Source: Scatophagus argus | Lineage: Eukaryota > Chordata > Actinopteri > Scatophagidae | Assembly (NCBI RefSeq): GCF_020382885.2 | Contig: NC_058515.1 | Coordinates: forward strand, 4,199,223-4,263,222 | Direction of reading: 5' to 3' | Length of the DNA stretch: 64,000 nucleotides | Shown here: in pieces, positions 1 to 64,000 of the stretch | How the letters are laid out: every line of letters starts with the position of its first letter | How positions within the stretch are numbered: position 1 is the first letter of the stretch | Notes under the pieces: generated by a model | What the model was told of the DNA's origin: nothing | Databases searched by the model: none | What the model saw: the letters and a program-made list of their open reading frames with translations, nothing else | Translations under genes and position numbers: made by a program

Positions 1-715
1 AGCTATGCCGATGGCGTCCTCTGTGTATCTGTTTTCCCAATAGACAAACTGATGCGGGTCAAAGGTGGGAGGGAAGCAGGCTTTAATGTGTTGTAAGACC
101 AGCTTATCAAAGCACTTCATGACAACATGTGTAAGTGCTATGGGGCAGTAGTCATTAAGACAGACTGTGACTGAGCTCTTTGGTATAGTGATGATTGTAG
201 CAGACTTCAGGCAGGGTGGGATAATGGCTTGTGTGAGGGAGCAATTGAAGATGGTGGCGCAGATCTGTGAGAGCTCGTCAGCACATGCTTTGAGCACCTT
301 AACTGGGACTCTGTCAGGTTCTGCAGCCAGAGGAATACTGGAGGCTGAGAGGTGGGTGTTGGTTACTGGGGGCCGGAGGGCATTGTCAGGGTGTGGTTGA
401 GTTCTGTTTTGAAGTCTTGAAGCATGCAAAGAAGCAGCAATTCTTCTGCCAGCTGCACACTTGGATTCCCAGTTTGCACATGACAGCCTCGGAAGTTCGT
501 GATGTTCTGTATGCCCTGCCACACCTGCCTTGAATTGTTCTTAGAGAGCTATTTCTCAATCCTCCCCTGTGGTCCGCCTTTGCAGCATTAATTCCCCTGT
601 TCAGGTCAGCCAGAGCAGCACTGTACAGAGCTCTGTCACTTGATCTGAAGGCAGTGTCGCAGGATCTGAGCAGCGCACAGACCTGGCTAGTCAACCCGAA
701 TGCATCTCTCCATAG
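1..715 (-). repeat. LINE reverse-transcriptase relic (Rex1/CR1-like)
   Basis: Read on the minus strand, this stretch translates in pieces to non-LTR reverse-transcriptase sequence. Recognisable parts are a PDRVPVKVLKACADELSQI-like block, then IFNCSLTQAIIPPCLKSATI, then LNDYCPIALTHVVMKCFDKLVLQHI, matching the fingers and early palm region of Rex1/CR1-group LINEs. The part near 430-560 resembles the linker that precedes this region. It runs off the left edge of the window, and stops and frame changes show that it is dead. The exact family needs a repeat-library search. Confidence 0.75.
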
Positions 716-1370
716 TGGCATTCTTAGTGTAGAACCTGATGTTGGATAGTACAGTTTCTCTGTGTGTGCATACGTCCAAAGACTCAGTCTCTGTGTGTGG
801 TCTGTCTTGTTTATTAGCACAACAGCAACTTTTCACAATAAAGTTCCACTTCCTGTGCATAGGAAAATAAATCACATTAAATGTTCAGCAATATTCCTCA
901 ACGTTATACTGAATCTCTCTCTGAACTCCAAAATTATACCATAAAATAATGAATAAACTTGTAACTTGTAAACGGCACTTACACTCTGTGAGGATGTGCT
1001 TTGAGTCAACAGCTTAACATGTTCACAAAGCCTCACTGAGATCAAGGTGTCTTTTATATCCTGCTGACAAACACACACACACACACACACCAGAGGTGGC
1101 CTCTTAGCTTCTCTGAGTCATTAGCTCAGTTACAACACAGACACCACGCTTTTAGAAAGTGAGATGACTGTGCTTCTAACTGTCAAAGCTCCAGTGGACT
1201 CTGGGTTTGACACAAAGAGTCTGACAACATCTGCTTGTGGCTGGTTGGCAACTACCTGCTGGCTGTTCCGACTGTTCCTGTGCCACAGTGATGGTCAGTC
1301 TGTCACACTGTCAAAGTTGTTCTACCACATCACATACTATACTAGCATGAAGCCATATCCCCTACAGGGG

Positions 1371-1570
1371 CAGTCGTGGATCAGTGGTTAGGGTGTCGGA
1401 CCCGAAACCGGTGTCCATGGCTGAGGTACCCTTGAGCAAGGTACCTAACCACTTCCCCGGGTTTGCTGTGTGTGTGTGTGCACGTCACTTGGGTGGGTTA
1501 AATGCAGAGCACAAATTTCGTTGGAGTGAGTTCCCTCCAATGACAAAATATGTCACTTTCATCTTTCATC
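1371..1570 (+). repeat. tRNA-derived SINE
   Basis: The left part has a tRNA-like head: GTGGATCAGTGGTTAGGGTG resembles box A, and GACCCGAAACCGGTGTCC lies where the body should be. A body follows with the phrase TTGGGTGGGTTAAATGCAG, typical of a common teleost tRNA-SINE, and the element ends near a TTTCATCTTTCAT tail. The boundaries are approximate. Confidence 0.6.
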
Positions 1571-2110
1571 TACAGTGGTTGTCCCTTGCAGTCCTCTGCT
1601 GCATTTTTTTTTAAATCTGCTAGAGAGGGAGTTTTTAGTTATAGAATTTAGTTATATAGACTTTAAATGCATTTATCTTTCCCTCCAACTGGTCTTCTTG
1701 CAGTGTAAATCATTGTCTCACCTGTACCTTAAACTGCACACCCCCCCAAATGCAGAGCCCTGTGTGGTGTAACATGGAGCCGTTTTCAATCCGACTGCCC
1801 GCTAAGAGCACAAACGCCTCCACGTCCTGTTGAAAACCACAAAGGCTGCTACAGTGAAAGAGATACACAACAAAATGTCCGCAAGGTCAACAGGTCTCAG
1901 TGAAGCGTCTGTTTCATTTCTATGTTCACAACAGAAACAGAGCCAAAATAACAACTTAGCATGCTGATATAAATATAATAATTTAGAGCTTCAATTACAT
2001 CACCTTCCTTTTCTCAGCCAAAGTGATGATTGCAGAATTTCTGAAACTTTTTTGGCTGACCTCTTCTACTTTATCCATAGCAACGAATTTTGTCAGTTTA
2101 ATCTCTTGAT

Positions 2111-2153
2111 ACTGAGTCCTGCGAAGTCAGGTTATGACTTCGCAGGACTCAGT
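2111..2153. other. Perfect 19-bp inverted repeat (hairpin)
   Basis: ACTGAGTCCTGCGAAGTCA at 2111-2129 is followed by the five-base loop GGTTA and its exact reverse complement at 2135-2153. The stem is perfect, and pairing stops at both ends. No similar hairpin was seen in the other NITR units. Confidence 0.95.
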
Positions 2154-2765
2154 TTATCATGGAGATGGGAAAACAAGTAACCTTGTAGGTGCCAAGTCTT
2201 CCAACAGTCCCTGAACTTTCTTTTTTGTATGTTCTGTCATATTAGCAGACAAGCTAGTCACCCATACCTCCAAGAGTCACTTGGGTCAGTATTAGTGGTC
2301 TTTTTTTTTTGTTTTTTACTGGTAACTACAGGGAAGTGTAAATAAGTACTTGTTTTAGTTTTTTTCTTTGCTCTTAAATGGAACATATAAAATTATAAAT
2401 TCCCTCTGCACTGTAGTCCCTGTCGCTGCTAAATCTATTCTCCTAAATAGACTTATAACAAAAAAATGCAATGTAAAAACAAAACAACAAAGAATTCATC
2501 TCTTGATTTCAGCAGTCCAGCACTGACAGATCAATACAGCATGTACAGTCTTGTGAAAATGGAAATCTGGCACCTTTACCAGCACATCATACATATAGTT
2601 GCTGCATAAGCTTGTTCAAATGGTTGGATACAAGGTTTTACATTTATTATACAGTATATACTATTACTGTTTTATTTTAAGAAAATCTAATGGCATTCAT
2701 TTTAACAGGTGTTAACACAATTAGATCTTAGACATAAACAAAATACAGATGAAGCGTGTCCAGAT

Positions 2766-4447
2766 CTACTGCCTGACACTGGAGTACACACATTCAGTTT
2801 CAGTGTTGTCTTTCTGTCTTCTTGACCTGCTGACTCTGTAATCCCTTAAAGCAGCATAATGAAGATTGTTTGCATCTTGGTAACCCTGGTAACACAAAAT
2901 ATACTCTGGTAATCACAATACCGTAGCCTACATTAGAAAAAGAACAATCTGTCAAAGTCCACAAAACAAGTTGCTGAACAGACATAGAACATAAATGATA
3001 TTCACCTCTCCAATTGTTGTGGTAGAAACTGAAGCTCTTTGAGACTCCGCTTCAAATGAAAAAAATAAAAACTCATATCATCTTAAATACATTTTCAGTG
3101 TATATACAAGGGGATACATAATGACACTACTGCTATTACCTGTGCATTGGCTTCTGTTTCTCTTGTTCAGGTTGTACACTGAGAAAGTCAGGAAAACAAC
3201 CAGGATGGCGCAGAATACCAAAGCACCACTCAAGAAGTACAGACGGCTGTCAGGAGGGTTCACCTCATCTGCAGACAGGCAGACATCAGGAGTCATTACA
3301 AGCCTTTTAGTAGAGCTAAACAGAGAAATCAGTCAGCCCAACTGTAGCTTATTGATATAGATGACAGATTCGGAAAAGTGTCTCCTATACAGTTTGTCCA
3401 CCAGACAGCACTGTTGAATTTTACGTATCAAAAGTACACGCATCAAGATTGTTTATGTTACTTGTAACAGGGCTTGGAAATCCAATATTGTTCAGGCTAT
3501 ACCTTCTTAAAATTTGATGATGCAGTTATCATAATTATCTCTCTTCTACAATTTTGCTGTACTCACTCTTAAAGTCCAGCTTGGTCCCATTTCCAAACAG
3601 TATGTGTCCACATGAGGCAACAGCACAGTAGTAGGTCCCAACATGAGAAATATTCAGGCTTTTCATTGGCAAGTTGTAGACACAGGAGTGTGTTTGTGTG
3701 TTGGGTCTCCTCTCACACTGATCATTCCTGCCTCCATGGGTGTAAATGAGTGCTTGAGGAGAATCTTCAGACCTTTTGAACCAGTAAACACTGTGTTCTC
3801 CCTCACAGGTCCCAGTGTGTACTGTACAGTTCAGAGTCACAGAGCCTCCTGGCTGGATGGTCTCAGATGCTGACTGATGGACCAAAACTGGGATGTCCAA
3901 ACCCGAACCCTTCACATTGACAGTAATGCCCTCTGCAAAATCAATGTCGTATGCATAGCAGCTTGCGCAGTAGTAAGTAGCTGAGTCTGAAATGTGCAAA
4001 TCTGAGATTGTCAAGTGATTTTTACCCTTTTCAGTATCCAGTGTGAAGCGCTGGTTGTTCATGAATTCATCAGTAAAAGTGCCTTTTTTATTATGTATGT
4101 AGAAGCTTGAGATGAGCCTTGGTTTCTGTCCCAGGATTTGTTTATACCAATAAAACATTGCTGCAACTTCATCTTCATAGAAACATCGTAATGTCACACT
4201 GTTTCCAACATTAACAGATACAAAACCACTCTCCTGATGCAGAGACATAGTTGTCAGAGCTGAATGAAAAGGAAACCAAAGTAGATCAAAATAAGAGCAA
4301 TGATGGAAATTTAAGTGAATGATTAGGAATTAAATCAGTGACTGTAGTCAATTGAAAATATACAAATAAAACTGAGAAAAGATCAAACTTACTTGTTGTC
4401 CACAAATATAGACAAGTCAGGTATAAATCACACTTCAGAGATGTCAT
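2766..4447 (-). CDS. nitr: Novel immune-type receptor 1 (inhibitory type)
   Basis: Five exons on the minus strand: leader 4393-4447, V plus I domains 3567-4259, transmembrane 3140-3268, linker 3006-3049 and tail 2766-2885. The splice sites are consensus and phases agree, giving 346 aa. The leader starts MTSLKCDLYLTCLYLW. The V domain has the core cysteines (LRCFY and YYCAS), WYKQ and DSATYYC. The I domain has six cysteines, VYWFK and the J-like FGNGTKL. The transmembrane helix LSGALVFCAILVVFLTF has no charged residue. The tail carries the ITIM LHYAAL and a C-terminal CVYSSV. In this family such tails recruit SH2 phosphatases and inhibit lymphoid cells; that role is inferred here. In the V domain the J motif is degraded to FAEGIT, and an extra cysteine lies in the CDR3-like loop (CASCYAYD). 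A minus-strand AATAAA lies at 2643-2648. Confidence 0.9.
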
Positions 4448-4518
4448 TGTGGTCAAAATGTCTTGACGAATGTAGAGAGCTTGGATATTTTCTTTACTCT
4501 TAGAGAGAGGACAGCGTT

Positions 4519-4530
4519 TGATTGGCTAAC
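4519..4530 (-). promoter_or_regulatory. CCAAT box of NITR 1
   Basis: On the minus strand this reads GTTAGCCAATCA, about 75 bp upstream of the start codon. The same element is at nearly the same distance in all seven NITR genes of the window. Confidence 0.6.
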
Positions 4531-7079
4531 AAGAAGTGACACTGAAGGTGCTATTTTGGAAACAGTGAACACGTTTCCCCCTGCATTGACTGTGTTGGTT
4601 CTTGAGTCAATAAACTTGGAGAGAGGTGCTAGAACCACAACGAGCTTGTAATCTTTGTTTTTGGAACCCTGATCTCTAAAAGTCCATTTCATTAGGTAGC
4701 ATCATCAGCAGAAATTTCCAAAAACAAATGCACAAATGATGGATTATTGGACATTTATTCTCAGATTAGTATTTTAACTGGTAGTTTAAATATAAGTATA
4801 CTATAAGTACTGAAGATTTTACTTGTGTAAATGTCATTGGTCAGTGCTAAGCTTAACACCAGTGAGACCTAGATTTTATTGTGTGGATGTGAAGATTTCT
4901 TTTCTTGACCAGCAAAAGATTTTTTGATGATATCATAAGCAGATTGTCGGTATAAATTAATCAGTAAATGGGAGTTATGCAAACTTTAAGGAACTAAAAT
5001 TATTAAAGAGAAAATAAAGCAACCTGACCAAATTTAAAGGATAAAGTTTCTGGTTAGGATGATCTTTGACAAGTTACGCTTCCACATACATTTTCTTTAG
5101 GTGTGGGTGCACACGTGCTCTGTGCCGACAGGAAGCAGGTAGTGGTGTGTTGTTGTAGCGCCATTGTTATAAAACACTGGACTTGGAGTCTGCAGCCACA
5201 TTAGCAACTTTTTTGGGCTGCTAACACACGTTCTAACACATCTTAGTTTAGCATGTTAGCATGCTAATTACAGTTCATCCTGATGAACTACCAAATGCAG
5301 CAAATTATCCAGTAACTGTTAGGACATTTCACTCACAATCACCGATGTGAATCTCATTCCAGTGCAAAACCAAATCTTAAGGGATCACCAAAATCAGTAG
5401 GATTCATCCTGTGCTAACCATCTGCACCAAATTTTGTGCCAATTCATCATCCATCCATCCATTCATTTTCTGTCAGGGTCGTGGGGAAGCTGGAGCCTAT
5501 CCCAGCTGACTACGGGCGAGAGGCGGGGTACACCCTGGACTGGTCGCAAGTCAATTGCAGGGCCAACACACAAAGACAGACAACCACACACTCTAGCCAA
5601 TCAACCTAATGTGCATGTTTTTGGTATTGTGGGAGGAAGCTGGAGTACCCAGAGAAAACCCACGCAGGCACAGGGAGAACATGCAAACTCCACATAGAAG
5701 GGCCCAGACCGGGATTCAAACCTGGAACCCTCTTGCTATGAGGCGACAGTGCTAACCACTGCACCACCGTGCCGCCCGCCAATTCATCATGTAGATAGTA
5801 ATTTCGCAAGATAAAGAAAACTTTGATTAGGCTGGGGCAATACAGGAAAAAACAGGGTGTCACCAATGTCAGTGTTATTCACTCAGTGGATATGGATACC
5901 ATGTATTCAATTCCCTGGAAATCCATCAAACAGATGTCAAGACATGATACATAAAAACAAAAATATCAACTTCAGGGCAACAACTTAAGACCTGTCAGGG
6001 GAATCAGTGATCAAGGTTTGTCGAAATTGGCTTCATGGGACCACGGCCATCTGCAGAGAAAATAAAAAATAATAATAATAATAATCTGTCCAGTAGTTTT
6101 TGGAGTATTTGAGTATGGATAAAGTTGACCCTGGACCAGCTGACCAATCAGCATTGCCAACCCAAAATATTTTTCTTGGCAATGGTTACTGATGTTGCAG
6201 CTAACCTGGGTGATTGCTGCTCATGAAAACACTGCAGAGACTTCCTGTTTGAAACCAGAGAGTGAAACAGGCTAACTCTAGAAGTCCCAACGTACTTGAT
6301 TTATCAACATTTCAAAGACAGACCTGATTCACAGTACAACCTCACATTTTTGGTCAACCAGAGGCCCTTATTTGCCAATTTACTTTGGCAGTTTCACCAC
6401 TCTCACATATTGGCATGGGTGAGGTCAACATCATAAATGTGGTGCCAACAGACACTTATATACAAAGAACCTACAACTTCTGGATAGAACATGCACAGAC
6501 ATATTGTTTGGAACCTTGTTGTCCTGATGATCATTAATGGCATAACATTTACACACAAAGTCACTTGTATTGTTTAAAATCCATGCATAAACATAAAGCA
6601 TGAGACAGTGTTGATCCGAACAGCATATCTCTCAGGATTTGGAGTTTCTTTAGTTTATTTCCTGCTTTATTTTGTAGATTTTCTCCTCTTGTGTCCTGTT
6701 TAACTTTTCATTTCCTGTCTTTGTCTGCTTTCCCTCCTTTTTTGATTGTTTTCACCTGTGTTTAGTCCCCATTTTCTATACCTGCTCTCCATGTGTGATT
6801 TGTCTGTGTCTCGAGAGTTTTGTTTGCTGCCTTCTGTGGCCTCTGTGTTCCTCATGTCTTCTGTTCTGGATAGTTTCTTTGTTTTTGACTGTTGTTACTT
6901 TGACCATTGCCTTTTGTTTGCATCTGTTTTCCTTTTGAGTAAGTTTTGTTTTATTAGGTCGGTGGTGAATGCTGAAGCTCCCCTCCAGAAATGCACCAAA
7001 TTGACCTCATCTGCAAAGAAAAGCACCAGAAACATAGTTTTTCTCAGATGCACCAACCTCGGGAAGAAAAGTTACCTAC
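4531..7079. other. NITR intergenic module, unit 1
   Basis: No gene is supported. Most of 4700-6270 is the same sequence as 12,180-13,200 and 18,660-19,690, apart from a SINE insertion at 5451-5778. The T-rich stretch 6615-7075 is also repeated at 13,265-13,771 and 19,745-20,283 beside the NITR pseudogenes. Its identity is unknown; the short open frames in it are conserved only because the copies are recent. Confidence 0.55.
5451..5778 (-). repeat. tRNA-headed SINE (Mermaid-like) with target-site duplication
   Basis: On the minus strand the element starts GGCGGCACGGTGGTGCAG, a tRNA-like head with box A, then GGTTTGAATCCC as box B, and it ends in a GGATGG repeat tail. The 12-bp direct repeat CCAATTCATCAT flanks it at 5439-5450 and 5779-5790. 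The paralogous sites near 12,931-12,942 and in the unit at 18.4-20 kb have one copy of that 12-mer and no insertion. The family name is from memory of teleost repeats. Confidence 0.85.
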
Positions 7080-7789
7080 ACTCAAAGTCCAGTTTGGTTC
7101 CGTTTCCAAACACCATGTCTCTATATTTGGTAACAGCACATTAGTAAGTCCCAGCATGAGAAAGATTCAGGCTCTTCATTGTCAAACTGTAGACTCAGGA
7201 GCGTGTTTGTGTGTTGGATTTCCTTAGAGTCACAGAGCCTCCTGGTCGGATGCTAACTGATGGACCATTACAAGCGTCTTCAAATTTAAATCTTTCATAC
7301 TGACAGTCATGCCCTCTGAAATATTTATGGTCTATAAATGACAACTCAAGCAGTTGTAGGTAGCTCTCTGAGTCTGAAATATGTAAATTTGTCATTGTCT
7401 AGAAGTTTTAATTTCCAGTGTTAAGCATGGATTGTTTTTGAATTTATCACAAAAAGTGTCATTTGTTGTAATGGTGCTAAAGTTTGAGATCAGCCTTTGT
7501 TTCTGTCTCAGGATTTGTTTATACCAGTAATACTGCAGGAATGTCACTTTTATAGAAACACTGTACAGCTGTCTCTAGTTTTAGTTGAGTGGTAAGTAGA
7601 TAAGAACAGGGTCAGAGCAGCTGTCTGAGCTGAAGTGAAAAGACACAAAGCAAATCCGCATATACTTTTAGGTTATGTGGCTGATTCAGCATTGTCATTA
7701 CACATTAGAAACATGAGCAGTGGTGTTACATTAAAACATAAATTCTGGAGTGACTAAAACTTCTCACCCACTTTCCACAAGCGTGTCAT
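7080..7789 (-). pseudogene. Truncated NITR pseudogene A
   Basis: The V/I exon remnant is 7080-7629, about 550 bp against 693 bp in intact genes, and a short leader remnant with ATG is at 7766-7789. Recognisable parts are WYKQIL, DSESYLQLL-like V sequence, PSVSIRPGGSVTL from the start of the I domain, NTQTRS, and a J-like end close to LDFE before a GTAGGT donor. The central I domain is missing, frames are broken, and no transmembrane or tail exon follows on the left. It lies between intact NITR genes 1 and 2. Confidence 0.8.
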
Positions 7790-9004
7790 TGTGCTCGACT
7801 TCTGGTGTGGGCAAGACTGTATTTGACTGACCAATCTGAACTGACTGTGTATGACCTATTAAGGGAGCAGGATGTTCACTACTACCTACTCTACTCATGA
7901 TTCATTGTAAGTACCACCACCAATGCACATCTGGAGTCCTAGTTCAGTGTGGACGCCATCATGTCATACACGATCTTTAACAGATCATTGTTTATAACGA
8001 TATAAAGCTTATTTCAAGCCGTAACGGACATTGTATTTTGCGCTGCTATGATCAGCCATTTTGTCTCCTCATTACCCAAGATAAACCTTCTGAAAACACT
8101 ATAGCTGACATGACTTGTTGCTACACAGATTTTGAAAAAGAAGTCAAATGCATGCATTTCAGCACCACAGAAATTCACAGTGACTAACCCACCCTGAAAG
8201 TCCCTGCTGAAAGTCAGTTTGAAAAAACTTGAAATATCTTTTAGCACTGTGGACTTCTCTATTAGCTTGCTGTAGTTGGAAATGTACTATAACAAGGTTG
8301 TTGTTATTTTCTTGTGTGTCAGGGGCAGAGATCTTTGAGACTGTGCTTGATTGTGTTAAAACTCTGGAAACCAAGTGAGGGGAGTATGATGTGGTTACAA
8401 TGAAAGTACTGAGCTCAGGGCACATTGCAGTTTTCTTTTTTTGTCTCGACTATGGGACGGCACATCAACTGCATGACTACTTTCACAGTATTTCCCTGTG
8501 AAGGTAGTCAATGCTAACATGTTCACAAAGTCTCACAGAGTTCAAGGTGTCTTTTACATCCTATTGATAAATAACACACAACATCACAACAACACAGAGT
8601 TGATAATGATAACTTAACTAGAATTTGTGACATACAGTATATTTATGTTACGACTGAACTTGTTGAACCAGGAAGGATACACTCATCAGGGTGGGTTGGA
8701 AAATGCACGCTTTTCTCATGCACATTAAAAAATGAAGAAGCCCAAGGAACTATTTCCACACATACTGCCTGAAGATAAAAGTGTCCATATACCAATGACA
8801 GACAATGTAATGTCAGCAGTCAAGATGGTATGTTGGCCAATCACATGGATGTAAGAACACACTGATAATTTCTAAAAACTGCATTTTGTGGGTCGAAAAC
8901 ATGACACATATAAAATATATATAAAATTGACATGACAATGCATCTCAATTTCCTTCCACTGTACAAAAATGAAGACATAAAGCTACAGCTACAGGAATAC
9001 GTCT

Positions 9005-9005
<1 letters not shown>

Positions 9006-9040
<35 letters not shown>
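9006..9040. repeat. (CA)n microsatellite
   Basis: An uninterrupted CA run of 35 bases. Much shorter versions occur at the equivalent places near 15,282, 21,770 and 28,283. Confidence 0.95.
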
Positions 9041-9047
<7 letters not shown>

Positions 9048-9622
9048 AACATATGAGAAGCAGCCTCTTACTTCGCTTAGTCATTAGCTCAGTTCCAACA
9101 CAGACACTACACTACAGAATAAGAGCACAAACACATTCACATCCTGTTGAAAACTACAAAGGCTGCTGCAGTGAAAGAGATACACAAAAAAATATGCGCA
9201 AGGTCAACAGGTCTCAGTGAAACGACTGTTTCATTTCTGTGTTCATAGCAGAGCCAAATAACAACTCAGCATGCTATATTATAGATGTAAAATGAACTGT
9301 CATTAAGAAAACAGGTTAAAATGTATTTCCCTTAGGGTCCTTCACACACAGCAATGCATCTGGCCTTTTTAATGTACTGATTTTGATGAACCAACAAATC
9401 CATTATCAACTAAAATAATTTGAGGGATTATAACTACAAAGTGGTTATTGTAGAAAATTACAATAAGAACTCATTCTGCTACAAATGAAGCAAATGTTTC
9501 TAAATATGCATACATCTGACCCTTAGTAAAGCATACAGAGGTTTGATCTTTTCACTGCAGGCGAAGAGAGAAACTGTCAAAGAGTTTTTTACATCTTAAA
9601 GCAAAATTTGCAAAAACATTCA

Positions 9623-9917
9623 TCCATCCATTCTCTATACTGCTTATCCATAAGGGTCGCGAGGTGGCTGGAATCTATCTTAGCTGACTACGAGCGACAA
9701 GGGGAACACACCCTGCTGACACACAAAGACAGACAGCCACACACGCTCACACACAGGAGCAATGTAGAGTAGCCAGTTAGTCGAATGTGCATGTTTTTGG
9801 GACTGTGGGAGGAAACTGGAATACCCGGAGAAAACCCACACAGTCACAGAAGGTCCCAGATTGGAACCTGGAACCTGGAAGCTGTTGGGCGACAATGGTA
9901 ACCACATGCTGCCCTCT
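9623..9917 (-). repeat. Truncated Mermaid-like SINE
   Basis: It has the same body as the element at 5451-5778, with CATCCATCCATTCTCTATAC at the left and GGGACTGTGGGAGGAAACTG inside. Copies sit at the same place beside genes 3, 4 and 5 (about 16,253, 22,692 and 29,873), so this insertion predates duplication of the units. Confidence 0.75.
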
Positions 9918-10220
9918 ACAACAACATATAAAAACAAAAACATAAAGAATTCACCTCTTGTTTTCAGCCATTCAACACTGACAGATCAATACAGCGGGGA
10001 CAGTATTGTGAAAATGGAAATCTGGCAACTTTACCAGCACATCATACATAGAGTTGCTGCATAAACTTGTTCAAATGGTTGGATACAAGGATTTACATTT
10101 ATTATACAGTATGCACTATTACTGTTTTATTTTAAGAAAATCTAATGGCATTCATTTTAACAGGTGTTAACACAATTAGATCTTAGACATAAACAAAATA
10201 CAGATGAAGCGTGTCCAGAT

Positions 10221-11939
10221 CTACTGCCTGACACTGGAGTACACACATACAGTTTCAGTGTTGTCTCTCTGTCTTCTTGACCTGCTGACTCTGTAATCCC
10301 TTAAAGCAGCATAATGGAGATTGTCTGCATCTTGGTAACCCTGGTAACAAAAAATACACTCTGGTAATCACAATACAGTGACCTTCATTAGAAAAAGAAC
10401 AATCTGTCAAAGTCCTCAAAACAAGTTGCTGTAAAGACAATAAATAATATTCACCTCTCCATTTGTTGTGGTAGAAGCTGAAGCTCTTTGAGACTCTGCT
10501 TCAAAAGACAAAACAACTTATATCATCTTAAATACATCTTCAGTGTGTATACAAGGGGATACATAATGACACTACTGCTATTACCTGTGCATTGGCATCT
10601 GTTTCTCTTGTTCAGGTTGTACACTGAGAAAGTCAGGAAAACAACCAGGATGGTGCAGAATACCAAAGCACCACTCAAGAAGTACAGACGGCTGTCAGGA
10701 GGGTTCACCTCATCTGCAGACAGGCAGACATCAGGAGTCATTACAAGCCTTTTAGTAGAGCTAAACAGAGAAATCAGTCAGACCAACTATAGCTTATTGA
10801 TATAGATGACAGATTCGGAATAGTGCCTCCAATACAGTTTGTCCTCCAGGCAGCACAGTTGATTTTTACACTGTAAAATTTCCCATTTAGTGTCAGTCAA
10901 AATTAAAAACAAACCAAATCAAAAGTAGACGCATCAAGATCGCTTATGTTACTTGTAACAGGGCTTGGAAATCCAATATTGTTCAGGCTATACCTTCTTA
11001 AAATTTGATGATGCAGTTATCACAATTATCTCTCTGCTACAGTTTTGCAGTACTTACACTCAATGTCCAGCTTGGTCCCATTTCCAAACAGTATGTGTCC
11101 ACATGTGGCAACAGCACAGTAGTAGGTCCCAACATGAGAAATATTCAGGCTGTTCATCGGCAAGTTGTAGACACAGGAGTGTGTTTGTGTGTCGGGTCTC
11201 CTCTCACACTGATCATTCCTGCCTCCATGGGTGTAAATGAGTGCTTGAGGAGAATCTTCAGACCTTTTGAACCAGTAAACACTGTGTTCTCCATCACAGG
11301 TCCCAGTGTGTACTGTACAGTTCAGAGTCGCAGAGCCTCCTGGCTGGATGGTCTCAGATGCTGACTGATGGACCAAAACTGGGATGTCCAAACCTGAACC
11401 CTTCACATTGACAGTAATGCCCTCTGCAAAATCAATGTCGTATATATAGCAGCTTGCACAGTAGTAAGTGGCTGAGTCTGAAATGCGCAAATCTGAGATT
11501 GTCAAGTGATTTTTACCCTTTTCAGTATCCAGTGTGAAGTGCTGATTGTTCATGAATTCATCATAAAAAGTGCCCTTTTTCTCATGTTTAAAGAAGCTTG
11601 AGATGAGCCTTGGTTTCTGTCCCAGGATTTGTTTATACCAATAAAAAGCTGCTACAACGTCATCTTCATAGAAACATCGTAATGTCACACTGTCGCCAAC
11701 ATTAACAGATACAAAACCACTCTCCTGATGCAGAGACATAGTTGTCAGAGCTGAATGAAAAAGGAAACCAAAGTAGATCAAAATAAGAGCAATGATGGAC
11801 GTTTAAGTGAATGATTAGATATTAAGTCAGTGACTGTAGTCTCTTGAAAATATACCAATAAAACTGACAAAAGATCAAACTTACTTGTTGTCCACAAGCA
11901 CAGACAAGTCAGGTGTAAATCACACTTCAGAGATGTCAT
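10221..11939 (-). CDS. nitr: Novel immune-type receptor 2 (inhibitory type)
   Basis: Exons on the minus strand: leader 11,885-11,939, V/I 11,058-11,750, transmembrane 10,585-10,713, linker 10,455-10,498 and tail 10,221-10,340. The product is 346 aa. Domain order is as in NITR 1: a leader beginning MTSLKCDLHLTCLCLW, a V domain with YEDDVVAAFYW in CDR1 and CASCYIYDIDFA at the CDR3-like loop, a six-cysteine I domain with FGNGTKL, an uncharged transmembrane helix, the ITIM LHYAAL, and a CVYSSV end. The V/I exon donor is GTAAGT where gene 1 has GTGAGT, so the split codon becomes Tyr. A minus-strand AATAAA is at 10,098-10,103. The inhibitory role is inferred from the tail. Confidence 0.9.
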
Positions 11940-12010
11940 CGTGATCAAAATGTCTTGACGAATGTAGAGAGCTTGGATATTTTCTTTACTCTTAGTGAGA
12001 GGACAGCGTT

Positions 12011-12022
12011 TGATTGGCTAAC
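12011..12022 (-). promoter_or_regulatory. CCAAT box of NITR 2
   Basis: Minus-strand GTTAGCCAATCA about 74 bp upstream of the start codon, identical to the element of NITR 1. Confidence 0.6.
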
Positions 12023-13771
12023 AAGAAGTGACACTGAAGGTGCTATTTTGGAAACAGTAAACACATGTTGCCCCCTGCATTGACTTTGTTGGTTCTTGAG
12101 TCAATAGACTTGGAGAGAGGTGCTAGAACCACAACGAGCTTGTAATCTTTGTTTTTGGAACCCTGATCTCTAAAAGTCCTTTTATTAGGTAACATCATCA
12201 TGACAAGATGGATTATTAGACATTTATTCTCAGATTAGTGTTGAAAGTATTTCAACTGGTATAAATACTCAACGTACTGAGGATTTTACCTTTAATGGAG
12301 TGTAAATGTCATTGGTCAGTGCTAAGCTTAACACCAGTGCAGTCTCTGAGACCTAGATTTTATTGTGTGGATGTGAAGATTTCTTTTATTGACAACCAAA
12401 AGATTTTTTGATGATATCATAAGCTGATTGTCGGTATAAATTAATCAGTAAATGGGAGTTATGCAAACTTAAGGAACTAAAATTACAAAAGAGAAAATTA
12501 AGCAACCTGACCAAATTTAAAGGATAAAGTTTCTGGTTAGGATGATCTTTGACAAGTTACGCTTCCACATACATTTTCTTTAGGTGTGGGTGCACACGTG
12601 CTCTGTGCCGACAGGAAGCAGGTAGTGGTGTGTTGTTGTAGCGCCATTGTTATAAAACACTGGACTTGGAGTCTGCAGCCACATTAGCAACTTTTTTGGG
12701 CTGCTAACACACGTTCTAACACATCTTAGTTTAGCATGTTAGCATGCTAATTGCAGTTCATCCTGATGAACATGTACAAAATGCAGCAAATTATCCAGTA
12801 ACTGTTAGGACATTTCACTCACAATCACCGATGTGAATCTCATTCCAGTACAAAACCAAATCTTAAGGGATCACCAAAATCAGTAGGATTCATCCTGTGC
12901 TAACCATGAACATCTACACCAAATTTTGTGCCAATTCATCATGTAGACAGTAATTTCACAAGATAAATGAAAACTTTGATTTGGTGGGGTCGCATTTAAT
13001 AATAATCTGTCCAGTAGTTTTTGAGGTATTTGAGTGTGGATAAAGTTGACTCTGGACCAGCTGACCAATCAACATTGCCCACCCTAAACACTTTTCTTGG
13101 CAGTGGTTACTGATGTTGCAGCAAACCTGCGTGATAGCTGCTCATGAAAACGCTGCAGAGACTTCCTGTTTGAAACCAGAGAGTGAAACAGGTCCTCAGA
13201 AAGCAAGAACACTAAGAGCTAACTTTTCACTGTTGACCACACCAAGGCTAAAAAAAGCATGAGACAGTGTTGATCCGAAAAGCATATCTCTCAGGATTTG
13301 GAGTTTCTTTAGTTTATTTCCTGCTTTATTTTGTAGATTTTCTCCTCTTGTGTCCTGTTTAACTTTTCATTTCCTGTCTTTGTCTGCTTTCCCTCCTTTT
13401 TTGATTGTTTTCACCTGTGTTTAGTCCCCATTTTCTATACCTGCTCTCCATGTGTGATTTGTCTGTGTCTCGAGAGTTTTGTTTGCTGCCTTCTGTGGCC
13501 TCTGTGTTCCTCATGTCTGCTGTTCTGGATAGTTTCTTTGTTTTGGACTGTTGTTTCCTTGACTGTCACCTTTTGTTTGTATCTGTTTTCCTTTTGAGTA
13601 AATTTTGTTTTATTAGGTCGGTGGTGAATGCTGAAGCACCAAATTAACCTCATCTACAAAGAAAAGCACCAAAAACATAGTTTTAGCATATTTTCTGTTC
13701 CCTAACTTTGTATTGGAAGTAACCAGGAGTATTTCTCAAATGCACCAACCTCGGGAAGAAAAGTTACCTAC
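12023..13771. other. NITR intergenic module, unit 2
   Basis: No gene is supported. It is nearly identical to 18,508-20,283, and lacks the SINE present in unit 1. A T-rich stretch from 13,265 leads into pseudogene B. Confidence 0.55.
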
Positions 13772-14458
13772 ACTCAAAGTCCAGTTTGGTTTCTTTTCCA
13801 AACACCATGTCTCCATATGAGGCAACAGCACATTAGTAAGTCCCAGCATGAGAAATATTCAGGCTCTTCATTGTCAAACTGTAGACTCAGGAGTGTGTTT
13901 GTGTGTTGGATTTCCTCAGAGTCACAGAGCCTCCTGGTTGGATGCTAACTGATGGACCATCACAAGCGTCTTCAAATTTAAATCTTTCACACTGACAGTC
14001 ATGCTCTCTGAAATATTTATTGTCTATAAATGACAAGTTTCTGCCATTTTTAATTTCCAGTGTGAAGCATGGATTGTTTTTGAATTCATCACAAAAAGTG
14101 CCATTTGTATCAATGGTGTTCAAGTTTGAGATCAGCCTTTGTTTCTGTCTCAGGATTTGTTTATACCAGTAATACTGCAGGAACGTCACTTTTATAAAAA
14201 CACTGTAGAGTCCAGTTGTCTCTAGTTTTAATTGATCCAAAACTATTTTCTTGGCAAGCAAATGAGGACAGTGTAAGAGCAGCTGTCTGAGCTGAAGGGG
14301 AAAGAGACACAAAGCAAGTCCCCATTTATTTTTAGGTTATGTGGCTGATTCAGCATTGTCATTACACATTAGAAACATGAGGAGTGGTGTTACATTAAAA
14401 CATAAATACTGGAGTGATTAAAGCTACTCACCTACTTTCCACAAGAACAAATGTTATC
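13772..14458 (-). pseudogene. Truncated NITR pseudogene B
   Basis: The V/I exon remnant is 13,772-14,291 (520 bp against 693), with a leader remnant near 14,432-14,458 in which the start ATG reads ATA. Visible V pieces are YYWYKQIL, RLISNL, GTFCDEFKNNPCFTLE and CQCERFKFEDACDG. The I domain keeps PSVSIQPGGSVTL, then jumps to NTQTHS, so its middle is deleted. A codon of the GTYYCA motif has become a stop. No transmembrane exon is found to the left. Confidence 0.82.
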
Positions 14459-16767
14459 GTGCTTGAATTTCGGTGTTTAATGAAAAGAATCTGGAAACTT
14501 TCTCCACTCTTATGGCCAAGACTGTATTTGACTGACCAACCTGAACTGACTGTATATGACCTGTTAAGGGAACGGGATCATATGTTCACTGCTGCCTGCT
14601 CTGTCAAGTTTGGTTTTTGAGAACACTCACATTGGCGACAAATGGAAAATATCAGATCATTGTTTATAATGATATAAAGCTTATTTCAAGCTGTAACGGA
14701 CACTGTATTTTGTCCTGCTATGATCAGCCATTTTGTCTCCTCATTACCCAAGATAAACCTTCTGCAAAACACTATAGCTGACATGACTTGTTGCTACACA
14801 GATTTTGAAAAAGAAGTCAAATGCATGCATTGCAGCACCACAGAAATTCACAGTGACTAACCCACCCTGAACATGGAGCTACCCTTGGTGCTGAAAGTCA
14901 GTTTGATAAATCTTGAAATATCTAAATATCTTTTAACACTGTGGACTTCTCTATTATCACACTGTGGTTGGAAGAAATGGATCATAACCCAATAGCCATA
15001 GCCCAAGGAACTATTTTCACACATATTACCTTAAGAGAAAAGTGTCCAATATGTATATATATATTATATGAACACTGGTGAAATACACAAATAATGCTAT
15101 GTTGGCCAATCACATGGATGTAAGAACACAGCCGGTAATTTCTAAAAACCTGCATTTTGTGGGTTGAAAACATTTGCATACAAAACATATAAAATATATA
15201 TAAGATTGACAACACGAGTCTCCACTTCCTCCCACTGTACAATAATGAAGACATCAAGCTAAAGCTACAGGAATATGCATCCACACACACACACATCAGA
15301 GGGAGCCTCTTAGCTTCTCTGAGTCATTAGCTCAGAATTTAGTTACACAGATTTTAAATGCATTTATCTTTCCCTCCTGGTCTTCTTGCAGTGTAAATCT
15401 CTGTGTCATCTGTACCTTAAACTGCACACCCCCCCAAATGCTGAGCCCTGCCTGGTGTAACATGGGGCCGTTTTCAGTCTGACTGCCCACTAAGAGCACA
15501 AACACGTCCACATCCTGTTGAAAACCACGAAGGCTGCTACAGTGAAAGAGAAAAGACTGTCTCATTTCTGTGTTCACAGCAGAACAGAGCCAAATAACAA
15601 CGTAGCGTGCTATGTTATATATATAAAATAGAAAGACCCCATCAGTTTTACATTTCTTTTTTGCATGTTCTGTCAAAGTAGCAGACAAGCTACTCACCCA
15701 CGCCTCCAAGACTCACTTGGGTCATATGAAGTGTTTGTGCTCCAAACTAGCAACAAGAGTTGTTTTACTTGTTTTAGTTTCATTCTTTGCTCTTATGTGG
15801 GCATATAGAATGCTAAATTCCCTCTGCACTGTCATCCCAGTCACCACTAGTTCTGTTGACTTGAAGAGGGCAGCCACATGCCTTTTCTCATATCTGGAGT
15901 CAACGGTTACTTCTTTTGCACTGTCATTAAGAAAACAGGTTAAAATGTATTTCCCTTAGGGTCCTTCACACACACCAGTGCATCTGGCCCTTTCAGTGTA
16001 CAGATTTCATTGAAAAAAACAAATCATTATCATTATAATCATTATAAAGCCTAGTGGTTATTGCAGACAACAAAATTACAATAAGTATAAGTATGCAATA
16101 ACTCATTCTGCTACAAATGAAGCAAATGTTTGTAAATATGCATACATCTGACGCTTAGTAAAGCATACAGAGGTTTGATCTTTTCACTGCAGGCAAAGAG
16201 AGAAACTTTCAAAGAGCTTTTTACATCTTAAAGCAAAATCTACAAAAACATTCATCCATCCATTCTCTATACTGCTTATCCATAAGGGTTGCAAGGTGGC
16301 TGGAGTCTATTCCAGCTGAATATGAGCAACAAGGGGAACACACCCTGCTGACACACAAAGACAGACAGCCGCACATGGAGCAACGTAGAGCAGCCAATTA
16401 ACCTAATGTGAATGTTTTTGGGACTGTGGGAGGAAACTGGAATACCCGGAGAAAACCCACGCAGGCACAGAAGGTCCCAGATTGGAACCTGGAACCTGGA
16501 AGCTTTTGGTTTGTTTTCAGCTATTCAGCACTGACAGATCAATACAGCAAATGTGTGAAAATGGAAATCTGGCAACTTTACCAGCACATCATACATAGAG
16601 TTGCTGCATAAGCTTGTTCAAATGGTTGGATACAAGGATTTACATTTATTATACAGTATGCACGGTTACTATTTTATTTTAAGAAAAACTAATGGAATTC
16701 ATTTTAACAGGTGTTAACACAATTAGATCTTAGACATAAACAAAGTACAGATGAAGCGTGTCCAGCT
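14459..16767. other. NITR intergenic module, 14.5-16.8 kb
   Basis: No gene is supported. It is shared almost base for base with 20,970-23,220. It contains two open frames that are also open in the twin copy (minus 15,332-15,709 and plus 15,717-15,959), but neither resembles a known protein. A truncated SINE lies at about 16,253-16,505, and the 3' flank of NITR 3 has AATAAA on the minus strand at 16,645-16,650. Confidence 0.55.
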
Positions 16768-18424
16768 CTACTGCCTGACACTGGAGTACACACATTCAGT
16801 TTCAGTGTTGTCTCTCTGTCTTCTTGACCTGCTGACTCTGTAATCCCTTAAAGCAGCATAATGGAGATTGTCTGCATCTTGGTAACCCTGGTAACAAAAA
16901 ATACTCTCTGGTAATCACAATACAGTGACCTACATTAGAAAAAGAACAATCTGTCAAAGTCCACAAAACAAGTTGCTGAACAGACATAGAACATAAATGA
17001 TATTCACCTCTCCATTTGTTGTGGTAGAAGCTGAAGCTCTTTGAGACTCTGCTTCAAAAGACAAAAAACTGATATCATCTTAAATACATCTTCAGTGTGT
17101 ATACAAGAGGATACAAAATGACACTACTGCTATTACCTGTGCATTGGCTTCTGTTTCTCTTGTTCAGGTTGTACACTGAGAAAGTCAGGAAAACAACCAG
17201 GATGGTGCAGAATACCAAAGCACCACTCAAGAAGTACAGACGGCTGTCAGGAGGGTTCACCTCATCTGCAGACAGGCAGACATCAGGAGTCATTACAAGC
17301 CTTTTAGTAGAGCTAAACAGAGAAATCAGTCAGGCCAACTGTAGCATATTGATATAGATGATATAGATGTAACTAGCTGATAAAGATGTCAGTCAAAATT
17401 AAAAACAAAAACCAAATCAAAAGTACATGCATCAAGATCGTTTATGTTACTTGTTACAGGGCTTGGAAATCCAATATTGTTCAGGCTATACCCTCTATAA
17501 CCTATCATAGTTATCTCTCTGCTACAGTTTTGCAGTACTCACTCTCAATGTCCAGCTTGGTCCCATTTCCAAACAGTATGTGTCCACATGTGGCAACAGC
17601 ACAGTAGTAGGTCCCAACATGAGAAATATTCAGGCTGTTCATCGGCAAGTTGTAGACACAGGAGTGTGTTTGTGTGTCGGGTCTCCTCTCACACTGATCA
17701 TTCCTGCCTCCATGGGTGTAAATGAGTGCTTGAGGAGAATCTTCAGACCTTTTGAACCAGTAAACACTGTGTTCTCCCTCACAGGTCCCAGTGTGTACTG
17801 TACAGTTCAGAGTCACAGAGCCTCCTGGCTGGATGGTCTCAGATGCTGACTGATGGACCAAAACTGGGATGTCCAAACCTGAACCCTTCACATTGACAGT
17901 AATGCTTTCTGCAAAATAAATGTTGTATGCATAGGAGCTTGCACAGTAATAAGTACCTGAGTCTGAAATGTGCAAATCTGAGATTGTCAAGTGATTTTTA
18001 CCCTTTTCAGTATCCAGTGTGAAGCGCTGATTGTTCATGAATTCATGATAAAAAGTGCCCTTTTTGTCATGTTTAAAGAACCTTGAGATGAGCCTTGGTT
18101 TCTGTCCCAGGATTTGTTTATACCAATAAAAAGCTGCTGCAAATTCATCTTCATAGAAGCATCGTAATGTCACACTGTCGCCAACATTAACAGATACAAA
18201 ACCACTCTCCTGATGCAGAGACATAGTTGTCAGAGCTGAATGAAAAAGGAAACCAAAGTAGATCAAAATAAGAGCAATGATGGACGTTTAAGTGAATGAT
18301 TAGATATCAAGTCAGTGACTGTAGTCTCTTGAAAATATACCAATAAAACTGACAAAAGATCAAACTTACTTGTTGTCCACAAGCACAGACAAGTCAGGTG
18401 TAAATCACACTTCAGAGATGTCAT
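16768..18424 (-). CDS. nitr: Novel immune-type receptor 3 (inhibitory type)
   Basis: Exons on the minus strand: leader 18,370-18,424, V/I 17,543-18,235, transmembrane 17,137-17,265, linker 17,008-17,051 and tail 16,768-16,887. The product is 346 aa. The leader equals that of NITR 2. In the V domain the CDR1 is YEDEFAAAFYW and the CDR3-like loop CASSYAYNIYFA, so the extra cysteine of genes 1, 2 and 4 is Ser here. The V-domain J position reads FAESIT. The I domain, uncharged transmembrane helix and tail (LHYAAL, CVYSSV) follow the family pattern. Flanks and introns are almost the same as those of NITR 2, marking a recent duplication of about 6.5 kb. An AATAAA is at 16,645-16,650 on the minus strand. 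Confidence 0.9.
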
Positions 18425-18495
18425 CGTGATCAAAATGTCTTGACGAATGTAGAGAGCTTGGATATTTTCTTTACTCTTAATGAGAGGACAGCGTT

Positions 18496-18507
18496 TGATT
18501 GGCTAAC
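18496..18507 (-). promoter_or_regulatory. CCAAT box of NITR 3
   Basis: Minus-strand GTTAGCCAATCA about 74 bp upstream of the start codon. Confidence 0.6.
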
Positions 18508-20283
18508 AAGAAGTGACACTGAAGGTGCTATTTTGGAAACAGTAAACACATGTTGCCCCCTGCATTGACTTTGTTGGTTTTTGAGTCAATAGACTTGGAG
18601 AGAAGTGCTAGAACCACAACGAGCTTGTAATCTTTGTTTTTGTAACCCTGATCTCTAAAAGTCCTTTTATTAGGTAACATCATCATGACAAGATGGATTA
18701 TTAGACATTTATTCTCAGATTAGTGTTGAAAGTATTTCAACTGGTATAAATACTCAACGTACTGAGGATTTTACCTTTAATGGAGTGTAAATGTCATTGG
18801 TCAGTGCTAAGCTTAACACCAGTGCAGTCTCTGAGACCTAGATTTTATTGTGTGGATGTGAAGATTTCTTTTATTGACAACCAAAAGATTTTTTGATGAT
18901 ATCATAAGCTGATTGTCCGTATAAATTAATCAGTAAATGAGAGTTATGCAAACTTTAAGGTACTAAAATTATTAAAGAGAAAATTAAGCAACCTGACCAA
19001 ATTTAAAGGGTAAAATTTCTGGTTAGGATGATCTTTGACAAGTTACGCTTCCACATACATTTTCTTTAGGTGTGGGTGCACACGTGCTCTGTGCCGACAG
19101 GAAGCAGGTAGTGGTGTGTTGTTGTAGCGCCATTGTTATAAAACACTGGACTTGGAGTCTGCAGCCACATTAGCAACTTTTTTGGGCTGCTAACACACGT
19201 TCTAACACATCTTAGTTTAGCATGTTAGCATGCTAATTGCAGTTCATCCTGATGAACTTGTACAAAATGCAGCAAATTATCCAGTAACTGTTAGGACATT
19301 TCACTCACAATCACCGATGTGAATCTCATTCCAGCGCAAAACCAAATCTTAAGGGATCACCAAAATCAGTAGGATTCATCCTGTGCTAACCATGAACATC
19401 TACACCAAATTTTGTGCCAATTCATCATGTAGACAGTAATTTCACAAGATAAATGAAAACTTTGATTTGGTGGGGTCGCATTTAATAATAATCTGTCCAG
19501 TAGTTTTTGAGGTATTTGAGTGTGGATAAAGTTGACTCTGGACCAGCTGACCAATCAACATTGCCCACCCTAAACACTTTTCTTGGCAATGGTTACTGAT
19601 GTTGCAGCAAACCTGCGTGATAGCTGCTCATGAAAACGCTGCAGAGACTTCCTGTTTGAAACCAGAGAGTGAAACAGGTCCTCAGAAAGCAAGAACACTA
19701 AGAGCTAACTTTTCACTGTTGACCACACCAAGGCTAAAAAAAGCATGAGACAGTGTTGATCCGAAAAGCATATCTCTCAGGATTTGGAGTTTCTTTAGTT
19801 TATTTCCTGCTTTATTTTGTAGATTTTCTCCTCTTGTGTCCTGTTTAACTTTTCATTTCCTGTCTTTGTCTGCTTTCCCTCCTTTTTTGATTGTTTTTAC
19901 CTGTTTTCACCTGTGTTTAGTCCCCATTTTCTATACATGCTCTCCATGTGTGATTTGTCTGTGTCTCGAGAGTTTTGTTTACTGCCTTCTGTGGCCTCTG
20001 TGTTCCTCATGTCTGCTGTTCTGGATAGTTTCTTTGTTTTGGACTGTTGTTACCTTGACTGTCACCTTTTGTTTGCATCTGTTTTCCTTTTGAGTAAGTT
20101 TTGTTTTATTAGGTCGGTGGTGAATGCTGAAGCTCCCCTCCAGAAATGCACCAAATTAACCTCATCTACAAAGAAAAGCACCAAAAACATAGTTTTAGCA
20201 TATTTTCTGTTCCCTAACTTTGTATTGGAAGTAACCAGGAGTATTTCTCAGATGCACCAACCTCGGCAAGAAAAGTTACCTAC
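18508..20283. other. NITR intergenic module, unit 3
   Basis: No gene is supported. It is a near twin of 12,023-13,771. The T-rich stretch from about 19,745 precedes pseudogene C. Confidence 0.55.
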
Positions 20284-20970
20284 ACTCAAAGTCCAGTTTG
20301 GTTTCTTTTCCAAACACCATGTCTCCATATGAGGCAGCAGCACAGTAGCAGGTCCAAGCATGAGAAATATTCAGGCTCTTCATTGTCAAACTGTAGACTC
20401 AGGAGTGTGTTTGTGTGTTGGATTTCCTTAGAGTCACAGAGCCTCCTGGTCGGATGCTAACTGATGGACCATCACAAGCGTCTTCAAATTTAAATCTTTC
20501 ACACTGACAGTCATGCTCTCTGAAATATATATTGTCTATAAATGACAAGTTTCTGCCATTTTTAATTTCCAGTGTGAAGCATGGATTGTTTTTGAATTCA
20601 TCACAAAAAGTGCCATTTGTATCAATGGTGTTCAAGTTTGAGATCAGCCTTTGTTTCTGTCTCAGGATTTGTTTATACCAGTAATACTGCAGGAACGTCA
20701 CTTTTATAAAAACACTGTAGAGTCCAGTTGTCTCTAGTTTTAATTGATCCAAAACTATTTTCTTGGCAAGCAAATGAGGACAGTGTAAGAGCAGCTGTCT
20801 GAGCTGAAGGGGAAAGAGACACAAAGCAAGTCCCCATTTATTTTTAGGTTATGTGGCTGATTCAGCATTGTCATTACACATTAGAAACATGAGGAGTGGT
20901 GTTACATTAAAACATAAATACTGGAGTGATTAAAGCTACTCACCTACTTTCCACAAGAACAAATGTTATC
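20284..20970 (-). pseudogene. Truncated NITR pseudogene C
   Basis: The V/I exon remnant is 20,284-20,803 (520 bp), and the leader remnant lies near 20,944-20,970. It carries the same internal V and I deletions as pseudogene B and the same loss of the start ATG, so B and C descend from one already broken copy. Small differences include IRPGGS where B has IQPGGS, and an intact TGCTACTGTGC-type codon in the cysteine motif near 20,340. Confidence 0.82.
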
Positions 20971-23221
20971 GTGCTTGAATTTCGGTGTTTAATGAAAAGA
21001 ATCTGGAAACTTTCTCCACTCTTATGGCCAAGACTGTATTTGACTGACCAACCTGAACTGACTGTATATGACCTGTTAAGGGAACGGGATCATATGTTCA
21101 CTGCTGCCTGCTCTGTCAAGTTTGGTTTTTGAGAACACTAACATTGGCGACAAATGGAAAATATCAGATCATTGTTTATAATGATATAAAGCTTATTTCA
21201 AGCTGTAACGGACACTGTATTTTGTCCTGCTATGATCAGCCATTTTGTCTCCTCATTACCCAAGATAAACCTTCTGAAAACACTATAGCTGACATGACTT
21301 GTTGCTACACAGATTTTGAAAAAGAAGTCAAATGCATGCATTGCAGCACCACAGAAATTCACAGTGACTAACCCACCCTGAACATGGAGCTACCCTTGGT
21401 GCTGAAAGTCAGTTTGATAAATCTTGAAATATCTAAATATCTTTTAACACTGTGGTTGGAAGAAATGGATCATAACCCAATAGCCATAGCCCAAGGAACT
21501 ATTTTCACACATACCGCCTTAAGATTAAAGAGTCCAATATGTATATATATATTATATGAACACTGGTGAAATACACAAATGATGCTATGTTGACCAGTCA
21601 CATGGATGTAAGAACACAGCCGGTAATTTCTGAAAACCGGCATTTTGTGGGTCGAAAACATTTGCATACAAAACATATAAAATATATATAAAATTGACAA
21701 CACGAGTCTCCACTTCCTCCCACTGTACAATAATGAAGACATCAAGCTAAAGCTACAGGAATATGCATCCACACACACACACAGCAGAGGCAGCCTCTTA
21801 GCTTCTCTGAGTCATTAGCTCAGAATTTAGTTACACAGATTTTAAATGCATTTATCTTTCCCTCCAACTGGTCTTCTTGCAGTGTAAATCTCTGTGTCAT
21901 CTGTACCTTAAACTGCACACCCCCCCAAATGCAGAGCCCTGCCTGGTGTAACATGGGGCCGTTTTCAGTCTGACTGCCCACTAAGAGCACAAACACGTCC
22001 ACATCCTGTTGAAAACCACGAAGGCTGCTACAGTGAAAGAGAAAAGACTGTTTCATTTCTGTGTTCACAGCCGAACAGAGCCAAATAACAACGTAGCGTG
22101 CTATGTTATATATATAAAATAGAAAGACCCCATCAGTTTTACATTTCTTTTTTGCATGTTCTGTCAAAGTAGCAGACAAGCTACTCACCCACGCCTCCAA
22201 GACTCACTTGGGTCATATGAAGTGTTTGTGCTCCAAACTAGCAACAAGAGTTGTTTTACTTGTTTTAGTTTCATTCTTTGCTCTTATGTGGGCATATAGA
22301 ATGCTAAATTCCCTCTGCACTGTCATCCCAGTCACGACTAGTTCTGTTGACTTGAAGAGAGCAGCCACATGCCTTTTCTCATATCTGGAGTCAACGGTTA
22401 CTTCTTTTGCACTGTCATTAAGAAAACAGGTTAAAATGTATTTCCCTTAGGGTCCTTCACACACACCAGTGCATCTGGCCCTTTCAGTGTACAGATTTCA
22501 TTGAAAAAAACAAATCATTATCATTATAATCATTATAAAGCCTAGTGGTTATTGCAGACAACAAAATTACAATAAGAACTCATTCTGCTTCTGCCCTTAG
22601 TAAAGCATACAGAGGTTTGATCTTTTCACTGCAGGCAAAGAGAGAAACTGTCAAAGAGCTTTTTACATCTTAAAGCAACATCTGCAAAAACATTCATCCA
22701 TCCATTCTCTATACTGCTTATCCATAAGGGTCACGGGGGGACTGGAGTCTATCCCAGCTGAATATGAGCAACAAGGGGAACACACCCTGCTGACACACAA
22801 AGACAGACAGCCGCACACGCTCACACACAGGAGCAATGTAGAGTAGCCAGTTAGCCAAATGTGCATGCTTTTGGGACTGTGGGAGGAAACTGGAATACCC
22901 GGAGAAAACCCACGCAGGCACAGAAGGTCCCAGATTCAAACCTGGAACCTGGAAGCTTTTGTTTTGTTTTCAGCCATTCAGCACTGACAGATCAATACAG
23001 CAGGGACTGTGAAAATGGAAATCTGACAGCTTCACCAGCACATCATACATAGAGTTGCTGCATAAGCTTGTTCAAATGGTTGGATACAAGGATTTACATT
23101 TATTATACAGTACGCACTGTTACTATTTTATTTTAAGAAAATCTAATGGCATTCACTTTAATAGGTGTTAACAAAATTAGACCTTAGACATAAACAAAGT
23201 ACAGATGAAGCGTGTCCAGCT
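20971..23221. other. NITR intergenic module, 21.0-23.2 kb
   Basis: No gene is supported. It is a near twin of 14,459-16,767, with a truncated SINE at about 22,692-22,950 and an AATAAA on the minus strand at 23,099-23,104 for NITR 4. Confidence 0.55.
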
Positions 23222-24830
23222 CTACTGCCTGACACTGGAGTACACACATACAGTTTCAGTGTTGTCTCTCTGTCTTCTTGACCTGCTGACTCTGTACTCC
23301 CTTAAAGCAGCATAATGGAGATTGTCTGCATCTTGGTAACCCTGGTAACAAAAAATACACTCTGGTAATCACAATACATTAGAAAAAGAACAATCTGTCA
23401 AAGTCCTCAAAACAAGTTGCTGTAAAGACAATAAATAATATTCACCTCTCCATTTGTTGTGGTAGAAGCTGAAGCTCTTTGAGACTCTGCTTCAAAAGAC
23501 AAAAAACTCATCATCATCTTAAATACATCTTCAGTGTGTATACAAGGGGATACATAATGACACTACTGCTATTACCTGTGCATTGGCATCTGTTTCTCTT
23601 GTTCAGGTTGTACACTGAGAAAGTCAGGAAAACAACCAGGATGGTGCAGAATACCAAAGCACCACTCAAGAAGTACAGACGGCTGTCAGGAGGGTTCACC
23701 TCATCTGCAGACAGGCAGACATCAGCAGTCATTACAAGCCTTTTAGTAGAGCTAAACAGAGAAATCAGTCAGGCCAACTGTAGCTTATTGATATAAATGA
23801 TATAGATGTAACTTGCTGATATAGATGTCAGTCAAAATTAAAAACAAAAACCAAATCAAAAGTACATGCATCAAGATCGTTTATGATACTTGTTACAGGG
23901 CTTGGAAATCCAATATTGTTCAGGCTATACCCTCTATAACCTATCATAGTTATCTCTCTGCTACAGTTTTGCAGTACTCACTCTCAATGTCCAGCTTGGT
24001 CCCATTTCCAAACAGTATGTGTCCACATGTGGCAACAGCACAGTAGTAGGTCCCAACATGAGAAATATTCAGGCTGTTCATCGGCAAGTTGTAGACACAG
24101 GAGTGTGTTTGTGTGTCGGGTCTCCTCTCACACTGATCATTCCTGCCTCCATGGGTGTAAATGAGTGCTTGAGGAGAATCTTCAGACCTTTTGAACCAGT
24201 AAACACTGTGTTCTCCCTCACAGGTCCCAGTGTGTACTGTACAGTTCAGAGTCACAGAGCCTCCTGGCTGGATGGTCTCAGATGCTGACTGATGGACCAA
24301 AACTGGGATGTCCAAACCTGAACCCTTCACACTGACAGTAATTCCTTCTGCAAAATTAATGTTGTATGCATAGCAGCTTGCGCAGTAATAAGTAGCTGAG
24401 TCTGAAATGCGCAAATCTGAGATTGTCAAGTGATTTTTACCATTTTCAGTATCCAGTGTGAAGCGCTGGTTGTTCATGAATTCATCAGTAAAAGTGCCTT
24501 TTTTGTTATGTTTATAGAAGCTAGAGACCAGCCTTGGATTCTGTCCCAGTATTTGTTTATACCAATAAAATGTTGCTCCAACTTCATCTTCATAGAAACA
24601 TCGTAATGTCACACTGTTTCCAACATTAACAGATACAAAACCACTCTCCTGATGCAGAGACGTAATTGCCAGAGCTGAAAAGAAAAGAGACCAAAGAAGA
24701 TCAACATAAAATTCAATGATGTCTACAGTCATTTGGGTGAAGATACAAATAAAACTGACAAAAGACCAAACTTACCCATTCTCCACAAGCACAGACAAGT
24801 CAGGTATAAAGCAAACCTCGGAGATGTCAT
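23222..24830 (-). CDS. nitr: Novel immune-type receptor 4 (inhibitory type)
   Basis: Exons on the minus strand: leader 24,776-24,830, V/I 23,982-24,674, transmembrane 23,576-23,704, linker 23,446-23,489 and tail 23,222-23,341. The product is 346 aa. The leader is of a second type (MTSPRFALYLTCLCLWRMG), shared with NITR 5 and different from genes 1-3, while the I domain and tail match genes 2 and 3. The V domain has YEDEVGATFYW, GQNPRLVSS and CASCYAYNINFA. The tail has LHYAAL with LREYRV instead of LRDYRV, then CVYSSV. The mix of a gene-5-like leader and V start with a gene-3-like 3' half suggests a past gene conversion or unequal crossover. Confidence 0.9.
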
Positions 24831-24901
24831 CGTGATTAAAAAGTCTTGATGAGTGTAGAGACCTTCTATACTTTCTTTACTCTTAGAGAGAGGACATCAT
24901 T

Positions 24902-24913
24902 TGATTGGCTAAC
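24902..24913 (-). promoter_or_regulatory. CCAAT box of NITR 4
   Basis: Minus-strand GTTAGCCAATCA about 74 bp upstream of the start codon. Confidence 0.6.
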
Positions 24914-25915
24914 AAGAAGTGACACTGAAGGTGCTATTTTGGAAACAGTGAACACATGTTTCCCCCTACATTGACTGTCTTGGTTGTTGAGTCAAGAACC
25001 ACAATGTAACTCGTAATCCTCATGTTTTCATAATCCTTCATTCGCTGATATCATCACCACAAATTTTCAACAACAAAGACCCAAAATGGATTGTTGGACA
25101 CTGACTTATCAGATTATTGTAGAAGATTGAAAAATGCTGAATTGAACTTTGCATCTTACTTTTGATCAGATGCAAATGTAATTTGTCAAGAGAAAACTTA
25201 AGCAACTTGGCTAATTTAAAGGGTAAAGTTTCTTCAAAAAAGTTAGGCTGCACACTATAGTTTCTTTAGAAGTAAGTGCACCCATGTGTAGGACACATGG
25301 TGTTTGAACAAAAGAAGAATCATTGCTGACAGGAAAAAGATAGTTGTGTGTTCTTGTAACCATTCATCCATAATCCATTTTCTATATCACTTTATCTATG
25401 CAGGGTCAGGGGGGGCTGGAGCCTATCCCAGTTGACAACAGGCGAGAGGCCAGGTACATTCTGGAATGGTCACCAGTCATTCACAGGGCTGACGCACAAA
25501 GACAATCACGCAAATACACACACTCACATCTAGAGGTAATGTAGAGTAGCCAGTTAACCTGAAGAGCATGTTTTCGAGACTGTGGGAGGAAGTTAGAGTA
25601 CCCAGAAAAAACAAATGCAGGCACAGACGAACATGCAAACTCCACACAGGAGGGCCCAGACCCAGACTCGAACCTGGAACCCTCTTGCTATGAGGCGACA
25701 GTACTAACTATTGCTGTTGTAAGTCAATTATAAAACACTGGACTAGCAGCCTATAGCCACATTAGCAGCTTTGTAAGGCTGCTAACACACATTCTAACAC
25801 ATCTTAGTTTAGCATGCTAGCATGCTGATTACACTTCATGCTGAGGGGAAGATGAAATGAGTACCACAAGTAGACACATAGACACAGACAGACAGATAGA
25901 TAGATAGATAGACTA
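24914..25915. other. Intergenic sequence between NITR 4 and a Tc1-like element
   Basis: No gene is supported. The order of sequence is the same as at 32,240-33,220 upstream of NITR 5, including a Mermaid-like SINE at about 25,363-25,711 and a GATA-type tract at about 25,887-25,913 that abuts the Tc1-like element. Confidence 0.55.
25363..25711 (-). repeat. Mermaid-like SINE
   Basis: It has the same body as the element at 5451-5778, with CATCCATAATCCATTTTCTA at the left and CGAACCTGGAACCCTCTTGC at the right. A paralogous copy is at about 32,681-33,016, so it was present before genes 4 and 5 separated. Confidence 0.75.
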
Positions 25916-27144
25916 TATTGCCAAAAGTATTCACTCACCCATCCAAATCATTTAATTCAGGTGTTCCAATCACTTCATTGCTTCTACAAACATTTGTGAA
26001 AGAATGGGCCACTCTTTTTTTTTTCAGTGAATTCAAGCAGCCGCATCCAAGCTATACATCACCAAGGAGTCCTTGGGCTTTCTTGTCTTGCAGGTTCCCA
26101 TGGATCGTGGTCGGGCCTCCTGCTGCAGTCCTGCTTGAAACTTACTGCGATTACTACTGTTTAGTCATAATCTGTTTTAATTCTATTACTACTCTGCTGC
26201 AGCTGCTACCATTATTATTGTTACTAATATTGCTATCATAATCACCATAGTACCTTATGTATACTTCATTGTCATTATCATTATCTACAGTTCCAATACT
26301 TCTGGTATTATTACTGCTGCTATACATCTCTGCTTGTGTGCTCCTTCTCTCATGCCCCAACCCCTTGTTGGGTTCTCTATATTACAGTTTAATTAAAGAG
26401 TTTGGTCTCGACCTGCTCTAATTGAAAAGTATCATGAGATATTTTCTGTTGTGAATTGGCACTATATAAATAAACTGAATTTAATTGAACTGAAGTGCAA
26501 TGCAAATTGTCGGATGCAGTGGTGTAAAGCATGCCACCACTGGACTCTAGAGCAGTGGAGATGCGTTCTCTGGAGTGATGAATCACGCTTCTCCATCTGG
26601 CAATCTTTTGGACAAATCTGGGTTTGGCGGTTACCGAGAGAATGCTATTTGTCTTACTGCATTGTGCCAAGTGTGAAGTTTGGTGGAGGGGGGATTATGG
26701 TGTGGGGTTGCTGAGATTAGTTTCAGTGGAAAGGAACTCTGAATGCTTCAGCATACCAAGGGATTTTGGACAATGCCATGCTCCCAACTTTGTGGGAACA
26801 GTTTGGGGATGGCCCCCTCCTGTTCCAACATGACTGCACATCTTTGCACAAAGCAAGGTCCATAAAGACATGGATGAGCGAATTTGGTGTGGAAGAACTT
26901 GACTGGCCAGCACAGAGTCCTGACTTCAACTCAACAGAACACCTTTGGGATAAATTAGAGCCAAGACTGCGAGCCAGGCCTTCCCTGAAAAATTCCCATA
27001 AACACATTCCTTGTGGAAAGCCTTCCCAGAAGAGTCGAAGCTGTTATAGCTGCAAATGGTGGGCTGACGTCATATTAAACCCTATGGATTAAGAATTGGA
27101 TGTTCATATGCGTGTAAAGGCAGATGAGTGAATACTGTTGGCAA
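25916..27144 (+). mobile_element. Broken Tc1-like DNA transposon with nested retroelement end
   Basis: The ends form inverted repeats: the left end begins TATTGCCAAAAGTATTCACT, and the right end, read in reverse, is TTGCCAACAGTATTCACTCA. The 3' half of a Tc1-type transposase is readable on the plus strand: [20 protein letters not shown] at about 26,530-26,590, then [10 protein letters not shown], then LLFQHDCTSLHKA and SPDFNSTEHLWDKLE. This includes DDE-region positions (SDES and HLW context). The N-terminal half is absent, replaced at about 26,090-26,500 by another repeat. Frames shift at least twice, so it cannot make transposase. Confidence 0.85.
26090..26500 (+). repeat. Non-LTR retroelement 3' end nested in the Tc1-like element
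   Basis: It ends with GTGAATTGGCACTATATAAA followed by imperfect ATTGAA-type repeats, the typical tail of a common teleost LINE/SINE group. Its last 110 bp match, in the opposite orientation, the insertion in intron 1 of NITR 5 (31,978-32,075). The left boundary is uncertain. Confidence 0.6.
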
Positions 27145-30100
27145 GCTTATTTCAAGCTGTAACAGACACTGTATTTTGTGCTGCAATGATAAGCCATTTT
27201 GTCACCTCATTACCCAAGATAAACCTTCTGAAAACACTATAGCTGACATGACTTGTTGGAAAAAGATGTCAAATGCATGCATTTCAGCACCACAGAAATT
27301 CACAGTGACTAACCCACCCTGAACATGGTGTGGAAAGTCAGTTTGATAAATCTTGAAATATCTAAATATCTTTTAACACTGTGGACTTCTGTATTAGCAC
27401 ACCATAATTGGAAGAAATGGATCATAACAAGATTGTTGTTATTTTCTTGTGCGCCAGGGGCAGAGATCTTTGAGACTGTACCTGATTGTGTTAAAACTCT
27501 GGAAACCAGGTGAGGGGGGTATGATGTGGTTTTCACAGTATTTCCCTGTGAAGGTTGTCAGTGCTAGTGAGAACTCTACTGTTCCCATGTGTCTAAAGGG
27601 CTTTAAGGTGCATCTCTGTGAGAGTACAAACACTTTTGCAACCTGCTGAAAAACCATAATATTCACTGAACTGCCAGAGATACAATGCAGCTAAGAGACA
27701 TGCTAGCAGCTGTGTGAAGCTGTGCTTTGAACCAAATGCTGACATAAGTAGGTTAACATGTTCACAAAGCCTCACTGAGTTCAAGGTATCTTTTACATCC
27801 AATTGATAAATAACACACAACATTACAACGCAGAATTGATAATGATAACTTAACTACAACTTGTGACATACAGTATATTTATGTTACAATTGAACTTGTT
27901 GAACTAGTAAGGATACACTCATCAGGGTGGGTTGGAAAATGCACGCTTTTCTCATGCACATTAAAAAATGAAGAAGCCCAAGGAACTATTTCCACACATA
28001 CTGCCTTAAGATAAAAGTGTCCAATAAATGTATCAGCTTTATATGATTATTGGTGAAATATGCAAATGACAGACAATGTAATGTCAGCAGTCAAGATGCT
28101 ATGTTGGCCAATCACATGGATGTAAGAACACAGCCGGTAATTTCTAAAAACCTGCATTTTGTGGGTCGAAAACATATGCATACAGAACATATAAAATATA
28201 TATAAAATTGACAACACGAGTCTCCACTTCCTCCCACTGTACAATAATGAAGACATCAAGCTAAAGCTACAGGAATATGCATCCACACACACACATCAGA
28301 GGCAGCCTCTTAGCTTCTCTGAGTCATTAGCTCAGAATTTAGTAATACAGATTTTAAATGCATTTATCTTTCCCTCCTGGTCTTCTTGCAGTGTAAATCA
28401 TTGTCTCATCTGTACCTTAAACTGCACACCCCCTCAAATGCAGAGCCCAGCCTGGTGTAACAGGGGACTGTTTTCAGTCTGACTGCCCACTATGAGCACA
28501 AACACATCCACATCCTGTTGAAAACCACAAAGGCTGCTACAGTGCAAGAGATACACAACAAAATGTGTTCAAAGTGAACAGGTCTCAGTGAAACGACTGT
28601 TTCATTTCTGTGTTCATAGCAGAGCCAAACAGCAACTCAGCATGCTATATTATAGATGTAAAATGAACATTAATAAAACAGGTTAAAATGTATTTCCCTT
28701 AGGGTCCTTCACACACACCAATGCATCTGGCTCTTTAAATGTACTGGTATTGCTGAAAAAACAAATCATTATCCATCAATTAAAGACCTTTAACACCACC
28801 TGCTGGGCCAGGCCCACTAAAGTGAAAGGACTTCGTTAAATGTTGGATTTGAAATGTATCTTGTGTATTATGAGATGAAAATGTGTTCATGTTTGATATC
28901 ATTTTAATCGTCTCAGTGTGAGAAGTGCAAAGGTCTAAGTGAAGAAATGCTAGAGACAGTTTATATGTGATATTTCTGAACTTTGGGAGAAATGTCCCTG
29001 CTCTGGAGAGTCACTCCCCTTCCTGCTGTTATTGTCTTTAGATATGCACCGTGATAACCAAAAGGTACCCAAGCAGAAAGAGTGCCAATTTCCAATTAAC
29101 ATGTAAGTACGAAGTGCTTTGTTCTGGTTGGATATTTACGGGAAACACAAAGATATGGTCTTGGAGTTGTTCTACTATCTTCCGACCTCCCATGCTCTGC
29201 ATGTAGCCATACCTATTTCAGGTATGCTGTGTGGTATTCTTGACTATTATCTTGCTTGATGGATCTGTTCACTGTTTGATTATTTTTTAGGATTACCTTA
29301 GGAATATAGTTTTATTAATTGTATGTCTAATTGGTTACAATAACTGTTAACCATTAAACTGTAGTATTGCCTTGCTGAGATACCTTATCTAGCGGGCCTA
29401 AATGCCTGTAGAGGTCTTGAGTCTGAGATTCTTGGAGTTTCTAGACTCTATAGTTATATAGTGAGTAACCGCTGAGGAAAATAGAAAAGATTGAGTGTTA
29501 GTTCTGAACCGCTGAACATCTCAACCCAGGGCCCGGGCTATTTCCCACGTTTCGTACCTTGTCAGATAACTTTATACCTAAATCACCTATCCCTGAACCA
29601 TTTAACCAGACGTAGTTCTGTTGGACAGAACAGTTTCTTAGGAGGTATGCTACCGATAATGATTAACGATTAATTTCAACCTAGTAGACATTTTATAAAT
29701 TGGAGTCAGAGTGGTTAAAATTATTATCTCACCTAAATCTCATTCAAGCACCGGAAAGACAGAACCCACATTAGTTTCTCCAATTTCAATACAATTTGAA
29801 CTTTTCACTGCAGACGAAGAGAGAAACTGTCAAAGAGTTTTTTGCATCTTAAAGCAACATCTACAAAAACGTTCATCCATCCATTCTCTATACTGCTTAT
29901 CCGTCTATCCCAGCTGACTACGAGCGAGAAGCAGTATACACCCTGCTGATACACAGACAGACAGCTGCACACGGTCACACACAGGAGCAATGTAGAGTAG
30001 CCAGTTAGCCTAATGTGAATGTTTTTGGGACTGTGGGAGGAAACTGGAATACCCGGAGAAAACCCACACAGGCACAGAAGGTCCCAGATTCAAACCTGGA

Positions 30101-30338
30101 AGCTGTTGGGCGACAATGCTAACCACATGCCGCCCTACATGTAAAAACAAAAACATGAAGATTTCACCTCTTATTTTCAGCTTTTCAGCACTGGTAGATC
30201 AATACAGCAGGGACAGTATTGTGAAGGAGTTGCTACATAAACTTGATCAAATGGTTGGACAAAAGGAATTCATTTTAACAGGTGTTAACAAAATTAGACC
30301 TTAGACATAAACAAAGTACAGATGAAGCATGTCCAGAT
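27145..30338. other. Intergenic sequence between the Tc1-like element and NITR 5
   Basis: No gene is supported. The part from 27,145 to 28,770 resumes the NITR intergenic module seen at 14,677-16,040. An insertion of about 1 kb with no match elsewhere in the window occupies about 28,780-29,805, after which the module resumes. A truncated SINE lies at about 29,873-30,125. Confidence 0.55.
28780..29805. repeat. Unclassified insertion, about 1 kb
   Basis: The flanking module is continuous in the other units (ACAAATCATTATC on the left, CTTTTCACTGCAG on the right), and here it is split by about 1 kb of unrelated DNA. No coding domain or terminal repeats were recognised. It may be a fragment of a transposable element. 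Confidence 0.5.
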
Positions 30339-32147
30339 CTACTGCCTGACACTGGAGTACACACATACAGTTTCAGTGTTGTCTCTCTGTCTTCTTGACC
30401 CGCTGACTCTGTAATCCCTTAAAGCAGCATAATGGAGATTGTCTGCATCTTGGTAACCCTGGTAACAAAAAATACACTCTGGTAATCACAATACAGTGAC
30501 CTACATTAGAAAAAAGAACAATCTGCCAAAGTCCTCAAAACAAACAAATGTTGCGATGTTACATGTGTCAGAATGGCATTTTTACAGTTGTTTTACCGAA
30601 AAAAAATAATATTCACCTCTCCATTTGTTGTGGTAGAAACTGAAGCTCTTTGAGACTCCACTGCAAGTGAAGAGAAACAAACTCATATCGTTTTAAATAC
30701 ATCTTCAGTGTGTATACAAGAGGATACATAATGACACTACTGCTATTACCTGTGCATTGGCATCTGTTTCTCTTGTTCAGGTTGTACACTGAGAAAGTCA
30801 GGAAAACAACCAGGATGGTGCAGAATACCAAAGCACCACTCAAGAAGTACAGACGGCTGTCAGGAGGGTTCACCTCATCTGCAGACAGGCAGACATCAGG
30901 AGTCATTACAAGCCTTTTAGTAGAGCTAAACAGAGAAATCAGTCAGGCCAACTATAGCTTATTGATATAGATGACAGATTCGGAAAAGTGTCTCCCATAC
31001 AGTTTGTCCTCCAGGCAGCACAGTTGATTTTTACACTGTAAAATGTCCCATTTAGTGTCAGTCAAAATTAAAAACAAGAACCAAATCAAAAGCATATGCA
31101 TCAAGATTGTTTTTGTTACTTGTTACAGGGCTTGGAAATCCAGTACTGTCCAGGCTATATCATAATTATCTCTCTGCTACAGTTTTGCTGTACTCACACT
31201 CAAAGTCCAGCTTGGTCCCATTTCCAAACAGTATGTGTCCACATGAGGCAACAGCACAGTAGTAGGTCCCAACATGAGAAATATTCAGGCTTTTCATCGG
31301 CAAGTTGTAGACACAGGAGTGTGTTTGTGTGTTGGGTCTCCTCTCACACTGATCATTCCTGCCTCCATGGGTGTAAATGAGTGCTTGAGGAGAATCTTCA
31401 GACCTTTTGAACCAGTAAACACTGTGTTCTCCCTCACAGGTCCCAGTGTGTACTGTGCAGTTCAGAGTCACAGAGCCTCCTGGCTGGATGGTCTCAGATG
31501 CTGACTGATGGACCAAAGCTGGGATGTCCAAACCTGAACCCTTCACACTGACAGTCATACCCTTTGCAAATTCAAGTTTGTATGCATAAAAAACCGCGCA
31601 GTAGTAAGTGGCTGAGTCTGAAATGTGTAAATCTGAGATTGTCAAGTGATTTTTACCCTTTTCAGTATCCAGTGTGAAGCGCTGATTGTTCATGAATTCA
31701 TCATTAAAAGTGCCTTTTTTGTTGTGTTTATAGAAGCTAGAGATGAGCCTTGGATTCTGTCCCAGTATTTGTTTATACCAATAAAATGTTGCTCCAGATT
31801 CATCTTCATAGAAACATCGTAATGTCACACTGTCGCCAACATTAACAGATACAAAACCACTCTCCTGATGCAGAGACGTAGTTTCCATAGCTGAATGAAA
31901 AGAGACCAAAGAAGATCAACATAAAAGCAATGATGTCTACAGTCACTTGGGTGAGGATACAAATTAAACTGACAAAATTCAATTTTCAGTTCAATTCAGG
32001 TCATTTATATAGCCCCAATTCACAACCAAACTTTCCAATTAGAGCAGGTCTAGACCAAACTCTTTAATTAAATAATAAAAGACCAAACTTACCCATTCTC
32101 CACAAGCACAGACAAGTCAGATATAACGCAAACCTTGGAGATGTCAT
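30339..32147 (-). CDS. nitr: Novel immune-type receptor 5 (inhibitory type)
   Basis: Exons on the minus strand: leader 32,093-32,147, V/I 31,198-31,890, transmembrane 30,750-30,878, linker 30,617-30,660 and tail 30,339-30,458. The product is 346 aa. The leader is MTSPRFALYLTCLCLWRMG. The V domain has YEDESGATFYW, GQNPRLISS and the CDR3-like CAVFYAYKLEFAKG, which is closer to NITR 6 (YKLEFAKGM) than to genes 1-4. The I domain has six cysteines and FGNGTKLDFE, like gene 1. The linker exon uses a TTGCAG acceptor and starts Val-Glu. The tail has LHYAAL and CVYSSV. Intron 1 holds a retroelement fragment, and the AATAAA used by genes 1-4 is deleted downstream. Confidence 0.9.
31978..32075 (-). repeat. 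Retroelement tail in intron 1 of NITR 5
   Basis: NITR 4 has CTGACAAAAGACCAAAC across this point. In NITR 5 about 100 bp lie between CTGACAAAA and AAAAGACCAAAC. Reverse-complemented, the insert reads like the end of the element at about 26,390-26,500 (AATTAAAGAGTTTGGTCTAG, then GTGAATTGGGGCTATATAAA). It is a short 3' fragment within the intron and does not touch the splice sites. Confidence 0.8.
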
Positions 32148-32221
32148 CGTGATTAAAAACTCTTGACAAAATGTTGAGACCTTCCATATCCTTTCTTTAC
32201 TCTTAGTGAGAGGACCTCATT

Positions 32222-32233
32222 TGATTGGCTAAC
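32222..32233 (-). promoter_or_regulatory. CCAAT box of NITR 5
   Basis: Minus-strand GTTAGCCAATCA about 77 bp upstream of the start codon. Confidence 0.6.
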
Positions 32234-32680
32234 AAGAAGTGACACTGAAGGTGCTATTTTGGAAACAGTGAACACATGTTTCCCCCTACATTGACTGTCT
32301 TGGTTGTCGAGTCAAGACACTTGGAGAGGGGCACTAGAACCACAGTGTAACTTGTAATCCTCATGTTTTCATAATCCTTCATTCGCTGATATCATCACCA
32401 CAAATATTCAACAAAGACCCAAAATGGATTACTGGACACTGACTGATCAGAGTAGTGTAGAAGACTGAAAAATACTGAATTGAACTTTGCATCTTACTTA
32501 TGATCAGATATAAATGTAATTTGTCAGTGCTAAACTCAACACTAGTGCAAACTCCAAGACCCAATTTTTTTTTTGTGTGGCTGTAAGGATTTCTTTTATT
32601 AACCACAAAACATTGTCTGATGATATCAAATGCAGACTCTCTGTCTAAATTGAAATGGTTAATTTCTTGAAACTCATGCA

Positions 32681-33016
32681 TCCATAATCCATTTTCTATA
32701 TCACTTTATCTATGCAGGGTCAGGGGGGGCTGGAGCCTATCCCAGTTGACAACAGGCGAGAGGCCAGGGACATTCTGGAATGGTCACAGATCATTCACAG
32801 GGCTGACACACAAAGCCAATCACACAAATACACACACTCACACCAAGGGGCAATGTAGAGTAGCCAGTTAACCTGAAGAGCATGTTTTTGGGACTGTGGG
32901 AGGAAGTCAGAGTTCCCCAAAAACCAAATGCAGGCACAGAAGAACATGCAAACTCCACACAGGAGGGCCCAGACCCAGACTCGAACCTGGAACCCTCTTG
33001 CTAGGAGACGACAGTA
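32681..33016 (-). repeat. Mermaid-like SINE
   Basis: Paralogous to the copy at about 25,363-25,711, with the same left and right flanks. Confidence 0.75.
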
Positions 33017-34549
33017 CTAACTATTGCTGTTGTAAGTCAATTATAAAACACTGGACTAGCAGCCTATAGCCACATTAGCAGCTTTGTAAGGCTGCTAACA
33101 CACATTTCAACACATCTTAGTATGGAATGCTAGCATGCTGATTACACTTCATGCTGAGGGGAAGATGAAATGACTTCCAAACGTAGACACATAGACACAG
33201 ACAGACAGACAGATAGATAGGCTTTTTTTGACATTCACACTATGAACCATACAATGTTCATCAGAGGGAGAGGGCGAAATATACTGATTAAAACTATATA
33301 AAAAAATACAAAAATATATTGAACATTTGCATGAAATATATTGCACAGCAGCAGTGTGTAAGCTTGTACTCTAGTATAGAGCAGTCCGGTGAACAGTCCC
33401 ATGTGAATGTGCATGCAAGCAGGTGAGGGATTGAATGTGGCTGTTCTGCTTCATATAATGCTGAACCTCTTTCCTGATGCCAGCAGAGAGAATAGTCCAT
33501 GATGGGGGTGTGGGGGATCTCGGATGATTCTGTGAGCTCGGCATTTCGGCGAATGTAGGAATCCATCCAGTAACTGTTAGGACATTTCACTCACAACCAC
33601 AAAGTGAACCTCATACCAATGCTAGATGAAGTCTTAAGGGAACACCAAAGTCAGTAGTATTCGGCCTATGGTGACCATAAATGTCTGCATCAAATGTTGT
33701 GCCATTCCATCCTCTAGATGTTGAGTAATTTCACAAGATAAATGAAAACCACTACAGGAAAAATCAGGGGTCACCAAAGTCAATGGGATTTACTCATTGG
33801 ATATGGATATGGATGGATATCCGTTGAGTAAGTGTCGAGAGTTAACACATAAAAACAAAAATATCAGCCTAATAGCAACAATTTAGGAACAGTCAGGGGA
33901 GAGTCACTGGTCAGGAGAAACTGGATTCTTGGGACCATGTCTGATATATATCAGTTAAAAATCAGTTATAATCTGTCCAGTAGATAATGAGGTATTTGAG
34001 TCTGGAAAAAGCTTTGTGTGGCCCAGCTGATCAAACTACATTGCCAACACAATATATTTTTCTTTGCAATTTTTCATTGGAAAGAAAAATATTTTGCAGC
34101 TTAATGATGCTTGCAATAATATTACCAGCAATAAGATGCTTGTTATTGCAGCTAAGTTAATCTACAGTGTGACTACTGCATATGAAAACACAACAGCGAC
34201 TTCCTGTTTGAAACCTCAAAGAGAGAGAGAGCAACGAGTACTGGGAAAGTACATTACCAGATATACTAAGAGCTAACTTTTGATTGCTGACCACATCAAG
34301 ACTAAAAAACATGTTCTCTGGGTGAATGTAACAATGAACAACCTGCAAAGATATTTGGGGAAGAGAAATATGAGTATAGATAAGGTTTACACACTCTCTG
34401 ACAGGCAGGCTCCCACCATGTTCAAAATGTGCTTTCAAATTACCCACCCACCATGAGGTCTGCTGAGTCACTTCCGTATCAATAGTGCTTGATGTTTGCA
34501 GAGGCTTGCTCTTAAATTTCAAAATGTAGAGTATGTGACAAACCATTGA

Positions 34550-34900
34550 AATACACTATATAGGCAAAAGTATCCAGACGTACCTCTTTACGGGACTGTT
34601 TGACAGGGATTGGGCCGGGCCACTTACTTCCAGTGAAGGGAAATCTTAATGCTTCAGCATATCAAGACATTTTAGACAATGCTTTACTTCCAACTTTGTG
34701 GTAACAGTTTGGGGAAGGCCCTTTTCTATTCCAGAATGAGATTAGTGTGGAAGAACTTGACTGGCCTGCACAGAGCCCTGACCACAAGCCATTCTGTTAT
34801 AGTGGCAAAGCTGTCTACATATTTAGAATGTGATATCTTTAAAGTACTTATTGGTGTAATGGTCAGGTTCCTCAATAATTTTGTCTATACAATCTAAATA
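34550..34900 (+). mobile_element. Internally deleted Tc1-like copy
   Basis: It begins CACTATATAGGCAAAAGTAT and contains short runs matching the element at 25,916-27,144: TGCTTCAGCATATCAAG, ACTTCCAACTTTGTGG, and GTGGAAGAACTTGACTGGCC. Large parts of the transposase are missing. It is non-autonomous and old. Confidence 0.7.
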
Positions 34901-35188
34901 TGCTACTTTTGTAGTTAATTATATATATAAACCCACATAGATATACTGTATATGTAGTTGTGTTTGTACATTGTAAACATGTTATAGTGAAAGTCGAAAA
35001 ACAGCACATTTGACAACATCAGTGCATCAAGAAAGCTTGGCTGCTGATCGCAATGAAAACAAGTTTTTATTAGTTTCATTCATTGCTTTACATCTAGTTT
35101 ACTGAGATGTAAACTGACAGCAATGCTCCTATTTTTGAAAGAAATCACAGAAACAAAGTAGAAAGCATACAAATATTATGTACAGCGC

Positions 35189-36969
35189 CTACTGCCTTAC
35201 AATGGAATACACACATTCACTTTGTGGATCAACCCTCTGTCTTGTTTGTCTGTTGACTTTCAAAGCAGCATAATGGAGGTTGTCTGGATCTTGGCAGTGC
35301 TGGAAATAATATATCATTTAATAACAGCATTTCATCACATGTAAATACACATCACTGTTCTGGAATTAATGTATTTCACACACTAACAGCAACATCTGTA
35401 CGATGCATCAAACCTCTGGACTTTATGGGGACTTTATGGGCTTTTATGACAGGTAATAAGCTGCTCATATTGACATTTTCATATATTGTGTTTAACTGAC
35501 ATACACAGTATGCAAAAACATTCTGATAAATGCAAGGCAAAACCTTGACCCTCGCAGTTTCTTAAAGGTATGGGTCAGGAGTATGGAATTGAATGATTTT
35601 GCAAAGGTGTTGGTGTTGCCATGCTGTAACATTGTTTTAGTAGTGCTCTACTCACCTCTGCATTTGGAGTCAAGGCAGCTGAAGATCTTGAGTCTGGTTA
35701 AAAAAAAAAAATCTTTCAAATTCACGCTAATGGTGAGACTGACTTCTTGATATACTTCTTGGATATGTTTGAAGATAAATCTCAATAGCATATCACCATA
35801 GATTATATATCAGCCTCAATTGGTTGCCTCTCCGTTATGAAATTAATAACTGGAAGCCAGCCTACCTGTACATTGGCAGCTGTTTCGGTTTTTCATTGTA
35901 TATGCTCCATACGCCAGTATAACAACCACGATCATGACGAATACCAAAGCTCCAATCAAAAAATACACGAAGATAAAAGATTCCACTTTATCTGCAGATC
36001 CTGATGATAGGAGATATTACAAACCTGTAAAATACTGAGGAAGTAGTAATCATAACAACTTTACATATGAAACATCTGCTAGGTTACTTACTCTCAAAGT
36101 CCATCTTTTTTCCATTTCCAAACAGTATGTGTCCACATGAGGCAACAGCACAGGAGAAGGTCCCAGCATGAGAAACATTCAGGTTCTTCATTGGCAAATT
36201 GTAAACACAGGAGTGTGTTTGTGTGTTGGGTTTCCACTCACACTGATCATTCCTGCTTCCATGGGTGTAAATGAATCCTGGATGAGATTCTTCAGAGTTT
36301 TTGAACCAGTAAACACTGTGTTCTCCATCACAGGTCCCAGTGTGTACTGTACAGTTCAGAGTCACAGAGCCTCCTGGCTGGATGGTCTCGGACGTTGACT
36401 GACGGACTAAAGCTGGGATGCTCAGACCTGAACCCTTCACACTAACAATCATACCCTTTGCAAATTCAAGTTTGTATGCATTTAAACTCGCACAGAAGTA
36501 AGTAGCTGAGTCTGAAATGTGTAAATCTGAGATAGTCAAGTGATTTTTACCATTTCCTGTGTTTAGTGTGAAACGAGAATTGTTCTTAAATTTGTTATGA
36601 AAGACACCATTTTCTTCATGTTTATAGAAGGAGGAGATGAGCCTTGGTTTCTGCCCAAAAGTTTGCTTAAACCAGTAAAACATTGCCGCATTGCCTTCAT
36701 AGAAACATTGCATGGTTAAGTTGTTACCAACATCAACTGACACAAAACCACTGTCTTGACGTACAGATATGGGCGATTTCAGATCAGTCATCTCAGCTGG
36801 AGAGAAAAGAGATCCAGAAAGAGCGTATTTAATTCAGTGAACTGACTTGAACATAAATTCTGTTTGAAAAATCTGTAATCATAGTAAATATGGAAATTAC
36901 AACTGACGACTTACCTATTCTTCCCAAGAACAGAGAAGTCAGACAAAAAGCACACCACAGGATGTCCAT
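35189..36969 (-). CDS. nitr: Novel immune-type receptor 6 (inhibitory type, divergent)
   Basis: Exons on the minus strand: leader 36,915-36,969, V/I 36,092-36,796, transmembrane 35,866-35,991, linker 35,656-35,693 and tail 35,189-35,299. The product is 344 aa. The leader is MDILWCAFCLTSLFLGRIG. An in-frame ATG further upstream at 37,060-37,062 would precede it with a polar stretch, so the signal-peptide start was chosen. The V domain has MQCFY, FYWFKQTFGQ and CASLNAYKLEFAKG. The I domain keeps the six cysteines, and its J motif is FGNGKKM. The transmembrane helix (FLIGALVFVMIVVVILAYGA) is uncharged and differs clearly from genes 1-5. The tail has LHYAAL and ends ECVYSIVRQ. Confidence 0.88.
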
Positions 36970-37038
36970 CTTGTTCAGATTGTTGTGTTGAATGAATCTC
37001 TCAATATGTTCTCCAGTCTTCAGAGAGAAGACTTTGTT

Positions 37039-37050
37039 TGATTGGCTAAG
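37039..37050 (-). promoter_or_regulatory. CCAAT box of NITR 6
   Basis: Minus-strand CTTAGCCAATCA about 72 bp upstream of the start codon. The conservation is notable because the surrounding sequence has diverged from genes 1-5. Confidence 0.6.
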
Positions 37051-37887
37051 AACAAGTACCACCTAAGAGTCACATTTGGAAGATCATGAACTCATGATCA
37101 CTACTAAATTGCACTGCTTTAAGAGAATCACAATCTCAAACAGGTATTTTCTTTTTCTACTGAACATAATTTCTTATGCATGGGACATTTAAAATATGCC
37201 CCTTGATGACGCCTGTGTTTTGTTTTTTAGAACTCTTCCCCGTTAAGAAGCATAAGCATCTGTGATTGATATACAACCTCCCCACATCAATAGATTTAGC
37301 TATTAAAGGAACATGGCTCTGTGTTTAATAGTTCTTGATAACATTTTCTGTGGTGATTTTCCCTAAGGACTAAGTGTTGGTTTTGTTGGCTTGGATTTGA
37401 TTTTGGATTGCGCAGCTGGAGGACTCCACAATCTAGATTTTAGATGGATTGTAGAGATTGTGATATTTAATGTTCTTTTAATCCTGTTTCCAAACTTTAT
37501 TGACTATATCAATAGACCCAATCCTTGGGTGACAGATTGTAAAGAATGCGATGTGAGTCACAGATAGTGGCCTGGTGTGCCAAAAAAAGAACTAGTGTCG
37601 AGGCAATATTATGATTTAATGACGCAAATGAAAAAAAAAAGGTACTATTTCAAGTCTGGCTAGAGTCTAATTTAGAACATGGATTCTGACTGCAAATAAA
37701 TAGACTGCGATATTATTTTTTCTTTATTATTTTTGATGAGATTGCCCACCCCTTTTATTAACAGTTTTTTGGTTGCTGCAACAGTCTGTGGAATATTGTC
37801 AGCAGAGTGTGGATTGACATGACATGTTTAAGCAAACATGAATCCAAGCACACTACTTCCCAAGCACAGCTGGTCCTCAGGGTTTCT

Positions 37888-38065
37888 GGTAATCCATCCA
37901 TCCATTTTCTATATCGCATATTCATCAGGGTCACGGGGAAGCTGGTGCCTATTCCAGCTGACTATGGGCGGACTGGTTGCCAGTCAATCGCAGGGCCAAC
38001 ACACAAGACAGACAACCACACACTCTCACACTCACACCTAGGGGCAATGTAGAGTAGCCTGGTAA
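37888..38065 (-). repeat. Truncated Mermaid-like SINE
   Basis: It has the shared left part (ATCCATCCATCCATTTTCTA through the GGGCAATGTAGAGTAGCC phrase) and lacks the tRNA-like head. Confidence 0.7.
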
Positions 38066-39229
38066 TGTTACCTGTTAAAGGTACCATTTAATAAAATCCT
38101 TTTGAGGAACAACAAAAAAAAAAACACTGAGGTGGACTTCCCTCTGGAGCCTAATCACTGCTGGTGGTAAGTAGGAGTGACACTGACTATGTGGACGGGT
38201 AACTTGAAAATGGAGGATTTGATTGAAAATGGTCAGACATCACAGTCACAGTGGTGAAGGGGTGGACATGGGATGCAAATTTTCTCGGGGCTGAACAGAT
38301 AGCTGAATGACAGTGAAGAGCGAGAACACTTTTAAAGTTTGACAGCTTGCTAGCAATTGAATGTAGGCAGAATGTGACAGAGAGAGAGAAGAATGGCGTA
38401 GTGGAATAGTTTGCTTGTAATAGTCTGCGTAGAGTTCAGCCGTGTTGCTGCTGTGCATGAAAACGCTGCAGAGACTTCCTGTTTAAAACCACAAAGACAA
38501 AGAGAGCAGAGGGGCCGGTTCGAAAAACACATGACCAAAGTATAGCGAGCAGTTATCTTTGACCACAGAGGGACAAACAAAACAGCCTTACATCTATGAG
38601 TGTGAGAAGGACTATCACATTTACGATAACAACAGCCTAAGCCACACTTGTTGACTCTCGCTTCTGGACAGATGAGTTTGTGCGACATAAAAAAATCATG
38701 TGTAGGTGAATTTTGTTGTCAACCCCTCCGAGAGGGCTGGCTGGATGTTTTTAAGCACACCACCACACACTGAAGGTCTCATGCCTGTATCGAAAGTGCA
38801 CGATGTTCGCAATGCAAGACCGATTGCGTTCCGCTGATTCTGAGATAGTGTTGCTGAGAGGTTGGTGTGCTTTTCATTTTTAAAGATTTTGCTTTGTAAA
38901 ATAAAAAGGAATTTATTTCTTTATCAATGGGTACTTTGTTCACTTTGTTTTTATGTTCCTTTTGCTCTGGCCAGTACCTGATCCTAAAATCACCACAGAT
39001 TAGTTATGTATGGTAGTGTGTTTTTTGACTAGGTGTAGCGAGAGTGGAAATATTGAACCTCAGTGACAAACTGACTAACTGTAACTGTGGGAACATGCTT
39101 AACCCAGTATTATCCAATTAGAATAACTAGTTGTACTAGTTGTAAGCCTGTCTGTGCACCACTCAAGTTGCAGTCTGCATTCATATCTGTCAGAGGGCGA
39201 TCCAGATTGTGAGACTGGTTACTGTCCCA

Positions 39230-39530
39230 CACAGAGGCCAGACCTCAACCCCATCGAACACCTTTGGAGATGAACTGGAAAGAACATTGTGAACAAGGCT
39301 TTTTCATCCAACTTCAATGCCTGGCCTTACAAATGATCTCCTGCATGAAAGAGGGGAAAGAAAAGCAGACAGAAACACTTACAGAAATCCTTCCCAGAAG
39401 AGTGGAAACTCTTATAGCTGCAAATCTCTCTATCTATTTAGAATTTAATGTCAGTAAGGTTCCTGCTGGTGTAAATGTCAGTTGCCCCAGTCCATTTGTC
39501 CATATAGTGTACATGCTACCCATTCTCCCC
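39230..39530 (+). mobile_element. Tc1-like transposase relic
   Basis: RPDLNPIEHLWR is readable on the plus strand near 39,237-39,272, followed by a frame with SFSSNFNAW-type and SFPEEWKLL-type sequence, which is the end of a Tc1 transposase. Stops interrupt it, and no intact left end was seen. Confidence 0.75.
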
Positions 39531-40653
39531 AGGGGCAAACGTTTGTTAAAATTACTTTTTGTAGACAAGACTGCCTATGACTGATCATTCAGAAATGACT
39601 AAATGATCTTTCATGGAGACAAAACAGACTTTGGAAAGATTTATTTTCAAGAGGGCATCAGGATTCATTTAGAAAATTACATAATACAACATATACACAG
39701 TGAGTTACAATGAGCAAATAGATAAAACTCCCGAATCAACTGCTGTATCAATAAAGGAACACTGTAACTTTAATCATTGTTAAAGCACAAAATTAGAAGA
39801 AATATCTGAAATTTTTCATTGTCTAATGTTTGTGTTGTGAAAAGCAGTGATGAAATCATATACCACCAAATACCCATCACACCCCTCATCACCACCGCCT
39901 GTCCTGCTCCCGTTACAGAGCTCCTGTTTTTTTTACTGACTTTAAAAGACACATAATACATGTATAATAGCCTCTTGGCAAAACTCACACTGATCAGATA
40001 CCATCTTTCCTTCATCAGAAGACATTTTTAATTTAATTAAACACTGGCTGTGTGACCCCCTGAACTTTCATTTTAATGTTCAAATTGTTGTGATTATTAC
40101 ATTATTCTTACAGCCATTTTGCCCACCACCTTGGCACATTTTTTTTTTCTTTCACTTCACCCTGAAGTCTATAGTCTAAATTCCTGCTTTATTTTAATGA
40201 CAAAATGCTGCCAGCTTTTAGTTTTTCTTATCATCTGCACAGCATGTTTTCTGCATCTGGGCCCCAGTGCTTGTATCACAAAGTTCTGCAACACCAGTTT
40301 CGCTACAAGATGCTATGGTCTGCAAGCTGCAGACCGGTCTTCCTGTGCTGAAGCTATGCTGGGCCTTGATTTTCCACTGATGGAAACTTGCTGAATATGC
40401 TGTGGTTCACATCACCTTCACCGCAGGTGTGACAAGTAGACTGTTAGAAGCGGCCAAGTGATAAAAACGTGCTGAGGTTTCGGACAGGAATGATATTTAT
40501 AACATCATAGGGGATTGATTGAATTGCCTGAATTTGTATCCAGTGTTATATACAGATGCACGAACACATGCACATATTATTTATGCATTTTTATATATTT
40601 AGTCATGTCATTTTCTTGCAAGTGATAGAAGCAGTTAGAAGCAAAGGCAAAGT

Positions 40654-42131
40654 TCAGTGTTTTCTATTCTTTACTCTAGAGTACACGCAAATGCTCTCCT
40701 CGCGTGCCTCTGGTCGATGTCGTTTGCTGGTTCCGCTCATTTTCAGAGCAGCGTAATGGATGACATCTGCATCTTGGCTCTGGTAATAACAAAATTGCAA
40801 AGGAAAAATGTTTGAGAAGTACTAGAAGTAAAAATATAACAGCTGTTATTAAAATCTTATTTATGCATTCGATAGGTTTTCTATCATGAAGTTATTTCAC
40901 CTACCATATTGTCAGAAGATGTCAAATTAGAGACAGTTCCTGTAAATCAAAGCAAATCCTGTAAATCCAATCAAGCTGGGTCACTACAGAAAAAAAATTC
41001 AAATCCTTTGTTCTGAAAATCTTACCTTTGCAAACAGAACATATCTGTTTATTCAACTTGGATATGGTGAAAGCCAAGACAAGAAGAAGAATAATAGAAA
41101 CTGCCAATGTCACACTCAGGCAGTGCACCAGGAGAGGGATGAGTCTGGTAAAATCTTGTCACATACAATCAAGACAAAATATATTTGATGTCCATTTTAC
41201 ATATTTACAAATATACAATAATCAGTTAATTTAAGTTTATTCTAACGTGCCATCCATATTAGGTATTAGTTATTATCACCTACCTGCAATCTCCACTTTC
41301 GTTCCATTTCCTAACACAATCTCCCCACAGGAGGCCAGAGCACAGTAGTACATTCCTGCATCGGACGAGTTCACTGACTTTATAGTGAGGTTTGATGTGC
41401 AGTTTTTTGCATGAGACTCTAAGTCATTCGTACACCATTGTGCACTGTGATACACAATTGCAGGCTGAGCTGCACCATGTCTGAACCAGTACAGACTCTG
41501 CTCCCCTACACATTTTTCAGCGTAACTTGTACAGCTTAAAATTGCAGGGTCTCCCAACTGAAGTGTCTCCAACACTGGCTGATGGACAACAGCATGGGTG
41601 TTGGACAGCGATGATTTGACATGAAGGAAAGCACCTTGTCCAAATTCAACTGTATTTAACTGTAAAATTCCACAGTAATATGTTGCTGAATCTGACAGCT
41701 GCACATGTGAGATTATTAGATTGTTGAAGTTTTCTTCAAATTCCACCCGAAACCTTTCTTTATATTGGGGGAAGATGGAAGCTTTTGTGCTGTACTTCAT
41801 CCGAGATGACACAATGAGAGGTTTGCCCCCCAAGCTTTGCTGGTACCAGAAGAAGAAAGTTACAGAGTCATCTTGGCATAAGCATTTCAGAGTCACAGTC
41901 TCCCCAACTTCAGCTGTTATGACCTTGCTGTCCTGAATTATATCTAGGTTTTTGTCAGCAGCTGGCACCTGACCTGCACAGAAATACATAAAATTCCATT
42001 ATTCATTTTTTTTAAAAACCTCTTTCTTCTCACTCACAATTATATTCATGCACATAAAAACAGCGACAAAAGCATTAAAAATACTCACAGATTTCACAGA
42101 GGAGCACAAAAAAAATACGAAGTGACATCAT
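40654..42131 (-). CDS. nitr: Novel immune-type receptor 7 (inhibitory type, most divergent)
   Basis: Exons on the minus strand: leader 42,089-42,131 (MMSLRIFFVLLCEI), V/I 41,284-41,973, transmembrane 41,026-41,154, linker 40,905-40,939 and tail 40,654-40,779. The product is 340 aa. Two choices keep the frame: a weak AAG acceptor for the transmembrane exon, since the nearer CAG at 41,143 leads to a stop, and a GTAGGT donor for the linker. The V domain has LKCLCQD, FFWYQQ, SATYYCGI and an intact J-type FGQGAFLHV. The I domain has six cysteines with SLYWFR and VLGNGTKVEI. The helix HCLSVTLAVSIILLLVLAFT has no acidic or basic residue. The tail has the ITIM IHYAAL and CVYSRV. Confidence 0.85.
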
Positions 42132-42177
42132 CCTTGAACTCTGCCGGCAGTATCTGTATGTCAATGGACCACACAAC

Positions 42178-42211
42178 TCTTATAGGCGACGGATGCCGTT
42201 TATGATTGGCT
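42178..42211 (-). promoter_or_regulatory. CCAAT and TATA boxes of NITR 7
   Basis: Minus-strand CTTAGCCAATCATAA (CCAAT core at 42,205-42,209) is followed about 25 bp downstream by CTATAAG at 42,178-42,184, about 50 bp before the start codon. The same CCAAT element occurs in the other six NITR genes, but a clear TATA box was seen only here. Confidence 0.65.
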
Positions 42212-45200
42212 AAGCTGACTGGTTCAGAATCAGACTAGCAATTTGCTCTTTGTCAAAAGCAGTCTGATCAGGTGACCCAAGGTGAAATTGAGGTTGATTG
42301 AGTGTTTTTGGTTCAATGACAGGACGGTAGGAAAGGTAGGTGTGAAAACATGTTTTTATACCATGAAAGGAAATGCTCCATTTCTGAATTGTGGCTCTGA
42401 AAGCTGTATTGTTCTCCTCATCGTGCACAGTGCTTTGTGTTGTTTTTATTTTTTAACTTTGGAAATACATGCTATTTTCTCTGTCATGGCACAAGTTTGT
42501 TAAATTTCAATGTCCTTTTTGTGTGTGTGTGTTTACTTTTCCTTAATGGGCCAACAACCCATGTACACGTCAGAGGTTCTCAAAGTAAAAACCATATTTT
42601 TGTTCTTCTTTTGATGTTTTTCATAGTGACTTACAACTAAACTAGTGTTGCATTACTGCCCTCAACTGTTCAGTTTTTCTTTACTAAAAGAGATCTCTAG
42701 ATGAGGAACTACAGGAGCCTACCAAGATGCTCACTCTGCTCTAATTGTGCTTTGCATTACACTCTCAAAGTGGAAGTTGACTGGCTTGTTAACCAAGCTT
42801 AATGACACAAGCATCTTCCATTCCATGTTAACTTTTGTTCATGTTATTTTAATAGCTGATGAGTCACACTGCTGTGCTTGTCCCATCCACTGACATATAT
42901 AAAGATGGACTATGTGTCTGTACTTCCTCCCACTGGACAAAAGTGAAATATGAAATGAAATGAAATATTCCATATGCGAGCCCTCTATGACAGGATACAT
43001 GATTTGAAGCCAGAGTTTGTACAGTAGTGACTAAGCAGTGGGGTTGTGGTATCAAATTCCTGCCTACACACCCATCCGCCCCAATCATGGTTTCACCCCC
43101 TTGGATCTATGACATGTACTGGTGCCAGCCACCAGAGGGCGATCAAGATATCTCAGCTTCACTTTTGGAGAGCTCTCAGGCTCTGTCAGTGGTTCCACCA
43201 TTAGAAAGAAGTGGGGCTACCAATGTTACAGGCCTCTTTGTCATAGGTCTAAAAGTAATTTTGACAACTGACAACTGTCAGACTTACAGCAAAAATAAAC
43301 TCAGATTCTGTGGTGGCTTTATAGCACAGCTGATATGATTTTCTGCGAGTTCATTCTACTGTCATGTATATTTTGCTTTGTCATAACATTGGAGAAAAAA
43401 ATAGAGGTTAAGTGATTTATAATCATTTTGTAATGCATACTGTTTTGGACTGACAGATATATTTATTTGCCTCCCAGACAGTTGTTGGTTTCACTTTTAC
43501 TTCAACATGGTGAAATCATCTTGCACTTCTCAGAATCACATCACATTAAGCATGAGTATGGTAGCATGGTAGGCGTTACAGAGCTCTGTATGCCAAGACC
43601 ACCAGACACAAAAACAGTTTCTTCCCCCAGGCTGTCTCCCTGATCTCCCCGTAATCCACCTGCCATTGTGTGAACCATCACACTGTTTGCACTACATCAT
43701 TCCACTGTTTGCACTACATGTATATATATATATATATATATTGTATTGTAAATACTTTATTCTTAATTTTTATTATTATTATTGCTGTTTTGTATTTTGT
43801 ATGGTGCACAGGACAGAGAAAAAAATCCGGAGTCAAATTCCTTGTATGGTCACACACACTTGGCAAATAAAGCTGATTCTGATTCTGATTCTGATTCTGA
43901 TTCTGATTCTGATTCTGAGTTAATCCACCACAGAGGATAGAAAGCTTGATTTTCATTCTGTCAGTGTTACATACTTTGTTTTCCATCACTTTTTAAATTT
44001 TTTTTGTCTGATAATGCAGCTCAAAAATTAAAAAAAAAAACATATTTGGATCTACAATACAAACAGCAAATTTTAGATGTTTGTCAAATTTCCTCAGCCT
44101 TACTTATTCGTAAGAACTGTCAAGTCATTCAGCCGACCTTTGCCAAGCAGAGTCTACGTGTGACTCAAGCATATCTTTTGATGTTTGTGGTCTGCATTCA
44201 CACACTAAATCTGTCTTAAAAGCTCTGTGGTTGTTCAAAGTTGTGCAAAATGAAAATATGACAGCATAATAGTCATAAGATAAAATGGGAACAGATTGAC
44301 CCATTCATCTTTTAAGAGAAAATGAAAAAAAAAAAAAAGGACAATGAAAAGGGGAAGCATTGCTGCACATCAGAAGCTTACTTACTTAAGTTTACTTAAA
44401 GAACTTCCTCAAAATGTGTGAGCGGAGGACTCTTTTTGCTCAGGTCATTTGCTGCAAGTTTGACTTATTTCAGAAGGTGCCATTTTATTAGTCACTTCAA
44501 CTTACACCAAGCTTTATTTAGAGACATAACAGACAAGAGACACTTTATCATGCATTCATGAGACCAAATATGCTCATAGGTCTTTTCACTGTCTCATAGG
44601 GCCACACACAGCTGCTGCTTGACAAATATAGAAAGTTGTCATTCAGAGCTGATTTTGTGGATGACCGATTAAAATTAAAATTTTGTCTGGCTGAGTTTAA
44701 TTGGTCAATTTAGAACATTCATAAATAAAAATACATTTCAAAATTGAATGATAAGCTCTTAATGGCATATTTTTTTCATGACCTGACTGTTAATATCCAA
44801 ACCTCATATGATTTCAGACTTCAGATTCCAATATCACAGTGCAGTGCATGCTATTTTATTATTTGTTTTATATACATTTTTGAATTCTAAGAATTTTTTG
44901 AGACATCAGATTTTAGATTTCCTGTGCAAGCTGCTACTGTGGTTTACTACACTAGACTTGGATTACTATTTATCTCATCTCACCCCCACAAATCAGATTT
45001 CTTCTTCTTGCACAAATGATGCGCAAAATGAAATATTTTGATAGTGCTTTTGTATCAAAATGTGGCTGTAATACCACCAGTAGGTGCATGATGTTTTTCT
45101 GGTTTAGACTACAAAGAAGCTGTTGTTAAATGGAGCAGAAGCACTTGACTTGGCCACCAATGCTTCTTGTGGCACTGCTGGATTTTTTTTTTTTTCTTTT

Positions 45201-46439
45201 CACTTTTCTTTTGGCATTACAAAGTAAATCAGGTCAGTTTGGGTTGACTCTACTCTCTTTGTACATTCTCCCTCTTCAGATAAACCTCTCTCTTTGTACA
45301 AGTTCAAAGTTCTTGATATTTGATCAAAGAGAGTATGAGAGTACAGTGAGAGTGAGAGTATTTTAGTTGCTTGGGTTTCACCAGCTTTTTTCTATGTATC
45401 AAAAATATGAACATGGGGACAAACCTTGAATTATCTACAATTAAAAATAAAACATAAAACCTACAATAACCTTGTCATAGTGCTCCTTCTCATCATTCCG
45501 TGTGTCTGATGTAACAGCTTCAAGTCAGCTTTATCAGGTGTCGCTTTCAAGTGTTTTTTAGGTGTAACTTTGTGTAGCGGGTTATTCATTTGTCAACACG
45601 TTATATATACATGGGGATGAAAAATGAAAGAGCAGAGGTGTAATGGTGAAGCAACTGGGCCAAACAAACAGCATCTCAAACCACACTGACATCCTGTCAG
45701 AGGGGAGGACAGGCGAAACCGTCTTGTTGATCAGAACTCAGAAGCAAGGCTTTTTTTAAGTCAGTCGGCTACAGACTTGAAAACACACCACCCTTTCTAT
45801 GAGGGGAACAACTTACCACAAATTTCTCAACATTTTTTTTTTTTTTTTTTTTTTTTTTTGCCAGATGTGAGCATAATAAATGACCGAGAAGTTCAAAGGC
45901 AGACCTCAGTGAGGAAATTTAAATTCAGAATTTCTATATTTTTTGTATATTTTGTACTTGACTGTGCAAGTACATTTATCTAGAAGTCATAAAGCTGAGC
46001 ATCTCTTATTGTAAAGTGACATTAAAAGTTGCTGTCACCACACTGGCTCAGTGCACTGAGGCTATAAGGGTAGAGGAGAGTATTTAATGTCAGTTGACCA
46101 CAATAGTACCTCCCTCACTCTGTGGGTGGAACAAACAGGAAACACCTCACAAACTGTCTTTGAAATATTCAGATGTACTTGTGTGATAAAAAATGTGTCG
46201 ACTGTTCTATAAATCATGATGCGGTACTCATGCAGTTCTACGACAGGTGACCTGCTGCTCCCTCCTGACCAAGAACGTAATTGCACACAGCAATCTAAAC
46301 AGGGACAACCATGGCCGGATACTAAAGTGAAAGGATTAGTCATGATGAAAAGAACTTAGTCTGTAAATAATGATGTACAAAAATATCCTTAACTGTTTTC
46401 TACTTAACATCTGACTTATAATGTTCACCAGGCTTATCT
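42212..46439. other. Gene-poor intergenic sequence
   Basis: No gene is supported. A common teleost repeat lies at about 42,880-43,190 (phrase GCCAGCCACCAGAGGGCGAT) and a LINE 3' end at 43,570-43,916. There is an imperfect TA tract at 43,719-43,741 and a run of 27 T at 45,833-45,859. The short open frames are AT-rich and resemble nothing recognised. Confidence 0.5.
43570..43916 (+). repeat. LINE 3' end with (GATTCT)n tail
   Basis: The left part encodes the end of a LINE ORF2 (sequence like PRPPDTKTVSSPRLSP in an open frame), then an untranslated part with CTTGGCAAATAAAGCTGATT, then seven exact GATTCT units at 43,875-43,916. This tail is typical of CR1/Rex1-type fish LINEs. The copy is 5'-truncated. 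Confidence 0.75.
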
Positions 46440-49400
46440 GCAACACGAATTGTGTATTCTTTATTTCTTTTCTTAGGCGAGGCAGGATAAGTTCACAAAT
46501 TAAAAACATTAAAAAAAACCCCAGAGGGATGGTATTTTTTGCCCTGTCACTATGAAAGCTGTAAACACTTAGAGTGAGAGTGCACCCTCAGCACTCTCTT
46601 TCACACACACCAAAAAAAGGGGAAGAAAGTGCTTGCTGCTTTATCTTTTGAACTATTACCATGTGCACAGTATGACTGAGATGTGATGAGATGATATGAT
46701 AGATTCCACAAAGGGGAAGTACCAGCAAGCTTCTGAGAACATTAAATGGTCAACTCTCCTGGGAGCCAGCAGATGTCATTGTAAACCTTGAACACAGAGC
46801 AGTCAATTCTCAAGGTTGTATTTGTATTTATATCCTTATATGTCTTCTTATGTTTCACCATGAGACAGCTTCGCTTGTTTCTATGTTTGGTAACTTCTGC
46901 TTAGCTTGCTTTCTTGTTTCTTGAGCTTTGGTTTTAGTATTGCACAAGGTTCAGTTTTCTTCTCCTCCTAACTAATACTGATGTTTCAGTATTTCATGTA
47001 GATAAAAACTCTTGGAAATTGGGAGTTCGTTCAGGCTTATTTAATCAGGAAATCTGACTTCAGTTAATCTTGTGCAATAATATAATTTGAAGTCAAACCA
47101 TCTTCTGATATGTTTTTACACGAATGCTGTGAACAAACAAAGACAAAACAAAATGAAAACCCCATCAAAAAAACAAAAACAGGTTAATTCAACCAAATTC
47201 TGCAAATGAAATTCAGGTCACTTGGTTCTGTGCATACTGGCATCCTTTGATGTTCATAATGCTGCCTAAAGTAATTTTGTTTGTGGTTTGGTAAAAGGTC
47301 ATCAGACACCTTTCTGATGTCAAAAAGACACAATTTTATGCTACACAAAATTTTAGTACCACATAAAACTCCATAAATTATAACTCTCATTTCTTTGCTC
47401 ATGGCTTGTGCTCTGAAACCAACTGATGAAAATATAATCTTTTCATGGAAGTGTGATGAATGCAATCACTTGAGTCTTGAGTATGAGTATCTTAGTTCTT
47501 TTTTCAGTGTCCAATGGTAGGCAGTGGTTTCAGAAAAGTGGCATCAGACTGAGAATATATCTCTATAATCCAGTGTAGATACAGTAGTAACACAGTTTGG
47601 GTTACATGAATGTCAATAAGTCAACATTTGATTTATCTGAACAGGGAGAATTAGGTGTTACACCTGCACAAAATTAATCCTGATATATAAAAAAGAATAA
47701 AAACAGAGCAAAGGAAACTATACAATTGTGTGTTCATAAGTATGCTTTATGTGCAGAAACAAAGTACCAATGGGGTGCTGAAGGAAGTTCAAATGGCTTC
47801 CGGTGTTGTAGTAAAGCTTTCATGTCTCTTAATTGGTTCACTGCCCTAAACACTGTCTCTAATCATACATGGTGGCTCTGTTGACACTGGAGCACTTATG
47901 AGAAAAAAGTTCAAAGATTTTGTGGCCATCAACAGGATTACAGTGCAATTGATCCAGAATTACATTCATCACATTGTGATCCATGTTATGACTGTTTAAA
48001 GCCACCCTAAACTGAATTCAGCACAGCCTCAAATGTGTGAAGCTTGCCCTGCATACAATACAGACTGCCTCCCTGACCTATTTCAGTATAAAGTACGAAG
48101 CATTTTCCCAAAAGAAAGCCATTCATCTACCACTGTAGGAAAGCAGACATCCCAGGCTTATAATGTGCACCAGGCTTATGTGCAGCACTGAATCATTTTT
48201 ACAAGTTGAGACATATTTACAACTGCCTTGCACCCAGTATTCAGTCTTTTAGATGGATTGTGTATTCTTTTTTCTTTTCTTAGGCAAGGCAGGATAATTT
48301 CAATTGTACAGCACATTTCAATAACAAGGCACAATCCTCACAATGGAGAAGCTGGAACTAATGAATATTTGACCTTATCAATAGACAAATTCGCTTAAAG
48401 AAGTTTATTGATTAACAAACTAGTTGCTGGTTAATTTTCTGATGCTTGACTAATCACAGAGTTGTTCTACCTCTCATCAGAATGATTTCAGGTTACAGGC
48501 GTTGATACGCAGCCCAATTAACACAGCAGTTGAGCATGTGATCAATCAAACGGCATCATATTCATTACATGCAACATGCAAAACATGCAACAGAGAGAAA
48601 ACACATAAAAGGTGGCTATTAAAGAGACAACCAGAATTTGAAATTCACTGAGAAAATGTCTTTTTTTAACATTAAAAAAAACCACAGAGGGATGGTATTT
48701 TTTGCCCTGTGACTATGAAAGCTGTAAACACTTAGACAGAGTGCATCCTCAGCACTCTTTCACACACACGCCCAAACACATACAGCACTGAGATGAAAAA
48801 AAACTGTCAGAAAGGGCTTGCTGCTTTATCTTTTGAACTATTACCATGTGCACAGTATGACTGAGATGTGATGAGATGATATGATAGATTCCACAAAGGG
48901 GAAGTACCAGAAAGCTTCTGAGAACATTAAATGGTCAACTCTCCTGGGAGCCAGCAGGTGTCATTGTAAACCTTGAACACAGAGCAGTCAATTCTCAAGG
49001 TTGTATTTGTATTTATATCCTCACAGTGGGTGAAAAAACAAAATATTCAGATGTTCTCAGAATTTATCCAAGGGATGTGTAATGCTAACGCTTTTTTAAA
49101 TCTAGTGATTTGAATTGTCTTCTTATGTTTCACCATGAGACAGCTTGACTTGTTTCTATGTTTGGTAACTTCTGCTTAGCTTGCTTTCTTGTTTCTTGAG
49201 CTTTGGTTTCAGTATTGCACAAAGTTCAGTTTTCTTCTCCTCCTAACTAATACTGATGTTTCAGTATTTCATGTAGATAAAAACTCTTGGAAATTGGGAT
49301 TTCATTCAGCTTTATTTAATCAGGAAATCTGACTTCAGTTAATCTTGTGCAGGAGAGTCACCACACACAGTAGGTAAGTGCTCAGGAAGAGTGAATGTCT

Positions 49401-51000
49401 CCGACTTTGTTTTCCACTTCATCCAATGGAACTTAAATATCAGTGATGAAAATATGATCTTTTCATGGAAGTGTGATGAATGCAATCACTTGAGTCTTGA
49501 GTATGAATCTTAGTTCTTTTTTCAGTGTCCAATGGTAGGCTGTGGCTGCATTTCTCAGAATTTATCCAAGGGATATTTAATGCTAACGCTTTTTTTTAAA
49601 TCTAGTGATTTGAATTGTCTTCTTATGTTTCCCATGAGACAGCTTCACTTGTTTCTATGTTTGGTAACTTCTGCTTAGCTTGCTTTCTTGTTTCTTGAGC
49701 TTTGGTTTTAGTATTGCACAAAGTTCAGTTTTCTTTTCCTCCTAACTAATACTGATGTTTCAGTATTTCATGTAGATAAAAACTCTTGGAAATTGGGAGT
49801 TCATTCAGCTTTATTTAATCAGGAAATCTGACTTCAGTTAATCTTGTGCAGAAGAGTCACCGCACACAGTAGGTAAGTGCTCAGGAAGAGTGAATGTCTT
49901 TGTTTTCCACTTCATCCAATGGAACTTATATATCAGTGATGAAAATATAATCTTTTCATGGAAGTGTGATGAATGCAATCACTTGAGTCTTGAGTATGAA
50001 TCTTAGTTCTTTGTCAAGTGTCCAATGGTAGGCAGTGGTTTCAGAAAAGTGGCAGCAGACTGAGAATTGATCACTATAATCCAGTGTCAAGTCAAGTCAA
50101 GTCAACTTTATTTGTATAGCCCATTTTTACAAGCAGTTTGTCTCAAAGGGCTTAACATAACATCAGCAACATCCTCTGCCCTTCGACCCTCACATCGACT
50201 AAGGAAAAACTCCCAGAAAAACCTTTAACAGGAAAAAATGGAAGAAACCTCAGGGTGAGCAACAGAGGAGGGATCCCTCACCCAGGATGGGCAGACGTGC
50301 AATGGATGTTGTACAGGCAATGTAGATACACTTATGAGAAAAAAGTTCAAAGACTTTGTAGCCATCAACAGGATTGTAGTGCAATTGTTCCAGAATCACA
50401 TTCATCACATTGTGATGCATGGTATGACTGTGTAAACCCACCATAAACTGAATTCAGCACAGCCTCAGATTTGTGAAGCTTGCCCTGCATACAATACAGA
50501 CTGCCTCCCTGATTTATTTCAGTACGAAGCATTTTCCCAAAAGAAAGCCAGTCATCTACCACTGTAGGAAAGCAGACATCCCAATAATATAATTTGAAGT
50601 CAAACCATCTTCTGATATGTTTTTACATGAATGCCGTGAATTTTGTAAAAAAAAAACAAAAAAAAAAACAAAGACAAAACAAAATGAAAACCCCATCAAA
50701 AAAACAAAAACAGGTTAAGTCAACCAAATTCTGCAAATGAAATTCAGGCCACTTGGTTCTGTGCATACTGGCATCCTTTGATGTTCATAATGCTGCCTAA
50801 AGTAATTTTGTTTGTGGTTTGGTAAAAGGTCATCAGACACCTTTCTGATGTCAAAAAGACACAATTTTATGCTACACAAAATTTTAGTACCACATAAAAC
50901 TCCATAAATTATAACTCTCATTTCTTTGCTCATGGCTTGTGCTCTGAAACCAACTGACCAGACAGACTTTCATCAAGTCAAAGGCTTGATTCTTCGAGCT
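46440..51000. repeat. Complex direct-repeat block
   Basis: Segments recur in the same orientation: 46,500-47,050 matches 48,660-49,330 (with a stretch missing), 46,835-47,050 also matches 49,610-49,835, 47,085-47,460 matches 50,585-50,955, 47,890-48,165 matches 50,330-50,585, and 49,055-49,552 is followed by a tandem copy at 49,553-50,050. Matches are close to identical over hundreds of bases. The open frame on the minus strand containing SKEMRVIIYGVLCGTK is present in both copies but looks like no known protein. Confidence 0.8.
50086..50325 (-). repeat. Retroelement end inserted in the repeat block
   Basis: It starts with GTCAA repeats, then ACTTTATTTGTATAGCCCAT, and contains GGAAAAACTCCCAGAAAAAC and AGAAACCTCAGGGTGAGCAA, phrases of a widespread teleost retroelement 3' end in reverse. 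The paralogous place near 47,565-47,580 is continuous (CCAGTGTAGATAC), so the insertion came after the duplication. Confidence 0.7.
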
Positions 51001-51101
51001 CTTGTAAGATAAGGCTGATTTGACAACTTCATCGTGTGAGAACAGTCTCAGTTCCTCTTGAAGTTTGTGACTTCCTGTTACCATAATGCTACACCCATGA
51101 G

Positions 51102-51163
51102 GCTATATAGAGTGATGTAACTTGATAGGGACCTCATTACACCTGCAAGAACCAGAGGAACAG
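51102..51163 (+). promoter_or_regulatory. Candidate promoter and first exon of ptgdr2
   Basis: A TATA-like CTATATAG at 51,103-51,110 is followed by a short stretch ending CAG at 51,163 with a strong GTAAGT donor at 51,164. An acceptor (TCTTTTATAG) ends at 52,413, 16 bp before the ptgdr2 start codon. This suggests an untranslated first exon and an intron of about 1.25 kb. It is an inference from signals only. Confidence 0.45.
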
Positions 51164-51892
51164 GTAAGTAATTTAGAGAAATTGTTGAAATTAAGGCACA
51201 GGCTTCAGAATCAGTAGACAGATCTGCAGTCTGCAGTTTCTAAATGAGTGAAATGTTGTTGATCATTTCATCTTTTAGCGAAATGACAATTTTAAGATGC
51301 CAGACTTGTTGAAGTTATATTTGCTATGTTTACATCTAAAACAGAGTAGTGAACAAAAAACTCGGTAATGAGTCTAGCTAATATTTTTTTTTTTTCACTC
51401 GGAGCTGAAAACAAATGATGTGTATTTAGCATATTACTTGTTCCCAAATGTCAATCTGAATTCAAAGGTTTTCATAGTAAATTTAATTGTCACAAGCCAT
51501 ATGTATCACTCTTACTACTAGCCTTTGAGATTGATATCATGCAGCACCCATCAACACATAGATAAAGAGGCTAACAGTTACACAAGAGACCTTGAAATGA
51601 AAATGTAGAATTGTAGAGAGGATGTGGGGCATGTGAAAGATAAGAATGCAAAGAAACAGCACAGTGTCACTGCAACTGCAGAACAGAATAATGAAGAGAA
51701 CAATAAAGCAGTGCTGCTTTGAAACACATTAAAATGCTGTCCTGAAACTTAAAGCACACAAAATAGGTTCTGTAATTGTAATTATCTAACAATAATTCTA
51801 TGCTAGTTTTATGAGGATATAGAGTTGTTACCATCTTTCTTAGAGAATTTATGCACCACTTTCTGAAAATGTGGACAATTTGTGACTAACTC

Positions 51893-52175
51893 CCAAGGCA
51901 GACTCTTCTCCCACAATGTTCCACGCTGGTGGAAAAGCCTACCAGCCACAGTTAGAGCAACTGCACCTTCTCTACTAACAGCCCTAACCCTCTAACACGC
52001 TTTCCTCTTTCATGTTCTCTTGCTTTCCACTCTTACTCTTCTACGTAAGCACTTCTAATTATGTTTTAGCTCTCATTGCTTTAATGCAATTTTATTGAAC
52101 TGAAACTTGTTGTCACTCACTCTGTAAGTCGCTTTGGATAAAGGTATTTTCTAAATGAAGTGCAATGTAATGTAA
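51893..52175 (+). repeat. LINE/SINE 3' end (L2-like)
   Basis: It contains TCTGTAAGTCGCTTTGGATA and AATGAAGTGCAATGTAATGT, the common 3' end of a teleost retroelement group, preceded by sequence resembling the end of a LINE reading frame (WWKSLPA-type). It lies within the proposed ptgdr2 5' intron. Confidence 0.65.
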
Positions 52176-52429
52176 CTGTGTTTTTAAAAGTAATAATCCT
52201 CATGTGGGTGTCAATCTTAAATACTGGAAAAAAGGAAACATGTACACATAAACAGCATGCAGAAGTCTGACACAGATGTGCAAAAGTTGTCATGAATAAC
52301 TTCAACTTAAACTGAGTTGAATTTTATAGAACTAAATATGCAAAGAATACATAAGAAAGGTCCCAGAGAAAATATTCTTTTCATAATCTTGTTTTATTTC
52401 AACTCTTTTATAGAAGCACACCCTCCAGG

Positions 52430-53563
52430 ATGATGTTCTGTCTTCTCAACCAGAAGGAAAATTTCACCAAGAGCCCATCATACCCAGCAGAGAATTTCAC
52501 TTCTTTGAGTTATTTTACCATTTCCCTGCATGGATTATTCTCTTCCATTGGCATCATAGAAAACCTCATCATCCTTGGAGTAGTGGGTTTCCATGTCCGT
52601 CGCTCGGTTATCAGCGTCTGGATCCTGAACCTTGCAGCTTCTGATCTATTGGCCACCTCTAGCCTCCCCTTCTTCACCCTCTACATGGCCAAAGGTCACA
52701 CCTGGACATTGGGAACAACCTTCTGCCGCATTAACTCCTCCATCTTCTTTCTCAACATGTTTGTCAGTGGCTTCCTGTTGTCGGCCATTGCTCTCGACCG
52801 CTGCCTGGTGGTTTTGAGACCCGTCTGGGCTCAGAACTATAGGAATGTTCAACTAGTAGGGAAGATATGTGGGGCGATTTGGGCTTTGGCTGTGCTCTGC
52901 ACTATTCCCTTCTACATATTCCGTGACACCATTCCCCTAAATGGCAAGATTCTGTGTTACTACAATTATGCTCAATTCCTCCCTAATCAGCCGTATGACC
53001 TGGCATCTTTATGTAAGCAGCGCAAGGAGTCCTTGGCCTTAATGAAGCTTTTTCTAGCCTTCCTGATCCCTCTGCTCATCATCATCTTCAGCTATGCTGC
53101 TGTGAACAATTACTTGCTGCGCAGAGGCTGCCGACGGCCTTTCCGATTTGTTCGACTTGTTGTAGCTGTGGTGGTCATCTTTGTAGTCTGCTGGGCTCCG
53201 TACCACTTGTTCATCATCATGGAGGTGATGGCTCCCAGTGGGCATCCTGTTCAGATATTTGCAAGCCAGGCCCTTCCAATTTCCTCAACCATTGGCTTCC
53301 TTAACAGCATCCTTAACCCCATTCTTTATGTGTTCAGCTGCCCTGACCTCTGCAGTAAGATAAGACATTCTCTGGGTGCGGTGATGGAGAGTGTCCTGGT
53401 AGAGGATCTGGCAGAACTGGCCCGACGCCGTAGCACTCTTCGCAGCAGTGTCAGCACAACCGAGATTACATTGAAACAGATAAATAATTCTGTTCCAAGC
53501 TTGTCACCTAAAGTAGACGTGCAAGAGCAGGATGAAAGTCTTGTTGAGCTTGCTCAGAACTGA
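52430..53563 (+). CDS. ptgdr2: Prostaglandin D2 receptor 2 (CRTH2)
   Basis: A single coding exon of 377 aa, with seven hydrophobic segments at about residues 30-56, 67-90, 104-125, 145-164, 205-226, 242-266 and 280-304. It follows mammalian PTGDR2 closely: SDLLA-SLPFF in TM2, LGTTFC-SSIFFLNMF-SGFLLSAI and DRCL-V-RPVWAQN in TM3, FRDTI and CYYN in ECL2, RRP-RFVRLV-AVV before TM6, and ESVLV in the tail. The lysine at the start of TM5 (LMKLFLAFL) corresponds to the ligand-contacting lysine known in human CRTH2. DRC replaces DRY, CWAPYH is in TM6 and NPILY in TM7. Two NFT sites lie in the N terminus. In mammals it binds PGD2, couples to Gi and attracts eosinophils and Th2 cells; that function is inferred for fish. 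AATAAA is at 54,377-54,382. Confidence 0.92.
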   Translation: MMFCLLNQKENFTKSPSYPAENFTSLSYFTISLHGLFSSIGIIENLIILGVVGFHVRRSVISVWILNLAASDLLATSSLPFFTLYMAKGHTWTLGTTFCRINSSIFFLNMFVSGFLLSAIALDRCLVVLRPVWAQNYRNVQLVGKICGAIWALAVLCTIPFYIFRDTIPLNGKILCYYNYAQFLPNQPYDLASLCKQRKESLALMKLFLAFLIPLLIIIFSYAAVNNYLLRRGCRRPFRFVRLVVAVVVIFVVCWAPYHLFIIMEVMAPSGHPVQIFASQALPISSTIGFLNSILNPILYVFSCPDLCSKIRHSLGAVMESVLVEDLAELARRRSTLRSSVSTTEITLKQINNSVPSLSPKVDVQEQDESLVELAQN

Positions 53564-55435
53564 ATGAAAATCTACCATAATTTTTCTAATAGTGGTCATG
53601 CTTTTGTTTAACTTCAGCTGTACAGAGAAATCTTCATTTAAAATATTTTTTGGTGTTGTAGTTTGTAGTTTTCTAACTGTATCATATGTTTTTTTGATGT
53701 ACACCACTTTGACTTTGCTTTTGATGCTGTTTGTTGTGGATATAAATGTGAAACTCAATCCACGCTTACCTGTTGAATTCATAAGTTGAAGATAATTATA
53801 ATCATTATAATTATAATTATAATCAAGATGTAAAATGTAACAAGTTCAATTGTTTTCAAAAGACAGCAGAATCCACTAAACTTTGTACTACTGATGGAAT
53901 TACTGGTGACAAATTAAATTACACTGAATTTATTTTATGATCTTTCAGAGTATAAATCAGTCCGTCCCTTTTCAATAGTTTCAATCAGGTCTTTCTTAAT
54001 AGTAGGATTTTTTTTTCTTCAGTTACAACATAAACTATTATATTATAAGCGTGATAGAATCCTAGCTTTGATTTCAAAATGTGTGTTGCCATGTGTGTTT
54101 GTGATCTGATAAACTGATATAATCCCAAGAGCATTAAAGGATTTATTCAGCATACAGTGTGTGCTGAATGTTTGACCTCCACATAAATGACAGCTGCAAC
54201 AAAGCAGACTGAATGATTTTTAATTTTGACTTGGATGCTTGATTGATGTAAATGTTTGATTAAGAGACATATACATTATTGCTTCTCTTTAGTTTATAGC
54301 TTTGTAATAGTATGGACAAGTGATGTCGCTCACTAGCTGTAGGGGCTAACATGAGCAGCAATCCCATTGTGTTTATAATAAAGAATAGATTCATGTTGTA
54401 TTATGTATCTGATTCATTTTCTATTTAATGTCAATATCTATATACTGTGCAATTTTTTGGAAGGTTGATTTAAAATTTTAAAACACCAAGTATGACATTT
54501 GCCTTGCAATTGTATGACCACAGACATTCTTGTGTGAAATTGTGATTTCAATTGTGATTGAAATGAAAATGTAAGGAACTATATCACACCACCTAACCAT
54601 AACAATTAACTTAATTAATTACCATTACCATTACTACCCAATCCTAACCCTTACCTTAACCCAACCCTAATCTCAGCCGAACCTTACAGCAAGTCTTCAC
54701 CCTAATATTTAATGATTTACATTGTGGGGACTTGGGGACACCAGTCCACCAGTTACAAACATTTGATATAACTCTGTTATGTATCATAATATATTCATCT
54801 GGTAGTCACACAGATTCAAAAGAAGATGAAAGAAAAGACGGGTTCACATGTGACTAATGACTAAAAAAGGATGTTAAGATGTTATCTTGCCTAACACACA
54901 GCCTCATATTTTGACCAGTTTAAAAATTGTAATTGATTTGTGCTCAGCTCTGCCAGTACTTTAAGTTAAGTGCTGTGAGGGAAACTATAAGATTGTTCTT
55001 TTGAAATAGATGGCTCATGGTTTTTTCATTATTGTAAACATTAAACACAGTAAGTTTGACTGAGAAATGTACACCAACAAACAAATCTAGTTATGAATCA
55101 CAAGCACACACACTTATTACTTCATTTGGCTTAATTTGACACAAATATCACATTTCTATTGCATTACTGATTTTTGTGTAAGTAACAGTTCAAGTATTTG
55201 TATTTATTGTACTAAAGCTATGAAACAATAGTTGATTTTGAGATGAGAAACTGAACTGAAAACTAATTTTTATTTTATTTTGTTTTTAGCTCACAAGGCT
55301 TGAACACTCTGAGGCAGTAAAAGCATTAACTGAGAGTTGAAATTCAACTGCACAGAAAATATACATGTACATTCCACTGGGTGGCACAATTGCTTTGACT
55401 AAACACCAGGAGTCAGTCTTATGGTCAAATTCCAG
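53564..55435. other. 3' UTR of ptgdr2 and convergent intergenic sequence
   Basis: The likely ptgdr2 3' UTR runs to just past the AATAAA at 54,377-54,382. An imperfect ATAATT tract is near 53,789-53,825. At about 54,590-54,760 a teleost repeat has degenerate CCCTAA-like units followed by GTGGGGACTTGGGGACACCA. No further gene is seen. Confidence 0.55.
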
Positions 55436-56843
55436 TTATATTGCTAGAAGATTATTATGTCCAGTTTCATTCTCCCTCTGGTTGGCTGGGTGGGCTCTGG
55501 TACTAAAGGTGATCTTTTTGTGGGTGTTTTGCCCCCTTCCCAAACAGGGCAGGGACCTTTGCAGCTCTAGCCGGGCATCAGGGCATAAGAAAATGTAGAA
55601 GAGGGGATCCAGCAGGGTGTTCAGGCTGGTCAGACCGTAGCATAGGCGATAGATGAGGAAAATGGAACGCTCCAATCCACATGGCTCATCAGTCAGCAGC
55701 AAGTACACAAATCTGTATCCACCCACGAGGTGATAGGGTCCGAATACAACAATGAAGTTGACCGTGATCACAACCAGGATGCCCACGATTTTGTGCCGCT
55801 CGTGGTCGGAGAGGGAAGGAGATTGTCGGAGTGTCACCCCAATGTGGGCAGAGGTGTAGCTGAGGGAGGAAGAAGAGATGAAGATGAAAACTCTGCCTTC
55901 AGAGCACACAAAATTGTTCCCTAAGGATAGGAATGTCTGAGGTTGAAACTGTACCTCTACAAAACAAACAAGGAAAGTAGCTCAGTTTTCCCTGATGTTT
56001 TCTACATTCATTCCATGTGTCACTGTTCATTTTAGTAACTGTCTTCAGATGCTGTTTTTTTTTCAACTTGAGCTCAAAAAATAGTTTCCTTCCCAGAAAT
56101 ATTACTATTTAAATTTCTTAGACATGAAACAAGTTCTTGTGTAATATAAAAACAAAAGACTGTAATACAAAAAGACTGATTCATTTGAGCACATGCTTAC
56201 ATGTGGGATAAAAGAGGGATACCCTCACTGTGCTCCTGTTAACTCACCCAAGTATGGCACATGGCAACAAAAAACCTAAGGCCACGGTGATAATCTTGAA
56301 GTGGGCGTATCCAGGGCTGACTGGGTATTGCTCCAAGCACAGCAGCCTCTCAGAGTCAAACACTGATGGCAGCAGTCCGCTCAGGCAGAACAGGAAGGTC
56401 AGTGTCCAGACTGCAACACCGGACACCACTGCCACCCTGACAGTCCTCACCCTGCGGCTGCTTATTGGGTACACAATAGCCAGGCAGCGATCCAGCGCTA
56501 TCAGGCACAAGAACATGACACTGGCATAGACATTTACATAAAATACATAACCCACCAGCTCGCAGGTTAGCTGGCCGTAGGGCCAGCGGTGTGCACCTTG
56601 GAGATAAAGGATCCACAGTGGCAAGGTGAGCAGCTGCAGAAGGTCTGACAGCAGCAGGTTGAGGATGTACACCAGCTGACAGCCCCCCCCACCAGATCGG
56701 CCCAGGTGGTAGAGTCCCCAGAGAGACAGCAGGTTGCTGGGAAGACCCAGAGAGAAGATCAGGCCATAAATGCAGGTCAGGCCAAATGTGTCTGTGTCCA
56801 AGGGGAGGTTGCAGCTGTCATTGGACATGTCTCTGTTGGTCAT
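55436..56843 (-). CDS. GPR4/GPR132-type G protein-coupled receptor
   Basis: Two coding exons on the minus strand, 56,248-56,843 and 55,436-55,859, joined in phase 2 as LG-Y inside TM5, giving 339 aa. Seven hydrophobic segments are present. TM1 has LPSNLLSLW, TM2 LNLLLSDLLQLLTLPLW, ECL1 HRWPYGQLTCE and TM3 NVYASVMFLCLIALDRCLAIVYP. TM6 is VNFIVVFGPYHLV and TM7 TSLNTLLDPLFYIF. The HRWPxG, FYVNVYAS and PYHLV stretches and the CGLERSIF loop before TM7 resemble the proton- and lipid-sensing GPR4, GPR65, GPR68 and GPR132 group. The DRY motif is DRC. An acceptor lies just before the start codon (CATGTCAG), and a strong donor at 57,174 suggests an upstream untranslated exon. Another P2Y-like orphan receptor is possible. 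Confidence 0.82.
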
Positions 56844-58862
56844 ACACCTGACATGGGAAACTAGAGGTAATGTTGGTCAGGGTGACAGGTTAAAAAATAT
56901 CCATTCATTCACTCAAAGCAAAAGAAAAAACAAAAAGTCTCATCCATATGTTAATTGTCCATTGTGTAATAGTCATAAATGAATTCTTCTGTGGGAGAGA
57001 TCAGGCTCAGATTTGGTGCCAGTCAACCAGTCTTCAAAGCATCTGGGCTCCATGAGGGGAATCAAACACCTGCAGAGCAGATAGCAAGAGCATTCTCAGA
57101 TGACTTAGTATAGGCAGCTACATGAGCGCTTAAATGATATAATTCAAACCAAGCCTTTTCACTCACCTCTCAAGCCAGTGAGACCGAGTTTGTTCCACCA
57201 AAGCATGCTGTCCAGTCTGCAGCTGGGTGACCTGTACTCAAGCAATGCTGGGAACACAGTGTCTCGACCAAGCCTTGTCTATTCTGTGATCGTTTCCTCC
57301 ACAGGAAACCCACTTCTTCAACTTTAAAGGCAACATCCTGAGGTAGGAGAACGCCTTTCTGCCACAGAACAAAAACATACACTCTCTCTTTCCCCTGTCT
57401 CTCTTACTCCAGTAGTAGACAGGGTGGTAAGGTGGAGGAGAGTGTGATGAGGGGACTGAGGTAGGGTGTCCTCTAATGTCTTTTAGATTGTCGGCCACCA
57501 GCTAGGTGCCATTAACACTTAATCCATGGTTTTCAACACATTTGAGCTAGGACATGGGGTTACTAACATAATTGTTTGTCTTTAAAAATATAATATAAGT
57601 GAATGCAATGATCTCCAAAGTAACATAACAATCTTTGGTTTGTGTGTGTGATTTACAATAGATACAATACAATAGATACAATAAAGATTACAACCACAGA
57701 AAGCAGAGCAGAAATATCACCCTGTAGTTTAAAGCACTATTATTGCACTGCACTATTATTTGAAATAAATGTAGATCTTAAATGCAATTTCACTGAAAAG
57801 ATTTCCCTCAACTGAAAATCAGTTGTTTAAAGAAACAAGTTTACAGACAGTGAATATGTGTAATTTACTTATGGGCGAACTTTGCTCAGGCACCACTGGG
57901 AGAAAAATAAAGTTCTTACACAATTGAAATTGTTTTAGTAAAGAATGGGTATGTCGGGACAATGGGTGTTAACCAGTATTTTTACCACAGAGTTTCAAAG
58001 GGAGGAGGGTCCAGTCACTCCATTTGCTTCCTTTAAATTGTCACCAATCTCTGATTTATTGAGTAACCCAAGATTGTAATTAAACTGACGGGTCCTTTGA
58101 AACATTACCGCCACTCTTTTGCTTTCCAGAGCTCTTCATCTCCAGTTCTCCGTGCTCTGGACATGAAGAGACACGTAAAAGCTGCACTGCATAGTAAATC
58201 AGTTCCAAGGGGATTTGTCTCAGGAGTTGAGAGGCAGCATGATAAATTGTTCCTACAGCCCGGCTGACTGCACACTACATAGTGTTTTCTTCAGGAATTT
58301 CAACTTGTCATGGAATAGTAAGTGCACATCCTGGATGCATTGACTACTGGCAATCTGGGACACTGAGCTATTAGAATTTCAATAGAAAACAGTGGGTAAA
58401 ACAAGGTTAAAGCCTGGGTGCCACTATGCAGTTCTGTAAATATAAAGTAACACATAGTCCAATCACAAAACAAAAATTTGAATCTTCCTTTTTAATTAAA
58501 TTGTTAAATTATTTTTTTCTGTGCAGGTGAAAAATATTTGACAATAATATGATAAAACATATTCAGCTCTCCTGCAGTCTAGTGGGTAGTTTGATTTTGA
58601 TCAAAATAATTTTTCTAAGTAATTTTTTCTTTTTCTATTTTTACCATATCAGAAACATTATTACAAGATTATCTGCATGTAAAACAAAATGACACTAGCA
58701 CACTGATTAAGAGCTTTACTTTCTGGAAAAGGTCAGAATATGAGCCAGAACTGTGACTAAACAGCAAATGAAAGTGAGTCACTGTTAAACTTCACTTATT
58801 TTTAGATATCTGATTAGTTATTTGAGCACAACACTTATTATTATTAGTTATTATCGAATCAG
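56844..58862. other. Intergenic sequence with probable 5' exon of the GPR4-like gene
   Basis: On the minus strand, a consensus donor (GAGAGGTGAGTG) at about 57,174 could end a non-coding first exon of the receptor gene. From 57,500 to 58,860 the sequence is AT-rich and nothing was recognised. Confidence 0.45.
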
Positions 58863-60449
58863 TTACTCTGCTTTCAACTTTCTCATTGACATTCGGCAGC
58901 AGAGAATCCTACATACTAAGACTGCAACCCAGGTACAAGCTCCAATGAGAGCCATAATTAAAACAGCCACATCGAAGCAGAAGTAGGAGTACCACGGCAA
59001 TCTAAAACCTGCTGACTGCAGATGGGCTGCTCCTTTGTTCCTGATTACATACTCAATCCAAAAGATGGCTGTGTCCATTGGAGGCACTGGCTTATCACGG
59101 TGAAGGTGTGAGAGACGCTGTATATTGTCACGGTATGAGGGAGTCTCCAGAATGTCCTTTAGAGCCTCCAGGAAATCTGCTTTGGTGAGTGATTTGGCCT
59201 CCACCACCCGTGCTGCCCCACGTACCTTCAGCCGGTGTAGGTTGTCAAACTGGTCAAAGAGGAGAGGCAGGCCCAGAACGGGAACGCCATGGTAAATAGC
59301 CTCATACATGCCATTGGTTCCTCCATGGGCTACAAAGGCACGAGTCTTGGGGTGTCCAAGGAGGTCATTCTGTGGCAGCCAGTCTACCAGCAGGGTGTTG
59401 TTCCCCAAGGAAGCAGGCTTTTCTCCCACGAACCTCCACACCACCTTCTGAGGGAGATCAGCAAAAGCAGCAGCGATGGCCTCTGTGATCTCACGAGGCA
59501 GGGCTGACACCAGTGTCCCCAGCGACATGATCACCACCCCATGTTCACCAGAGCTCTGCATGAAGGCCTCTAATTCAACAGGAAGGGGGTGGGCCTTTTT
59601 GCACTGGAAACCCCCTATGTAGACCAGGTTAGGCATAGTGGGTCGAGGGAATTCGAAGACAAAATCTGTCCTCACCAGCCAGATATCAGCTGCACGCTGC
59701 AAAGACATCAAGTCAGTTCCAGGACGGAAGTGCCGCTGGAGCAGATCTGAGTAGGCAGGGTTAATGATAAAGTGCTGCTCAACAACACTATGGAGATAAT
59801 GTAACATATTCTTGACCCTCTCCAAAAAATCCATTTCATCATGAAGTTCACTTCCTGACACCGGAACGTAGGAGACAGGAGAGGGAGCTATAGTGAAATG
59901 GCCCTCTCCATTGTTAATCCAGCGCACATTAAAAACCATTGGTAGCTTGAGATAACTACCCAGTAAAACCCCTAAAGTAAGAGCAGGGTCCGTTAACATT
60001 AAGTCAAACTTGGAATCTTGCAGCTTCGTAATAAAGACAGGGTCATCTAGCATTATAGCGGCTGCTCTGGCAAGGATCTCATGGCCCTTTGCCAACATGG
60101 ATGTGATCAAGTACTGTTGGCAGAAAGTGCGTATAAAAGTCGGCAACCTGCGGCATTCCATAACATCTAGTAACATTTTATTGTAGTAGTCCATGTCTGC
60201 TTCATCCTCCAGCATGGGCACATTAATAGAAGTATAAATTGAGGAGTTAGCAGGGATGTACCAGCTCTTGGCAGAGCGCAGCACAGTGATGGTGTGACCT
60301 CTGGAGTGCAGCTCTTCGAGGATCACCTTCATGTTGATCCAGTGACTGCCATCAACAGGAACTACCAGAATCCTGCTGCCACTACAACCAGTGGGGCTGA
60401 GCAACAGGAAGCAGAGCCCTGTCAGAAATATATAGATTATGCTGGACAT
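58863..60449 (-). CDS. ugt5: UDP-glucuronosyltransferase, UGT5 type
   Basis: One uninterrupted 528-aa coding exon, as in fish UGT5 genes. An N-terminal signal peptide (IIYIFLTGLCFLLLSPTGCSG) comes first, then GSHWINMKVILEELHSRGH with the catalytic-type His near residue 35. The variable acceptor-binding half runs to about residue 280. The C-terminal half carries the UGT signature from WLPQNDLLGHPKTRAFVAHG through GGTNGMYEAIYHGVP and PLLFDQFDN (about residues 355-405). A transmembrane segment follows near 490-515 (VAVLIMALIGACTWVAVLVC), with a short tail ending KLKAE, a dilysine-type ER retrieval signal. It would transfer glucuronic acid or another sugar from UDP-sugar to lipophilic compounds in the ER lumen. 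A TTCTTCTCACAG acceptor ends at 60,453, three bases before the ATG, so a 5' non-coding exon is likely. Confidence 0.9.
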   Translation of the reverse strand: MSSIIYIFLTGLCFLLLSPTGCSGSRILVVPVDGSHWINMKVILEELHSRGHTITVLRSAKSWYIPANSSIYTSINVPMLEDEADMDYYNKMLLDVMECRRLPTFIRTFCQQYLITSMLAKGHEILARAAAIMLDDPVFITKLQDSKFDLMLTDPALTLGVLLGSYLKLPMVFNVRWINNGEGHFTIAPSPVSYVPVSGSELHDEMDFLERVKNMLHYLHSVVEQHFIINPAYSDLLQRHFRPGTDLMSLQRAADIWLVRTDFVFEFPRPTMPNLVYIGGFQCKKAHPLPVELEAFMQSSGEHGVVIMSLGTLVSALPREITEAIAAAFADLPQKVVWRFVGEKPASLGNNTLLVDWLPQNDLLGHPKTRAFVAHGGTNGMYEAIYHGVPVLGLPLLFDQFDNLHRLKVRGAARVVEAKSLTKADFLEALKDILETPSYRDNIQRLSHLHRDKPVPPMDTAIFWIEYVIRNKGAAHLQSAGFRLPWYSYFCFDVAVLIMALIGACTWVAVLVCRILCCRMSMRKLKAE

Positions 60450-63400
60450 TTCCTGTGAGAAGAAGAAAAAAAATGATTAAAAAATGATTAGACTTGAAAA
60501 ACCCAGTAACTTTAAATTTTAACTCATGATTTGCCTAATTGGAATAAACAAAAGAAAAGTGGATGTTTAATTTGTGTCACAGTGACACTGTTCACTGTGT
60601 TGTAGTTGACAATCAGTGGCTTCACTGTCAAGACCTAATGCAATATGAACATAGATTATTAATATATATATGACATAGCCTGTAGGTTTCTGAAGAGCCA
60701 TTGTGAAGCACATTGTAGCTGCTCTTACAACCTGACTCCACCTAACTCACAGCTATTTCAACAATGAGCAAAGAGTAGGAGCACAGACTTTTTGTACTGT
60801 CTATTAGTATAATTAACCAAGCCATATTTTCAGTCTGATATTGGCAAGAAAAATTACTACACATACGCTACACACCTTTTGCAAACATAATACAGACATA
60901 CAAATCCAGCAATGGCTTGAGGTAGGGGCTGGCTGTATACAACCGACTACTTAACTGCTCCTGGGACAAATGATTTCTTTTTTACATTTTTGGAGGGGGG
61001 GCTATGGCAGTCTAAAGCTCCTTTTAATACCAATCAGATGGAAGTTTAATTCCATAGAGAAAAGTGCTGTCATTTCTGATAACACAATGCATCTTGACAT
61101 ATGATTATTTCTGCCTTAAGAATGGGGATCTGCTACTGTTGTTTGCTTAAGTGACATATTAATGTACTGTCCCAGATTATATCCAACTTTACCTTATCAT
61201 ACTCTAGCTCAAGGTTTTACTTTCTTCCTCTGATGACAAGCTTATCAGCTGGTGGCTGTTCAACTGTCAAGTATTAAGCAATTTGCATGTTAAACTGATA
61301 CAGAGCATGGATCAGTCCTTATTTGCAACTAAAGTGGACAATGGAAACTTATGACAGCGAAGTGAAAATGATCAGAAATAAGTTTATAGTAACATTTACA
61401 TCTCTTCATGTCATTTTGATCATTATTATTAACTGTTATCCATTTTTTGGAGCCCATTGGCAATGGAATAAAAGTTGAAGGATGATGTTATTATTATTAT
61501 TCTGTTAAATTGGTCAGTAAAATCAAATGTCCCACCTTGTAGTTGCTATATCAAAATCCACACGTTTGGTTTGTACTCCAGGATCTGAGTGAGCCGGGAA
61601 ACTATGTGGTGTTTGATCCCACACTGCTTCACCTTTACACACACAACTATGATTCTACCAGACCAAAGTCCAGCACGTGGCCAACACACAAAAGTATGTA
61701 CATTGTAATTAAGAGCAAACGTCAGTGTTGAAAGCCTGGTATAAGCAATGCATATCCCACATTTTGTATGTGTATGTTTTTTTTTTTGCGCTTCACATGT
61801 TGTCAAAGCAAATTTACTCATCAGTTCATCTCCTGTTCAGCTACAGGCCTCAGCTACAGCTAACTGATGCTCATTTCATTTATTTGGATGACAGTTCTCA
61901 TTTTTTATAGATTCCTATTGGAGTCCTCACAGGCAAGTTTAGTGCACACACTCTACAATACCACAGATAAGGTGATGACAGATAACTTTGCAGAGAGGCA
62001 GCCAAAAATTTTAAACTGGGACACAGTCAGAGTGTGTGAGATGGGAGCGGTAGGGAACGAGGGAAGGAGGAAGCAGCAAGGTCACACAGAGGAGGGAAAA
62101 TAAAGTGAGCACTGGAGATTACAATGCTGTTCGAAAGTCATATCAGTGAACTGCAGCCTTCCTCTCCTCTCCTCTGCCTCTGTGGAGTTATATAAACTTG
62201 AGCCACTGAACAACAGTCAGCAAAAGGTAAAAGCAGAGATGAAGACGGTGTAGCTTGTGGCTCCAGCATATAAGTGACAAAAATGTATGTAAATATAAGT
62301 AAACATATACAAAATGACATCCCCGACATTTCAAGCCTGAAGCCCATTAAGTTACAAGTAAAATTACATACGATCAACTTCTTTTGCTTCTTCCTTTGCT
62401 TCACAAGTTATCAAGAGTCAATGCAGTTAACCTGAACAAAGAGCTAATGTGCAGCTTCATTACTGTGCAGATGAGAGCTTGTATTTGAACTTTATTGATC
62501 CCACAGAAGGGAAATTCACTTGTCATGGCAGCTCACATGAACAGAATAGAGTGCAAAAAGCAAAAGTGTGCAAAACAGTTAATAAAAATAAAAACAGTTA
62601 TAAATTAAAATTTATAAAATTTGCAAAAATCACATCCTGCATTTACAATGAGCAACTTTATACGGATGTTTCAGCAGTTTCCCCAGTTGACACAGTGTTA
62701 TCACGTTGCTTTGAATCTGTCCTTATCTGTTCTAGCTATTTGTAACTCTGACAAAACCAGGAAATTACATCATTAAAAAAGATGCTGAGAGTGGCACAAA
62801 ATGCTGTAGGAGTTGTATGGGGCCCTAACACTCCAGTGGCTGTATTTTTTGATTTTTGTACTTGTTTGTATATAATTTGTCTACGGAAGCTTAAAAACAG
62901 TCAACATCTTTTAATCAGGTCACTCAGGTCTATATTTACCCAAGTAGCGTGTGTGCATTTTTGTGTTATCATTTTCCACAAACAGGTAGGACAGCCATGC
63001 AGATGAGAATGATATTCATGTCTTTGGAAAGTCTGTTTAGTCTACGTGTAAGTCTAAAAGTGTTACTCTGAAAATTCTGTGTGGTAGCTGAGAGAGTTCA
63101 GTGTACTACAACTTAAGAAAACACATGCAAAATAGACAAGCCACAAAGTAGCATAGATAACAAGGGATACAAATCTGTTTCCAGTCACAGTGGTTACACA
63201 CTGCAATGAGACAAATACCATATGAAGGGTAGGCAACAACATGTCCAGCAGGGGGAGACAGAAAGTCCCTCCAAACGCAGGTGTGGTGCTGCAGGCAAAG
63301 CAAGGAGCGCACCAGCAGGCAAAACAACCTGGAGCAAGGTTCAGATGGTACAGAGTTAACAGAGGTTTTCTCAAGAGGCAGCAAAAGGTGCTTTACTGTG

Positions 63401-64000
63401 GAAAAGGTCAAAATATCTCACACTAGACCTTTTCAAAACTTTAGACTTTGAACCACATAAAAAAGAAAAATGCTTGTCATGATTTATATCCTCAGGAAAA
63501 AAAAAAACAACCACTCTACTAAATTAATGCCCTGCTGCTAATAAACAGGTTATTTAGAATTTGATGAGCAAACTGACAAATACACATACACAAATAATCA
63601 TGTCTTCACAATAAAATACTAATGAAAGTTCAAAAACTCAGACCCACTTGGACTTGGTCTTCAATTTAGTGGCATTGACTAGGGTGCTTGTTAAAGCAAA
63701 GACTCAGTCAAGACTCAGATATTATTTTGACAAACTTTGCATGCACCATCGGAAGACAAACCTGTGCTACAGTGAAAAGCACTTACTGACATTTAAGTAA
63801 CCAAAGCTGCCTCTGATGCTGGTGCTCCCCTGGTTAGACTGGACAGCAGTCAGAGTCAGAGAATGGGGCTGATTCTACTTAATGAATAGACTCGTTGCTA
63901 TGGTGATCTCTCAAACAAGGAAGGCCTGAAAATGAAAACATTCATTATTGGCTTTTTTGTTTTGTTTTGTTTTTTTCTCGTGGGAGGCTTTTCACATTCA
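60450..64000. other. Intergenic sequence right of the UGT gene
   Basis: No gene is supported. A plus-strand TATA-like signal is at 62,188-62,196 with a GT donor-like site shortly after. A LINE 3' end in reverse is at about 62,488-62,610. The other open frames are short and resemble nothing recognised. Confidence 0.5.
62488..62610 (-). repeat. LINE 3' end fragment
   Basis: AACTTTATTGATCCCACAGA followed by GGGAAATTCACTTGTCATGG is the reverse of a common teleost LINE 3' end. It is truncated. Confidence 0.65.

Follow-up and report, generated by a model that had tools for sequence, protein, structure and literature searches.

Inhibitory-type NITR genes of Scatophagus argus lie in a tandem array whose silent sites point to gene conversion of the I domain

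The window, a 64 000-nucleotide stretch of the Scatophagus argus genome, contains seven intact five-exon NITR genes (g1–g7), all on the minus strand in head-to-tail order, and three NITR pseudogenes (psi1–psi3) lie among them (Table 1). All introns of g1–g7 are of the GT/AG type and each gene splices to one open frame of 340–346 codons; the gene count, common orientation, splice consistency and outer coordinates proposed in a sequence-only reading of the locus are thereby borne out. The V and I domains are encoded on one common exon in all seven genes. The three pseudogenes, which span 7081–7532, 13773–14286 and 20285–20798 in a narrower delimitation than that of Table 1, have a stop in common, and a transmembrane (TM) exon fragment that retains an Arg is present in two of them (psi1 and psi3).

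Table 1. Features of the NITR locus. Coordinates are window positions unless prefixed by the chromosome (C23).
Feature	Coordinates	Strand	Remarks
NITR g1	2766-4447	-	5 exons; V+I exon 3567-4259, TM exon 3140-3268, ITIM exon 2766-2885
psi1 TM-exon fragment	6961-7011	-	reads DEVNLVHFWRGASAFTT; Arg in TM start, as in Arg-TM gene n09 outside the window
NITR pseudogene psi1	7081-7574	-	stops in I domain
NITR g2	10221-11939	-	5 exons
psi2 TM-exon fragment	13620-13654	-	Arg codon lost to 16-base deletion
NITR pseudogene psi2	13773-14336	-	
NITR g3	16768-18424	-	5 exons
psi3 TM-exon fragment	20116-20166	-	Arg codon same as that of psi1 fragment
NITR pseudogene psi3	20285-20848	-	
NITR g4	23222-24830	-	5 exons
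NITR g5	30339-32147	-	5 exons
NITR g6	35189-36969	-	5 exons; I domain near g1-g5 at silent sites, V and TM/tail not
NITR g7	40654-42131	-	5 exons; most divergent member; IHYAAL; outside I-domain homogenisation
NITR9-like gene	C23:4098167-4099450	+	left edge of array; mid-TM Arg, without ITIM

A domain scan of g1 and g7 matched the V-set family with E values of 5.5e-27 and 3.6e-23, respectively. A J-like motif is present as FGQGAFLHV in g7 and in degenerate FA[EK][GS] forms in g1–g6, and the I domain contains six cysteines in all seven genes. Each tail carries the canonical ITIM that had been reported for it, LHYAAL in g1–g6 and IHYAAL in g7, together with a second, ITIM-like motif (CVYSSV, CVYSIV or CVYSRV; 7/7) that was overlooked earlier. 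The TM helix is uncharged in the intact window genes, as claimed, the best 21-residue core being free of Lys, Arg, Asp and Glu in every case. In g7, an Arg lies three residues ahead of the core and a His lies within it.

The array was suspected to continue to the left of the window, and 17 further single-exon V–I genes are indeed found there. The seven genes described as an array are present but form the right end of a row of 24 single-exon V–I genes on one strand of chromosome C23, every V–I exon having a donor site (24/24). Full five-exon models cover the seven window genes and one left member, n09; the other 16 array genes are represented by their V–I, TM and tail exons only. The tail ITIM conforms to [LI]HYAAL in 23 of the 24 genes and is LYYAAL in n09, which also has an Arg assigned to its TM. 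At the left edge, the NITR9-like gene encodes the helix IIRTVILLFF and a short tail ending in RSRQRP, and retains five of six I-domain cysteines as judged by eye. Its positive TM residue, lack of an ITIM and separate V and I exons are the marks of the NITR9 kind. A second cluster is present on C12, where inspection by eye finds an uncharged TM candidate after each of 16 I exons; as charges do occur in other hydrophobic stretches listed there, activating members may or may not be present in it.

Assignment of these genes to the NITR family is based on the V-type domain with its J-like motif, the six-Cys I domain, the ITIM tail, the uncharged TM, the multigene cluster and linkage to men1; all nine menin exon matches fall at one place on C23, ∼3.1 Mb from the cluster. 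V-type domains and ITIMs are also known from NILT, DICP and LITR, other Ig-receptor families of fish, and on these two features the genes could belong to one of them. The six-Cys I domain, J-like motifs, single-exon V–I arrangement and menin linkage fit NITRs instead, and we regard membership of another family as extremely improbable. A search of solved structures was uninformative as to identity, the 60 matches listed of 10 212 all being antibody chains, and tblastn found no relatives in the viral and prokaryote collections. According to the available part of PMC2442602, the clusters on medaka chromosome 18 and zebrafish chromosome 7 likewise combine a V domain with a six-Cys I domain, J-like motifs and tails with ITIM and itim motifs, include pseudogenes and a few two-exon, Arg-bearing NITR9 genes, and are linked to menin; V and I share an exon in the medaka cluster, as they do in the single large cluster of pufferfish as described there. 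The activating medaka NITR9 genes, with V and I in two exons, differ in this respect from the single-exon class of the window (available part of PMC2442602).

The absence of charged TM cores from all seven intact window genes had been taken to indicate an all-inhibitory array, unusual in view of the activating members said to occur often in other fish. The latter statement was too strong: genes with activating features number three of 44 in medaka and one of 39 in zebrafish in the portions of PMC2442602 and PMC3463160 available to us. At these low rates, the chance of finding no activating member among seven genes is 0.59 (medaka) or 0.82 (zebrafish) and the result is thus unsurprising. The description applies to the intact genes inside the window and is contradicted for the array as a whole, unless the Arg-bearing genes turn out to be non-activating. 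In the wider locus, the NITR9-like Arg gene adjoins the array, and n09 within it has an Arg but also an ITIM. Together with the Arg fragments in two pseudogenes, these genes make a truly all-inhibitory array very unlikely.

The I domain is far more uniform at silent sites than the V domain with which it shares an exon. Across the 23 array genes other than g7, the median dS is 0.14 for I and 0.90 for V (median dN 0.10 and 0.31), and I dS is below V dS in 245 of the 253 pairs, which are not independent of one another. Between gene groups (149 pairs), silent differences amount to 3164/8024 in V versus 892/13 233 in I (column permutation p = 5e-5, the floor of the test), and the TM and tail also diverge between groups. 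The comparisons of g6 with g1–g5, likewise non-independent, give dS values of 0.70–0.95 for V, 0.12–0.15 for I and 0.67–0.73 for TM/tail. In four of the five, same-residue codons 151–211 contain no silent difference at all (permutation p of 5e-5 to 2e-4) and in the fifth the difference-free stretch covers 164–211 (p = 0.007); the high identity of g6 sets in near the V/I border and stops at the exon end. The contrast is weaker among the 14 left genes (median dS 0.31 for V, 0.14 for I, 0.18 for TM and 0.41 for the tail). Within g1–g5, the TM/tail is as similar as the I domain, and five of ten pairs show a V/I contrast at fourfold sites with p < 0.05. Silent divergence of I far below that of V, with TM and tail differing between groups, points to gene conversion of the I domain, which takes up half of one exon.

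The same low silent divergence could arise if this half exon were itself constrained as DNA or RNA, through codon use, splicing or an antisense frame; I also exceeds V in amino-acid conservation, and antisense open reading frames cross the I domain in g1–g6. The most divergent gene indicates otherwise, since g7 (n24) differs silently from the other 23 at 449 of 959 same-residue codons in I (V, 536 of 884), so that silent sites there are free to change. As the extent of the g6 identity block also speaks against constraint, we consider that explanation unlikely and favor conversion. A primary role for concerted evolution was judged less likely in the medaka study (available part of PMC2442602), whereas the I domain here shows it.

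The data do not demonstrate positive selection on V, which was rejected as the leading account: pooled pN/pS is 0.59 for the CDRs, 0.30 for the V framework and 0.44 for all of V, compared with 0.99 for I and 1.51 for TM/tail, both with few changes. Only the g2–g3 pair has nine nonsynonymous and no synonymous changes in its CDRs. Exchange of CDR3/J between g5 and g6 was also considered. Of 20 sites private to g5 within g1–g5, 11 are in common with g6, nine of them in codons 106–143, and retention of the ancestral state accounts equally well for the shared sites.

The n09 gene is 97% identical in DNA to its inhibitory neighbor n11 over the 5′ half, the two differing at 23 of 998 aligned sites as far as the end of the exon (identical residues, 110/114 in V and 108/113 in I); beyond it the Arg-TM/tail diverges, with 24–34 differences per 93–100 aligned sites and many gaps. 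Because the n09 Arg is assigned to the TM by alignment to neighbors and the best 21-residue hydropathy core (score 2.10, compared with 2.05 for the stretch that includes the Arg) starts directly after it, adaptor coupling through this residue is uncertain. As genes, n09 and n11 are a candidate receptor pair in which n09 retains an ITIM. KIRs are mammalian paired receptors with, similarly, near-identical ectodomains, gene conversion and birth and death. In the available part of PMC5701461, Siglec-11/16 likewise pair an inhibitory receptor with one that signals differently, the two having near-identical ectodomains, with gene conversion and birth and death; they belong to a different family, and n09 keeps its ITIM. 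No description of a TM Arg and an ITIM in one receptor was found for the medaka and zebrafish clusters in the available part of PMC2442602.

The relics in the window suggest that the dead partner (psi1–psi3) descends from a lineage whose TM carried an Arg. Over the TM exon, n17, which lacks the Arg, is almost as near to n09 (86/112 bases) as is the Arg-bearing pseudogene at 4189 kb (91/115), so support for the proposed lineage comes from the shared FWR together with the 51-base matches.

Taken together, the locus probably comprises inhibitory NITRs, a tandemly duplicated unit of live and dead genes, I-domain gene conversion and, elsewhere, an ectodomain joined to an Arg-TM/tail. The products of g1–g7 would be inhibitory receptors of the type I membrane class, each made up of a variable V domain, a six-Cys I domain, an uncharged TM and a tail with one ITIM and one ITIM-like motif; from what is established for ITIMs generally, a ligand bound by V would be expected to bring in an SHP-type phosphatase and restrain the cytotoxic lymphocyte. 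This part of the array would have grown by tandem duplication of a unit that combined a live inhibitory gene with an already dead NITR, the latter perhaps of TM-Arg descent. Conversion would keep the I-domain half of the V–I exon far more alike than V in 23 of the 24 genes, with TM and tail diverging from one group to another, and in n09 an inhibitory-type ectodomain appears to have been joined at the exon end to an Arg-TM/tail. A bolder possibility, to which we give somewhat less than even weight, is that the homogenised I domain acts as a recombination hinge that moves ectodomains between inhibitory and Arg-TM ends; most of the Arg partners would have been lost as functional genes, their relics lying next to live inhibitory copies, and the survivor n09 would have acquired an ectodomain of inhibitory type and so make a live pair with n11.

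NITRs are regarded as the equivalent, in fish, of NK receptors. This locus offers a direct case of how a NITR cluster may hold a stable module while its V domains diverge, silent divergence changing abruptly at the V/I border within one exon across 23 genes. The relics and the one intact hybrid show how inhibitory and Arg-type receptors may swap parts, and the balance between conversion and birth and death in NITRs becomes testable through sister species.

The seven intact NITR (fish immune-receptor) genes of the window, g1–g7, lie where the sequence-only reading had placed seven splice-consistent minus-strand genes. Each consists of leader, V+I, transmembrane (TM), short tail and ITIM (inhibitory tail motif) exons, with open reading frames and GT/AG introns throughout the five-exon models. 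The V domain matches the Pfam V-set (g1 and g7 scanned); the I domain contains six cysteines in all seven genes and has a J-like end. One exon holds V and I, as in the class of pufferfish and medaka chr18/21 (excerpt of PMC2442602). The best 21-residue TM core of every intact window gene is free of K/R/D/E, as had been claimed. These genes would be expected to inhibit via phosphatases and to be expressed in lymphocytes. An additional cysteine in the CDR3 region (codon 119 of g1, g2 and g4) might permit dimers, and g5 and g6 share CDR3/J states (codons 106–143) relative to g1–g4, owing to exchange or ancestral retention.

A protein search of the genome, in which 150 of 275 candidates were scored, gave at least 24 single-exon V–I matches, all on the minus strand of C23:4102225-4241193, and a profile scan of the joined C23 stretch recovered the identical 24 exons. 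Seventeen lie left of the window, which occupies C23:4199223-4263222, and bear out the guess that the array continues leftward. In 24/24 the tail exon is open, as is the V–I exon, which carries a donor site; among these, models of all five exons cover g1–g7 and n09, a gene left of the window. The [LI]HYAAL tail motif occurs in 23, the exception being n09, where LYYAAL replaces it and CVYYSA stands in place of the lost second motif. The single menin gene lies on the same chromosome, as for the zebrafish and medaka clusters to which menin is linked (excerpt of PMC2442602). Of the nine V-only exons adjoining the array (see table), the one scanned contains a V-set domain; LNYAAV/LNYAAL tail motifs occur at four places among them.

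The lack of activating members, initially considered notable, is expected. Activating genes number 3/44 in medaka (excerpt of PMC2442602) and 1/39 in zebrafish (excerpt of PMC3463160), and seven genes drawn at these rates would include none with probability 0.59 and 0.82, respectively; the effective sample is even smaller than seven because g1–g5 are close copies. Furthermore, the medaka activating genes belong to the two-exon class (excerpt of PMC2442602).

The claim that no TM helix is charged holds for the TM cores of the intact window genes, but the pseudogenes appear to differ. The three reported NITR pseudogenes, psi1–psi3, are present and alternate with g1–g4 in a duplicated unit of ~6.5–7.5 kb (units 2 and 3 are 94.9% identical over 7.7 kb). 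They were probably already dead before the unit was copied, since an I-domain stop is common to all three. TM-exon fragments of psi1 and psi3 retain an Arg codon (both DEVNLVHFWRGASAFTT), and a 16-base deletion spans it in psi2; thus, judging by these fragments, the window seems to contain charged-TM receptors in the form of dead copies. A further Arg-bearing pseudogene at 4189 kb reads DLVDFWRGASAFTT. The TM of intact n09 is DLVYFWRAVSACTTIF, compared with SLVYILSAALSFTT at the same place in its neighbours. Its best 21-residue hydropathy core scores 2.10 with the Arg just ahead (2.05 for the window including Arg); aligned to the neighbours, this Arg is the sixth residue of their TM core. Compared with the n09 TM exon, 43/51, 44/51 and 31/51 bases agree in the psi1, psi3 and psi2 fragments, respectively, and 91/115 in the 4189-kb pseudogene; the grouping rests on the common FWR and not on overall identity, because n17, an array gene without such an Arg, matches at 86/112. 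The comparison covered nine places, and in four further pseudogenes among them no TM match was convincing. The n09 Arg is close to the outer helix end, a position also found in some FcR gamma-coupled receptors of mammals; n09 may activate through its TM Arg.

n09 is an intact hybrid with its breakpoint at the V–I exon end. From upstream of exon 1 to this point it differs from n11, which has the inhibitory signature, at 23 of 998 aligned sites (dS = 0 in V and in I); just beyond, differences jump to 24–34 per 93–100 aligned sites, with many gaps. Among the 40 longest matches, the 4189-kb pseudogene provides the longest that is limited to the n09 3' part (581 bases, 67.6%); n15, n16, g2 and g4 give ~65% over ~485–525 bases, some left-group genes 70–73% over 192–244 bases, and n17 71% over 1168 bases, part of the V–I exon included. 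By sequence, n09 and n11 together are a candidate paired receptor, subject to the caveat that one ITIM is retained in n09.

The plus-strand gene at the left array edge shows, by its sequence, the NITR9 pattern: separate V and I exons, a mid-membrane Arg, a very short tail and no ITIM. No second copy of its Arg helix was seen among 43 matches listed for its I–TM part, most of which end at the close of I or run through stops; a single match (C12:6527584-6527985) extends to query residue 129 without a stop, and its continuation looks like intron. The second cluster, on C12, has spondin-type exons ~0.4 Mb away and resembles the smaller NITR cluster of other fish. By eye its I domains appear near-identical, and few ITIM-like tails were found by pattern.

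Features of the window and related loci
Feature	Location	Strand
Nine V-only Ig exons, another receptor family, adjoining the array	C23:4062803-4095642	minus
NITR9-like gene, left array edge	V exon C23:4098316-4098675; I and TM extend to 4099447	plus
Arg-bearing 4189-kb NITR pseudogene	C23:4188960-4189074	
Second NITR cluster with 16 I-exon ORFs; separate V and I exons	C12:6426855-6528519	
ORFs at left end, first read as a LINE (no Pfam match in 1-540)	window 1-715	
psi1 TM-exon fragment, Arg codon	window 6961-7011	
psi3 TM-exon fragment, Arg codon	window 20116-20166	
Transposase relic, DDE_3 domain in second ORF; roughly at the place of the pseudogene that units 1-3 have and unit 4 lacks	window 26397-27092	+
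Local direct repeats, 275-494 bp, 88-95% identity	window 46505-50957	
Intact single-exon GPCR; closest PDB match prostaglandin D2 receptor 2 (E 1.2e-106)	window 52355-53563	+
GPCR split over two ORFs; closest PDB matches of the N-terminal part are GPR4, then GPR132	window 55436-56876	-
Single-exon UDP-glucuronosyltransferase-type gene	window 58863-60476	-

Pooled synonymous differences per site among g1–g5 are 0.149 in V and 0.015 in both I and TM/tail, with 6–13% intron divergence; at fourfold sites alone, V versus I+TM gives p<0.05 in 5/10 pairs. g6 against g1–g5 is a cleaner test than these pairs: dS is 0.70–0.95 in V, 0.12–0.15 in I and 0.67–0.73 in TM/tail. Codons 151–211 have zero silent differences at same-residue codons in four of five comparisons (p 5e-5 to 2e-4) and codons 164–211 in the fifth (p 0.007), although the five are not independent, g1–g5 being near copies. 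With g7 left out, the array shows a lower dS in I than in V in 245/253 pairs (median 0.139 versus 0.895, a value of 3 being assigned on saturation). The genes form a left (14), a middle (3) and a right (5) group; between groups, median dS is 0.7–1.2 in V, 0.07–0.17 in I, 0.4–0.6 in TM and 0.7–1.1 in the tail. Silent differences at same-residue codons in 149 between-group pairs are 0.34 before the V/I border and 0.16 after it, falling to 0–0.13 inside I. The contrast is weaker within the left group (V 0.31, I 0.14, TM 0.18, tail 0.41), and among right-group genes the similarity of TM and tail equals that of I.

The I-domain sites are not frozen, since the I domain of g7, used as a control, has diverged silently from other array genes (449/959; V 536/884). 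A single crossover cannot explain the between-group pattern, in which both flanks are more diverged than I, but tract conversion can, and we infer gene conversion as the mechanism. The NITR9-like gene is mixed in this respect: two adjacent I stretches show 0/113 and 50/330 silent differences, others 121/162 and 106/231 (overall I 395/1225, V 550/1024). No report of I-domain conversion in NITRs was found among the titles and opening lines of abstracts listed, subscription papers such as that on sea bass NITRs lying outside this scope. The homogenised I domain may act as a recombination hinge, through which ectodomains would be moved between inhibitory and Arg-TM signalling ends.
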